Source: Lumbricus terrestris (Eukaryota; Annelida; Clitellata; Crassiclitellata; Lumbricidae). Taken from it: a stretch of 64,000 nucleotides of DNA. Positions 1-64,000 of this stretch are shown here, piece by piece. The position numbers and the translations under genes were made by a program. Below the pieces are notes generated by a model. That model was not told the origin of the DNA and did no database searches. It saw only the letters and a program-made list of their open reading frames with translations. Position 1 is the stretch's first letter. Each line of letters opens with the position of its first letter. Location: NCBI GenBank assembly GCA_949752735.1, contig OX457039.1, positions 22,118,830-22,182,829 on the forward strand, written 5' to 3'.

Positions 1-280
1 TGATTTATTTAATATTGCTTGTCGTTCGGATCGTTCCTGCTGCCATGCACTGTCAAATTAGTGTCTGAAACTTTTCTTAGAAACAAAAATGCAATTCAAG
101 AAAACATCCTTCATACTCATTAGCAGACATGGTAGAATTATATGCCTTGTGGACCGCTGGCTGACAGATAAGAGGGGGGCCCGCAAGGTTGTCGCATCAC
201 CCGGGCCCGCTCTGACCTTAATGCGGGCCTGGGCCTAATATTCTTGGAGGCTCGATCGACCCGCTGCACACACGACACAT

Positions 281-340
281 TCATTCATTCAGTTATTTCA
301 AGAATTTATATAGCGCCCCATCAAGAAGTTCACTTAGAGT
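281..340 (-). repeat. 3' end of a CR1/L2-like LINE (fragment)
   Basis: An ATTC-rich tail followed by TATATAGCGCCCCATCAAG, the reverse complement of the GCGCC-type LINE 3' end seen in full near 8200, 37620 and 54400. Positions 1-280 hold nothing I recognise. Confidence 0.5.
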
Positions 341-580
341 CAGGGCCGGATTTGAACAGAGTGAGGCCCTAAGCAATTTCAATTATGAGGCCCCCGGATA
401 AAAACAGACAAAATGCATGCATATTTGCTAGCTCTAAGTATATTCCTAATGCATAGGCCTATTGCGCAAGTGATCCATGTTTGATCAACTATAGTAACTG
501 TTAGTCTTTATAACGAGTCGAATTGTAATTGATGCACTCGTTTTAGGCTATTCCAGTTTTTTATGGTAGGTCTATACATA

Positions 581-996
581 CTAAAAATCACAATGAAGTT
601 TTACGTAAACTTTTTCTGCATTTCTGCATCGCATTATCTGCGATAGGCTAATGCCATCGAAAGGAATTTTGTGTAGTTGTTTGTATTCGATGAAAAGCAA
701 GCTGAATGAGCAGATCGAGTTTATTCTGGTACATCGTGGAGCGAAGTTCGCTTTTTTATGCGCTTCAGCTGCGAGAACGATCGCTCGCCAGTGCAATTTG
801 TTAGGCCTACCATTAGACTCAGAAACATACGAACCACCACTTCAAGGTTAGGAACAGCGCTTTTGATGCCGTCCCTGATAATGTCATGCAAATCTTGATG
901 ACTGTATTTCGGCATAGGCCTACCTGGGAACGGCGGTCCCAAATTATAAAATTCCATAAATCGATAGTGCGGAGTATTGGATGGGCAAAAAGACAA
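581..996 (-). pseudogene. hAT transposase C-terminal (dimerisation) domain, broken
   Basis: The minus strand encodes PNLEVVVRMFLSLMV then TNCTGERSFSQLKRIK, the hallmark of the hAT C-terminal dimerisation domain, then changes frame to LLFIEYKQLHKIPFDG. Two interruptions are exact insertions at TA dinucleotides: GL (GGCCTA) within MV-TNC at 802-809, and a 5-bp one at 644-650 whose removal restores the expected FDxII reading. A further 6-bp insertion sits at 915-922. Confidence 0.75.
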
Positions 997-1019
997 AGTG
1001 TGGGTTTTTCATCCAGCAT

Positions 1020-1290
1020 CCATTTCTTAAGCGTTTCTTCATCAATCCAGCTTCTATTTCACATGTAGAAATACCTTCATCCAGCTTCTATTTCACCTGC
1101 AAAAGAACCTTCATCCAGATTCCAATTCTCTTGCGTGCTTTCATCAATCCAGCTTCTATTTCACCTGCAGAAGAACCTTCATCCAGCTCTTATTTCACTT
1201 GCGTTTTTTCATCAATCCAGCCTCCATTTCACCTGTTGCCTAAAAGGTCTTCATCCAGCTTCTATTTCTGAAGCGTGGTTTCTATGCGCC
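1020..1290. repeat. Tandem array of the ~40-bp dispersed repeat (reverse orientation)
   Basis: Six to seven degenerate units of CATCAATCCAGCTTCTATTT followed by CACCTGC and a short spacer. The same core recurs in both orientations at 12.6, 13.5, 18.8, 20.3, 21.8, 26 and 27.4-28.5 kb. Confidence 0.8.
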
Positions 1291-1675
1291 CATCCTATAC
1301 ACCGCGCTATTACGACACGTCAGGTTGATTTATTTCCCAACGGAATGCCGTCAAAACAACGCAAACAATGACGTAAAAAGCTCGAGAAGTTCGTAAGTAA
1401 GTGAATAAGTAAAGAATGAAGAAAATAAGTGAATAAATGCAGCATTAACTGTAGTTGGCTCTTCCTCTGACGAAAATATATGCTTCAGAATTTGGGACCG
1501 CCGTTCCCAGGTATGCCTGTATTTCCTTATATTCACCATTTCTCCAGTTGGATTGGAAGCTTTAATTTGTTTAGCAGGAATTAGGCCTATATGTCATCAA
1601 TATAATTTTTAAGCCACTGATCGAGTTTTTTCTTTAGTTCACTTTTGGAGGCCCCCAGATTCCGGAGGCCATATA

Positions 1676-2440
1676 CTATACCCGTTTAATTGTATCCCCC
1701 CAAATTAAAAAAAGTCGAAAAAACCACTTCCGCGTGTATTAATTTGTTTCGCAAATTGATTTTCATCTGCTTTGTTTTGAAAAATGACACTAACAGGTAT
1801 GTTTATTCCTACTAGATAATTTGTTTTGCCCTGTTTTTAGAGCACTTAAAACATTTAAAACACTTAAGAACACTCAGAGTCACTAAATAAATTCGAGTTG
1901 CCTTTATCTGAGCATTGCTTAGGACACTTAAAACAATTATTCACTTAAAATTTTGATTACAGCATAACTTTTTTTATTATGCGCATTTAAAAAAGGGGAT
2001 AGAATGGTTTATCCCCCCGGATAGTATAGACCGGTTAATTCCATCCGGGGGGATAGATTAATTCATCCCCCTGGATAGCTTTCAGGGGGATACTCCGTTT
2101 CGTGTCACCGATGACACGAAACGGAGTATCCCCCCTGAAAGCTATCCGGGGGGGATGAATTAATCTATCCCCCGGATGGAATTAACCGGTCTATACTATC
2201 CGAGGCAATAAACCTTTCTATCCCGTTTTTTGAAAAATGCGCATAATAAAAAATTGTATGCTGTAATCAAAATTTAAAATGACTCTAATTGTTTTAAGTG
2301 TCCTAAGCAATGCTCAGATAAAGGCAACTCGAAATTTATTTAGTGACTCTGAGTGTTCTTTAGTGTTTTAAATGTTTTAAGTGCTCTAAAAACCGGGCAA
2401 AACAAATTATCTAGTAGGAATAAACATACCTGTTAGTAGT
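1676..2440. mobile_element. Inverted dimer of MITE family M2 (TIR CGGTGTCACGAAA)
   Basis: Two copies of a ~460-bp MITE are joined head to head. The arms 1791-2107 and 2112-2436 are close to perfect reverse complements around a 4-base loop at 2108-2111. Single copies lie at 23656-24112, 41101-41555 and (truncated) 50207-50580. The right copy is shortened at 2436. Confidence 0.85.
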
Positions 2441-2753
2441 CGGGCTGCGGAAGCTTCAGACCCGGAAAAAATAGCATGTAACAAAGTCACTCAATTATTT
2501 CAATGTTAATAAAAAGAGTGGTTTAATATTTCAATATTAAAATGTAATTATAATTGCAGTAATAATCTCATTGTGTATCAAGTTAGGCAACACTGTTCTG
2601 TTGCTACTGGACTATTACAATGAATAACAGCAGCACACTGGAGTATAATATGTACGCTTACTTTGCTGTACTGAAATAAGCTTACCCTTGTTGTTCAAGA
2701 CGGTCCTCAATTGCTCAACCAGGACAAAATTGGCAGAAATGGTTAAACATGGT

Positions 2754-3541
2754 CAGTGTTGCCACTGAGGTTTCTGAAATAAACCCAGATTTTCTTCCGA
2801 AAAAAGCCCAGAAAAACCCAGACTATTCATATAAGCTATTTTAGACCCCTTTGTTCAAATTAAGTTGGTTTTTCGCTTGTTCACAAGAGGATTAACAAAA
2901 TGTTCGTCAAAAGAGTCGAATAAAATGTAATTACAACTTTAAAAGTATCAATAATTATTGTCAAAGTTGTCAGAGACTCGGGATCCATACTGACAATGAG
3001 CTTAATCGATATATACGTGCGCGAATAACACACGTGGCTTAAATTTACAAAGTTTTTAAGTTGTCCGAGGTTTCCAGCCAAATTTTCTTAATGCACCAAC
3101 AATCCAACGTTTTAAACACCTAGAACATTAATTCTCTGCAACAAGTTGGCTATTATACCACTAGAGGATTGACCTGACCTACAGTGTATAACTGTATATG
3201 TGTGTTATAGATGCAATACGGCTTTACAAGGAAAGAGATGAGTGACCTGACCTATTTTGAAATGTCAAAATGGTTTATTTCTGTGCAGAACTATTCTTCA
3301 GGTTATAAATAATTTATGAATTGACAACATGACATCTTGATTGTGGAGTTTAAAATCAAAATTGGAAAAAGTTATGTATCAAAGCCATTTTACATTGAAT
3401 TTCACAGAATATTCATGTGTTGTAAGTACAAAATGTCAACTCACCAAAATAAACCCAGATCTTGCCCAAAAAAACCCAGAAACCCAGACGAAGGCCAAAA
3501 AACCCAGATCTAGTGGAAAAAACCCAGCTGTGGCATCACTG
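2754..3541. mobile_element. Non-autonomous hAT element with 8-bp TSD
   Basis: Terminal inverted repeats CAGTGTTGCCACTG and CAGTGATGCCACAG; flanked by perfect 8-bp duplications AACATGGT (2746-2753 and 3542-3549). The ends are rich in AAACCCAGA. No coding capacity. A related left end is at 23394. The stretches 2441-2745 and 3550-4070 (very AT-rich) hold nothing recognised. Confidence 0.88.
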
Positions 3542-4106
3542 AACATGGTATACCAAGTAAGCAAGAATTACCACACTCCCCAAATTAGGAAGTATATGTA
3601 ATGATGGTGCTGTTTTACTAAATGTTTCAAGGAACAAAACATTTTGAAATTTAACAGTTTGAAATTTGAAAGATTACACTGGATAGTGGAGATAAGACAT
3701 TTAATGGTAAAAAATGTATTTTACACAAATATCAACAGTAAATTAATCTCTATTTCTTGATAATGTCATATATTATTAAAGCAAATAACATCATTATAAT
3801 TATATAATAATAAATAATATCATGGTAGTTTATCAGGGTCCAACCTGGTCTTTGTAATGCAATTCTATGTAATACAATAATGTAAATTGGAACAATAGCC
3901 ATTATCATTTTGTCAAATTTTTCTGTGGGTGAATGTCATTTTAATTGTACAAAAATAGTATTTGTACAAATATTAACAGTAAATCCTACTCTTTTAATAT
4001 GATACTATCATATATCATAATAAATAATACCATTATTATTTATAATCATATAATGGTAAATAATATCACGGTCATAGGCGTAACGTTCTATTGTGACGGT
4101 GGTGTC

Positions 4107-4140
4107 CTGTCACCACCACTTTTAAAAGTGGTGGTGACAG
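4107..4140. repeat. Perfect 34-bp palindrome
   Basis: CTGTCACCACCACTTTT followed directly by its exact reverse complement, with no loop. It repeats the CACCACTTTT motif found in the subterminal region of the surrounding element (also at 6629). Confidence 0.9.
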
Positions 4141-4742
4141 TCACCACCACTTTTTGTCCGACAAGGAAATATTTTTTAGAAACATGAATGCATTTTGGCT
4201 GTCTAACAAAATAAAGGCTAATATCGCAATGACGCCAATGCTGATAGACTAGGGACCTCCACTGCCCACACTCCACACCGTGTTCATTGTCCACAGTCAT
4301 GACTTAAATCGTAAGGAGGGAAGGGAAGGAAAGGAATTCCCTACCACTTTAAATTTGGGGAGGAAACGTGAAGCAATTCTCTCCCACAAATCGTTATGGC
4401 TCCGAGGCAGTGCATGGCATGCCAACAGCCTCGTGCACAAAACCTTCTGGAATAATTTTTATTATCAAAATAGCATTGAAGAGACCACCGTACCTTTACC
4501 ACTTCCCCCTACCCAATAAAAATGTTGACTTAGACTTTAGGGAAGGGCCAGCAAGAATATAATAGGAAGAATCTGGATAAAAATTTGTGAAAGAGCTGTT
4601 TTCAAAAATTGATTTAGTTATCCGTGAGTGGAAATTAAGATCGTGGAGTTCACCAGCGAGAGAGACGAAAGGGTAAAGAGTGAGAATGGAGAAGGGAGTC
4701 ACCAGAGTTCATACAAAATTTGTATCTTGGGAAGGGGTACAG

Positions 4743-6556
4743 CGCAGGAGTTCTCAAACTGTGCACATGGGGTACGCCAGGCACCGGTTAGAGGTAGGGC
4801 CTAGGCGAAAAATTCCAGAAATACAAATTTTCTTTGTGTTTTTGGACTTTGTGTCCATCTTTCTTTGATTAGCAAAAGATTTTTAACGTTGCAACATATA
4901 ACAGCATCATCATTATTTTATTTCTTTCACAACATATAATTAGACTCACATGCTATATAGACCTATTGCATGCAACATATTTGTTTCAGGTATTTTTAAA
5001 AATAATTTTTGAAACAAATGGTGTTTAAATGTGAGCCAGAAATGTCCAGCGTAGGCCTATAGCTTAGAGCTCAAAATAGGGGAGAGCTGTTGTTTTGTGG
5101 ACTTTAAGAAGGCGTTTGACAGTGTAGATCAGAATGTGACATGGGCGGTCTTACAATCATATGGTGTTGATAACAAACTGATTCAACTCCTCAAGGACAT
5201 AAATGGCACCTCACAGGCAGCAGTCAGAACATGTGGCCAGTTAGGAACATGGTTCAGAACCAATAGAGGTATGAGGCAGGGGGATCCAATATCGCCCACC
5301 GTGTTTATTACAGATTTAGAAAGGGCAATGGATAAGATCAAGAGTGAAGAAAAAGGAATATCAGTGCATGGAATTCGTATAAACAATCTGCGCTTCGCAG
5401 ACGATGTTGATATCCTGGAGGAAGATGCAGCAGAGTTGGAGCATACAACACAGATGCTAAACGATGAAGCAAAGAAGTATGGATTATTCAACTTTGACAA
5501 AACGAAAACGATGATATTTGGCGACAAAGATATCACCCAGCGGATTGTTGTGGAAGGTATACAGCTGGAAAATGTAGAAAGGTTTACTTACCTTGGAAGT
5601 AACATGACTTATGATCTAGATTGCGGAAGTGAAATAAAGATAAGAATAGCCAAGGGAACAGCGGTGTTGAAAGCAATGGACAAGATTTGGAAGAGCAGTG
5701 CAATCAGCATGAAAACCAAAATGGGAGTTTTAAAGACATGTGTGTTCAGCAGTATGATGTATGGGTGTGAGACATGGGTGCTAACAAAAGATTCGCAAAG
5801 GAGAGTGTTAACATTTGAAAGAAAATGTTATAGGAAAATTCTGAGAATAGGATGGACTCAGAAGGTAACCAATGAAGAGGTATATAAAAGAGTGGATATG
5901 ACCGAGAACCTCATGCAGAAAGTCATAAAGCGGAAACTTGGATTCTTCGGGCACATTTGTCGAATGAAAGATGACAGAAAGATCAAGACCCTGATGTTTG
6001 GGATGATGGAAGGCAAGAACAGAAGAGGCAGGCCGCATAAAGAATGGACAGATGACATTGAAGAGTGGTGTACAGCAGATTTGCAGAATTTATATCATGC
6101 AGCTCAGAACAGAATGGAATGGAGAGACATTATGAGGAGGGCATCGGACTCCTACGGGCACTGTGCCCATGGTTATTGAATTGAATTGAATTGAATAATA
6201 TTGGCTTAACGATTAATTGCTGGTCGAGCTTCAATTTTTTTTATTCCTTTCAGCACGTCATATCTGTGTGAACTGGTTTTAAAACTCTTCTTTCTATCAA
6301 AGACAAATATGGCCTTAAAATTTGCTCTTGAATTTGACAAATATTAAACCAGATATTTAAATCTGCGCTAGTAAAAACAAGCCTACAACACCACAACGCT
6401 ATAGGTTAGCTCTTTCTTACAGGGGTTATAGACCAATTTTGCCTTTTGTTAATATGATTACATGATTTAAAACTATACATATATTTTAAATTTTGCTCCT
6501 TAATACAACTCTAATACACGAGGTTGAGACAATAAGAATGAAGTTTGAGAACCGCT
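4743..6556. mobile_element. hAT-type element interrupted by a LINE
   Basis: Ends with AGTTCTCAAACTG on the left and GTTTGAGAACCGCTG on the right, the CAGTGGTTCTCAA-type hAT terminus also seen at 17950. Flanks both contain GGGGTA but a clean 8-bp duplication is not certain. Confidence 0.5.
5086..6200 (+). mobile_element. RTE-like non-LTR retrotransposon, 5'-truncated, intact RT frame
   Basis: An open frame (stop at 6177) begins inside the RT palm at VDFKKAFDSVD. It carries GMRQGDPISP, the catalytic RFADD (FADD at about residue 100), YLGSNMTYDLDCGSEIKIR, YGCETWVLT, GHICRM and the C-terminal RRGRPHKEW motif typical of RTE-type LINEs. The endonuclease is missing. The 3' end is a (GAATT)n tail. 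About 360 codons without a stop imply a fairly recent insertion compared with its neighbours. Confidence 0.82.
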
Positions 6557-6902
6557 GGGGTAGGCCTACTGTAACATAAAGCCGAGGAAAGAATTTAACT
6601 AAAAAGTTGTGTGCCAAGGAATAGTCACCACCACTTTTACGGGGAAAGTTACGCCCATGATCACGGTATATAATAACAAGTACAAAGCGCTTAGTCTATT
6701 TAAAGAAGTAGTCATTTAAAATATATCCCATCACTGAACAAAATAGGCCTATAGTATAAAATAAATAAGAGCAAGAATAAACCTCATTTAACCAGTTTTG
6801 CACAAGTTGGCTAAATACAGAACTTAAGAAGCTTGTGGAGTTTTGAGCGTCGAAAATTTTTTGCCCCCCCCTGAAAAAAACTGAAATGACGTCCCTGCCA
6901 CT

Positions 6903-8255
6903 GAGCATCGGCTTTCTGCACTCCAGGAGATTTCGAGTGAGGAGCTGCGTCGACTCATCCTCTCCTCTGCCCCCAAGACCTGTGAGCTGGATCCTGTGCC
7001 GACATTCTTGGTTCAGAAATTGATCGACGATCTCCTCCCCTTCCTCACTGCCCTGTGCAACTCCTCGATCCGTGATACGTGTCTTCCTGCCTCGCAGAAA
7101 CGCTCCGTTCTTCTACCTGTTTTGAAGCGCGACGATCTGGATCAAAGTGATCCAGCAAACTATCGCCCTATTGCTAACGTTACATTTCTATCTAAGATAC
7201 TGGAACCAGCTGGTTGCCAACCAGCTGATTACTTATTTGGACATGAATGATTTGATTCAGTCGCAGAAGTCGGGTTTCCGTCGGAATCATTCCACGGAGA
7301 CTCTCCTGCTTCGACTTTTGTCTGACTTCTATGGCGCAGTTGACCGTGGTCAAGTCACTCTCCTCGCTCTCTTTGACGTAAGCTCTGCCTTTGACTCTGT
7401 GGACCACTCAATTCTCCTGCAGCGCCTCTCCACTTCTTTTGGCTTAGTGGGCCAACCTCTTGATTGGCTTATGTCCTTTTTAACGGACCACTCAAACTGT
7501 GTAGTTCTTGGGTCGTCCAGGTCTGCTTGGGTCCCTGCCCCTCTTGGGGTGCCCCAGGGTTCCGTCTTGGGTCCGCTGCTGTATCTTCGCTATACTGCTG
7601 ATATCTGCTCCTTACTGGCATCTCAGGGGCTTCTGCACCAGCTATTTGCTGATGATGTGCAAGCCTGCATCCATACCTACTCAGCTGATGCGGTGGCCGC
7701 TGTCAGCCAGATGTGTAGGAAAATGGGTGTTCACTCTCTCTGGATGGCCTCCAATCGGCTACTCTTAAATCCCTCCAAAACACAGTTTATTTGGTTGGGT
7801 GGCCATAGGCAACTCCAGGGTACTGACCTTTCCCAACTTGCTCTGCTCCTTGTTGGGCGGCTTCCTAAATTTGCTTCTGTCTCTGCCTATATGCGCGGAT
7901 CTCATACCGCATTGCTGCTGTGGTCTCTCACTGTGTCCTTGGCTGTGCTCCGAAATACTTGCATGATCTTTGCTGCCAGTCTCTGACATTGCAGCGCGTC
8001 GTGTGCTTCGCTCTTCGGCTATGGGTGAGCTTCTGGTCCCGTGGGCTCGCTTAGCTTATAAGCAGCGCCGTGCTTTCTCAATCGTGGGCCTACTGTCTGG
8101 AATGACCTCCCGGTTACGCTTTGCTCTCTACTTGTGGTCCATCCGACTGGGTTCTACAAGTCTCTCAAGTCTTTTTTCTTTGTTCGTGGTTGGGTTGGGA
8201 GCGCCTCTGAGTAGTTTCTTGAAGGGGCACTGTATAAATGCTCTGAATGAATATG
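6903..8255 (+). mobile_element. CR1/L2-like LINE, RT to 3' end, frameshifted
   Basis: Encodes LDPVPTFLVQKLIDDLLPFL, NYRPIANVTFLSKILE, then in another frame GFRRNHSTETLLLRLL, LFDVSSAFDSVDHSIL, GVPQGSVLGPLLY and FADD, then the C-terminal WN-LP module near 8090. It ends GAGCGCCTCTGAGTAG...GAAGGGGCACTGTATAA, which is the tail shared with the SINE family. Frameshift near 7205 and internal deletion near 7840. 8256-9195 contains nothing I can identify. Confidence 0.8.
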
Positions 8256-9198
8256 TTGGTTTACAAACTGACCAAATATCATCAAATTCTGAGATGGTGT
8301 GGTGGGGACCATTGGTTGATTTGACATGGAATGATCCAATTGCCAATTACATGACTAAGGTAAGGTAAAGCAAATATATACACTTAAGCCTAGTTCCGAT
8401 GAAACACTCAACTAGCACCTAAAACTATAACTTTTAAGCTAGTATAAAAACTGTTAAATAGGAAATTACACGAGCAGAATTTCAAAAAAAAGAACACATA
8501 GCCTAACACCTGATTAGATTTGGCCACAAGATAAACAAGATGCAGGCTAGATTTGAAAACCTTGATTTCCAAAAGTATCACAAAATGTCTTCTGAAGTTG
8601 CAGAATGCATGATATCTCTGAAGTACCGGTATTTTAAACATTGCAAAAAATTTGTACTTTTCTTTAGATTTTTGCAACATGTTCAACAAGAAAAATTTCT
8701 GAGATGGCCAGATGGGAACAGTTAGAAATTAGAATTGAATTTAAAATGACTATAATGTCCAAATTGTATTATAGCAATACCAAATGAGATGGAGAAGTTG
8801 GAAGAACTTCAACTATGATGCAGAGTAAAAGCAAAGTTATACAAAAGATTATGATTTCAGGCAGCTAGTGGGAGGGGCGTGATGATGCATGTTGCTACAT
8901 AGTCAAAATAGAAGAGCTGCAAAAAGATAATTGGGGAAGAGAAAGCCACTGAATAATAAAAACTGCTCAAGTATAGAAATATATTTAAATGGATTCAGCA
9001 ATATAATTCCAGCAAAAGTGAAAAATAGCAGTAAATAAAAGACAAGCAGGAAGAAATATCATCAGGAATTCATTTTGTTCTTACGACTTTTGAAACCGTG
9101 GCTCCCATTAACAGAACTGTTCGTACTTTTATCACGGAGTGTTGTGTGCTTACCTAATGCCTGCATGGACCCACAAAAAACTACACATCTTGTTTTCC

Positions 9199-9451
9199 AG
9201 TACCCATGGGCGGAGTTTGGTTTCCGTTCAAAAATATTTTCTCGGGCCCAAAAAGTTGATGACTTTTTTAGTCATTCGGAAGTTTCGCGTTCATGAACAG
9301 AACCATTTTCCGCAAACAAACTTCTGAGCCTGCGTCTTCTTGGGGGGGGGGGCTAAGCCAGAGAAAAGATACCATTTACATGGTTAAAAAATGACTCCGG
9401 GTCTTCTTGGGGAGGCTTAGCTCCCTAGTCCCTGATAAACTCCGCCCATGC
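9199..9451. mobile_element. Small MITE with ATGGGCGGAGTTT TIRs
   Basis: ATGGGCGGAGTTT at the left and AAACTCCGCCCAT at the right, exact inverted repeats 250 bp apart. Contains a duplicated TCTTCTTGGGG motif and a run of ten G. No TSD is certain. Confidence 0.6.
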
Positions 9452-9574
9452 CAATGCCTATCAGTGGTGGACCATTATTTTCTCCTTCTGCAACACCCAG
9501 AACTTGACAAAAATTAGCCAATCCTAAACACTTTACTTTCTTTGCCAATTACAAATAACATGCCAGATGTAAAA

Positions 9575-10721
9575 GGGGTCATTGCATAATTACGTAACGC
9601 CGAAAATGACTGTTTTCGACCCACCCACCCTGTAACGCTTCGTAACGTTGCCCTTGACCCACCCACCCTCCCCAGCGTTACGTAACGATTGTTACAAAAA
9701 ATCAGTTGAGATTCAGGTCTATTATTGACTTATGTGAGCGCGTAATTATAATTCATATTTTCATAGTGAATTTAATATAGCCCAGTATGTGAATTATAGG
9801 CGGATATGACAGTATAGGCTTAAAATATACACAATGTTTTATTTATATAAATGAGTCATGCGTGAACTGCAATTTTTTTAAATTAGGCTATACTGCAAGA
9901 ATAAAATTTTACACTGCTGAAAAGTTTCACGGACTAAATGGCTCATTAACAATTAATCAAAATTAAGATGAACTAATTGGTTTTTTTTAGTCTGGGCACT
10001 TCGATAATTATTATTAATAAAAATATCGCCGAGTTTTGTTGAGCATTAATAATAAATGTTTGAGATCGTGTCCACTAAGTAAGACATGCTTCAAAGTGGC
10101 TCTTCCATGTCAGGAATCCAAGGAGAATTAGACCTACCACGCTGTTCCGTTGGTAAAACAGGTCCAAACAATTCGAAAAGCGGTTTCCGGTTTGCACAAT
10201 GGGAGAACAGAATTGACCTGACATGTAGGCTTACTGGTGTCTGCTGCCGGATCTTATTCAGATAAATAGACCTTTTTCCGTTAAGTTTTAAATCATTGTC
10301 ACGAAGTTTAAACTTCGATCACATCATGTCTAAAGTGTCATTCGATGGTAATTTAATATTCATTAATAAATTTTTTCCATGGCATTACGTAACGTTCAGC
10401 TTCACTCACCCACCCACGTAATGTTTCGTAACGTTTTCAACGACCCCACCCACCCGTGGGGCGCGGTGGTGTAGTGGTGGCGTCGTTAACTTGAAGCCGG
10501 AAGGTTCGAGGTTTGAATCCACCTCGCCGCGTAAGGACCTTGGGCAAGTCCTTCACTCACAATTGCTCAGCGCTTCGGCGTGAAACTCCGATGCAGTGTC
10601 CGCTCTGCATTCGGGAGCACCTCTGAGTAGAGAGAGATTGAAGGGGCGCTATAACAAGTGCACATACAAACAAACAAACAAACACCCACCCTCGAGCGTT
10701 ACGTAATTATGCAATGACCCC
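9575..10721. mobile_element. MITE M5 (TIR GGGGTCATTGCATAATTACG) carrying a SINE
   Basis: GGGGTCATTGCATAATTACG at 9575 and its inverted match ending at 10721. Subterminal regions repeat CCACCCACCC and GTAACG motifs. A SINE is inserted at 10456. No coding frame. Confidence 0.75.
10456..10684 (+). mobile_element. tRNA-derived SINE (family S1)
   Basis: Pol III A-box-like GGTGTAGTGGTGG and B-box GGTTCGAGGTTTGAATCC near the 5' end, then a body, then GCACCTCTGAGTAG and GAAGGGGCGCTATAAC, and an (AAAC)n tail. Flanked by CACCCACCC on both sides. Other copies: 21410, 32711-32941 (minus) and 49584. Confidence 0.88.
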
Positions 10722-10949
10722 AAACTTGAATTGATATCAATGCACATTTCATTTCTTTTTTAATTACAAGCCCATCATAGCACAAAAGAAATTAGTATAA
10801 TTCAGTTTCCTACTGAAAGCAAATGTTTGCTTGTGGCACGACTATACCATCCATTTTATTCTAATGATACAAACAAATTCTGCAGCCTGTCACCTAAATA
10901 TCGAAGTCTAATTAAAATATATGCATATCTGCATTTAATTATCTACACT

Positions 10950-10955
10950 TTTATT
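10950..10955 (-). terminator. Polyadenylation signal of CCDC51
   Basis: AATAAA on the minus strand, 21 bp beyond the stop codon. It would give a very short 3' UTR of roughly 40-50 nt. No competing signal is seen closer to the stop. Confidence 0.6.
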
Positions 10956-10976
10956 ATTCAGATAGCTCCGACCACA

Positions 10977-11864
10977 TTATGAAGCTGATCCACCTTTAAA
11001 AATATTATATAAGACAGAAAGTGAAAGAATGCAAGCTCCATACACTAAAGCTGACATCAAGGCTGCATTGGTTTTCATTTTCCATTCTAGACTGTTTTCT
11101 GTTTTTTCCAAAAGCTTTTCTATTTCAGGACCAACATAAACAACTGCTTTATCTCGGTCATGGTCAGATCCAACAGCTAATAACTTCTTGATTTCTTTAA
11201 TCTCCACTTCTAATGCCTCGTCTTGTTCCTTCACAAACTCAACGATTTGCTTTGTCTGTGCTTCTAAAGTGGTGCCAAATTCTGCTGGTAACTGTGACAA
11301 TTTGTCAGGCATGTGCTGCAGTCTGGGAAGAACTTCAGAAAAACCATTTGGAGTATTATCTATAGACTTGAGTTCAGAAATGAATGAATGCATTTGATCA
11401 TGCTGTATTTTCATAGACTCTGAAAGCTGTTCAACAATGCCCTTTAACTCAAATCCTCCAGTAGCTGATTCTTTCACTAGCGTCTTCAATTCATGCATAC
11501 GTAAGTGATTATTAATAGAAGTCCCAATGATCCCAATGGCAGCTCCAATAACTGAACCAATGACTGACCAATACCTGGTTCTCTCTGCTCGTGCTCGTTC
11601 ACGTTCATGGCTTTCTCGTACAGCAGAAGAAAGTGCCGAAAAATTATCCCTCTCAAGCTGTTCATAGTTTCCAAGTTCAGAAATAATTTTCTTCTCCTCC
11701 TTAATTATTTCATATTCTTCTGTTAAAAGAGTCAAATACCGTTCATCACCACGCTGAACTTTATCAAGCTGCGCATGAATTTCCTTCAGCTTACTCTGCA
11801 CTGAACTCATATCATGCTGACGTTGGCGTCTAATTGCTTGAACATCCTGAAAAGCATGTTCAGC
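10977..11864 (-). CDS. CCDC51: CCDC51 exon 2 (coiled coil and both membrane spans)
   Basis: Terminal coding exon, 295 codons plus TAA at 10977-10979. The acceptor is a pyrimidine-rich TTATTTTTTCAG ending at 11865, and the exon opens with the codons for AEHAFQDVQ. It joins in frame to exon 1, giving VIE-AEHAF, which fits the family sequence around its GLTEV motif. The open frame continues 19 codons upstream of the acceptor into the intron, but those residues have no family similarity. The frame is intact with no stops or frameshifts, unlike the surrounding transposon relics, so the gene is under constraint. Confidence 0.92.
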   Translation of the reverse strand, partial: AEHAFQDVQAIRRQRQHDMSSVQSKLKEIHAQLDKVQRGDERYLTLLTEEYEIIKEEKKIISELGNYEQLERDNFSALSSAVRESHERERARAERTRYWSVIGSVIGAAIGIIGTSINNHLRMHELKTLVKESATGGFELKGIVEQLSESMKIQHDQMHSFISELKSIDNTPNGFSEVLPRLQHMPDKLSQLPAEFGTTLEAQTKQIVEFVKEQDEALEVEIKEIKKLLAVGSDHDRDKAVVYVGPEIEKLLEKTENSLEWKMKTNAALMSALVYGACILSLSVLYNIFKGGSAS

Positions 11865-14800
11865 CTGAAAAAATAACCCAGACAGCTGATGATAATCATG
11901 CATACTTATAATAATAATCACACTCTTTATTATTTCAAACTGAAAAACGCAGTATGACTACAATCAGTAATGAATGAATGATCAAAGCTATTTCAGGAGT
12001 CGAATCTATTTCACCATTCCATCCAGCGAATGATAGGCTGAGCGAACCTTTAAGAAGGTAGCGGGAACATCCCTGCTTCCTTTTGATATTCTGCTGTTTA
12101 CACCAGTGATTTTACCATTACTCTATGGACTCCACTTATCCACAAGACAAGAAAAAATGTCAGGCAATTTAATGTGAGTGATTAGAATTATGTAGTTACA
12201 GTAGGTGCAACTGCATTTAAACACTGAATGCAGCACTATTATGAGCATTGTAGGAGTAGTAGGCCTACTACAAATCCATTAAACGAATTTCGGGCAGATC
12301 CACCAAATCAATTTTCACAAAACCTACCGGTAATGATTTTTAGATACTAAACTGTAACCAACAACACTTAATAGGTCCAATCCATTACGCCATGTATTCA
12401 ATTTAACTCTGAATAGTTTTCGGAGGTCCAGCAGCTTTCTATTATAAAACTGTTTTTGAGAAATCGGGTTTTTGTGTATTTTCAGCGTTTTGTAGATTCG
12501 GGTTTCAGGGATTCAGCTTGACTCCAATAGCTTTTGGTCGAATCCACGTTGATTTGACGCAAAGATTTTTGCTACACAGAAGTTGGATTGATGAAATGAA
12601 TTTTTCATAAATTGAAGCGGAATTGATGAAAAGATTCTTCCTCAAACTGGAGTTGGATTTATTAAAAACTAGCTGTACCCGGCCACGCGTTGCTGTGGCT
12701 GAAAAGACCGTCCAACCCTCCCTCCCTACTTCCCTTCCCCTGCCTCCCTCCCTCCCTTACCCTGCCTCCCTCCCTCCGTTCCTCCCAACCTCTCTTCCCT
12801 TCCCTCCTCCATCCCTCTCCCCCTTCCTTCCGTTTCTTCCCCTCCCTCCCCTCCGTCCCTCCCCCTCCATCCCTCTCCTCCCTCCATCCCGTCCGCTCCC
12901 TCCCCCTTCCTCCCGCTCCCTTCCTCCCACACGGCCGCATTCAAATGCAAATAAATTGAATTCGCTGAAATCGAATGCAATGTTGTGTTTTTTCGAGAAA
13001 AGCATATAAAAACCAGTCGGCTCCAACGTTGTGTGAAAATTGTCAATCTAGCCTTTTCTTGCCTTTTTTCGACCGGATCTGACCTTTTTCAAAATTCAGA
13101 GTGGCATCCCTGGCCTTATTCAAAATTCAGAGTGGCATCCCTGTACGTTATAAATACACGGGCCAAAATGGCGGAGTATGCGGTAAAATGTATAAACGTG
13201 TCAACTCGAGGATAAAGTTGTGTTTTTTTTTGGTAAAAGATTTGTTTCTTTCCAGGGAATCCTTTTACAAACATGATGGTATTCGAACGGAGCGTTTTGC
13301 GAAAAATTTCAAAAGAATCGGTGATGAAGTTTCCGAGATAACCCATTAGGACCAAACTTTTTACATTTTCATTTATATAGATACTGGTAAATTATCGTTT
13401 TTAAATAGCGAATTTAATTATTCGCCATTGTATGAGTTTTAGTGATGGTTGTCTACAAGTTGGATTAACGAAAAGATTACTAACTAAACAGAAGTCAGAT
13501 TGATGAAAATAATTTTTACTTAAATGGAAGCAGGATCGATGAAAAGATTCTTGCTGAAATTCATAGTTGTAAAAAACTTTTTTCCATTTTTTATTCTCTC
13601 CCAAAAACGTCGTTTTTCGGCTTTTATTTTTCTCATTATTTTTTATCGTTTTTTAATATTTTATGTAACTTTCATTTATTTATTTACTGTCTATTATTAT
13701 TTTCATTATCAATCAATCAATCAATCAATCAAATACTTTATTGATCATCGTAAAACATGTAAGTAGTGTAGGTATACAGGATCTGGGACAAGATGGCGGC
13801 TAATTGCTTTTACCACTACCACTGCTAGGACTAATTGCTTTTTAATTGACGGTTGTCCCAGAAATGGTGGCGGGTGACTAATGACTTCCTTTGATCTGAT
13901 GATTAATGGCTTTTTAATTGCAGGCTGTCCCAGAAGTGGAGACGGCTCTCATCCTTTGATGTGATGATTAATGGCTTTTTAATTACAGGACGTCCCAGAA
14001 ACGGACTCGGACTCAGCTGACGAATGTAATTACTGTTGACTAATGGCTTTTTAATTGCAGCCGGACAACGAGAGGGGGTCTTACCCTTGTGCTGCCTTTG
14101 TTAATTACGGGCTTTTTCTTTCTTTTCGACTGATCAGAACCTCTACGCACCATATTACACGTCGCGACCCTCGGACTATCACTGTTAACAGGAGACACCA
14201 AACATTCTCTAAATTCCTGGGCCAGAGGGGCCTAAAGTACATCCATTCTACGGGGCTCAGCCCTAGGCTTCGCCGCGGGTACATTCCTACCTAGTCGACA
14301 ATAACACAACTCGAAGAAACCCTACCTATCTATCCCTAGGCAATACCGGCAAAATACTCTACAATGCGGCTTGTTTCCGCGAACAAGGGGACACACAAGG
14401 AAACACACGGGATTAACCCTGACTTAGGTTATGATACAATTTCGCATAACTATGTGAAAAGGCCACCGGCCAGTTTTCACGGGGAAATAGCCAGTTGTGC
14501 AAATGTCACGTCCCTAACGATGGAATTGCCCCAACACAAAGGGTGCAGGAGCAGGCAAAACTGTGAGGGAAGCCAGGGGCAATCACGATCGACAGCAGAC
14601 AGGAAACACCACAGCGGGAAAAATACGCGAAAACCACGAGTGCAGGAGACGCGGAGATCATACGCTGAATCCGTAAGACAGAAGGCTGCGCAACGACCAC
14701 AAGCTCTGCTGACAAAAACAACGTGCGGCAGACCAGCCGGAGCAAATAGACCAACAGCCGGCAACTCTAATGGAAAGATGGGGAAACACAAGGGCTTAGC

Positions 14801-17800
14801 GAGAAAATACCAGGCAAAATTCATGGGAAGCTAAACTGGGATAAAGTTCTACGTTCAACACTAGGCAGCGTAGGCAAGGTAACAGTGCGAGAAACTAACG
14901 GCTGACAGAACAATGCTGGGCGCTACAACCAAGGCTGGCGACAGCGAGCGTTACTGATAGGCAAACGTGGAAGGCCACAATGAATAAGAAAAGAGTATCT
15001 TCAAACCAAGCAGCGTCCGTCTGCAAACAACCAGAGTCTCTGTGTCACTCTGTAATGCGAATCGCCCGCTACATGCGGTGTCGCTAAATCACAGACTTAT
15101 CACGAGTAACTGGTAACTCGGGGCACTCTCACCCCATGATCACAAGGGAACACGGTCTCTACCGCAAGGACCACGAACGTTATCAACGGAGTCGCCCTTC
15201 TCAGTAACACTGAGTTTATGGCCTGGTGGATGCTGAAGCCACCGTCGATCTATAGTTTGTAATGACAGATGTACCGTCCTCTCACAGACTGCATATTCTG
15301 CACTTCTCAAACAGACCCGTGCGCCTCGCGCCAAACAATTCCGGAGATCACAGCCTCTCCGCGATGACACACACACGAATCCCTCACGTCCCCGGCTTCG
15401 TGGCTTAGAGAGGTTGTTCTCTAACCACTATCTTTACGTGCTTCGCAAGCAACGCTCAAGGGGACCACAGCTCCCCCTGTAAAAGACCACCCTCAATAAA
15501 CACATCGGAGCTCAAAACCCCCGAGATAAACAACAGGGTGAGGTCCTGCCAGATCTTCGCTGAAAGCCCGAGTGCCCAAACATGTTTCTTTCAACAGTGA
15601 CATGAGATCACCTGAAGATAAATTTTGGATAAAACTGCCCGAAAATAACCTTTAGTGTATCACACAAGAGTGCGAAAGACACAAGGAAACGAACACGGCA
15701 CTGTATCGAACCGTCACGTATATGCAGAGCAGTAGCAACCACCTTACGTATATAGCAAAGCACCGTGTGGCAGGCTTTATTCCACCCATTTAGTTCTGTC
15801 TGCATGCTATGCCTTGGCATAAAACTGATAATTGTTCTTCCCTACGAAAAATTCAACTTTTATGGCGTTGCTGACCATCACAGCTCACTGTGGTGTTGCT
15901 GGCCTTTATAGCTCCCGGCGGTGTTGCTGGCCGCCCATCATACCCCACTGTGCCGTGTCCCCGACCGTAATGTCTCACTGTGGCGTGTCTGGCGCATACT
16001 TACTTTTGCGCAAGTTAAAAAATTAGAATGTTTGCTATTTTTTCATTGAATCAGTGTAGCAAAGTATCTAACAGTGTTTTTGTCATTTAGTGTTTAGCTT
16101 TGGCGTTCTAGAAATTAGACAATCAAGCCAAAAATGCAGTTATAAAGTTCCTATAACCATGACAGTAATGTATTCAGACGATTGCAAAAATGTTAATTTT
16201 GCAAAATTTACGCCCACCGAAATCTACGCTCATTACAAATAGGTCTACAACTTCAAAATAGTATTATGTATCCTATATTGTAATGAATCACCAAGTTACC
16301 CAATGTGCTGAATAGTAGCCTACCGTCTTCATGTGCACGCCTGCTGCCTATAGATTAAATGCGTTCGTTCTGTCATAAGCCAAGACAGCACGCGACGCTC
16401 TTGTGTGACCGCTTTGAGAAACTTCGCCTAATACATTTTATTGTGTGGCCGTGAAGTTCTGGAATTTTTTATACTTTAAGTTTGTGCATTACTACTAAAA
16501 ATAACGATCTTTAACCAAAAATTCCTCTATAATATCATCCCATTCGGCGGCCGCCATTTTGATTATCGGCCATCGCTGTCGTTGCTATGTTGAACTGTCA
16601 CGCGCCGCAGTGATTTTTAAGTAAATCATAGACCAATGGTTTTTTTGGCTCATTTTGTAAATGAGCAAAAAACGGAATGCCAGTACCTTGGAAAAGGGAA
16701 TACGAAGTTTCAGATAAGAGTTAAACGGTCATCAACTGGGACAAACAGAGAATTTCGTGTATCTGGGGGAAGCATGAGTACACAAAAAGACTCAATGGAG
16801 GATGTGGTGAGAAGAATTTAGGGTTGGCAAGAGGGATACTAGAGACAATGGGAAAGGTGTGGAGTTCAAGGGAAATAGGGAGAGCAACAAAAGTGCAGAT
16901 GTACGAAACACTAGTGCAGAGCGTGCTGTTGTACAATGCGGAAACCTGGACACTGAGAGACGAGCAGAAACGACGGCTGAGAGTCTTCGAAATGACTCGC
17001 CTGCGGAAAATAGAAGGCGTTACAAGAAGAGACAGAATAAGAAACACAATGAATTATGAAAGATTGAATATCAAACAGGATATAATTGAAAAAACAGAAC
17101 AGAAGGAACAGAAGACTGCGATATTTTGGACATGTGGCAAGAATGGAAAACGAAAGATACCCAAAGATAACGTTCAACGGATATGTACACGGAAGAAGAT
17201 CGAGGGGAAGACCAAAGAAAAGATGGATAGATACGATAAGAGAGGACTGCGAGGCGCTGGGAATGTCGGTGCAGGAGGCGACGCATGTGGCGCGGGACAG
17301 ACAAAAGTGGAGAGCTACCGTGGAAAAGCGGCTGAGGCGTTCTGAAGGCATCGCCTGACGGCCATAAGTCAAGTCAAATCAAGTCAAAGACCAATTAGAT
17401 AAATTAGCAAGATTTTGTCAAAATTTGCGCAAATATCGCGCAGATTGCGAATTTTTGCACTGTTGCGCGAAACCAATTTTGCGCAAAATTGGCGCTGCGC
17501 AAGATTGCGAATTTCTGGGGCCCTACTTAAGTAGCCGCCTATTCGCTATAAGGTGGAACAAAATGTTGCCTCATATCAGAGTGAGAAGTGAACTACCAAA
17601 ACCTGTTATAACGACAGACTGTCAAATGTTTTGCGATTATCCGAACTGACTAAAGAGCTCAAATTTTCTTAAACTAAGGCATTCTTACCGCATCTTAATC
17701 ATTCCATTTTCTCCGTAAATGGGGTGAAAGTATCCATGTAGTAAATAACTTTCACAGTTTAAATAATACAAAAGCGTCCGCACCCAACAGGCTCATTACT

Positions 17801-20800
17801 TGTATAATTATTCATGCAGGTCATTTGTGAGTTGTGACATAACTGTAAAAAGCAAGTAAAATGATTCTAAGTCAAGTCGAGGAAACAACGATCTTGGCAG
17901 TTATGATCAACTCGATCGATCAATTCGATCAACTGCGGGGTATATAAGGCAGTGGTTCTCAAAGTGATGGTCAGTGGACCGGCTCCAGTCCATGGAACAT
18001 TGATCACCGGTCCGTGGAGAAGAGTTAAATTAAAAACAGATTGCATTTTTTAAGATTTTTATATTTTTGTGTTTATTCTGGTTTCTGCGTTTTATTTTGA
18101 GCAGATATTTCTATCATTAAAGCACAATCTTAGTAATGTGTCTTTAGCTATATATTTTTGCACACCCACTATAACAGAATTAAATTCACTTCTAATTCAG
18201 TTTGAAAATTTGAGTTTACCTTCTAAATCTAAAATAACCTTCTAAAATATAATTGCATGAGAATTAAATTGACAAATAAATTAAATGTTGCCAGGAATGT
18301 TTTAACTATTGAAACAAATCCCTGTTTATTTAACTTATACATCGCTTTTGTTTGCACTCACCATTTAGGCCTAAGTTAGCGGTCCGCGAGCTTCAACAAA
18401 AAAAATTATTGCCGGTCCGTGGTCTGTAAAAGCTTGAGAACCACTGCTCTAAGGGACAATTGAGGTATGTATGCCTATGCTTTTGAAGTAGCTTAACACA
18501 TTGACTGCCTACACGCCATGTTAAATGACTGACTGAAGTACGTATATATACGTACGTGGCACTCAATGTGTTAAATGATCAAAAAGTCTTCACTAATACA
18601 GCAAAGCTATTGATAAACAGCATAATTTTAATCTTTCAATACTTAAAGTGCCTATAGAGATCGATACGATTGTAGAAACACGTTATGGGCGTCATTTAGA
18701 TAAACGTGTATTTCAGCGTCTTAAATTATTCTCTCGCTGCAGCATTATTATTTTAACCTTCTAATCAATTCAGCTTCTGTTTAGTCAAGAATTTGTTTAA
18801 TCAATCCCGCCTCTATTTACGCAGCAATTATTTTTTCGTCAAAAAAACTTCTATTTAATTACAAAATTATTGTTCATCAAATCCAGCTTCAATGTCGGCA
18901 AGTTTGTTTTCATAAATCCGACTTTTATTTAAATAAGAATTATTTCCATCAATCCGACTTCTATTTAGCGAGGATTCATTTCATCAATGCGGCTTGTTTT
19001 CGACCAATGAGGAAGTCCATGCAATGGCAAATAATCTACGGCACTAAAACACATTGTTAGATACGCTGTATGGAAGGGATGGTGGTGTAGTGTGGAGGTG
19101 TGGTGTCAGAGAGGGAAGGAGTCAGTCAGCGCCAAGTCATGAGTGTGAATGGTCATGCACGTCTGATTAAACATGTAGATATGGTCACCAATAAAGTGTC
19201 CAAGGTCGTGGGCATTTTATGTAAGGTTGGGCATGTACTTAGTGTACTACCAACTGAAAAATTGAAGCTTTTATACCATACCTTACTAGAACCATATATA
19301 TCAATTACTGTTGTGTTGTTTGGGCTTCTCCTTACAAAACTTGCAACCTGGACCGCATTCTGAAGCTTCAGAAAGCTGCATGTCGTATTATTTCTCACTC
19401 TCCTTATTTGGCTCACTCCAACCCTTTATTCAATAAACTTAACCTTCTCAAAATTTATGACCTGTGCTACTTGTCTATTGTCGTCCTTATGTTCAAATTT
19501 GGAATTAATGTCTTACCCCCATATTTAAAAATTATTTTATGAGCTCAATCTCACTCATTTAATGCTTGTGGTTCGTAATTATGTTATTCATTTTGCTCGC
19601 ACCACCTGTCGCTTCAATAGCTTCAAAATTCTAGGTCCTCGTTTATGGAATTCACTATCAGATGATGTGAAGAGGGAAAATAGTTTATGTACCTTCAAGA
19701 AAAAGTCAAAGCTTTAGGCTTTGTTTTTAAACTATACTTATGTTGATTAACTATTTGGTCTTTATACCTGCATATCTCCACTTGCAGTATCTAGGCACTC
19801 TGTATGTCAGTATTCCTTACAGATAGTTGATAATGATGCTTTCTGGTGTCTTTTATGTCAATGTGGTTTGAGTTGATATATACTGCTGCACTAATATTTT
19901 CTTGGTATTATTATTATATTTACTATTATTTTTATTATTATAATTTTCATATTATTTTTATCACTAGTACTTTCACCAGTTATGTTCTAGTTAAGTGAAA
20001 TAATAGCATGCATAAAAATAGTCAAGGAAGAGGGGTCCGGGTAGTATAAGCTGTTAGCTTTTCCAGACTCCTATTGCACTGTACTTTATTGACTCACATT
20101 TGTACCGTTTGACTTTTGTGTGCAATAAATAAATTCATTCAATTCATTCATTCATTTAGGAAGAAGTCTTCGTTAATCCCGCTTGTATGCCATCAACACT
20201 AAATCCCATGCATTGGCGAATAATTTACTCTGCTAAGACAATAGATGATTACCCTATCGCTTTAGCGTTCTAGATTATTCGCCAAGTATAGCAATGTCAT
20301 TTTTCATCAATCTGACTTCTACTTTGGCAAGAATTCTTTTGATCAATTCAGCTTCCATTTAGGCAAGGATTCGTTTCATCAATCCAGCTTCTGTTGGAGT
20401 AAAAATCATGTTTTCATCAATCCAACTTCTATTTAAGCAATTATTTTGGTGAAATATTGTTTAGGTGAATTTAATTATTTTTCCAAATATGTCATTTCAT
20501 AGGATATCATTTCATAGGATGCAGGGCATTTTTCACTGGAAATATTTTCACGGACATATATCCCTCATGACAGTTACCCTCGGACATTCCCCCTTCCACT
20601 CCCAATAGCATTTCACCCCCTATTCCGAAATATGCTAAAATGATCTCTCTGTTAAATATTTTTTCTAATTATTAGTGTCTCTAAACAAATGTGTAACAAA
20701 GTGTCTATAAATGATGGATAAACATGTTGTAAGATGTAAATGAAATTGTCTCGTTGTTTGGTCCAGGAGGTCCCAGTTTCAACATCTTATTTCTTCAAAC

Positions 20801-23259
20801 TCAGATAAACCGACACAAGTAGTTCTTTTCCCGTAACATCTTGTAAAGTATTCTTCAGGAACGAGTAACAGAGTTCAGCACTTTCTAACATAAACGTCGA
20901 CTAGTAATCGATAGGCAGTTATACTGCGCAGTCATTTCTTAATACGCAGAACAAAGAGAATCCTCAAGACGTATCATTCAGACGACGATTGTTTATTCCA
21001 TTTGAGATTTTCAGTAATTTAAGAACACCCAAAAATTTGGTTTCACGTACACGAGGAAGATGCACATCCTTTACACATATATTGAAATCTGTATCACGAG
21101 ACGCCTTGTTGTCAAAAATCATAGTTAGTTTTATTTAAGCTCAAGGATAACAAGTTTGCAGAAAACCAGTGGCTTAACAGTCTTAAATCATCAGAGTTTC
21201 AGATAGCACGATGGGACTATGGCCAGTGGCAAAAAAATCGTATAATCAGCAAACATTATTAATTTTAAGGCTGTCACAGATTAAATAACAATGGTCCCAA
21301 TATTGAACCTTGAGGAACTCCACATCTCACCAATAGAGAATCTGAGGAAGAGTGGCTAACAGAAACATACTGCAACCTATTAGATAAGTAGCTACAGAAC
21401 CAATTTTGTGGGGCGCGGTGTAGTGGTGTCGTTGCTTTGAAGCCGAAAGGTTCGAGGTTCGAATCCACCTAATGTCGCCGTGTAGGGACCTTGGGCAAGT
21501 CCTTCACTCGCAATTGCTCAGCGATTCGGCGTGAAACTCCGATGCAGTGTCCGCGCTGTAGTCGGGAGCGCCTCTAGTAGCGGTTGAGGACTGGAAGAGG
21601 CGCTATAACAAGTGCACATACAATTTAGAGGCAAGCCTCTAATTCCATAATGTTCAAGCTTATCTAACAAAATCTTATGATTTACAGTATCAAAGGCTTT
21701 AGCCAGATCTAGGAAAATCCCTATGGTCAGTTGATAATAGAAGTCGAATTGATTAAAACAGTTATCGTTAAAATAGAAGTTGGATTCATTAAATGAATTC
21801 TTGACTAAAATCGAAGCCTGATTGGGCTTCCATTTTAGTCAAGGGTAATCCCGAAGACTGCATGCCCGTATACAAAACAATATGGTTGCCAGCGACTGCA
21901 CTAAAATAGAGCGCAGCGACCTATCACCTGCATCCCACAATGCAAAGTGGTCAGTAAGTAATGAATGCAATTCATTAGGCCTATTCTTTCCATTATTTCG
22001 GTACATTTAATGGTTCGATCATATTAAACGTTGCATTTCCAAATCGTGTTGCTTTCTCGTTTATTTACTGCATATTTAACTGTCATATATCACCCTTTGC
22101 TTCGATTACTGGCGAAACTGCACAATCGGGGTCCCCTATTAATAGATTTTACGTAACGTTTTTAATTTTGCGTAATATTTTAAATATGTTTACCTTCTTG
22201 TTTGACGATCCGCTATTGGTCTGTCCTGTTTTTCTTCCGGTTGCATGTCGTGCTATGATTGGCCGGCAAGCGCATAACCATAGATTACTCATTATGTAAA
22301 AGATGCTACTCTATGCAAAATTTAATTGCATTATTTCGTTCATATGCGATTAATTTTCTTTAAAAGACTTTATGAAGTGAATGAAATGAGGGTCGGTTAG
22401 GGCTCAGGTTAGGCGTCGTGAGGGTCGGTTAGGGCTCAGGTTAGGCGTCGTGAGGGTCGGTTAGGGCTCAGGTTAGGCGTCGTGAGGGTCGGTTAGGGCT
22501 CAGGTTGGGCATCGTGAGGGTCGGTTAGGGTTAGTATTAGGGTTAGTGTCGACACTCGGTCCCGATACGCGTTATGTCTCGAAAGATTTAAATTATTTGC
22601 AGTGCGTCGTGAGGGTCGGTTAGGGCTCAGGCTAGGCGTCGTGAGGGTCGGTTAGGGTTAGTATTAGGGTTAGTGTCGACACTCGGTCCCGATACGCTAG
22701 TCATGTCCATGCGGTCATAATGAACATTTTATAACGAAATATTAGATTGACTGATACTAATACTAATTGACATCTCTTGTGATATCTACTCCAATATTTC
22801 GTTTCCGTAACGAAGTCACGCCCAATAATTAAAAACACAACGTTACGTAAAATCTATTAATAGGGGACCCCGATTGTGCAGTTTCGCCCGATTACTTACT
22901 TACTGACCGCTTTCCATTGTGGGATACAGGTGATAGGCCCCTGCGTTCTATTTTAGTGCAGTCGTTGGCAGCCATATTGTTTTGTATACGGTCACGCATT
23001 CTTCGGGATTACCCATTTGCTAATAGCTTATACCGATTCAAACACTTGCCTCGATAACTTTCGCCTGGGCTTCTTTTACTTCCGTCAATCCGACGATATT
23101 CTCGTACTTGGTCATCCAGCTCTCCATTCGACTACCAATAATTTTGTCTGCTTTTAGATTTCCCGTCATGGAGTAATACCTGACCATTTTTACTAAACGG
23201 CACGTTCTATGCGACCCGCATAAATACGAACTTAACATCGTTCTTAAAATCAAGCTCAT
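10977..23259 (-). CDS. CCDC51: CCDC51/MITOK mitochondrial K+ channel, two-exon gene span
   Basis: Coding span of a two-exon gene: exon 1 is 23050-23259, exon 2 is 10977-11864. The joined product is 365 aa (human about 411). CCDC51 (MITOK) is the pore-forming subunit of the mitochondrial ATP-sensitive K+ channel in the inner membrane, partnered by ABCB8. What is seen: an N-terminus rich in Arg, Ser and Leu without acidic residues over ~30 aa, like a mitochondrial presequence; the signature [20 protein letters not shown]; a charged coiled coil at about residues 75-165 containing the family motif [10 protein letters not shown]; a hydrophobic segment at ~168-188 beginning [12 protein letters not shown]; a second coiled coil; and a second hydrophobic segment at ~338-359 just before the C-terminus. 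Two membrane spans around coiled coils is the known family architecture. I chose the ATG at 23259 because it opens the presequence; an in-frame ATG at 23289 would add ten residues. The gene is head to head with TTC25. Confidence 0.88.
11865..12590. other. CCDC51 intron start, no feature recognised
   Basis: AT-rich sequence containing a TAGGCCTA octamer at 12260 within a 16-bp palindrome GTAGTAGGCCTACTAC. No exon or transposon is recognised. Confidence 0.4.
12590..12665 (+). repeat. ~40-bp dispersed repeat cluster
   Basis: Units of GAAGTTGGATTGATGAAA type in forward orientation, directly abutting the element that starts at 12670. A further cluster of three units lies at 13440-13560. Confidence 0.7.
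12670..13385. mobile_element. Repeat with TAGCTGTACCCGGCC start and CCCTCC tract
   Basis: Starts CTAGCTGTACCCGGCC and ends TTTATATAGATA. Ends of this look are widespread in invertebrate genomes, but I cannot name the family. It contains a 215-bp nearly pure pyrimidine tract (12712-12925) and a tandem 31-bp duplication of TTCAAAATTCAGAGTGGCAT at 13089 and 13119. It is inserted between 40-bp repeat units. Confidence 0.5.
13440..13560 (+). repeat. ~40-bp dispersed repeat cluster
   Basis: Three forward units (AAGTTGGATTAACGAAA, GAAGTCAGATTGATGAAA, GAAGCAGGATCGATGAAA), preceded by ATTCGCCATTGTATGAG, a motif that accompanies several other clusters. Confidence 0.75.
13775..14065 (+). repeat. Tandem ~80-bp repeats
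   Basis: Four degenerate units each containing TAATGGCTTTTTAATTGCAG followed by GTCCCAGAAATGG. The array forms the left edge of the GC-rich island that follows. Confidence 0.75.
14066..15864. other. GC-rich island of unknown nature
   Basis: About 1.8 kb with clearly higher GC than the surrounding intron. The longest frame (14364-14834, 156 codons, very basic, many Lys/Arg/Gln) matches nothing I know and may be compositional. No RT, integrase or transposase motif is visible, and no LTR or TIR pair was found. It is bounded by an ~80-bp tandem array on the left and a ~30-bp array on the right, which suggests a mobile element of a class I cannot name. Confidence 0.4.
15865..16012 (+). repeat. 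Degenerate ~30-bp tandem repeats
   Basis: Four to five units of the form TGCTGGCC...ATAGCTCACTGTGGTGT. It forms the right edge of the GC-rich island. 16013-16640 holds no recognised feature apart from a GGCGGCCGCCATTTTG motif at 16547. Confidence 0.65.
16640..17395 (+). mobile_element. RTE-like LINE 3' fragment, (AAGTC)n tail
   Basis: Broken frames encode [48 protein letters not shown] and the end [20 protein letters not shown]. Near-identical to the copy at 56362-57410. Ends in tandem AAGTC. Several frameshifts, so inactive. 17396-17949 holds nothing recognised. Confidence 0.85.
17950..18446. mobile_element. Non-autonomous hAT (CAGTGGTTCTCAA)
   Basis: CAGTGGTTCTCAA and TTGAGAACCACTG are exact inverted termini. 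The flanking 8-mers ATATAAGG and CTCTAAGG agree at six positions, a decayed TSD. Contains GGTCCGTGG repeats near both ends and a TAGGCCTA octamer at 18366. Confidence 0.85.
18760..18995 (-). repeat. ~40-bp dispersed repeat cluster (reverse)
   Basis: Five to six units of CATCAATCCGACTTCTATTT type, followed by the companion motif (GACCAATGAGGAAGTCCATGC, AATGGCAAATAATC). Confidence 0.75.
19070..20158 (+). mobile_element. CR1-like LINE C-terminal fragment
   Basis: Encodes [51 protein letters not shown], then frameshifted [20 protein letters not shown] and [20 protein letters not shown], the post-RT region of CR1/Jockey-type LINEs. Ends in a CATT-rich tail. Confidence 0.75.
20155..20450 (-). repeat. 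~40-bp dispersed repeat cluster (reverse)
   Basis: Five units (TTCGTTAATCCCGCTTG, TTTTCATCAATCTGACTTC, TTGATCAATTCAGCTTCC, TTTCATCAATCCAGCTTC, TTTTCATCAATCCAACTTC) with the companion motif TGGCGAATAATTTA between the first two. 20451-21240 contains no recognised feature. Confidence 0.75.
21245..21735 (-). mobile_element. LINE RT fragment split by a SINE
   Basis: The minus strand encodes [20 protein letters not shown] upstream of the SINE and [20 protein letters not shown] ... [15 protein letters not shown] downstream. The two halves rejoin in frame when the SINE and its duplicated CAATTT are removed. Confidence 0.82.
21410..21620 (+). mobile_element. tRNA-derived SINE S1 copy inside a LINE
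   Basis: GGGGCGCGGTGTAGTGG start, B-box GGTTCGAGGTTCGAATCC, and shared 3' tail GAGGCGCTATAACAAGTG. Target duplication CAATTT at 21401 and 21621. The A-box region lacks a few bases relative to the other copies. Confidence 0.88.
21735..21842. repeat. ~40-bp repeat units ending in a hairpin
   Basis: Two forward units, then TTGACTAAAATCGAAGCC facing GGCTTCCATTTTAGTCAA. The two opposed half-units form a hairpin against the left end of the next element. Confidence 0.65.
21843..23014. mobile_element. 1.2-kb inverted-repeat element M4 with TTAGGG-like array
   Basis: Terminal arms starting GGGTAATCCCGAAGA at 21843 and mirrored at 23014 are similar for about 120 bp. A second inner pair (GGCGAAACTGCACAATC, GGGGTCCCCTATTAATAG) follows at ~22113 and ~22889. 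The left arm carries ~140 bp that the right arm lacks. The centre is a 32-bp tandem array (22388-22690). No coding frame. It ends 35 bp from CCDC51 exon 1. Confidence 0.8.
22388..22690 (+). repeat. 32-bp tandem array with GGTTAGGG cores
   Basis: Four adjacent units of GTGAGGGTCGGTTAGGGCTC plus AGGTTAGGCGTC, then GGGTTAGTATTAGGGTTAG, and the whole end block is repeated once after a 60-bp spacer. It resembles telomere repeats only in its GGTTAG core. Confidence 0.9.
23050..23259 (-). CDS. CCDC51: CCDC51 exon 1 (presequence and GLTEV motif)
   Basis: First coding exon, 70 codons from ATG at 23257-23259. It begins [14 protein letters not shown] and carries many Arg/Ser residues and a RYYS motif typical near presequence cleavage sites. 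It ends with Glu of KVIE at 23050. The bases after that are GCAAGT, so the splice uses a GC donor. A GT donor six bases on would insert Ala-Ser into a conserved stretch and has poor consensus. The right end of a 1.2-kb inverted-repeat element lies only 35 bp into the intron. Confidence 0.88.
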
Positions 23260-23393
23260 AATTAGCTTATGATAAACCGAAAAGAACAATATTTTACCAA
23301 CTAAACCGGTCTGAGCGGTCTCGTGGCTACTCTTTAGAAATGCCGTCTTGAATATTTAGTATCCTGTGCACCATACCTATTCTTAGCTGTGCA

Positions 23394-24426
23394 CGGTGTC
23401 GCCACTGAGAGAAATAAACACAGATTTTCTTATGAAACAACCCAGAAAAATCCAGAATAATAATTTTAGACCCCCTTTGCTCAAATTATGTTGGATTTTT
23501 GCTTGTTCCGATCGACGAGGGTTAACAAAATGTTCGTCAAATGAGTCAAATCAAATGTAGTTGCAACTTCAAAAATGTCAATTGTCAAAGTCGTCAGAGA
23601 CTCGGCATCCATATAATATTGACAATAAGCTGAATCGATATGACTCTAAGCAGGGCCGGTGACACGAAACGGAGTATCGCCACTGAAAGCTATCCGGGGG
23701 GATGAATTAATCTATCCCCCCCGGATGGAATTAACCGGTCTATACTATCCGGAGGGATAAACCATTCTATCCCCTTTTTAAAATGCGCATAATAAAAAAA
23801 ATTATGCTCTAATCAAAATTTAAAGTGACTCTAATTGTTGTAAGTGTCCTAATCAATGCTCAGATAAAGGCAACTCGAATTTATTTCGTGACTCTGAGTG
23901 TTTTTAAGTGTTTTAAATGTTTTAAGTGCTCTAAAAACAGGGCAAAACAAATTATCTAGTAGGAATAAACATACCTGTTAGTGTCATTGTTGAAAACAAA
24001 GCAGATGAAAATCAATTTGCAAAGAAAAATACACACGGAAGCGCGGTTTTTCGACTTTTTTTAATTTGGGGGATACAATTAATACGGGGGATACTCTATT
24101 TCGTGACACCGGACAAGATCTCATACGTATGCCGTATGAAATACTGTATTGACAACGGAAGTGGGCAGAGTCGGACACTTTCATGCCGGACAAGATTTCA
24201 TGCCACACCTGCTCCGATGAGCGCAGACGTTGACCTTCTACGTGATATTAACTTTGATGATCTGGTGGCCGAATCTTCTAAGTAGAAAACACAGTTTCGC
24301 CAATCTTACACGACTGCGAATAGGCTTTTGTGGCTTTTAGTATTATAGTCTGGGTATTTCTGGGGTAGGGGGAGTGGTTTCAGACGGGAGTCTGGGCTTA
24401 TATCTGAAACCTCAGTGGTAACACTG
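23394..24426. mobile_element. hAT-like element (ends CGGTGTCGCCACTGAG / CTCAGTGGTAACACTG)
   Basis: The left ~240 bp matches the start of the hAT element at 2754, and the right end is the inverted form of the same terminus. It contains an M2 MITE (23656-24112). The flanking octamers differ, so the two ends may belong to different insertions. It occupies most of the CCDC51-TTC25 promoter gap. A short frame at 24103-24285 has no recognised similarity. Confidence 0.7.
23656..24112. mobile_element. MITE M2, complete single copy
   Basis: Begins CCGGTGACACGAAACGG and ends TTTCGTGACACCGG; 457 bp; subterminal runs of ATCCCCC alternate with GGGGG. Serves as the reference copy for the inverted dimer at 1676-2440. 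Confidence 0.85.
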
Positions 24427-24436
24427 GTCTTTCAGC

Positions 24437-24449
24437 GTTGCTAAGCGAC
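24437..24449 (+). promoter_or_regulatory. X-box (RFX binding site) upstream of TTC25
   Basis: GTTGCTAAGCGAC fits the X-box consensus RYYNYY-N(1-3)-RRNRAC at every position, with a one-base spacer. It ends 105 bp before the TTC25 ATG, inside the range where RFX factors act on ciliary genes in animals. It starts only ten bases after the transposon block that ends at 24426, so the insertion nearly removed it. Binding is inferred, not shown. Confidence 0.65.
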
Positions 24450-24554
24450 GTAAAACTCGCTAAGTGATGATGTTCACTCCGAGTTTTATAACGCACTACG
24501 CTGTTGGTGCATTACATTTTCATTAATATTGTTAGTAATAAAAAATAATATAAA

Positions 24555-24731
24555 ATGCCAGTTAAGTCAAATTTGTCAACACTACCAGGTGACGTTTCGA
24601 AGAAGAGGAAAATAAGTCAATCCGAAAGTGAGAAAAAGAGCCCGGCAGTTTCCTTTGAAGTTTATCATTCTGAAGCTGCAACTTTTCAAAGCATTGGTGA
24701 ACCGAAAAAGGCTATTAACAGTTACACCAAG
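24555..24731 (+). CDS. TTC25: TTC25 exon 1
   Basis: 59 codons from the ATG at 24555, ending in SYTK before a GTAAGT donor (phase 0). The first ~35 residues are Ser/Lys-rich. The start of TPR1 (YHSEAATFQSIGEPKKAINS) follows. The ATG is the first in its frame, and the upstream sequence is AT-rich with stops. Confidence 0.88.
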
Positions 24732-27700
24732 GTAAGTTTCACGCCCAACTTATACACTTGGAGCGGTTAAACTCTAGAATGGTTATTGTTACTGACGGCT
24801 GGGTAGCAGATAAACAATATGGGCGCCACAGATAGGGCAGAATTAGAGCGGTCTCACCTACGGCGATCACAGCGGAAATTAGATACCAAGTATTATTGGT
24901 CTGAAACCTCCATTCAAGTGTCCAAGCATTGTATTACACATTATTTTTTAATTCAACAACACCAGCATTGTAATTATATAAACCAAGTCTGCTATAAGCC
25001 AGGCACCATTTTGTCTATTTTGCAAGCTGCCAGTACAGAATCCAGGGGGGTCAAACTGTAGATAAACTTGGATAAGGGCTCTGGTTATCATGTTTCAGGA
25101 TTTGCACCCAAAACTGACAAAGAGATCTGTTCAAAAGAATTGGTACCACACTCATTCTGATCCTTGGATCCTCCACCTTCCTCAACGACACTCGCATTAA
25201 CAGCTACTCTGGCTCTCTGGCTACCAGACTTGGACCTCTTTCTGACTACTCTTTGGAATAGGCTTCTGACTCGAATCACTCGATGCAGCACATGTGAAAA
25301 CGCTGGTACTCTGCGATTAGCTTTCGAGTGGTGCTTTAGAAGCAGCTAGAGGGGCACTTGCCCCTTGAAAACTGACACCTATTTTTCGTTCATTTATTCA
25401 TTCGTTCATTCTATGGACTTACATAGCACATCTTTAGGAAACTACTTTTTAACATCTTTTTGATTTTAAAAAAATTCTAAGGAAACTAATCATATTAAAA
25501 ATTATGCACAAAATGAAACTGAGATATTTGCATAAGAAACCTCTTTGAAACATACCCGTATTCTTAATTTCCAGCATTGCATTTTTCAAGCTCTTGCTAC
25601 TAAAAAATTTAACCATGACTATCGTAAAAATTTTGCCCTCCCCCTGCAAAAATTTCTGCGGGCGCCCGTGCTTTCATGGTATTTTTACTAACTTACTTTC
25701 GCGAAAAAATTGGTCTATAGATCGCCGTAGGTTGCGGAAACATTGGGCTATAGATCGCCGTAGGCCACAGAAACATTGGTCTATAGATCACCATAAGTGA
25801 GACCACTCTATTTTGCCCTTATCTGTGATGACCATATTGTTTACTTGCTACCGAGCCATCAGTAACATCTACCGCCCAATGTTTTGAACAGCCTAAGGCG
25901 ATAAATAGCCCAATGTTTCCACAAAAGTAAGCACTTCAGTTATTTTTAGACCTGAAATGGAAGTTGGATGCAGTTATATTTAGACCAGAAATGGAGGCTG
26001 GATGCATGTATTTTTAGACCAGAAATGGAAGCTGGATGCATGTATTTTTATACCTGGAATCGATGCTGGATTAACGAAAATACATGTTGAAATACTCGTA
26101 CATGACTTAAAATCATCAATCTAATACATATAATTTTTAACACGTGTTTAATTGCTTTTTATTTCGTTTGTGAAATTATGCATATCAATATGGGCAGGGG
26201 ATGGCGGGGTAATGGACCAGGGGATAAAGTCCTAGAACCATTATTCTCATGTTTTGTAAAATTATAAAACTTTTCATTATTTACTTGTAATTATTAAATG
26301 AATAAAATATTATTATCCTGAAGTGCTTACTTTCGCGAAAACATTGGGCTATTTATCGCCTTAGGCTGTTGAAAACATTGGGCTATTGGGCTCTAGGACC
26401 ATTGCTCATAGGCTGATTGCTCATAGGCTTATTGCTCATACGGCTGATTGCTCATAGGGTCTTTTGCTCATAGGCTCATTGCTCATATGTCCAAAATAAA
26501 CGAACTTTGGCCTAGGTGTAAAACAAATATACCGTTTGCTATATCGATGACCCTCTTCACGCCTTAGCTTGTGCTTATCAATTAGGGACAATTAGCGTTG
26601 GTAGACTAATGCAATGCTCAATTATAAAGTCCAGAACACCATATAGTTGGTATAAACAAGACATTAACTGTTAATCAAGCAAATTATGAAGTCAAACAAT
26701 TGAAGGCGCGAACTAATAGCTGTGCGACCCCATCGGATGCTCAGATATAAAAGTCCACGAAAACAGAGTAAGACAAATAGTTGCAGAGATAGACACAGCT
26801 TGGATACAGTATACCTAAATTTGTCAGTCAGTAATCTTAGACGAAGTTTTAGTATGGATGTAGAAGGGAAATTCGGAGTTTCCAAGCGAGGTAAGCAAAC
26901 GTTTCTTCTGAACGGATTCGAATACTGCAAACACCGCGTCACTAAAGAAGGTGAAACAGTGTTTTTTTTCTATAACTGCACTCGACTATTTGTGACAGCA
27001 TATGAACAATAAGCCTATGAGCAATAAGCCTATGAGCAATAAGCCATATATGAGCAATAAGCCCTATGAGCAATGAGCCGTAAAAGCAAAAAGACCTATG
27101 AGCAAAAGACCCTAGGAGCAATAAGCCGTATGAGCAATAAGCCTATGAGCAATAAGCCTATAAGCAATCAGCCTATGAGCAATGGTCCGTACACCGGGCT
27201 ATTGATCGCCGCACGTGACAGCCCTCTATTCTGCGCTGATCTGTGGCCACCATAGTGTTTACTTGCTACCGAGCCATTCTAGAGTTTAACCCTTGGAGCA
27301 ATTGGGGACTGAGACATGCCTTTTGTTGGGGTAAACGTGTATTTTAGCGTTGTAAATTACTCGCTATTGCGTGGGTTTCATCGTTGGTCGAATAGAATTC
27401 TTGCCCAGTAGAAGTTGTATTGATAAAAATAAGTATTACTTAAATAGATATGTAATTTATGAAAACAATCTCGTTGAAATTGAATCTGGATTGAACAACA
27501 ATAATTTTTAATTAAATGGAAGATGCATTGATGAAAAATGATTGCAGCCTAAATAGAAGTGGGAGTTCTGAAACAAATTCTTCTCTAAACAGAAGCTAAG
27601 TTAATGAGAAGAATTCTTGTCAAACTAGAAGTTGGATTAATTAAAAATAACAATTAATTTACAATGCTGAAATGCATGTTTATCTTTGTTGGTTCCATGA

Positions 27701-30700
27701 GTGGGTAAAACCATAGTCTACATTGCAAAATTATTTTATGTTGTCAATTTAAAATGGAAGTTGGATTAGATTGGTAAAATAATTTTTTTATTGGAAGGTA
27801 TGTAATCTATTGCTTTACCATTCTAAATTATTCGCCATTGCATAGGTTTTAGCATTGGTTGCATACTATTTGGATTGACGATAAGATTTCTCGCTAGATA
27901 GACGAAAATAACTTTTTCTTAAGTAGAAGATTCTTGCTTAAATTGGAGTTGGATTGATGAAAATGTATGTTATTTGAATAGAAATTGGATTGATAACAAC
28001 AATTATGCTTGAATAGAAGCTGGATTGGTAAAGTAAATTCTTGCGTATACGGACGCTGGATTGATGAAAAGGATTCATGCCAAAGTAGAAGTCGGATTTA
28101 TGAAAAATAATGATGCTGCATTCAAGGCCAATAATTTAGAATGCTTCAGTAATAGATAACCGAAGTTAGATTGATGAAAAGTAATTTTTCTGAATTGAAC
28201 CTTAGTTCATGTTGTTAATTTATTTATGTTGTCAAACTAGAATGAAAGTTGGGTTGATGAAAATAATTGTTTGTCTAAATGGTAGTTGGATTTATTGAAA
28301 CTGGTTCTTTGCTTAAATAGATTTTAGATTGAGGGAAAAACTGTTATTGTAAATAGATGATTCATGAAACTTAGTCTTTGTTTTAGCAGAAGCTTTATTG
28401 GTGAAGTTTTTTGCCTAAATAGAAGTGGGAATAATTCTTGCATAAACAGAAGTTGAACTGGTAAAAAATGTGATCGTGCATGAGAAAAGTCGGAAATTTC
28501 ATAAAATGAGTTTAAGTTTATTTTAAATATTGCAGGTGCAGTTGATTACCTGGGTAGAATGGTGAAAACTCTATGTTTCTCTCTTTTAGAAATGAAAAAG
28601 TTATGAATTTTTATAGAATTAAAGTCTTAGAATTTTTGTAAATCATTTTAGTTAGAAATTGCCAGTTAAAAATTACATTCATGGTGTGAACATCACGCAA
28701 TAGTGAATTGATTATTCAGCATAATTTAGTAATGAGTTCTAAACTTAGAAACTTCTGCTCTTTCTAATAGATTATATTGAAGTAATGGCAAAGTTTAAAG
28801 GGATGTTTCTATACAGCAGTAGTGTGGTTCACAGATACATCGTAAAAAAATAAAGTTCAAGCTAAAAACCAGGGCGCGCTCCCAGTTTGTTAGACCTATC
28901 AGTAGTATTATTGAGACAAAATTTCAGCTTCTTATTCCAACTGGAAGGCGGTGCTCAACGACTGTGTTACTTTGCATGGGCCAATGAAATGACGTTAATT
29001 GTAGAAATAAATGTGTTGAGCATATTCCAATGCAATCGTGCTTTATTTCAAGATAGATCATACATTACTGTAACATGATGATATGTGTGAAATTAAACAA
29101 TTGGTGAGCTTGAAATATAAAATTTCAGTAGGTTTTAAATATGGAAAATGTAAAAGGATGTCAAAAAACATCGTTAAATCCACGAATGTCTATAGTCCTA
29201 TTGTTCTCGTTTTATAACTCCAAACATACGATAACGTCTACACTGTAGAAGACTTTGCAAGCACAGTGTCAACAGCAGATTTCTTTGTTGATTGAGTGGG
29301 GGCAGCTTTCCTATTTGCCTCAACCACTTGGAGAAAATACTGCTTTCTTCTTCATCAGTGATGAGTCAGTTTAATTCATTGAACAACTTCACACTTCTCT
29401 CAGCCGTGTCGTTTAGCACTCTCAATTGCTGACTTCAGTCTCTGCCCTGATGATAATCATCATCGTCAGGCTATTGCTCTGGTGTAAGTATAAAAAGGAA
29501 TCACCAAACTTCAGGTGTGGCAGTAGTGCCAGTGTTCGCTGGGTTTCAAACTCGCCCAGGCAATCCCCCTCCTTCTGTTTCACAGCACTACCCGTCAACA
29601 TCCTTTCACCAGGATTTGCAGTCATTCTGTAAAAAATCTTCACCTTATCTGTAACAGGCAGTTGGCAACATAACAGTATCAGACCTTCAGCATCGTCTGA
29701 ACGGTGCTAAGTACTGATTATTTTCTAGAACCTTAGAGGCAGCAACGCTTAGCTCCTATGGGTAATAGTTAACTGAATCATATTTTCAATCAAAATTGGC
29801 ATTTCTTGTCCTAGAGTTTCTGCAGCAAGAGGAGACCTGTATCCATGCCTTTGAGTGAAAAAGGGAAAATATTCACACAAATGAATGAATCTGAGTTTCT
29901 TCCCTCTTCCTTAGACTGAATAAATGATTGATAAATCGGTATATTTTGATGGCATACAGTAACCTGGCCATTCAACGTGCATGGTCAATTGGGCTCTCGA
30001 GTTTCTTATTGAAGGCTGACTTCCAAGGACAACCATTGACACCTCAATGATTTTTTGGTGGTCATCTCTGAAACTGACTATTGTTTCAGCAGACTACTTG
30101 AGAAAACTGAATGCTCTCTCTCATGGAAGGATTCAGTAACATATGTGACTTCTAGTACTCATATGCTATTAGGGTTGCCAGGTGGCCTTCAGGAAATTAC
30201 CGGACAATGGCCATCAAGTTAAGTTTCGGGCCATATATATATATATATAAATATATATATAAAATTATATATATAATTATATATATATATATAATTATAT
30301 ATATATGGCCCGTAACTTGATGTATATATATATATGTGTGTGCGTGCTTGTGTGTGTGTATGTGTGCGAGGTGTGTGATGTGTGTGGTGTGGGGCTTGGC
30401 GGGGGCGAAAAACCGAAATTCCCGGGCAACATTGGGTAATTCATAATATAATATAATATATATATACACACACATATATAAAAGGCAGTATCGGTGCCGG
30501 GGACAGTTTGAAAGTTGCAATGTGCCATTGTGTGAGCCAAACCGCGGACGCCTAGATAACTGGCTTTTTAAAAATACAGACGTCCGTTTTGGAACTCAGC
30601 CAAGTACAGGCCTATAGATCTGAAGGGTGGATAAGATTATTCATAGGCCTATATAGATCTATATAATTATTATAGTGCCCAATTTGAAAATTTGGCGCCG

Positions 30701-33700
30701 TTACGAATGAGTGAATTCGGATATTAAACAATATTAAAAATACATTTGAGGATTTTAGCACTCAATTTCATTCTGTAGATAACCTCAGTTGAACTATAAT
30801 AGACCTTCAAAGCTAAATGCGATCGCATCATTAAGGCGGGAATCTTTGTACTGACAAATATAGTTAATCAGTGGGGTGGGGGTTAAGACACAGGCTAGAA
30901 AGATCGAGTGGCAGATCGACACAATCAGACATAGACAGAGATAGAGAGGCAGATAAGCACAGACAGATTAGACATACAAGCGTCGGTGTTTAAGAATAAA
31001 GGGAAAAGAGAAAGATAGACAGACAGAGAGGGTGAGATCGTTTGTGCAGATAGAGACAGACAGACGAACAAACAGACATACAGAGACATGGCCTAAGTAC
31101 GGAGATTCGGTTCAACCATTATTTGAACTATGAATCAAGTCTCCAACGTTATACGCACAAGGTATACAGGCTAGCATGATCCGTGCATCATATATTTGGC
31201 TGTTATTTAAAGACGCCGTCATTTCGACGATGATCGGTATGTAGGCTATAAATTTGGCTTTGTTTCACAAGGCAATTCATTATACGCGGGAAAATCGTCA
31301 GCAGATATTTTCATGGCCCCAAGAAACTATATGCACTCCAAATGCACTTGTTGCTGGTAATAATAATTTACCGGACACAGCCATGTCCAGTAATGTCTGA
31401 AATTTCTGACCGGACAGTTTGTGTAAATACCGGACTGTTCATTACCGGACGCCTGGCAACCCTATATGCTATGTCATGTCACCATCCCACATAGCTTTAA
31501 ATCTGTTAAAGATTGGATTATATTTTGAATTAGATTCTATTTTGAATTAGATGGGCCACAACACAAGATAAAGATTTTGGCTAAAATCACTTCATCACAT
31601 GACGACAGCAGGCCATCCACAGAATTTTTTCCTATCCGGTCTTCCTGAAAAAACGTACTATCCGCTAAAATGACCGGTGTTGACATGTGTTGTATCAAAG
31701 ATCAAGACTTGGGCATGCCAGTGAGTCTCCATAACTTCAGAAGATAATGACTATTAATGAGTAACCTTGGATTTAAATTATATCCTGTCATAGAGGAAAA
31801 TTCGCGCACACCAAAGAGCTTATCCACACCATGCATCACCTGAAATTAGCGCTGACAGACGGTCAAGATTTCCAGTGTACTGCAAGGGGAATATCTGGTA
31901 CAAATTCAGATCTTACAGCTTCAGCATGCTCCATCCTGGCTTCTTAAACACTCCATGCATGTGAATGGTATTCCGTGAAAGTGGCAGGACAAAAGGATCG
32001 CAAGCAAGCGCTGCAATAATTGGCACCAATAATCTCAATGCTTTGTGATCAGGTCATCAGAAGTGGCATTGCTTTCAAGTAAACTGGTCACTTGATGGCT
32101 AAATTTTTATAGATGTCTAGTCTTTAATGTGGTTAAGAATAATAGCACAACAGAAACTATTTCAAGCTCATCTATGCGACAATGGCTGAGGTTTTTGATC
32201 AAGTTATAAGGCATCAATATTTCTACATAATGCAACTACATGGCAATATTTCGATGTCATTTAGCACCGCCTTCCAGTTGGAATAGGAAACTGAAATTTG
32301 GTCTCAATAATACTATTGACAGGTCTAACAAACTGAGAGGGTGTCCTGGTATCTAGCTTGAACTTTAATTTTTTGAACCACCCTAATGCAGCACCGCCTG
32401 TTTCATTCGCAACTGGGTCATGGGCGCTCGCAGAAATTTTTGCAGGAGGGGCAAAACACAATGGACAGGGTTAAAAAAATTTGTAGCAAGAGGTTGAAAA
32501 ATGCAAAGCAGGAAATTAGGAACATGCATGGGTATTTTTCGTAGAGCTTTTTTAGTGTATATTTCTCGGTGTCACTTTTCTAAAAATAATTTTTCATGTG
32601 AATAGTTTCTTTGTATAAAGAAATTTCTGTAATAAATCAAAAAGTGGTATTTAAAAAGTAGGTTCCTGAAAGGGCGCAATAAGTCCACTTGCCAACTGGA
32701 AAACTGGCACCTGTTTTTGTTTGTTTGTTTGTATGTGCACTTGTTATAGCGCCCCTTCAAGCACTCTGCTAAGAGGCGCTCCCGACTATGCGGACACTGC
32801 ATCGGAGTTTCACGCCGAAGCGCTGAGCAATTGCGAGGGAAGGACTTGCCCAAGGTCCCTACGTGGCGACTTGAGGTGGATTCGAACCTCGAACCTTCCG
32901 ACTTCAAGGCAATGACGCCACCACTACACCACCGCGCCCCACTTCATTGAGTTATTCATTATGTTCCCTTTAAAGTTACTTCTATAGTTTAATCGTAATA
33001 TCTAAACTTCTAAAGCATCACTCGAAAGTCAATAGCAGGCACCAGCTTATTCATCGAGTCATAGGCATAAGAGACGGGGGTCCACAGGGGCAAATGCCCC
33101 CAGAATTTCTTGCAAATGTGTTTTTCAGGCAAAACAGGCATGGCGGACTCGAAGAGTATGGACGCAAATAAGTACGGTAGCCGTCTGCCAATTATTTTAG
33201 CAATGGCGAGGCTTATCTTTCATGTATATTATGACATTTAGCATTTTTGGGACATTTATAACGTCTACAGTTTCACGGCATGGCCGCCGTATGTCGAAAA
33301 ATCACGTTTCCAAGTGCTTCTCTGTAGGCACCCTAGCATTGGACCATACAAATTATATCACAGGATTCTAGAATCGGCCGTTATATCCAGCGTATGGCAC
33401 ATTTTCAGCACCTACGGTTTTCCATTGTACGTCTGGCAGTGGAGTAATAAAGGCCATATTTACTTACTGAAATTTCAAAATGATTTATCTGTAGTAATGC
33501 GAATTACAGAATAGCCTGAGTGCAAAGCTCTGGGCTGTGTATCAACAATCAATGTGAGCATTTTGGGAATTTTTCTAAAAGTCGATTAGAGCCGATTGTA
33601 AGCAATACAGCCTGTGTGGTTTGTATGTAATTAAAAATTATTAAAGTAAGCTTTTATAAATACAAACAAAGACTTTTTCACTGATTGCATACGGAGCTAA

Positions 33701-36700
33701 ATTAGTTATGCCCAGTAATTGTAATTAGTTACTACTATTGAAGTGTGTCAAATTGGTGTGTGTAATTAGTTACTACTATTGATGTGTGTCAAATGTGTAA
33801 GCAGCAAATGAAGCTAAGCTGTTATCGCGTGAAGCACCATTGAGCTCAAGCATTTGAATGGAGGTTCTGCAAGATGACTGATCCTTTTCATGCTGTCTTA
33901 TTGAACTGCATTGAATTTGCTCAGCAATGTTTGAACTCATAATGTGTTTTTAGTCTGCATTTCAAAGTTATTTTCCAAGTGTGCAAAAGACTTTGTGTGT
34001 ATTTTGGATGGTATTTGATTATATACCTAATTGAATTGAATCAGATCATAGGACTTCTGTGACACCATTTTTTAATGTACTAGGTGTCAATCAATGACAC
34101 TAGAAAATGCACTTGCATTCTATCAAACCAGAGCATGTACAGAAAGTTAGCCTGCAGAAGATAACAATTCTTAAACAAAAGCTAGTTGGATTGAAAATAG
34201 AAAGCACTAAGGACCAATTACATTCCACAGTCTGATTCCAGCAACAGAAAACCTGCAATCAGGGTTCATAGCAAGAGAAAACCTGTAATTGGACAATTTA
34301 GTGGAGTGATGATTGGTTCTGAGGGTTAGGTTAGTGTTAAGGTACTGTTGCTGATTTAAGTGTAACACCTCTTACACAGTTACACCAGTTTTGTGTTTTA
34401 TTCTGTGCTTAACCATAGCTAATTACTGTAAATGATTTTCCATATTTGTAATAGCCGTTGTTAGAGAGTTCTTACTTCTTTAGGAATTTTACAAATTTGT
34501 GGTATTTGAAGTAAATTGAAAATGAGTGTTTTGACCAACAGCAATTAAATAGTCATGGAATGTAGTATCTCATTCCAAGAATGTCACAAATTTATGTGGA
34601 AATTAGACAATTTAGAGGTGGCATGAAGTCATTAACAGACACAGAGGAGTCAAATGTCATGCACATTATATGTCTGCATTTGAGCATCAATCTTCTCACC
34701 ACAATGTGTAGAGTTTCGTGTTTCATACAACGTAAACCATTGAGATATACCTAGAAGTATGTGTTGGACTGACTTATGAATAGCAGTTTCTCATGCATCA
34801 CTCAGCAGAATAATATCAAACATTGGATTCATATTCTTCAACTTTATTCTTCACATCCAAGTCAGATTTGTCTGTTATGGAATGCCAACACTGTCTTGCT
34901 AGCTATCTGCACAGACAAGTCATCTTGAATTCTCTCATTACTGATATTGATAGGCCTCTGGAGAGAGACACACGCAAGTGTCTATTCACTCTGCACATTT
35001 GACACCTGTGCAAGTGCCTGTGTAGATCATCTTATCCCATTCCCTGACTCTTGCAGTGTCTTGCACCAAAATATTTTACTAATCAAAGTCATTGTCCTTG
35101 TTGTCATCACCAGTATCTTATCATTGCTGTTATCATTGGTATCATCATTGTCATTGTTATAATGAAAGAATTTATTATGTTTAATAACCGAAGGCACTTG
35201 AGCTGAAACCACGAGAAAAGAATTGCCTAATAGCAAGAGCTCAATGCTATTTACTACTGGCAGAAGCTGACAAGGCATTATCTGATTCCAATGAAACACT
35301 CAAAGATGATTGCAACTTTATCAAGGTATTTCAGAGTTAGCCACTGTAAACTTTCTAATAATGTTTCAAATAACAGACAAGGTTATGAGTAACTTCGTCA
35401 TCATTACTTTTGTAATTATTGTTGTTATACTGGGCCACTTCAACAGACACTTCACAGAGGCACTCTGCAGAGTGGGAAGCTTGTGCTGTTTGGTAAAAAC
35501 TGTGCATTTTGAAAGACTTAGTGTGAAAGACGTTGCTAAGTTATTTTGATTGTGATTATGGCAATTTCTATAGCTTCCTCAGTAGATAACTTCTTCTGTG
35601 ATGCTTTGCACATTCTTATATGCTGTCAGCTGTGAAAGCAAATGCTAAGAGTTCGATAGCAAGTGCATTTTAAGTGTTTGTTTTTCAAAGAAAGACTATT
35701 GATTTCATGGATAGGTGCAGGATCCTAATGGCCCGAACTCTCATTTTAGTTTTAGTTTTAGGAGTGAATGCGTCATAGGACTTTTATGATCGCAGGGCTC
35801 CACAACCTATTAGAGTACTTTGATAGTGTACTGATTTGCTGTGAGGTTGCATGGTGCACAGCTGTTACGGCATTTATGCACCAGGATGTGAAGGTTGACT
35901 TTGATGCACTTACATATTTGAGCCACTGAAACTGGTCTTGTATTGTGGTTGCAATGGCATCACAGTTTTGTATCTCAATACCAGACAAGCCGTAGCATTG
36001 ATGACCGTCTGAAGCCGAATGATTCTGCTCTGTGGCAAGCGAGCAAGGGCAACACTGCAGTAGTGGATTGGGCTCAGGATGAGACTTTGCACAGATTGGT
36101 GTGTCACATCCTGTGGGAGAGATTGAGGAACAGACCTCAGCTGTCTCACAATTATTACCTTACTGGCAGACAGCAATGCTACAGCAATTAGACTTCAGAT
36201 GACATGGGTACTGGAGTAGGCAAGGAAAATTTATGTTGTGTGCAGCCTGACTTGAAAAACAATGCACTCAGAGTATATGTTTTAACGCCGGTACAGTTGA
36301 ACAAGTTTTCTATCAATTATTCAAGTTGGCTAAAGGAGAAAGTCTTGTATTCAATCTTAATACATTGGCAATTTGACTGAAACATCTAGTTGGACTTGAA
36401 ATATTGTATTATATTGTATATGAGAATTTATAAAGCGCGTCTTACAGTACTAGCGATTCCGAAGCGCTCTCACTTTGCCAGCCCCGATGAAATAAGAAAG
36501 ATTTCAAGCAGCAAAGAAGGGTTGAAGATGATGCCCCAATACAGATAGAGGGAGGGAGGTCATTCCACATAATATTATTGTAGAAGTAAGGTGGCTTTGG
36601 TTTCTCTAAGGAGCTCTACTTTTTCAACTGGGTAGGGGATTCTGATGAAGGCAGAGTCTTACTACCAAATGATGCAGTTTGAATATGCTCTCATGTTCTA

Positions 36701-39700
36701 TCATCGAGGCAACAAACTTCGTCCAGAAGTACAGGCATTTCGACTTGGAATACAAAAGTCCCGTGAAGCAATTGATAATTCCATTGGTGGTAAGTACAGC
36801 ATAATCTAATATATCACAACACGCAGTGTTCTAGAAATTCCAACTGAAAAAGCAATATTGAGTTACAATAAAACTTAGTTACAGCTGCAGCAACTAAGAA
36901 AGTTAAAAAACAACATTTTCTACAGAAAATTGGAACTGTTATTGATGTGAGGTTGTTATGTTAGTTGTTAGAGTTATTAAGGTTACTTGTGTGAAATTGA
37001 GCACTTTTTGTATGAAAATTTCATAGCTATTTTGGGTGAAATTTGAATTACTGCTTTTAGCAAAGCAAATTCAGAATCATTTGCATTACATTAAGAAAAT
37101 ACTGCCACAAAAATATTTTGAAGGAATTTCATGTCACATGAATTTTTTTATCAAGGGAACACAGTGCAGTGCATCTTAATTATGTGAGTGTCACTCTAAG
37201 TATGAATTAACTTATAGTTTTGCCTTTGGAATCTTACTAAAAGTAGAAACATGTTTCATGCATAAAATTAGCATGAGCTTGAGAGTGCTTGAAGAGTGTG
37301 TGCAAGAATTTTAATATGAATATTGAATAATGATGAATATAGGTGTTTAAAATGTTCAGTAGGTCTGTGATCACCGTTGGTTAGTTTAGGATGAATTCTT
37401 TTAAAGCACAGGTTTGTCAGAAAAAAGGATTGCACAAATCCAGCTGTATGGTCATCAAAGAATTTTTGCAAGAATGAAAGAAAACCCAGACATAAGAGCA
37501 TGAGAGATGGAGATGTATATGATGTGAATAATCTTTTGAAATGCATGCAAATAGATACATTTGTTACTATAAACATGTGAATATGTACCAGTAAAGAAAT
37601 AAATCAATCAATCGTAATTTGTATAGCGCCCCTTCAAGGTACCTACTCAGAGGCGCTCCCGGCCGAGATCAAGCGAAAAAAGTCTTTAACAGTTTGTGAA
37701 ATTGAGAACAGCTTGGGAGGTGTCACATAGTCAAGGGAAGTCCATTCCAGGTTGTTGGACCAACCACAGAGAACGAACGCCTCTGCATTGTTGCAGAGCG
37801 AGTGAAAGGAACCATTATGTCACCATGGACAGCAGAGCAATATGCAATTTGTCATGACATGTGAATTGCACAGCTTACTGCTTGCTACTGGTATACATAA
37901 TCTGTTTCACTTTTGAAGAAAATGCTGGACTACACTTGCAGAACAGAGGAGATCTTTCATTCTTTTTTGAAGATCACCAGCAGGTTAGTGAAGATTTTGT
38001 AACTTACTTTTTTCATATTTGTTGTGGTGTAACTCTAGCCATTAGGTTTGCATGATGTCAACTTTTTTAACCTAGGCAGTCTGAATGAATCTAATCAGGA
38101 CTTTAAGCACTTCCGCACTTGCGACCAGCCAGATATTGCATTCGTAATTAAATCAGTTGTTTTAATTTTTTTTTAAATTCTAATTTTTACTCCTCTTCAT
38201 TATCATTTGTTAACTTCAGAGGACCTTCACCCCTCTTACCTCTAAGGTAGACTGAGGGAAGTGAGAGCTATAGGAAGGGGCTTTCCGAATGCCGGTCTTG
38301 GGGAAGTTGGGGTACCACCCCATACTCTGTATAAGGCCTAAAAAAATAATGTTGTGTTTCCGGTAACAGAGCTCTAAAAAATTGGGTAGGTAGGTCGAAA
38401 AATATTTTTATTTTGGTAAAATATTTTTATACAGTGGCTATCCGAAAAATTATACCCCACTACTCTTTTTGCATAAAGCAAGTATAAACTGCCTACCGGT
38501 ATTTCTTGACTGTCTGCACCTAAAACTGCCCTAGAAAGCAATTCTATTAATTTAATCTTGTTGACATCTTTTCTGGTAAGATAAAGTGGGAAGGGAAGGG
38601 GAAGATGAGTGCGAACAGAACATCACTGCTAGGGGTTGTTCCAGACTGGCCGAGCCAGTGACTAGTTACACCTAGAGGTTGCTAGATTTATTTTCCCTAG
38701 TCACCATTAAAGGTGACTCAAGTGAAAATGATAAGGCTAGAGGTTTCTCAAGACTGGCAGCCAGGAAGTAGTTAGGCAGGCGTGAAACTCTAAGGCAATG
38801 TCACTGTAATTATTTGAGTCGCGGCAATAAAAGAGGGTCGGTCGGGTTACTGGAAACGCAACATTATTTTTTTGCCTAACGCTAGCTATTGTCCGCTAAT
38901 TTCCTTATGGCCACCTGGCAACCCTAAAGCACTTGGAGACAAGCAAGCCTAGTTCAGGCGAGGAAGAAGCAGAATAATAGATGAACAGTTCACAATGGGA
39001 GAAATTCTTCCAAAAAACACAGAACACAACTAGAAAGTCATCATCAACTTCATAGACTTCACGCAAGCATTTGACAGCATATGGCATCATGGAATGTGGA
39101 CGATAATGCAAAAGGCAGGAATACCAGAGCAACTTATCAGACATGTACAAGGGATATATAAAAAATGAAGTACTTAGAGGTTGATAAAAAACATTCATAG
39201 AATACTTTCAGTAAAAACTGGAGTATGAAAAGGATGAATCTTATTTTCTTGCCTGTTTTACCTACTATTCAACCTTCTGACTTCTTTAGATCTGCCTTCA
39301 GCCCTTCACTGATCTGTCGCCTACTTTGAAGTGTCAAATCGTCTCAAAAGCATGGTTTCTAAATCATCTCCATGGTGGATTTCATACCATCTCCTATACT
39401 TTCCTGTTCTGATGTTTTCTCCCACCTTATTGCCCATGTAGCAAACCTGTCTTTTGGTTAAGGGCGTTTTTCGTCATACTTCAAATCTGCTCTAGTCACA
39501 CCCTTGCTTAAAAAACTTGACCTAGATTACAGCAGCCTTTCTAACTTTTGACCCATCTCCAACCTCAATAGCATTTCCAAGATCCTTGAACGTCTCTTTC
39601 TTGTTTGTATTAACCCCTTGGCTGCCCTATTGACGAGAGGCTCTATTCATGAACTATGTGCATGCTGTGTGCCCTGTTGACGAGAGGTACACGTCAATAT

Positions 39701-42700
39701 ATACGATCACGTCTGTGCTTTGTCTGGCACTGAAGGCACTGCTTATTATTCAAAATCTAGGCGCCTGGTGGTCAATGCTTTGGGCAACTCTTTAAATACT
39801 TTTTTGATAATTTTGTAAGGCTGCTGTTGGAGTTAGAACATGCTAATGTTGAGCGTTTTTTGGCGTTTTATGACAAATGTTTGAAAGTTGATTTGAACGT
39901 TCTTTGTGATAAATTTTAACATTTTGTGATCACAATAGACAATTGAACATGGCCGGAAAAAATTTACTAAGGAACAAGTTCTCAATATGTTAGAAGACAA
40001 CGATTATAGTGAAATAGAGAGCGAAATCAGTTCAGATAAACCTGACGAGTCCGCAAGCGTTGTTCCGGATGAAAGTGGTGTAGATTCGGATGATTCACAT
40101 ATGCTGTATTATTCTGGGCACGGAAGCAGCTGTCTCAAGTGAAGGTCAATGGCAACCATCATTTCATACCAAAATAAAGTACTGGAAATAGCATCTGACT
40201 TAGCATCTGTCTAAACATTGACGCTGTCAGCAGCACTTGCTGTGAACATTCAGTTCCACATACCCATGCCTTTCTAGCATACCAATTCGTCAGTATCTAG
40301 TGAAAATAAATAAAGGCATTGTTCACAATCATAAACATAAGATTTTTATTGATGTAATCACAAATTATAATCATTGCAACAGTTAATGCACCTCAGAAAC
40401 TAAAATTGCAATAATGCATTTTTGCCCAAGTTTATATGTTTTGTGTTGGCACTTGGGTGTCGTTTAGCCCTTGATGGCATGGCAGCCAAGGGGTTAAGAA
40501 ACACATCACTTCCTGTCCCAACTTCAGTCCTTATCAGTCGACTTATCGCAAAGGATATTACACTGAGACTGCTTTTTATCTCTACACTGGACAACATCTT
40601 CTCGTCTATTGACAATGAGAAAACCTGCCTCTCGGTATGTCTTGACCTCAGTGCAGCCTTTATCATCGTAGACCATCAGCTACTCCTTTCAAGACTTGCC
40701 AATTGCTTTGGTGTATCTGGGACAGCCTTAAACTGGTTGGCTTCTTACCTGTGTGACCGGAATCAGCAGACTACTCGATCTGAGCCGACTGCTTGCACTG
40801 CTGAAGTGCTGGAGATCTGTCCTTGGCCATTTACTATATACTGCTTTTATCTCCCCAATCAGTTGTATTGCTAATGGCTTTGGAGTCCAATTGCAGCAGT
40901 ATGCGGATGATACTCAACTCCATATTGTTCTGTCACACATTGATCAGTCTAGTAAACTTAAACTTGAAGATTGCCTCTCATCTATTTATGCCTGATTCTG
41001 TTGAATGGTTTGGACATAAACCCTGACAAGTTTGAGGCAATTTTGTTCGGGTCACGTCAGCGCCTGCGTTCTTTCCCTCCACTTTCTAATAGCAACCTTG
41101 CCGGTGTCACGTGATAATTCTATCCCCCCTGAAAGATATCCGTGGGGTTGAATTAATCTATCCCCCGGATGGAATTAACCGGTCTAGACTATCCGGGGGG
41201 GATAAACCATTCTATCCCCTTTTTGAAAAATGCGTATAATTGAAAATTTTATGCTCTAATCAAAATTTAAAGTGACGCCAATTGTTTTACGTGTCCTAAG
41301 CAATGTTCAGAGAGAGGCAGCTCAAATTTATTTAGTGACTCTGAGTGTTCTTAAGTGTTTTAAATGTTCTAAGTGGTCTAAAACCAAAGCAAAAAAATTA
41401 TCTAGCAGGAATAAACATACCTGGTAGTGTCATTGTTCAAAACAAAGCAGATGGAAATTAATTTGCAAAAATAAATACATGCGGAAGTGGCTTTTTCGAC
41501 TTTTCTTCCTTTGGGGGGATGGGATTAATACGGGGTACTCTATTTCGTGACACCGTCACTGCTGTCAGATACTGTCAAATACACTTGGAGTAACCCTTGA
41601 GAGTAAGCTCACATTTTGATCACATGTATCAAGCATTTGTAAATCTTGTTTCTATCACATTATGGCAATTCATCAAATCAGGTCGGCCCTGACTATGCAT
41701 ATGTCTCAATCCATTGCCTGTTCTTTTGTCTACTCTCACCTTGATTATAGCATTTCAGTTTTTGTGTGTCTGTTTTTTGTGTGACGTTGCAGTCTATTGA
41801 ACTCAATAGACTGCAACGTATCCAAAACCCCTTAGCTCGGGTGGTACTGCGCATCGTACTACGAGCAAGTTTCTCAGTCCTACTCGAGCTGCCTTGGCTT
41901 CCTGTTCAGTACCGGATGAAATTCAAATTGGCATGTTTGACCTACAAAGTCCTCAGCAGCAATACACCTCCCTACCTTCGGTCACTGCTAATCCCTTACA
42001 TTCCTCCTTGTCGCTCATTGGGTTCAAGTCTTTTAGCTGAACTTCGATGCAAAAATATTTTTGGGCTAGCGTGCAAAGGCCAAGCCTCAGCACCCAGAGA
42101 ATGGAATCAGCTTCCGCTCTTTCTTTGTAGCTCAAATTTACTTCCTTCCTTCAAAAAGTGGCTCAAAACCCACTATTTCCTTGACCTTCAACCCCATGAA
42201 TCTCTAGCTGCATCTTCCTCTTGTGGCTGACTATCTGCGCCTCAGATTAACATTTTGGTGTGACCTTGTGTGCGTTACAAATTTATTTAATAATAATAAT
42301 AATAATAACAGCACTGAAGCATGAATCAAATTAAATAGAAGGCTCCTGAATAATTCCCAATATTGCTTACAACATTAGTCTCCTTATTAGAAGCAGACCA
42401 GAGCGACAGAATATTACATCACAGATTGATGAAACCAGTGGAAGATTTGACGTAATGATCAACTCAGGAAAACTAAGATAATAGTGATTGAAAGGATCAA
42501 AGGTATCAACTTCAAAGGAGAAGTTATTGAGCAAGTAGTTCCATTTGTCTGCTTAGGAGGACTAATAAATGCAGATGGGAGCAATATACATGCAAAAAAG
42601 AATTGGACACACATCACAGGCATTTGAAATGATATTGTTAAGCAGAGAATTTACAAGGAAAAACGAAGATAAAAAATGCGCAACACTATGATACAGCGAA

Positions 42701-45700
42701 TTTTCCCATACAGATTGGAATGCTGAACTGAACAATGAGAAAATAAGAACGTCACCTCTATGCTGATGCCATTCAGCCATGCATTTATGTATTGTATTGT
42801 ATCTTTTAATTTATAAAGTGCCTTTCACAGTGCACACCAATCAGTGGCACTCCCATTGTGAAAAACCAAGAAAAAAGAAAGTGGTTTGAGACAGAGAAAA
42901 GATGCACTTGGGACAGCAGTTAGCAGCAAAGAATGTGTCAATGGAGGGAGCGAGTTCCGGAATGCAGGTCTAATTGTAATTGAATTGTAATTGTAATTGA
43001 ACATTTATATAGCGCCGCTCACAGATTCAGTGGCGCTCCCGACCCAAGCTAGTGCTCACCCCTAACAAATAGTATAGTTTTCAGACGTTTACGGAACAGG
43101 GGAAGAGAAAGGCCAAGAAGCTCAGAACGGAGCTTGTGAGGAAGGCGGTTCCAACAAGTAGGACCAAGATATGCAAAGCTTCTGGACTGGGCCGTAGCTC
43201 CACGCATGCGCGGGACAACTAGAAGGCCATTGGCAGCAGATCGAAGGGCAGAGCGGCCAGGAAGAGTGGAGACCAAGTTACACAGTGCCCGAAGATAAGA
43301 GGGGCTACCCCGAGAAGAGAGTTGCGCATAAGAGTCAGGATCTTGAACTCAATGCGCTGAGGTACAGGAAGCCAATGAAGAGTGTCCCGAATAAAATCAG
43401 ATATGTGAGAGAATTTGGGAAGACCAGCAATTAAGCGGGCAGCAGCATTAAGAATAGACTGAAGCTTAGAGAGGTTAAGAGAGGAGAGACCAGCATAGGC
43501 AGAGTTTCCAAAGTCGACTCTAGAGCAAATCAAAGCATGGACAAGCGCCTTGACCGCTTGAAGGGAGAGTGAGTGGCGGATAGTACGCAATTGTCGCAAG
43601 TGATAGAAACATGTTCGAGAGATTCGGTTAACATGATCAGTAAGAGAAAGAATTGGATCCAGAGTAAAACCCAGATCACGAACAGTTGGAGAAAATTGGA
43701 TATCTGGGTACAACGTGCTGAGGAGCTCCATATCAATCTTGGCGAGCTGGACTCTACCACCAAGCCAGATGAATTGGGTTTTATCAGAGTTAAGGCGAAG
43801 ACGGTTAGAAGACATCCATTGGTTCAGTTCCATAGTGGCGTCAAGGATAGTTGCAACCAGTGAAGAGGCAGCACTGGGAGAACCGTGGACAAATGCTTGT
43901 GTATCATCAGCGTATTGATGAGCAGAGGCACCCTTGCGGGATAATAGGTTCAATAGATCAGCAGTATATAGGATGTATAGAAGCGGCGCCAGGACAGAGC
44001 CTTGAGGCAGGCCGTAGGGAACAAAGGTCCAGGAGGAGCGTGTGGGTCCAAAGATCACAGATACAGAGCGATCAGAGAGGAAAGAACTAAGCCAGAGGAG
44101 GGCAGAGTCACCAATGCCAAAAGATTTGGACAGACGCTCGAGTAGAATAGTATGGTCAACAGTGTCGAACGCCGCACTAATGAAGGATGGATCCCAGCTG
44201 CTCAGCTCTCCCTCACTGCTCACATTGATGCTCCCACTTTCTGTGCCCGCAACTGAATCCCATTAATTCCTATTTGATGTCCCAAGAAATCTACCTCTGC
44301 ATCCGCAAACACACACTTTCTCAAGTTTAACATCAGTTTCGCATCATCATTTCGCTTCAGCACCTTCCACAAATGTTCCATGTGCTCCTTCCATTCACAA
44401 CTGAAAATGATAATGTCATCCAAATGTGCATCACAAAAATTCGTTAACCCATGCAACACTTTAGCCATTAACCGTGAAAAAGACGCAGGAGCGTTCCTAA
44501 GCCCGAAGCTCATATACCTCCATTGATAATGGCCATGTGGGGTTACGAAAGCTGTGAGAGGAATGGAATCCTTATGAACCGGTATTTGCCGGTATTTACC
44601 TTTGTCATATCTAATTTGGTCATATATCTAGCTTTACCAACCCTATCAATAAGTACCTCCACCCTTGGCATAGGAAACGCATCTGACACAGTTACTGCAT
44701 TAAGCTTTCTGAAATCCGTGCACAATCTATTCGAACCATCAGGTTTTGGTACCATTACAATAGGTGCTGCCCACGGACTCTCAGATTCCTCAACGATTCC
44801 CGCTTCCAACAGTTCTTGTATTTCCTTATCCACCTTCGCCAACTTCTCCGGATGCAGACGATACGGTGACTTTCGTACTGGTTTTGTTCCCTCTATCAGT
44901 TCAATGTGATGCTAGGTTTTACCTGGTGTAACACTAAACAAATGTTCAAATGACTACAACTATTCTCTTAGTTCAATACGTTGTACATTGTCAATCTTGC
45001 ACTCCTTTATTTTATCATCCAAAGTCAATGCATCAATACTCCGTACATTATCAGTCATACACACTGAATCAACCTTGCTGCATGCATGCACAACAGTAAC
45101 ATCGTTCACTCGCTGTACATACTTCTTCATCAAATTTACATGCACAACTCTTTTCTTCTTCCTCCTATCTGGCGTACCAACCCAATAATCCACTTCACCC
45201 AACCTTTCCAACACAAGATAAGGGCCACAAAATTTAGCTTGTTATGGCTTGCCAATAAGCGGTAACAATAACAACACTTGTTCACCCTCTTCAAACGACA
45301 CTTCTTTGGCATGCTTATCATACCATTGTTTTGATTTCGACTGTGCCACCAGAACATTCTCATTCGCCATTGTCATCGCTATCCGCATTCGTTCGTGCAT
45401 TTCCAACACATACTCGATAGGGTTTCTTCCAGACACTTCATTCATCACATCTTCATTCAACCACGCTTCCTTCATTAACTGAAGCATGCCTCGAACATTC
45501 CGTCCAAACACCAAGTCAAAAGATGAAAACCCAAGTCCCAAGACCTCTCTATACGCAAACAACACCCATGGTAATATTTCATCCCATGAACCAGGATACG
45601 TTTCCACCAACGCCTTTAACATGTCTTTTAACGTTCGATGGAAACGTTCACAGCATCCATTAGACTGCGGGTGATATGGACTAGTTTTAATCTGTTTCAC

Positions 45701-48700
45701 ACCACATTCATTCAAAAACTCTGCATCACTCCACTCATAAATTCTGAACCGCAGTTCGATAAGATTTCTTTCGGAAATCCAAACATTGTAAAGATTGACT
45801 TTAAGGCGCTAGCAACATCTTGTGCAGTATGATTACGCAATGGAAAAGCAAACGGATAATGCGAAGCCAAATCGATAACTGTCCATATGAACCTGTTGCG
45901 AGATTTTTCGCATACACTCAACGGACATACATCGTACATGATGCATTCACACAAATGTGAATGATTTTTATTCATTGCTTTCTTTGCTTTGCTGGAGATG
46001 TTTTATAATTATATTATTTCTAATTTGACTGTTTAGTTTTATATCCTACACTAATTTGTTCAATTTATTCACTTCTAAATTTTGCAGTAGGTCACTCTCT
46101 GTAGTTTTTGCACAGAAATGTTAACACCATGTTCTTCTATCACTTAATCATAGCCAGTATGCATGTGTGAACTTGATTTCTAGAAACCAAAGTCATCTGC
46201 ATCACATGGCAAAGCAGTTACAAAATTTGAAGAAGCTGTGGAAGAACGACAAACTAAATCTGGACACAGAGACAACAAAACATGCAAGCAACTCCTAGGG
46301 GAACTGTTTGCTGACAAAGAATTTCTAGAAAAATTGCTGCAGGAAACTGGTGAGAACATTTAGAAAACATTGAGAATGGATGCAATGCACAGTAATGCAG
46401 TTTACTTCCATCTTGATTTTGATAAGTCTGTCTGTCTATATCCGTATTGCTTCTGCTCGTGGCCAAGAGACTATTGTTTGTGATAGATTGATTTATGTGC
46501 TCCATGCTATTTACATCTGCATATTCTCTGTTGCCCAGTGTCCAACATTGCAGTGTAGTAATAATAACAATAATAATAACAGTGACGATTTCTATGTTGC
46601 CGTAACACAGCTACACAGTTACAAGGGCGCCTAGTTTGTTGGGTGCTTTGCTCTGTGATGAGGGTGAGCTTTTAGTTCCATGGGCTAGTAGGCATTGTCA
46701 ATCGTGGGCCCCTCAGTGTGAACTGATCTCCCAATAGATCTGTGTTCATTACTTGTGACCAACCCACAGTGGTGTAGTTGAGTCCACCTGAGCCATGTCT
46801 GAGACAAGTCCAAGTCCATATAAGCTGAGTCGAGTCCAAGTACAAAACTGTTAGAGTCCGAGCCCAAGTCACTAAAGATTGAGTCAAAGTCCGAGTCAAG
46901 GTCCTTTAACATCAAAGTCCGCTGAAGCACTCAGTTTTGTTCGAGGATCTTGCATGATGGGTCAAATAAAAATTCTTCTGCTGCTAAACACCAACAGGCA
47001 ATGCACTATAATTATTATACGGATAAAGTCTGCTGTGCTGAGATTTGTCGCCAAAATTGCTGCATATCAGCAATGTCTCGCTTGTTGCTGTTTAAGGACA
47101 TTGTGCCATGTGAAGGATGCTTAGTATCACCCTCCTCCTTTCTCCAGGCTTAGGACTGGCACTGCCAGAGTACAAGCGGTGGCAGTATATACCAAATGAT
47201 CCTTTTATGGTAAGTGTTCTAACTGTTCTGAGTCTGTGGAATGGTGAATAACCAATCCAATATTTGCCCTTCTTACACCCCAATACAAGCTAACTAAGTG
47301 ACCTGTGATTCTGCGATCATTCTGTAATCGGCCAATTATGTAGGCTTTGAGTTTGATCCTATATGGAGGTGTAAATATAATTCTGCACTCATTCCAAGAT
47401 CAGAGAAGTTCCAACAGCCACTGTCCAAAATAGCCAATAGATATGTCTAACCCTCCCTCATCCTCATTTGTCCTTCTCAGAATATTACCCGTAGTGTCCA
47501 CTGTGGTCAAGCCCATAGCCAGAGGCAGAACCAAGATGAGGCAGATCCATCCTCCATAAAGACAAAACTTGTTGTGAGTATGGGCAGTCGATGAATGAGT
47601 GGCCGAAGGACAATCACCAAGGTGTGAAGCACCAAGCAGGTGAGGATTTAGGGAGGGATGCACCCCTTGCTATTCTTTCCAATTTTTTTCCTCACTGAAA
47701 TTTTAACATTTTAAGCTTTCAGCTAAACAAAATTGCTCATTATTTCAGTGCTGTTAGATATGGTTTATGACTTCAATAAATGACTTATTATAATAATAAT
47801 AATAATAATAATAATTTCTTTATTCATGCATCAAGTTCAGCAATGCAGTTTTGCTCCTGCTCCAGAGCAATGTCAAGATAATGCTTGTGACTGGTGCATC
47901 TTGACATTATATCAAATTTTTCAGTTATATGTCACTTGTAAGTGAGGTGAAGATACATACTGAGGAGCACTCCCAGCCCAGCCACGGCAAAATAAAAAAG
48001 ACTTGAGATATTTCTGAAACAAAGTTTGATTGACCAGATTTAATAAAAGCAGCTTTAAAGAAAGATCATTCCAGATAGATGACCTTTCAACCGAGAAAAT
48101 GGATTGGGATGGATGACCTCGTAACAGGTATGGACTTGCAGGACATCGTACGCATCGCTTCGATTAACCCAACATAAATGATTTCCTCCCGTACGCTAGT
48201 TGGTACTCAAATCAACCAATTGTACGAACAAAAGAAGAACTGGATTCGTCAGATGCTCAATGATGCGGTTTCTGTAGCTGTAACGGCAGACTACTGGTCC
48301 TCTGTGGCTGGGGTGTATTCTGAATTTTTTAGGTGAGTACACGCTGCCACCGAAAAAATTGACTTTTTCGTGCAGAAAATTTTGGACGCCATTTTTTTGT
48401 CCTAAAATTCTTTTTAGTCGTCAGATGATTTTTGGACGATTTTTTCGTCCGAAATGCTTTCTCACGGCGTAAAACGCTTCGTAAATCACGATTTTTTTCT
48501 TGCGTATACTCACTTCGCCTTTGTGAGGTGAGTATACGCTGTATACCCGTGTGTAGTATACCCTCGTTTTCAGAGGTGAGTACACGCTGTCATTTTTTCC
48601 CCGGAGATGAGTATATACTGTATACCTGCATATACCCTAGAATACAGCCCTGTCTGTGGCCAAATGACAGCTAGGCCTACTTAGGAATGACCGCAAAGCA

Positions 48701-51700
48701 ACTGGGATTTAAAGACGTTTGCACTTGCAGTATTACATGTAGAAGGACGACACTTTTCTGAAGCCTGTGTTGAGCACATCAAACATCAGTGACAAGTTCA
48801 TGGGCTATTCGTGATGAAGTAACAACGATTTGGATTGACAATACAAGAAATATGAAAACTTCTGTTGGGTTGCTACCTTTTCATCATTATGCCCTGCCTT
48901 GCAAAAAGTCTGAAGCTCGATGTGATGGAACGCATTCCTACATGCATTCAATTAACTGCAATTAAAAATTTTAATCGTGTTATTAACACAATTAAAATTT
49001 TTAAGAGAAATGCAACTCTAATTAATACATTTATAACGTGTATAGAATACAGTTAGTGATGTTAATATTTTGTCTATGTTTTTTGAGTAGAAGCAGCAAG
49101 TAATCAATCGGAAACAAACAAAGCGATACGAAGTCTTGCAATTCAGGGCTTGGACTATCTGGACACAAGGACTGAGTTTTGGCAGCAGCAGAAGCCCATG
49201 TATTCTCGGAAACGGGATAAGAATATGCGAGAGAATACAAGTCAATCAATCGGATATGAAAAATCTAAAAATCCAACTCAGTGGGTTCTAAAGAATCTAG
49301 AGGTTATTGACGAAGGTATTTCGAGAATCTTCTTTGATCTCTATTTTTCTGTTTATCAAATAGAGTGAGTCAGTGCTTTCTAAAAATTGTAGCAAGCCTT
49401 TTTGAACTTATGGGCTATTTAACAATAAAGGTGAGTAAACAGATTAAAGTTCATTGTTTACTTATGTCTGCCTGAACTGGCTGTTATTATTAAATTAGTG
49501 GAAATGATTTCAAACTTTTCTTATGATATCTGTTACAGTGTTACTGCATCGGACCCAGTTAAGAAGTACTCTATTTTCGCGGTGGGGCGCGGTGGTGTAG
49601 TGGTGGTGTCGCTGTCTTGAAGCCGGAAGGTTCGAGGTTCGAATCCGCCTCGCCGCGTAGGGACCTTGAGCAAGTCCTTCACTTGCAATTGCTCAGCGCT
49701 TCGGCATGAAACTCCGATGCAGTGTCCGCGCTGTAGTCGGGAGCGCCTCTGAGTAGCAGTTGAGGGTTGGAAGAGGCGCTATAGCAAGTGCGCATACAAA
49801 GCACCCGTATATAACATGTGCCCGCATATAATAGGGTAACCATTTTCTTGCCATCAAAAACCGAGACACTTTTTTGATAAAACTAACAATTGTAATTCCT
49901 TAGGTACGGGACTATATAGACCAGGGGTCTCAAACACGCGGCCCGCGGGCCGCATGCGGCCCGCGAACCCGATTAATGCGGCCCGCGAACAGCTTCCTGG
50001 TTTTTGATTTTTTTAAATTAGAAATCGGTTTAAAAGAATTTTGCAGTTCTTTTACGATTTGAACCAATGTTTAAACTTTCTACTCCTTTTGATTGGACAT
50101 AGAATTCATAACAGGAGATAGGCCCATAGGCAAATGCAGATGGGGTTAGTAGACCTTCAGTGCGATGTAACGCCGAAGCAGAGGAATGCATAGCAAAGTT
50201 TGTATGCCGGTGTCGCAAAATATAGTATCCCCGGAATAATCGTATCTCCCCAGATGATAAGGAGAAGTTGAAAAATGTCACTTCCGCGTGCATTTATTTT
50301 TGCAAGTTAACTTCCATTTGCAATGACACTAACAGGTAGGTCCTATGTTTATTCCTATAGTTTTGATGACCTTGGGTTTAGAGGACTTGAAGAACGTTTA
50401 GAACACCTAAGAACACTCAGAATCTCTAGGCCTAACTAAATTCGATATGAAGTACTCTGAACATTGCTTAGGATACTTTAATAAATTATTCATTCTAAAT
50501 ATTGATTACAGCATAATTTCTTCAATTATAGCGCCCACGAATTTTTCGATAATTGGGATAGAATGGTTTTCCATTTTTGCTTGTAGTACCATTTTAGTTA
50601 CACTTAAAATATAATAGTATGTGAATTTTACAGGGCTATGTCATCATTACAGTAGGCTATTGTATGCTGCAATGACACATAGCCTAACTAATTCCAGTTT
50701 CACGTGCACGATTAGCCTATATTTTTATGTTGCGGCCCGCGAGTCATTCGAAATTTCCAAATGCGACCCACATGCTGACTTGAGTTTGAGACCTCTGATA
50801 TAGACCTACAAGGGCTTAGTCCAATTGAGTTTGCTATTAAAAGGGGCGAAAATCAGAAGGGCGAAATCCAAATGGCGCAATCAAGAAGGTGAAAATGAAG
50901 AAAGCGAATTTTCAATAAGGCGCAACAGACGAGAATTCTACTGCTGTCATCCTGCCAAAGGGTTGAAGTAGCCCACGAAAACAGGTTCAAGCCTTGTACT
51001 GGTATGGTTTAATGTGTCGATCACAAGCGACACAAAATAGGCTTATTTATAATTTATTACACTGGAATGGCAAAATTAGCCTAGAAGTCAGGATTGTTTG
51101 CCCAGTTTTAGGCAAATTTTAGAGTAGACTGTTAGAGTAGGGTGGTGTCACGGTATAAAGTCTCCCCGATATAAAGTCTCCCCCAAAACAGAGTCTGCCC
51201 CTGGCTGAAACTTTGTGTTGTAAGAAATTTTCTGATATAAAAGTGTATACATTTTCTTGTTAAATAATTTAGCAACTCACACTAACCGGTTAACCTGCTC
51301 GTATATCAATTTTATGCAACTGTAGCCCAATTCACTTTAATTTGTCGACAGAGGAAATATTCTCTCCCCCGGAGACTTTATTTCAGAATATAATCTCGGG
51401 GGTGGGCAGATTTATTCTGGAACAGATCCGCCAGGGAAGAATCTGTTTCGAAATAAAGCCTCCGGGAGACTTTTAAGGGAGATTCTGTAGGCAACACGGG
51501 CTCCTAGACCTATTAGCTAATTAGGCCAAAAAAAATAATGTGGTGTTTCCGGTAACCCGACCGACCCTCTTTCATTGCCGCGACTCAAATAATTTTGTAA
51601 AAAAATTTATTTAAAAAAATTGTTATTTAAAAAAAGTTTAAAAAAAAAAAATTTTTACAAAAATTTTTTTACAAAATTTTAAAAACTTTTTTAACAAACT

Positions 51701-54700
51701 TTTACTGACATAATATGGTGACATTGCCTTCCGTATAGAGTTGGATCTCAGGCCAAAAAATTTTGAGTTTCCGGTAACCCGACCGACTCACTTTTATTGC
51801 CGAGATTCGGCAAATTTTGTGCAACTATTTTATTTACAGTGACATTGCCTTAGAGTTTCACGCCTGCCTAACTACTTCCTGGTTACCAGTCTTGAAAACC
51901 TCTAGCCTTATCATTCTCACTTGAGCCACGTCTAACGGTGACTAGAAAAAATAAATCTAGCAACCTCTAGGTGTAACTAGTCACTGGCTTGGCCAGTCTG
52001 GAACGACCCCTAGCAGTGATGTTCTGTTCGCACTCATCTTCCCCTTCCCTTCCCACTTTATCTTACCAGAAAAGATGTCAACAAAATTAAATAAATTAAT
52101 ATAATTGTTTTCTAGAGCAATTTTAGGTACAGACAGTCGGGAAATAGGCAGTTTATACTTGCTTAGAACACATACTTTGTTGCAGCATCTACCTTTATGC
52201 AAAAAAGAGTAGTTGGGTATAATTTTTCGGATAGTCACTGTATAAAAATATTTTACCAAAATAAAATTATTTTTCGACCTACCTACCCAATTTTTTAGAG
52301 CTCTGTTACCGGAAACACAGCATTATTTTTTTGGGCCTTAGGTTGGGAACTGTTAGAGTTGGACCGTTGTAGTTAGACTGCATCGGCAGTCCGGATCAGT
52401 AGATCTATTGCATAAAGTTAAAAGAAGTTGCATCAGCGGGCCACAGCAGTTGAAGCAGTATTTATGTACATTCAATTCATACAATTTTATCAGCCTAAAT
52501 TGAGAACTTCACTTTCATTAGACTTCTTTTTGGGTTACAAAACTATAATTTCTTCTGTCATTACAAAGAACTGACGTTTCTTAGATCCAAGTTGACAGAA
52601 TCTTTTCCTTTGCAGCAAAAAAACAATTTCGCCATTTTGTCTAAATCGTCCAACACCAGGACACACACCAAAAAACCAGGGCATGTCCCGGAAAACTGGG
52701 ACATATGGTCACCCTAGTATATAACCCACTACTTTCAGGGTTTTGAGTAAAACTTTAATTATATAATAAGCACCCGATTATAACACGCACGCATTTTCAT
52801 GCGTCCACCTACGAGTTAACGCATATTGAAATGTCCTTGTGTAGGTATAGATTCGCGAATAAACTCAACATTTCCTTGAAGAATTAGGTTTCAATGATAA
52901 ATCCAACAATCAAAAATTGTCTTATATGTCAAGTGAGGAAAATAAAATGGGTTTGGCCAATGGAAACCCCCGACTTTGATATGAGGTACATGCGCACAAT
53001 GTTTCCTTAATGGAAAATGGATGGAAATATTGGTTGATGGGTGATCTATTCTGCCAGATTTGCACTTCCTTTTCAGTACCGTGACAGTACCACAGACAAT
53101 AAATGCATTTCTTGTGTGGAAGAGACAGTAGAAGACACTGAAACGGAGGATTAACTAGAGTTAGGCTACTAGACTGTTTCAAAATGCAAAATTGAGCACC
53201 ATATCCATTATAAAAACTTTATTCTTCCCTGAGCTTCGTATCTGGTGCTATGTGAGCGATAGTACACAATTCTGCATGTTTATAATTCATTTATTGCTTA
53301 ATTGGAAACAATTGCAATTTGTATACGATGATATCTGACTTCTATATTTAAAGTAAAATCATAATTATTTTAACATTCAATTGCAATTACCTGCCATTTG
53401 TTATATTAGCTATGATATTTTGGTAATAATAGCAATAAATGCCAATAAACAAAAACTACTACTAATGGCAGACTTCAAGTCTCATCAATTTCATCGTCCA
53501 TGCCTACACCGTATTGAATGTAAAAACCTTTTAAAGCAGTGCAATCTGTCCATGACCTTATAATAATCTGGTATAAAATTTGGTTGTACAAAATGTTATT
53601 TACATAACATGCCCACGAATATACGAATATGCCACGCTGCTAGGGTGCGTGGTTTGTAAAACTTTTTATAACCCGCTTGTTGTATGCTCAAAAATACAGT
53701 ACTTGGTTTTTATACAGCTTGTTATGAAGATTATGATGATATGGTGACAAAAGTGATTAGATAAAGGATGATGATGATGGTGGTGGTGGTGGTGGTGGTG
53801 GTGGTGGTGGTGGTGGTGGTGGTGGTGGTGGAGGTGGAGGAGGTGGAGGAGGTGGTGGTGAGAGCTAGATTTTGTGAATTACTGCATACTTGTGTACTTC
53901 ATTGGTTGTCATTGTTCTTTGTCCTTGATGCAAACCAGTCCAGAGATCCTGAAAATCGTGTCAACTGTCAAGTCAGACGGATCATCCACTGTTTATTATG
54001 AATGAATTTAAGCCCCATTTGAACTATCAAAAGCACTCAAGTTATTAGTTTATGTACTAAAGAAACATGTTATGCTCTAAAGAACTTGTTAACTGGTACA
54101 TGTTATTGTAGCTCAAGCTGATGGTAGATTTGGAGAGAGTTTAAAGCTAGCTAACAAGACTCTAAAATCCCTTGAGAGACGGTCAGATTATGAGATTTGC
54201 AACCGTCCTGAGCTGCTTGCCAATCTTCACAGCTGTATTGGCAATGCTCATCTTGAGTTGGCAGAGTATGGGGAAGCCTTGCAACATCACAACGCTGACT
54301 ATGACATTGCCAAGAAAAAGTAAGTTGCTTTCACAGCTTCAGTCTCCATTCTGTGATCAAAGAAATTATTAATCGATCAATCAATCAATCAGAATTTATT
54401 TAGTGCCCCTTCAAGGTAACTACTCTGAGGTGCTCCCAGCCAAGATCAAGCAAAAAAGCAGTCTTCAACAGTTTGTGAAATTGAGAACTGTTTGGGAGGT
54501 GTCGCTTAGTCAAGGGAAGTCCATTCCAGGTTGTTGGACCAACCACAGAGAACGAACACCTTTGCATTGTTGCAGAGCGAGTGAAAGGCAGCATTAGGTC
54601 TCCATGGACAGCAGAGCGCAGTGTGCGGTGGCCTATGCAAGTGGAAAGGGGGAGGCAAAGCTCACACAGATAAGAGGGTGCCCAGCCTGATTATCAGAAT

Positions 54701-57700
54701 CTTATTCTATTAGCCATTGTAGCCTAGGTAGACAAATTGTTCATTTGCGCAATAACTCCTCTGCAATGTTCTGTAGTGCAGTGTTACAAGGAATCAGTTA
54801 ATGGTGTCTTCTAAGGATATTTGGTTTGCAATATGTATACATTTTGCATGGTCTTCGATGTCATTCACTTTTCTGTTGGGAGACAGTGCAGTGCGTTTAG
54901 GATTATTGGCATACGTTTATATTTAGAGGCTAGTGGTTGACTCTGGCTAATGAATTTTGAACTCTTTTAACCTTTGTTAAGTTAGTGTTCCAAATGCCAG
55001 CAAGCAGCAAATCACAGTACAGTCAATATAGCCAAACAAATTAGGGCAGATTGGAAAAGGAGTTATAAATGTATGGGTGTAATCCAAAGTACAAGTGGTG
55101 ATTTTGAAGTGTGGAGTTGATGATTGCAATTACGATATTTATATGTTGGAAAATTTGAAGAGAGAAAGGTTTGAATTTCGGCTTGAGTTCAGAGAAAGAA
55201 TAGTAGAGAAGAGTTGATGTATGACACGCTTTTAATGTATGATTTATTATTGGAAATTTGAATCTGCGACCATAAGAAAAAGATCAAGAATCTATCAGCA
55301 TGAGCTGTATGTGGAAAAACTGGGTTAAATTAGTTGCTGTTCAGAGCTATACTGTAAACGTTCTTGTTTCCATTCTTTACTTTGCATTTACTGTTAGAAT
55401 CTGTTTCTTCTCATGTGCTGTTGTAGTCATCTTTTGGATGCTGAATCACGGTCACTTGATAACATTGGGCGTGTCTATGCAAGAATGGGAAAGTTTGACA
55501 AGGCAATTGAAATGTAAGCAGGCCTACAATTGAATACTCTTTGTTCACTTAAATTTTTTAAAAGTCAAATAAAGGCATGGTACAAAACAAATGAGAAAAT
55601 AAACTGGACAAGTTGTTGAACATTTAGCTCCTGGTTTACTCATTTTATTTTCCTGATTATTCTAACGGGCGATTGTTGATGCAGAATGCAAATGTCTTGT
55701 TCTTTATTAAGATTTATTAATAAGTGTTCTGTTGCTTGAGTGCTTCTATCACTCATTATTATCAAGCACTTCTGCCTACTTTCAGCCACTTTTCAATCTG
55801 CATAATATATATTCGTTTTATTAAGTTTTTGCTGACATAACACAGCCAGTCACTAATAAATGATACAAAAAATCTTAATTCAATCAAATGGGTGGAAGTC
55901 AGAAATATCGGTAATGGTTGAGTATCTGTAAAGTACTCGAGAAATGTAGTCTGTCGTCCTTAATTCGGAGTTCAAAAACTGTGAAGACGAGGACAAAGAT
56001 TATATGGCCTATGAACTCTCGGTGGGAAAATGTTAATCAGGATATGTGAGTCGAGTCAATATATCAATATGTACTATTGTACATCTCTCCCCACAGCTTG
56101 CAAACTTATGGAACCAGTCTCTTTAACTGTCATAATGTTATTATTAGCTCAGACTGACATGCCTGAAACTATCTTAGTCTTACTCAGAACTGCTGTCATT
56201 TCTTGCCATCTTCCACTGCAGTGCACTCCTCATGTCGATTGTTAGACGACAGTTTAAAAATGATTTAATAAGAAAAGCACATAAGGATCATCATGTCATG
56301 CTGATATTGCACTTATTAAGCTGGTTGCCCATCGAACAAATAATTCAATTTAAGATCTGTCATGCGACAGTATGGATATCCGGAAAAAATTGTAAGAATA
56401 CTGGGAAAGGCATATAAGGACACCTTCAGTGCGGTAAGGGTGGACGGGCAGTTGACGGACTGGTTTGAGACAATAGTTGGGGTATTACAAGGATGTGTTC
56501 TGTCACCATTGCTGTTTAGCATATTTCTGGAGCTGGTTATGGCAAGGGCGCTGGATGGATCTGAAGAGGGAGCTGTAATTGGAGGAGAGGTGATAAAAGA
56601 TCTCAGATTTGCAGATGACACAGCCCTCATGGCAGAACGAGCAGAGGGGTTACAAGTAGCATTAAACAAGGTCACAGAGAAGAGCATGGAAATGGGTATG
56701 AGAATAAATGAGCAAAAAACTGAATGCCAGTACCTTGGAAAAGGGAATACGAAATTTCAGATAGAGGTAAACGGTGACCAACTGGGACAAACGGAGAGTT
56801 TCGTGTATCTGGGGGGAAGCATGAGTACACAAAAAGACTCAACGGAGGATGTGGTGAGAAGAATAGGGCTGGCAAGAGGGATACTACAGGCAATGGGGAA
56901 GGTGTGGAGTTCAAGGGAAATAGGGCAACAAAAGTGCAGATGTACGAAACACTGGTGCAGAGCGTGCTGCTATACAACGCAGAAACATGGACGTTGAGAG
57001 AAGAGCAGAAACGACGGCTGAGAGTCTTCGAAATGACTTGCCTGCGGAAGATTGAAGGTTTTACAAGGAAAGATAGGATAAGAAACACAGTAATTTATGA
57101 TAGATTGAACATCAAACAGGATATAGTTGACAAAGTGCAGAATAGAAGAATGCGATACTTTGGACATGTGTCAAGAATGGGGAATGAAAGATATCCAAAG
57201 ATAGCGCTCAACGGATATGTACATGGGAAAAGATCAAGAGGGAGACCAAAGAAAAGATGGATTGACACGATAAGAGATGACTGCGAAGCAATGGGAATGA
57301 TGATACAGGAGGCGACGCATGTGGCGCAGGATAGACAAAAGTGGAGAGCTACCATAGGAAAGCGGCTGACGCGTGCTGACGGCATCGTCTGATGGCCATA
57401 AGTCAAGTCAAGATCTGTCTTATGGTCCACAAGATTACTGCACTAAAATTAGCCAAAGTGCGTGTGTATTTATAATAATAATAATAATAATAATATCTTC
57501 TTTAATTAAACGCCTGCAAGACGCACTGCGCTTTACATTTACAAGTTATGCAGTAATCTTAATTAAACTTAACTACTAACTGAACAGACAGCTTTGTAAT
57601 TACACGGCGCCGATGGCAGCCTAAAAAGCATATCCGCCCAATGGGGGCTCGAACTCTCTACCTCTCGCACTTTTGGCCAGCGTGTTAACCACTACTCTAC

Positions 57701-59639
57701 CGGGCCCCCTCCCAAAAAATTTAAAAAAAGATTTCACCACCAGCTTCGTAGTAGTTGCTGGTTATCTTTCTCATGACGCTCTAGTCTAGTTGTTCTAGTG
57801 CATGCTTTTGTTACTAGTCGAATTTGCCATTGTTGTTCGATAAAAAAATCAAGGGAAATAGGGCAATCCTTGCTCCTTCCTTATTCCTCATGCCAGTAAA
57901 TAGCAGTGATGTAGGCGAGTCCACCTGAACTGAGTCCGAGTCAAGTTCAAATCCATCTAAACCGAGTCCGAATCGAGTCTGAGTCCAAAGGTGCTCAAGT
58001 CCACGCCCGAGTCACTATATAAATCAAATTCCAGCCCATTAACATCAAGATCCACTGAAATACTCAATTTAGTGGCCTAGAAAAAATATTGGTACTATTT
58101 ATGCAGAAAGAATTAAATTAGATCAAGTTTTGTTCAATAATAATCTGGCGCACCACTGCTGAACACAGGTTCAACAGGCACACCTTATAAAGGCTGCTGT
58201 GTTGAGACTTTCGGCCAAAATTGCTGCCCATCAGCAATGCCTCTCGTTTTAAAGTAAGTGTTTGGAGTCTGTGGTATGGGAATGACCCCTGTGTTGACAT
58301 AATCTGCCCTTCGGATGTCCCAGCACAGACCAGATAAGTGCTACGTTCTTGCCTGCTCACTGCAATCCACCAATTGTGTAGATGTGGAAAGGAAAATAGA
58401 ACTCTAGCTGTGCCTCGTACCATAGTGCTGACCCGAAACCGCATTAGCTGTTAGGAGTGTGGCAAGACCTGAGGTGTAGATAATACAAAGTATGGGACCA
58501 ACTCCAAGGACCATATTGTGCAGGCACCCACGAGGACCTAGAAGAACCATGAACCACACAGAGTTCATGAAGAAAATAATCTATCCATTTGTAAAATGCA
58601 CCAGACAAACCAAAAGAAACACTCAGCTGCTCTAACAAAATCTCGTGGTCCACAGTGTCAAAAGCGGCACTGACGTCAAAAAGGGCCAGCAGGGTCAGCT
58701 GAGCTCTGTCAATCGCTCCATAGATGTCCGAGAGGAGTCGGAGCAAAAGCGTTTCAGCTGAGTGGAATCTTCTGAAACCGGACTGATTCTGAGGCAGCAG
58801 ATTATTCCCTTCTAGGTAAGCGACGAGTTGCATGGCGACGACCTTTTCGATGAGCTTTGAGAGGAACGTAACATTCACTATCGGCCTATAGTTCCCGGGA
58901 TTAGTCAGATCCAATCCACCGCTCTTCAGAGCAGGGATCAGGATTGACCTCTTCTGCGTTGATGGTAGAATGCCTTCCTGTAGAGATCGATTGCAGAGTG
59001 TTGTGAGGAGAGGAAGTAAAATGTCGATGAATTCATGAAGCAGGAAGGTAGGTATGGGATCTAGTTCACAGGACTTTGGCGGTGAAGAAAGAATAATGCT
59101 TCGTAGTTCTGTACTTGTTACAGAATTCAATGTAGAGAGGTGACAGTCGGAGGGAGGATATTCAGGTGTATGTATGTATGTATATGTGTATGTATATATG
59201 TATGTTTGCATGAGTGTGTATGTATAGGTGTATGTATGTATGTATATTTATATGTATGTATGTAATGTATGTATATTTATATGTATGTATGTATGCATGT
59301 ATGTATGTACGTACGTACGTATGCATACATGTATGTATTTATTTAAAGTAGCGTGAGGCGGTTATAGAGGCCATTCGGGTTCAAAGGGTTAATAAATTTT
59401 CATGTGGGAAGTCAATTTCTAATCATTAACTGTTTATAATAGATGGAAGAAGAAGCTTCCAATGAGCAAATCTTCTCTGGAAAGCACTTGGCTTTATCAT
59501 GAAATAGGTCGATGTTACTTGGAGATGGGAGATTTTTCGGATGCAAAAGAATATGGTGAGAAATCACTGAGTGCTGCTGATGATGCTGATGATGATCTGT
59601 GGCAACTGAATGCCAGAGTTCTCATTGCTCAGTCACAAG
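24555..59639 (+). CDS. TTC25: TTC25/ODAD4 outer dynein arm docking complex subunit (5' nine exons; gene continues past window)
   Basis: Nine coding exons (24555-24731, 35194-35325, 36636-36789, 37919-37983, 46184-46349, 49091-49315, 54112-54319, 55427-55513, 59443-59639) join in frame at every junction and give 470 complete codons. TTC25 (ODAD4) is a TPR protein of the docking complex that anchors outer dynein arms to doublet microtubules in motile cilia; its loss causes primary ciliary dyskinesia in humans. The match runs colinearly: N-terminal TPRs (exons 1-3; YHRGNKLRP in exon 3), the GDLSFF motif (exon 4), CKQLLGELFADKEFLEKLL (exon 5), YLDTRTEFWQQQKP (exon 6), and C-terminal TPRs with SCIGNAHLEL, LDNIGRVYARMGKFDKAI and WLYHEIGRCYLEMG (exons 7-9). 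Human TTC25 is about 670 aa, so roughly the last 200 residues lie beyond 64000. Introns are up to 10.5 kb and full of transposons, yet all exons are intact. Confidence 0.93.
24770..24865. repeat. Dispersed repeat fragment (inverted relative to 25.8 and 27.2 kb)
   Basis: Contains ACGGCTGGGTAGCAG..., AAACAATATGGGCGCCACAG and TCACCTACGGCGATCAC, the reverse complement of sequences at 25720-25890 and 27200-27290. It lies just inside TTC25 intron 1. Confidence 0.6.
25345..25670 (-). repeat. Dispersed repeat, GGGCGCCCGCAGAAATTTTTG family
   Basis: Pairs with an inverted copy at 32425-32710 (both contain GCAGAAATTTTTGCA, TTTTTC-AGCTCTTGCTAC and CACTTGCC-CTTGAAAACTG). Possibly a non-autonomous DNA element; termini not defined. 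Confidence 0.55.
25708..25925 (+). repeat. 33-bp tandem repeat and flanking dispersed repeat
   Basis: Three units of TGGTCTATAGATCGCCGTAG plus GTTGCGGAAACAT, then TTTACTTGCTACCGAGCCAT. The same module recurs at 26330-26380 and 27196-27290 and flanks the MULE element. Confidence 0.75.
25935..26065 (+). repeat. Variant ~40-bp repeat cluster
   Basis: Three units of ATTTTTAGACCAGAAATGGA plus AGCTGGATGCATGT, related to the GAAGTTGGATTGATGAAA family. Confidence 0.65.
26389..27195 (+). mobile_element. MULE/foldback-type element with FLYWCH fragment and 9-bp TSD
   Basis: 807 bp flanked by perfect 9-bp duplications GGGCTATTG (26380-26388, 27196-27204). The ends share GGACCATTGCTCATAGGCTG in inverted orientation and are built of ~14-bp tandem units (TTGCTCATAGGCT left; GAGCAATAAGCCTAT right), as in foldback elements. 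Nine-base duplication is characteristic of Mutator-like elements. The centre encodes a FLYWCH-type zinc-finger fragment. Related flanking sequence at 25742 gives the empty-site configuration. Confidence 0.82.
26854..27012 (+). pseudogene. FLYWCH-type zinc finger fragment inside the MULE
   Basis: From an ATG at 26854 the frame reads MDVEGKFGVSKRGKQTFLLN then GFEYCKHRVTKEGETVFFFY-NC. The F-L-Y-(Y)-C spacing fits the first half of a FLYWCH finger, with Tyr in place of the usual Trp. It then runs into the tandem terminal repeats and stops, so the second half and any transposase are lost. FLYWCH domains occur in MULE transposases and in domesticated proteins. Confidence 0.6.
27395..28470 (+). repeat. 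Largest array of the ~40-bp dispersed repeat
   Basis: About twenty degenerate units of AAATAGAAGTTGGATTGATG followed by AAAATAATTCTTGCT. Unit length varies (35-60 bp). Interrupted twice by the companion motif TATTCGCCATTGCATAGG-TTTTAGC. No coding frame. Confidence 0.8.
30170..31464. mobile_element. hAT element with 8-bp TSD, nested in the 28.8-32.4 kb transposon
   Basis: TAGGGTTGCCAGG and its inverted copy form the termini, flanked by perfect TATGCTAT duplications (30162-30169, 31465-31472). Subterminal GTCCGGTAAT motifs repeat. It includes a TA-rich hairpin (30208-30325), a TG/CA-rich stretch (30330-30395) and degenerate CAGA/GATA repeats (30890-31090). No transposase. Confidence 0.9.
30208..30325. 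repeat. TA-rich long hairpin
   Basis: ATCAAGTTA...GGGCCATATATA is mirrored by TATATATGGCCCGTAACTTGAT around ~80 bp of (TA)n. Confidence 0.85.
32425..32710 (+). repeat. Dispersed repeat, inverted partner of 25345-25670
   Basis: GGGCGCTCGCAGAAATTTTT-GCAGGAGGGGCAAAA start and CCACTTGCCAACTGGAAAAC end. See the partner copy. Confidence 0.55.
32711..32941 (-). mobile_element. tRNA-derived SINE S1 copy (minus)
   Basis: Reverse complement of the S1 SINE: (GTTT)n tail at 32717, GTTATAGCGCCCCTTCAAG, B-box GGATTCGAACCTCGAACC and A-box CCACCACTACACCACC near 32930. Full length. Confidence 0.9.
32942..35193. other. TTC25 intron 1, distal part, no gene recognised
   Basis: AT-rich. Contains a 44-bp tandem duplication at 33719-33800 (TAATTAGTTACTACTATTGA twice) and a GGGCAAATGCCCCCAGAATT fragment at 33087 related to the repeat at 25.6 kb. 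Otherwise nothing recognised. Confidence 0.4.
35194..35325 (+). CDS. TTC25: TTC25 exon 2
   Basis: 44 codons, phase 0 at both ends, acceptor AAG and donor GTATTT. It encodes ALELKPREKNCLIARAQCYL and the second TPR helix pair, ending DCNFIK. It completes the TPR begun in exon 1, ten kilobases upstream. Confidence 0.92.
35770..36180 (-). mobile_element. LINE post-RT fragment
   Basis: Minus strand encodes HQSVQSLILSPIHYCSVALA and RLPQSRIIRLQTVINATACL, the LxxSRLDYCNsLLAGLP-type module of CR1/Jockey LINEs. Confidence 0.7.
36405..36600 (-). repeat. LINE 3' UTR fragment
   Basis: TTGTATTATATTGTATATG tail followed by AATTTATAAAGCGCGTC, GAAGCGCTCTC. Same type of 3' end as at 42785-42960. Confidence 0.5.
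36636..36789 (+). CDS. TTC25: TTC25 exon 3
   Basis: Starts after a TAG acceptor with GILMKAESYYQM, carries FEYALMFYHRGNKLRP and ends in DNSIG before a GTAAGT donor (phase 1). This is the most conserved block of the N-terminal TPR array. Confidence 0.95.
37580..37830 (-). mobile_element. CR1/L2-like LINE 3' end
   Basis: AATCAATCAATCG tail, TATAGCGCCCCTTCAAGG, CTCAGAGGCGCTCCCGG, then the WN-LP module on the minus strand. Parallel to 54365-54720 (about 85% similar by eye). Confidence 0.75.
37919..37983 (+). CDS. TTC25: TTC25 exon 4
   Basis: 65-nt exon; its first two bases complete a Glu codon with exon 3. It encodes ENAGLHLQNRGDLSFFFED and ends HQQ before GTTAGT (phase 0). The short GDLSF motif is diagnostic for the family. 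Acceptor GAAG is preceded by a T-rich tract. Confidence 0.88.
38335..38876. mobile_element. PIF/Harbinger-like MITE with TAA TSD
   Basis: Ends GGCCTAAAAAAATAATGTTG and mirrored CAACATTATTTTTTTGCC, flanked by TAA on both sides (38332-38334, 38877-38879). A 3-bp TWA duplication and GG-starting TIR fit PIF/Harbinger. Related copies at 51524-52337 and 63500-63563. Confidence 0.75.
38895..39240 (+). mobile_element. RTE-like LINE relic, 5' part of a split copy
   Basis: Reads RRGRSRIIDEQFT, then KVIINFIDFTQAFDSIWHHG and MWTIMQKAGIPEQLIRHVQG, up to SVKTGV. It resumes at about 42310-42780 after an inserted LINE. The first bases (38895-38925) are a hAT terminus GCCACCTGGCAACCCTA. Confidence 0.65.
39614..40493 (+). 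mobile_element. piggyBac-like deletion derivative with TTAA TSD
   Basis: Exact 13-bp TIRs CCCCTTGGCTGCC / GGCAGCCAAGGGG, flanked by TTAA on both sides. 880 bp. The plus strand near 39955 encodes GKKFTKEQVLNMLEDNDYSE then a run of Asp/Glu/Ser ending DSDDSHM, like the acidic N-terminus of piggyBac transposases. The catalytic domain is deleted. Confidence 0.88.
41101..41555. mobile_element. MITE M2 copy
   Basis: CCGGTGTCACG start and TTTCGTGACACCG end; body colinear with the copy at 23656. Inserted between the RT and post-RT parts of the LINE. Confidence 0.85.
42310..42780 (+). mobile_element. RTE-like LINE relic, 3' part of a split copy
   Basis: Encodes INSGK-TKIIVIERIKGI and FVCLGGLINADGSNIHAKKN, the YLGxxxxxDG region of an RTE-type RT, with several frame breaks. 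Completes 38895-39240. Confidence 0.55.
42785..42960 (-). repeat. LINE 3' UTR fragment
   Basis: TGTATTGTATTGTATC tail followed by AATTTATAAAGTGCC and CAGTGGCACTCCC. Confidence 0.5.
42961..44190 (-). mobile_element. CR1/L2-like LINE, RT to 3' end, long open frame
   Basis: Minus strand: AAFDTVDHTILLERLSKSFG, GLPQGSVLAPLLYILYTADL, QYADDTQAFVH, MSSNRLRLNSDKTQFIWLGG, HALICSRVDFGNSAYAGL and LHWLPVPQRIEFKILTLMRN, then after one frame change RSFAYLGPTCWNRLPHKLRS. Tail (ATTGTA)n and the GCGCC-type 3' end. Abuts a gypsy pol whose RT it interrupts. Confidence 0.85.
44222..45975 (-). mobile_element. Ty3/gypsy pol with integrase upstream of RT (Gmr1-like)
   Basis: Reading the minus strand: integrase core (WTVIDLASHYPFAFPLRNHT, NCGSEF, SPYHPQSNGCCERFHRTLKD), then a GPY/F-type end (VDYWVGTPDRRKKKRVVHVN), a ~60-codon linker, then the RT leader (FSVTPGKT, GTKPVRKSPYRLHPEKLAKV) and RT proper (SPWAAPIVMVPKPDGSNRLC, FGLRNAPASFSRLMAKVLHG, HLDDIIIFS). 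IN and RT are only ~280 bp apart with no LTR between, so this is a true IN-RT order, as in Gmr1-like elements. Gag, protease, RNase H and both LTRs are absent; several stops. Confidence 0.8.
46184..46349 (+). CDS. TTC25: TTC25 exon 5
   Basis: Starts KPKSSASHGKAV after a TTTCTAG acceptor, carries KTCKQLLGELFADKEFLEKL and ends phase 1 before GTGAGA. The preceding intron is 8.2 kb with a gypsy pol ending about 200 bp upstream of the exon. Confidence 0.93.
46735..47400. repeat. Dispersed repeat with GAGTCC arrays (copy 1)
   Basis: A degenerate run of GAGTCCAAGTC-type words (46760-46930), then CTGTGCTGAGATTTGTCGCC, AAAATTGCTGC-ATCAGCAATG, and TCTGAGTCTGTGGAATGG. Colinear with 57890-58440. Class unknown. 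Confidence 0.55.
47770..48120 (-). repeat. LINE 3' end with (AAT)n tail
   Basis: (AAT)n, TTTCTTTATTCATGCATC, later GAGCACTCCCAGCCC and ATCATTCCAGATAGATGACC, the usual layout of a minus-strand LINE 3' UTR in this window. Confidence 0.5.
48130..48915 (+). pseudogene. BED-type hAT transposase relic
   Basis: Encodes QINQLYEQKKNWIRQMLNDA, VSVAVTADYWSSVA, then after an inserted element NDS, YLGMTAKQLGFKD and AVLHVEGRHFSEACVEHIK, matching the central region of ZBED-like hAT transposases. Frameshifts throughout. A TAGGCC insertion between NDS and YLG lies at 48672-48679. Confidence 0.7.
48309..48652. mobile_element. Non-autonomous hAT with 8-bp TSD inside the transposase relic
   Basis: TGGGGTGTATTCT and AGAATACAGCCCTG inverted ends, flanked by TCTGTGGC on both sides (48301-48308, 48653-48660). 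The interior repeats GGTGAGTACACGCTG and GTATACCC motifs and has TTTTTCGTCC runs. Excising it rejoins the transposase relic. Confidence 0.85.
49091..49315 (+). CDS. TTC25: TTC25 exon 6
   Basis: Enters in phase 1 (Glu split across the junction), encodes EAASNQSETNKAIRSLAI then LDYLDTRTEFWQQQKPMYSR and ends VIDE plus one base before GTATTT. The YLDTRTEFW motif is highly conserved. The middle part (KRDKNMRENTSQSIG) is less conserved and charged. Confidence 0.93.
49584..49800 (+). mobile_element. tRNA-derived SINE S1 copy
   Basis: A-box GGTGTAGTGGTGG, B-box GGTTCGAGGTTCGAATCC, GGGAGCGCCTCTGAGTAG and GGAAGAGGCGCTATAG tail. Tail repeats are reduced to ACAAA. Confidence 0.9.
49922..50797. mobile_element. 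hAT element with 8-bp TSD, GCGGCCCGCG family
   Basis: CAGGGGTCTCAAAC and GTTTGAGACCTCTG termini, flanked by perfect ATATAGAC (49914-49921, 50798-50805). CGGCCCGCG motifs near both ends. Itself interrupted by a truncated M2 MITE. Confidence 0.92.
50207..50580. mobile_element. MITE M2, truncated and diverged copy
   Basis: CCGGTGTCGCAAAATATAG start; body colinear with the left arm at 1676-2000. Carries a 6-bp insertion GGCCTA at 50427-50434 absent from the other copies. Confidence 0.8.
51143..51500. repeat. Repeat with GTATAAAGTCTCCCC ends
   Basis: GGTGTCACGGTATAAAGTCT start, inner GGAGACTTTATTTCAGAATA and AATCTGTTTCGAAATAAAGC inverted blocks. Terminus resembles M2 (GGTGTCACG) but the body is different. 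The right end is unclear. Confidence 0.5.
51524..52337. mobile_element. PIF/Harbinger-like MITE with TTA TSD (inverse orientation of 38335-38876)
   Basis: GGCCAAAAAAAATAATG and CATTATTTTTTTGGGCC termini with TTA on both sides (51521-51523, 52338-52340). The interior matches 38335-38876 in reverse (GACCCCTAGCAGTGATG versus CATCACTGCTAGGGGTT). A partial second terminus sits at 51753, so part of the left end is duplicated. Confidence 0.75.
52717..53767. other. TTC25 intron 6, no gene recognised
   Basis: AT-rich; 52717-52870 contains AAGCACCCGATTATAAC, similar to 49800-49830 outside the hAT nest. No coding match. Confidence 0.4.
53768..53862 (+). repeat. (TGG)n microsatellite
   Basis: ATG ATG ATG followed by about 18 uninterrupted GTG/TGG units and a GGA-variant end. 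The open frame it creates (poly-Val) is not a gene. Confidence 0.95.
54112..54319 (+). CDS. TTC25: TTC25 exon 7
   Basis: Completes an Ala codon with exon 6, giving IDEAQADGRFGES. Carries ANLHSCIGNAHLELAEYGEA, a TPR, and ends in phase 2 at AKKK before GTAAGT. Acceptor is TTATTGTAG. Confidence 0.95.
54365..54720 (-). mobile_element. CR1/L2-like LINE 3' end
   Basis: ATCAATCAATCAATC tail, TTTAGTGCCCCTTCAAGG, then minus-strand FSVVGPTTWNGLPLTKRHLP and KLLKTAFLLDLGW. Inserted just downstream of TTC25 exon 7. Confidence 0.8.
55427..55513 (+). CDS. TTC25: TTC25 exon 8
   Basis: 87-nt exon encoding HLLDAESRSLDNIGRVYARM and GKFDKAIE, the core of a TPR. Acceptor TGTTGTAG, donor GTAAGC; phase 2 at both junctions, matching exons 7 and 9. 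Confidence 0.95.
56130..57475 (+). mobile_element. LINE post-RT fragment that received an RTE-like insertion
   Basis: Before the insertion: LHLLSWLPIEQIIQFKIC; after it: MVHKITALKLAKV, which continue one another as the usual LxWLPIxxRIxFKIxxxxxK module. The duplicated AAGATCTGTC marks the insertion site of the element at 56362. Confidence 0.75.
56362..57410 (+). mobile_element. RTE-like LINE, 5'-truncated, (AAGTC)n tail, 10-bp TSD
   Basis: Encodes [65 protein letters not shown], then frameshifted [32 protein letters not shown] and [16 protein letters not shown]. Flanked by AAGATCTGTC (56352-56361, 57410-57419), proof of target-primed integration. Same family as 16640-17395. Confidence 0.9.
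57459..57712 (-). mobile_element. Second tRNA-derived SINE family (S2)
   Basis: On the minus strand: GGGGCCCGGTAGAGTAGTGG head with A-box-like GTAGAGTAGTGGTTAA, B-box GAGTTCGAGCCCC, an unrelated body and a (TAA)n tail at 57468-57495. The body and tail differ from S1, implying a different partner LINE. Confidence 0.75.
57890..58440. repeat. Dispersed repeat with GAGTCC arrays (copy 2)
   Basis: GGCGAGTCCACCTGAACTGA and further GAGTCC words, then TGTTGAGACTTTCGGCCAAA and TTGCTGCCCATCAGCAATGC. Colinear with 46735-47400. Confidence 0.55.
58441..59160 (-). mobile_element. CR1/L2-like LINE, linker and RT N-terminal half
   Basis: Minus strand: ELDPIPTFLLHEFIDILLPL, LCNRSLQEGILPSTQKRSIL, NPGNYRPIVNVTFLSKLIEK, SGFRRFHSAETLLLRLLSDI and LLALFDVSAAFDTVDHEILL. 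Same family as 6903-8255; RT catalytic half and 3' end missing. Confidence 0.85.
59160..59345 (+). repeat. (TATG)n microsatellite
   Basis: About 185 bp of degenerate TATG/TGTATA units, ending 97 bp upstream of TTC25 exon 9. Confidence 0.95.
59443..59639 (+). CDS. TTC25: TTC25 exon 9
   Basis: Encodes WKKKLPMSKSSLESTWLYHE then IGRCYLEMGDFSDAKEYGEK and ends LIAQSQ plus one base before GTTAGT (phase 1). It is the last recognisable exon in the window; the following 4.4 kb is mostly LINE sequence. Confidence 0.95.
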
Positions 59640-60704
59640 GTTAGTCTGTTTCTCTTTCATATAGAGTTAGCTGAGCCATTTGGTTTTGTTTGTTTCTGTT
59701 TTGTTTGCGTGTAATAACGGTGTATGTTATGTTGTTGCACGTTGTCTAGTGTCCTGTAATCAGAATCGGAAATTCAAAATTTTCTACAGTGCCCAAAAAA
59801 GGAAATTTGTGGGAACCAACTTATTCACAGGCACTTAATCAAAACAAAATCAACAGGAAGAGGTCAGTAACCAAAGAGTCAGGCAGACAGATAGTCTGAC
59901 GTCTAAGGTGGATAGTGTTTATAGTTAAATTGGCTCGGGAGGTGAGGCAAAGAAGGGAAATTAGTTAGAAGGAATAAAGCAGTGTTTTCAGTTTTGAGTG
60001 AAAGACATGTCGAAAGACAGCAAGAGGAGAGGTTTCAGTGAGTTCATAGGATGGATCCCATGAACTTATGGATTTATGGTAGGCCTGCAGCTTTAGGATA
60101 GAATGCAACCAGGGCTTAAAGTGTTACTGAACGGTCATCGGTGGTATCCAGTCACTTACTTAGTTACTTTTAATTCTGCTTGGAAAGGTAAGGGTTAGCC
60201 AGGCACTTTTTTACACTTTGAGCACTGAATGTAGCTACATTTCATAGACTGTTTATAAGCAAAACATAGCCCACAAGTAGCAAGCTGTTGGACAAACCGA
60301 CAAAATGAAGACCTTAGCAGGTGTAGAAACTTGCAGCTAAACAGTCGCACAAGACAAACAACAAAATTCCAGTCTAAGCACAAGTGAAACACAGCACCAC
60401 AGCTATAAAAGAAAATCAAACTTCCACTGAATTTAAATAGTTTACATTTTCATTTTTATATACCTTCTAGGGAACAAAAGTCATCTTAGACATGGGAGTT
60501 GATGTCAATAAGTTCATTTGGGTTGACTTGGCCATCGAATCGTTTCTGCCTTGCACAACTGACCCTCCAAGTCGAATTTCTACAGAAAAGTTATTTGAAA
60601 TTGTTTTCCTACAAGTCAGCTTAAGCCAACTTGAGACACAAAGAAATCTGAATTGTCACGTTATAGGGCGTATTAATCATGAGACCCTAGGCCAGCTTTG
60701 TAGT
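59640..60704. other. TTC25 intron 9 start, no exon recognised
   Basis: Expected next residues of TTC25 are not found here. A 79-codon frame at 60492-60731 has no recognised similarity. Confidence 0.4.
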
Positions 60705-60754
60705 GTTTTTGTAGAAATGATTGAGATGTAGACCTCAATCATTTCTACAAAAAC
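60705..60754. repeat. 21-bp stem hairpin at the 5' junction of a LINE
   Basis: GTTTTTGTAGAAATGATTGA(G) and its exact reverse complement flank the 8-base loop ATGTAGAC. LINE sequence begins immediately after it. Confidence 0.9.
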
Positions 60755-63345
60755 ATGGAGTGAGCAGGGGTGAGGGAGTGGAGAGCTTACATGGACATAC
60801 CCGGACCAGTGAGAAATCTCCAAACTTCGATATGAAGAGACCCAATGAAAGCCGAATCTCGGAAGTTGGGACTCGGAGAACTCATCTCTTCTCAGCCAAG
60901 CATGTGACCAGCGTTGGCACATGGAACGTAAGATCATTGAACATCACCGGGAGATTGGCGCAGACGATAAGAGAAGCAAGAGCATACAACATACAGATAC
61001 TGGGACTGTGCGAGGTGAGATGGACTGGAGAGGGGAAGCTGGAATCGGAAGGAGCAACGGTGTTATACTCGGGTGGACAGAGACACGAGAGAGGGGTGGG
61101 AATCATTCTGGACAGGGAGGCGGCTGGAGCACTGATGTGCTGGGAGGCAGTAAGTGATAGAATAATAACGGCAAGACTGCAGGCCAGATTCTTCAATACA
61201 ACCATAATCCAGGTATATGCTCCAACGAATGCGTCGGATGATGACGAGAAAGACAAGTTCTACGAACAGTTGAAGGGGTCCGGATGAAGTCCCAGGACAC
61301 GACATGAAGATCCTGATGGGAGACTTTAATGCACAAGTGGGATCAGACAGGACAGGATGGAGGAGGTTATAGGAAAGATGGCGGAGGGGGAGAGAACAGA
61401 CAATGGAGAGAGATTAATGAGTTTGTGCAGCAGCTACAAACTCAGGATTGGAGGCAGCTTTTTCCAACATAAGAAGATACCCGCCGGATGGCAGGACACG
61501 CAATCAGATAGACCATATATGTATGTCTGAAAGATGGATGTCGTCTCTGACAGACGTTAGGGTCTACAGAGGGGCGGATGTAGCTTCGGACCATTACCTG
61601 CTGGTGGCAAAGATAACAATCAAACTGAAGGCATTGCAAAAACCAGGGAAAATGAAGATCATAGCAGCGAATGAATTAGAAGGAAGTAAAGCAACAGATA
61701 TACCAACTGGAACTAAAAATCAGATTTGATGCATTAGAGAGCAGTGAAAGTGCGGATGGTGATGATATGGAACCGTGGAGGATGGATGAAAGATGGGAAG
61801 GGTGGAAAGAAGCTGTAATAAAGGCAAGCGAAAAAGCAGTTGGGTACAGAAGAGAAAGAAGAAAGGAAGCGTGGATAACAGCACAAACATGGCAAGCAAT
61901 AGATGAGAGAAAGCAGATGAAGCAGAAAGTGGAACAAGCAAGAGAGAGGGGAGATGGTTAGCAAGAGGCAGCCAGAGGGTACAAGGAACAGGATAGGGAG
62001 GTAAAGAGGAAATGCCGTAAAGACAAAAACAAGTACATCCTGCAGAAGACGGAGGAAGCGGAGAAAGCAGGAAGAAGAGGAGACTCGAAAACTCTATACC
62101 GAATAGTGAAGGAACTATCATCAGGAAGAATGGGAACACAAAAGCTGCCAGTAAAAAAAGAAAGACGGCCAGATGACGAGGACACACGAGGAGGAGATGG
62201 AGAGATGGAAAGAGCATTTCGAGAGCGTGCTGAACTGCCCGGAACCAACTACATGCAATTCGAACCTGGAGTGGGATGAGGGGATGGAGGAACTTGGCAT
62301 AGATCTGGAAGACATTAGGGAAGATGAGGTTCATAGAGCGCTAAAACATCAGAAGAATGGAAAAGCGGCAGGACAGGATGGAATTCAACCGGAAATGCTC
62401 AAATATGGCGGAACAGCTGACCAAACTGTGCGGTGAAGTGTGGAAAGCGGGAGAAGTGCCGAGCGAATGGAGAGATGGCATCATCATACCAATTCCTAAG
62501 AAGGGCGATCAGAGGGAATGCTCCAACTGGAGACTGGAGAGGCATCACATTACTGTCAACACCTGGAAAGATCATGGCTACGATACTGCTCAACCGCATG
62601 AGAAACGCGGTGGACGAAAGACTGAGACAAGAACAGGCAGGGTTCAGGCCAGGGAGGTCATGCTGCGAACAAATCTTCACGCTCAGGCAGATCATCGAGA
62701 AGGCTTTGATGTGGCAGGTTCCTGTAGCAATAAACTTCATAGACTTCAGGAAGGCCTTCGACAGCGTCCACAGAGAGTCGTTGTGGAAAATCATGCAAAG
62801 CCATGGGAACCCGGAAAAAATCATAGGAATTGTGAAAAGTTTTTACAACAACAGCCGATGTGCGATCAGGTGTGGAGTAGGGGTGGAAGAGTGGTTTCGA
62901 ATTGTGACAGAAGTGTGACAAGGATGTGTGCTGTTGCCATTGATTTTGCACTGGTGGGTGACAGGACAAGGGCATACTGGATTAAAGTGGATAGATGGCG
63001 ACAGACTCAGTGATTTGGATTTTGCAGATGACATTGGATTACTGGACAACACATGGGAGGGAATAAAGGAACTAACATGCAGAGTAGAGGAGGAGGCAGC
63101 AAGAGTGGGGCTAGCCATAAACCCAGAGAAAATGAAGATTATGAAGGTGGGAAAGTGGAGGGAGACAGATGAGATAAGAATTACAGATAGAAATGTGGAC
63201 ATAGTGGAAGACTTCTGTTACCTTGGCAGCACACTATCCGCCGGCAGTAGATGCGATAAAGAAATAAAGATTCGTATTGGAAAGGCAAATGCGGCTTTTG
63301 GAAGACTGGAGAAGATATGGAAAAGCAATGGATGTAGCCTGAAGA
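60755..63345 (+). mobile_element. RTE-like LINE with AP endonuclease and RT, frameshifted
   Basis: APE-type endonuclease: TWNVRSLNITGRLAQTIREA, ILGLCEVRWTGEG, QVYAPTN, MGDFNAQVG and RNQIDHICMSERW / ASDHYLLVAK, spread over frames 60890-61650. RT: PEMLKYGG, IPIPKKGD, ERLRQEQAGFRPGRSCCEQI, NFIDFRKAFDSVHRESLW, DFADDIGLLDN and FCYLGSTLSAGSRCDKEIKI. It is the most complete LINE in the window but needs many frameshifts. Truncated at 63345 by a piggyBac end. Confidence 0.85.
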
Positions 63346-63349
63346 TTAA

Positions 63350-63415
63350 CCCCTTGGCTGCTGCGCCATCAAGGGCTAAACGACACCCCGAGTGCCAACA
63401 CAAAACATATAAATA
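63350..63415. mobile_element. piggyBac-like terminus, solo end
   Basis: TTAA then CCCCTTGGCTGC and ~65 bp matching the right end of the element at 39614-40493 (GCCATCAAGGGCTAAACGAC). No partner terminus. Confidence 0.7.
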
Positions 63416-63499
63416 ATTATAATGTCCCAATTCTATACCTCATATACGGAAGGCAATGTCACTGTCTTATGTAAATAAAAAAGTTTATACAAAATTATC

Positions 63500-63565
63500 A
63501 GAGTCGTGGCAATAAAAGTGGGTTGGGTCGGGTTACTGGAAACATAACATTTTTTGGGCCTTAGA
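63500..63565. mobile_element. PIF/Harbinger-like MITE end
   Basis: GTGGCAATAAAAGTGGGTTG, GGTTACTGGAAACATAACAT and TTTTTTGGGCCTTA match the right end of 38335-38876. Its other end is absent, so adjacent mobile pieces were fused here. Confidence 0.65.
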
Positions 63566-63574
63566 ACTGGTAGG

Positions 63575-64000
63575 TCTACCTTACCTTACCTTAGTCCTTT
63601 GCATGCAGCTCTGCACATCGGACAATGCAGTTTCTCCATTCCACTCTGTTCCTCGCCACTTCGACAGCATCGTTCCACGTCATCTCCAGACCCTGCAAAT
63701 CCTCTCGTATAGTATCCATCCAGTTCTTCCTTGGCCTCCCTCTACCACGTCTTCCCTCCAGAGTCCAGATTGTTGCTTGTTTTGCTCTCCTCTCTTGCCC
63801 CATTCTTGATACATGCCCCATCCACTTCAGTCGCCTCTTTCTGATGTTAGACCCCATTTTTTCCTGTCCAGTCCTTTCTCTGATGCTTTTATTTGTTATT
63901 TTATCTCTCCATGAGACGTGTAGTATTCGTCTCAGCCACTTATGATGTGCCGCCTCCAGTCTCTTTCCATTTGCCACCGTCATTGGCCATGTCTCAGCCC
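63575..64000 (-). mobile_element. RTE-like LINE 3' end (runs off the window)
   Basis: Minus strand: WLRRILHVSWRDKITNKSIR, RLKWMGHVSRMGQERRAKQA, RRGRGRPRKNWMDTIREDLQ and NRVEWRNCIVRC. Tail (AAGGT)n at 63578-63593. Frame open for 130 codons. Confidence 0.85.

Follow-up and report, generated by a model that had tools for sequence, protein, structure and literature searches.

Footprints of TA-inserting transposons

The footprints of Sleeping Beauty can be read as products of a mismatch at their middle position. Tc1/mariner transposases, for example that of Sleeping Beauty, cut 3 nt inside the element and generate 3-nt 3' overhangs (PMC7827188), and the Sleeping Beauty footprints TACAGTA and TACTGTA are 5-bp insertions (PMC4378557). 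For the Stowaway/Osmar mariner elements of grasses, 1-4 bp of tip sequence between the TA duplications are reported (PMC1925063), and PIF/Harbinger elements such as mPing are characterised by a 3-bp duplication and mostly precise excision (PMC4561436).

The octamer TAGGCCTA and the heptamer TAGGCTA/TAGCCTA, which are abundant in DNA of Lumbricus terrestris, share with the Sleeping Beauty footprints the TA target duplication, a few putative tip bases between two TAs and a 5-bp class whose central base varies, as a mismatched overlap would produce. They differ in the presumed tip, which is CAG there and GGC here, in an additional 6-bp class that would form via the self-complementary GC, and in the very large number of scars without visible donors. 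The presence of presumed tip bases between TA duplications is also a likeness to Stowaway/Osmar, whereas the latter left few and varied footprints in one intron (PMC1925063), as against two uniform words at about 540 per Mb above chance here.

Two Harbinger-like copies (38335-38876 and 51524-52337) resemble PIF/Harbinger elements in tips that begin with GGCC, but they are flanked by the 3-bp duplications TAA and TTA and were rejected as donor candidates. The scars carry a 2-bp TA duplication instead of the 3-bp TWA duplication expected of PIF/Harbinger, and they are 6-bp, not 7-bp, insertions. Likewise, only TA is duplicated, and not the 8 bp typical of hAT elements. ISL2EU elements have a Harbinger-like transposase, a YqaJ nuclease and a target duplication of 2 bp.

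Sequence sample

The window is the whole stretch of 64,000 nucleotides of L. terrestris that was analysed, and it represents animal nuclear DNA. It contains an exon of CCDC51/MITOK, named after matches in Patella vulgata and Limulus, whose best named relatives are found in Owenia (50% identity) and Patella (48%), while two further relatives are 91-93% identical. The rest of the window is largely transposon-derived, with LINE reverse transcriptase, hAT, Harbinger-like and MITE sequences. An extra sample of 25 stretches of 10 kb each (L121-L145) was taken from five chromosome-scale contigs of the same assembly (C1, 98.9 Mb; C2, 84.4 Mb; C4, 77.2 Mb; C5, 72.5 Mb; C6, 69.6 Mb), 15 of them from C1. 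The final 50 kb (L141-L145) were sampled once the hypothesis was already fixed. Window and stretches together comprise 311,951 bases (312 kb hereafter); sites outside the window are given as stretch and position.

Excess and specificity of the two words

The first-pass annotation of the window listed 13 copies of TAGGCCTA, and each listed position proved exact. In 100 dinucleotide-preserving shuffles the mean was 0.66 and the maximum 2, and a second-order Markov model predicts 0.49. The excess persists beyond the window, where the annotation had proposed that it be sought: the pooled 312 kb, window included, contain 85 octamers (2.25 expected) and 107 copies of the 5-bp partner TAGGCTA/TAGCCTA (21.4 expected). 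The first 20 stretches account for 59 octamers (1.3 expected) and 75 heptamers (12.6 expected), and L141-L145 for 13 and 20, respectively. Octamer density is patchy, ranging from 0 to 11 per 10-kb stretch, with tandem arrays accounting for some of the stretches that lack the word. The 12 heptamers of the window compare with 4.6 expected, and some of them are therefore chance occurrences. The surplus over expectation is similar for both words (about 83 octamers and 86 heptamers), which corresponds to approximately 168 putative scars above chance in 312 kb, or 540 per Mb. Extrapolation would give a load of several hundred thousand per Gb.

When three tandem-array loci (L121, L133 and L137) are left out, TAGGCCTA is the most enriched of 136 TA-NNNN-TA classes (36-fold), followed by TATATATA (15.0-fold) and TACTACTA (14.5-fold), which are both microsatellite-like, and by TACCGGTA (6.9-fold). 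GGC/GCC likewise leads the 32 TA-NNN-TA classes at 4.9-fold, the second class reaching 1.6. Ranking the 16 three-base overhangs that can anneal via a palindromic dinucleotide also places GGC on top (36-fold), ahead of the microsatellite-like TAT (15), CCG (6.9) and CAT (5.8). GGCC occurs 84 times between TA and TA (2.3 expected), but only 0-6 times in each of the 15 other palindromic dinucleotide contexts, about as expected. Since the excess of GGCC is confined to the TA context, the enriched unit is TA-core-TA and not GGCC alone.

Single-substitution variants of TAGGCCTA number 122 against 68 expected, at least five of the 122 lying in one tandem array. They suggest scars of mixed age, with a per-site divergence of roughly 7% by rough reckoning. 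The shorter words TAGGTA (0.86-fold) and TAGCTA (1.24-fold) are scarcely enriched, and the blunt fill-in product TAGGCGCCTA was not found in 312 kb (0.07 expected), an absence that carries no information. Less frequent words in the same sample comprise the GGNCC words TAGGACCTA/TAGGTCCTA (6 vs 0.93 expected) and TAGGGCCTA/TAGGCCCTA (5 vs 0.93), as well as TACCGGTA (10 vs 1.5). TACATGTA is also common (65 vs 5.9); 43 of the 65 copies remain once those with TACA-like neighbours are filtered out, 24 in the L133 and L137 arrays and 19 elsewhere.

Insertion polarity

Table 1. Coordinates of words and associated features in the window
Feature	Positions	Remark
TAGGCCTA	454..461	No relative for comparison
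TAGGCTA	544..550	Unpolarised
TAGGCTA (minus strand TAGCCTA)	644..650	5-bp insertion at TA; frameshift in a hAT (DUF4371-type) transposase pseudogene
TAGGCCTA	802..809	6-bp insertion; adds Gly-Leu in hAT motif MV-TNCTGERSFS
607-bp MITE in hAT transposase pseudogene	911..1517	Flanked by 8-bp target duplication TGTATTTC (903-910, 1518-1525)
TAGGCCTA	915..922	6-bp insertion, present in only one inverted end of MITE 911-1517
TAGGCCTA	1582..1589	Same hAT pseudogene as 802; alignment to homologues ambiguous
TAGGCCTA	5052..5059	Adjoins LINE open frame; unpolarised
TAGGCCTA	6561..6568	Unpolarised
TAGGCCTA, then TA	6744..6751	Unpolarised
TAGCCTA	8499..8505	Unpolarised
TAGGCTA	9884..9890	Unpolarised
CCDC51/MITOK exon	10977..11957	Minus strand
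TAGGCCTA	12260..12267	Unpolarised
TAGCCTA	16316..16322	Unpolarised
TAGGCCTA	18366..18373	Unpolarised
TAGGCCTA	21976..21983	Unpolarised
TAGGCCTA, then TA	30644..30651	Unpolarised
TAGGCTA	31242..31248	Unpolarised
TACCGGTA	38494..38501	Harbinger-like copy with 6 bp inserted at TA; less common CCGG class
TAGGCCTA	48672..48679	Splits probable hAT reading NDS-YLGMTA; suggestive only
TAGGTCCTA	50337..50345	7-bp insertion at TA, same M2 MITE copy as 50427; rare GGNCC (GGTCC) variant
TAGGCCTA	50427..50434	6-bp insertion in M2 MITE copy
TAGGCTA	50653..50659	Unpolarised
TAGCCTA	50680..50686	Unpolarised
TAGCCTA	50713..50719	Unpolarised
TAGCCTA	51077..51083	Unpolarised
TAGGCTA	53162..53168	Unpolarised
TAGCCTA	54720..54726	Unpolarised

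Among the 13 octamers of the window, whose flanks look unrelated by eye, three can be polarised and one is suggestive, and the other nine, including 1582, are unpolarised. The annotation had read four of them as insertions, and three of these readings are borne out. At 915, GGCCTA is present in only one of the two 29-bp inverted ends of the MITE, which otherwise match at 29 of 29 positions; the protein comparison is neutral here, with a score of 93 both for the filled and for the joined sequence. The Gly-Leu at 802 is missing from all four hAT homologues found (P0121-P0124), and the score rises from 176 to 188 when the flanks are joined. At 50427, the bases are absent from all four other aligned window copies, with a 6-bp gap in three and a 5-bp gap in one; two of these four are the two arms of a single element, and one of the four reads GA instead of TA. 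For the fourth octamer, at 48672, the position was correct, but the proposed split of a hAT transposase stays suggestive, as a protein search gave no homologue.

The annotation also held that the 5-bp variant at 644-650 breaks a hAT frame. Joining the flanks at TA indeed brings both halves into one frame and raises the best score from 64 to 113 (against P0122). The hAT pseudogene was thus hit three times within 280 bp (644, 802 and 915). Two rarer words of the window are also insertions by comparison with other copies: that at 50337 is absent from three aligned copies and that at 38494 from two relatives.

In the pooled 312 kb, DNA alignments cover 11 of the 85 octamers, and at six of the 11 the relatives lack 6 bp (50427, L145:140, L122:7772, L124:2322, L130:2614 and L130:9650). 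L130:2614 and L130:9650 represent one event in two copies, and the site of L145:140 is occupied by another, different insertion in a second relative. Together with 802 and 915, seven independent octamers are polarised (802, 915, 50427, L145:140, L122:7772, L124:2322 and L130), all as 6-bp insertions. The general claim of 6-bp insertions at TA is supported by the octamers that could be compared, with exceptions: the relatives of L140:3350 show a 5-bp and not a 6-bp difference, and the sole aligned relative of L135:854 has an equally long TAAGCTTA, which lends no support to an insertion. The alignments of L131:6642 and L131:6871 cover only each other, and that of L126:2618 is unreadable.

Three heptamers are 5-bp insertions (644, L138:6609 and L131:2496); at L131:2496, a copy of the end of MITE 911-1517 reads CCTGG-TAGCCTA-ATGGCGG, as judged by eye against the window end. 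The polarity of the heptamers rests on fewer cases than that of the octamers, because none of the six (of 107) covered by DNA alignments gave a clean 5-bp gap, and two of them have partners of the same length (L140:1146 and L131:6635).

Self-alignments contain 270 insertion places of 3-12 bp, 27 of which are of the TA type, and GGCC is the commonest core among these 27 (six rows, five of them independent). The empty site is TA by DNA at 915, L145:140, L124:2322, L138:6609, in three of the four copies at 50427 and in one L130 relative, and TA by protein only at 802 and 644. Instead of the expected TA, the relatives of L122:7772 have AA or AG, and most L130 relatives have CA. Overall, the insertion point coincides with TA, and a TA flanks the inserted core on either side, as in Tc1/mariner elements. 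The annotation had named repeat consensus sequences containing the word as the outcome that would contradict it; at most of the sites where a comparison was possible, the word is missing from the related repeats, which shows insertion polarity there.

Target-site preference

The base adjoining TA is biased for both words, with C being over- and G under-represented (chi-square; octamer p 6e-7, 170 flanks; heptamer p 1e-8, 214 flanks). Among the octamer targets, GTAC is enriched 4.8-fold over background, while ATAG and CTAG together occur twice (12 expected). The densities of the two words over 25 loci are correlated (Spearman 0.64, p 6e-4), a value aided by the inclusion of empty tandem arrays. 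Because the target bias is common to both words and their densities correlate, octamers and heptamers were probably made by one process.

A probable Tc1/mariner-like source

The octamers and heptamers are probably excision scars of a single TA-inserting, Tc1/mariner-like family of cut-and-paste transposons. We infer the stagger, the tips and a transposase as the agent from the words and their targets. Such an element would insert at TA and duplicate it, and its excision would involve cuts staggered by 3 nt within the element, as in Tc1/mariner. With tips of the form GGC...GCC, both flanks would end in ...TAGGC-3' after excision, i.e., with the 3-nt 3' overhang GGC. As GC is self-complementary, the two GC dinucleotides could anneal, and repair would then produce TAGGCCTA, a 6-bp insertion. 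If instead all three bases overlapped, the outer G-C pairs would hold a G.G mismatch, to be repaired to TAGGCTA or TAGCCTA, a 5-bp insertion.

One cut with a GGC overhang would therefore explain both words, and a Tc1/mariner-like element with GGC...GCC tips is the likely source. The lengths of the scars fit a 3-nt stagger, and both products of the GGC overhang top their length class, with a weaker excess of TACCGGTA and TACATGTA beside them. The annotation had proposed a Tc1/mariner-like element with GG...CC ends. An excision scar is still the best account, but the tips are better described as GGC...GCC with a 3-nt stagger, because only GGC predicts octamer and heptamer jointly by paired overhangs. 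No credible copy of the element itself was found in the 312 kb. The 2-nt GG...CC version is a second choice within this model, as it would need fill-in for the octamer and, for the heptamer, an overlap with poor pairing. A GGC overhang does not account for the less frequent GGNCC and CCGG insertions and words, which may be variants or derive from a second family. Overall, the observation made in the annotation is confirmed and its interpretation is partly supported.

Search for a donor

The annotation had found no intact donor in the window, and none is credible in the whole 312 kb either. TA-GGC...GCC-TA pairs 50-2500 bp apart number 917 in this sample, and one of them passed the inverted-end test (inverted ends matching at 10 of 12 positions and sharply bounded); this sole pair is built of nested scar words. 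Resident elements with matching tips and terminal inverted repeats, as expected for Tc1/mariner, were thus not encountered within 312 kb, although a donor with few copies may lie elsewhere. Three of 1134 CAG-tipped pairs passed the same test (L128, L130 and L141), and the scars expected of such residents, TACAGTA/TACTGTA, show no excess (37 vs 45.5 expected). Hence, residents without visible scars exist beside scars without visible residents. In known families, scars are usually far outnumbered by copies, which counts against reading the words as scars. Over long times, however, scars can outnumber copies, since each jump would leave one scar without copy-number growth; the family may have hopped conservatively for long, its scars piling up while few of its copies, or in the end none, persisted.

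Several further donor candidates were rejected. The element at 30170-31464 is hAT-like, with TAGGGTTGCC ends and the 8-bp duplication TATGCTAT, and 26394-27196 consists of 15-bp tandem units. The candidate in L128 (6818-7348) lies inside a CAG-tipped element at 6788-7376. Repeat families beginning with TAGG were also screened, and among the matches listed (in one search the best 25 of 35) no boundary was judged to be a donor end. The reading of TAAGCCTA and TAGACCTA in the window as decayed scars is weakened, because five of nine TAAGCCTA lie in a tandem array and TAGACCTA at 28891 faces the repeat partner TAGACCTG with no gap.

Alternative explanations

The symmetric target bias and the absence of donors from 312 kb would also fit TA-directed break-and-repair without a resident transposon, in which a nuclease or an orphan transposase cuts TA symmetrically, G-rich untemplated bases are added and joining leaves GGCC or GGC. 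Such imprecise ends are hinted at by the infrequent GGNCC words. Untemplated additions vary, yet two exact cores dominate, and TAGGTA and TAGCTA are hardly enriched; we consider this explanation unlikely.

Programmed excision is far less probable still. Here, the germline would retain elements that the soma eliminates, like the internal eliminated sequences of ciliates, and a somatic assembly would show scars only. The uniformity of the scar and the lack of a credible donor beside some 168 above-chance scars agree with such a scheme, whereas the excess of single-substitution variants indicates that the scars seem to decay like old germline changes.

A four-base mobile unit, born from extreme MITE shrinkage and inserting directly as TA-GGCC-TA, would account for the exact 6-bp insertions, but the equally abundant 5-bp class is not predicted, we know of no transposase that mobilises four-base ends, and the idea deserves hardly any credence. 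An ordinary motif, i.e., a binding site or part of a repeat consensus lost by deletion from copies lacking it, is just as implausible: it draws on the same-length relative at L135:854, but it conflicts with the dissimilar flanks in the window and is refuted for the polarised sites, where the bases are absent in relatives at three window sites and in four further events.

Excision of a Tc1/mariner-like family thus remains our preferred account. As a bolder and rather doubtful proposal, the transposon may have been so mobile and so conservative that it left about half a million scars per Gb and almost no copies, or, bolder again, its removal may be scheduled in the soma and leave scars behind. 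Because scars are usually rare beside resident copies, it is the copies from which the past activity of DNA transposons is judged; here, the scars would provide that record in place of the missing copies. Should this be right, counts of TA-core-TA octamers and heptamers would be a simple detector of lost or hidden transposons in any genome, would reveal tips and stagger, and would allow an estimate of the load of 5- and 6-bp insertions that was caused. They would also open up a direct test of somatic elimination.

Occurrence in other sequences

Such words also occur in fish sequences, which is a lead only. The available part of a 1997 note on rainbow trout (PMC2275977) contains TAGGCTA twice and TAGCCTA once, again a lead and no more. 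Among the matches listed in a search of titles and abstract openings in the open PMC literature, none reports TAGGCCTA as a transposon scar. Paired octamers are found in viral contigs at at least 120 loci, most of which we take to be chance occurrences; three of the loci (L080, L089 and L029) are rich in TAGGCCTA.

Further repeats and a possible second scar class

The octamer TACCGGTA, recognised as an insertion in a Harbinger-like element, occurs 10 times in 312 kb (the window pooled with 25 stretches of 10 kb from elsewhere in the assembly) versus 1.5 expected, and possibly represents a second class of excision scar. The two Harbinger-like elements of the window share approximately 84% identity. 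Three elements in the sampled stretches are probably resident Tc1/mariner-like transposons, and the footprint words expected of their ends (TACAGTA and TACTGTA) show no excess in the same 312 kb.

Features of the window and of sampled stretches (L prefix)
Feature	Position	Strand	Characteristics
CCDC51/MITOK exon, host gene	10977-11957	minus	
Arrays of 15-bp units	26394-27196		TTATTGCTCATAGGC-like, inverted orientation
hAT-like element	30170-31464		ends TAGGGTTGCC; 8-bp duplication TATGCTAT
Harbinger-like element	38335-38876		GGCC tips; target duplications TAA or TTA
TACCGGTA octamer	38494-38501		carried by a single Harbinger-like copy as an insertion of CCGGTA (6 bp); absent from two relatives
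Harbinger-like element	51524-52337		as for 38335-38876
Probable Tc1/mariner-like resident	L128:6788-7376		TA-CAGGGTG ends
Probable Tc1/mariner-like resident	L130:4770-5759		TA-CAGGGTG ends
Probable Tc1/mariner-like resident	L141:1993-3211		TA-CAGGGTG ends

The family of the hAT-like element has an additional end at 38926, and the arrays of 15-bp units may be subterminal repeats of an element. CCDC51/MITOK is the sole host gene identified in the window by non-systematic annotation.

Tandem arrays of the host genome are found in L133, L137 and L121; the repeat units of the first two contain TACATGTA, while the third is composed of AGTTG-type repeats. In two contigs of a viral collection, which are perhaps organelle DNA, TAGGCCTA and related palindromes are clustered (L089:4561-4793 and L080:2626-3912).
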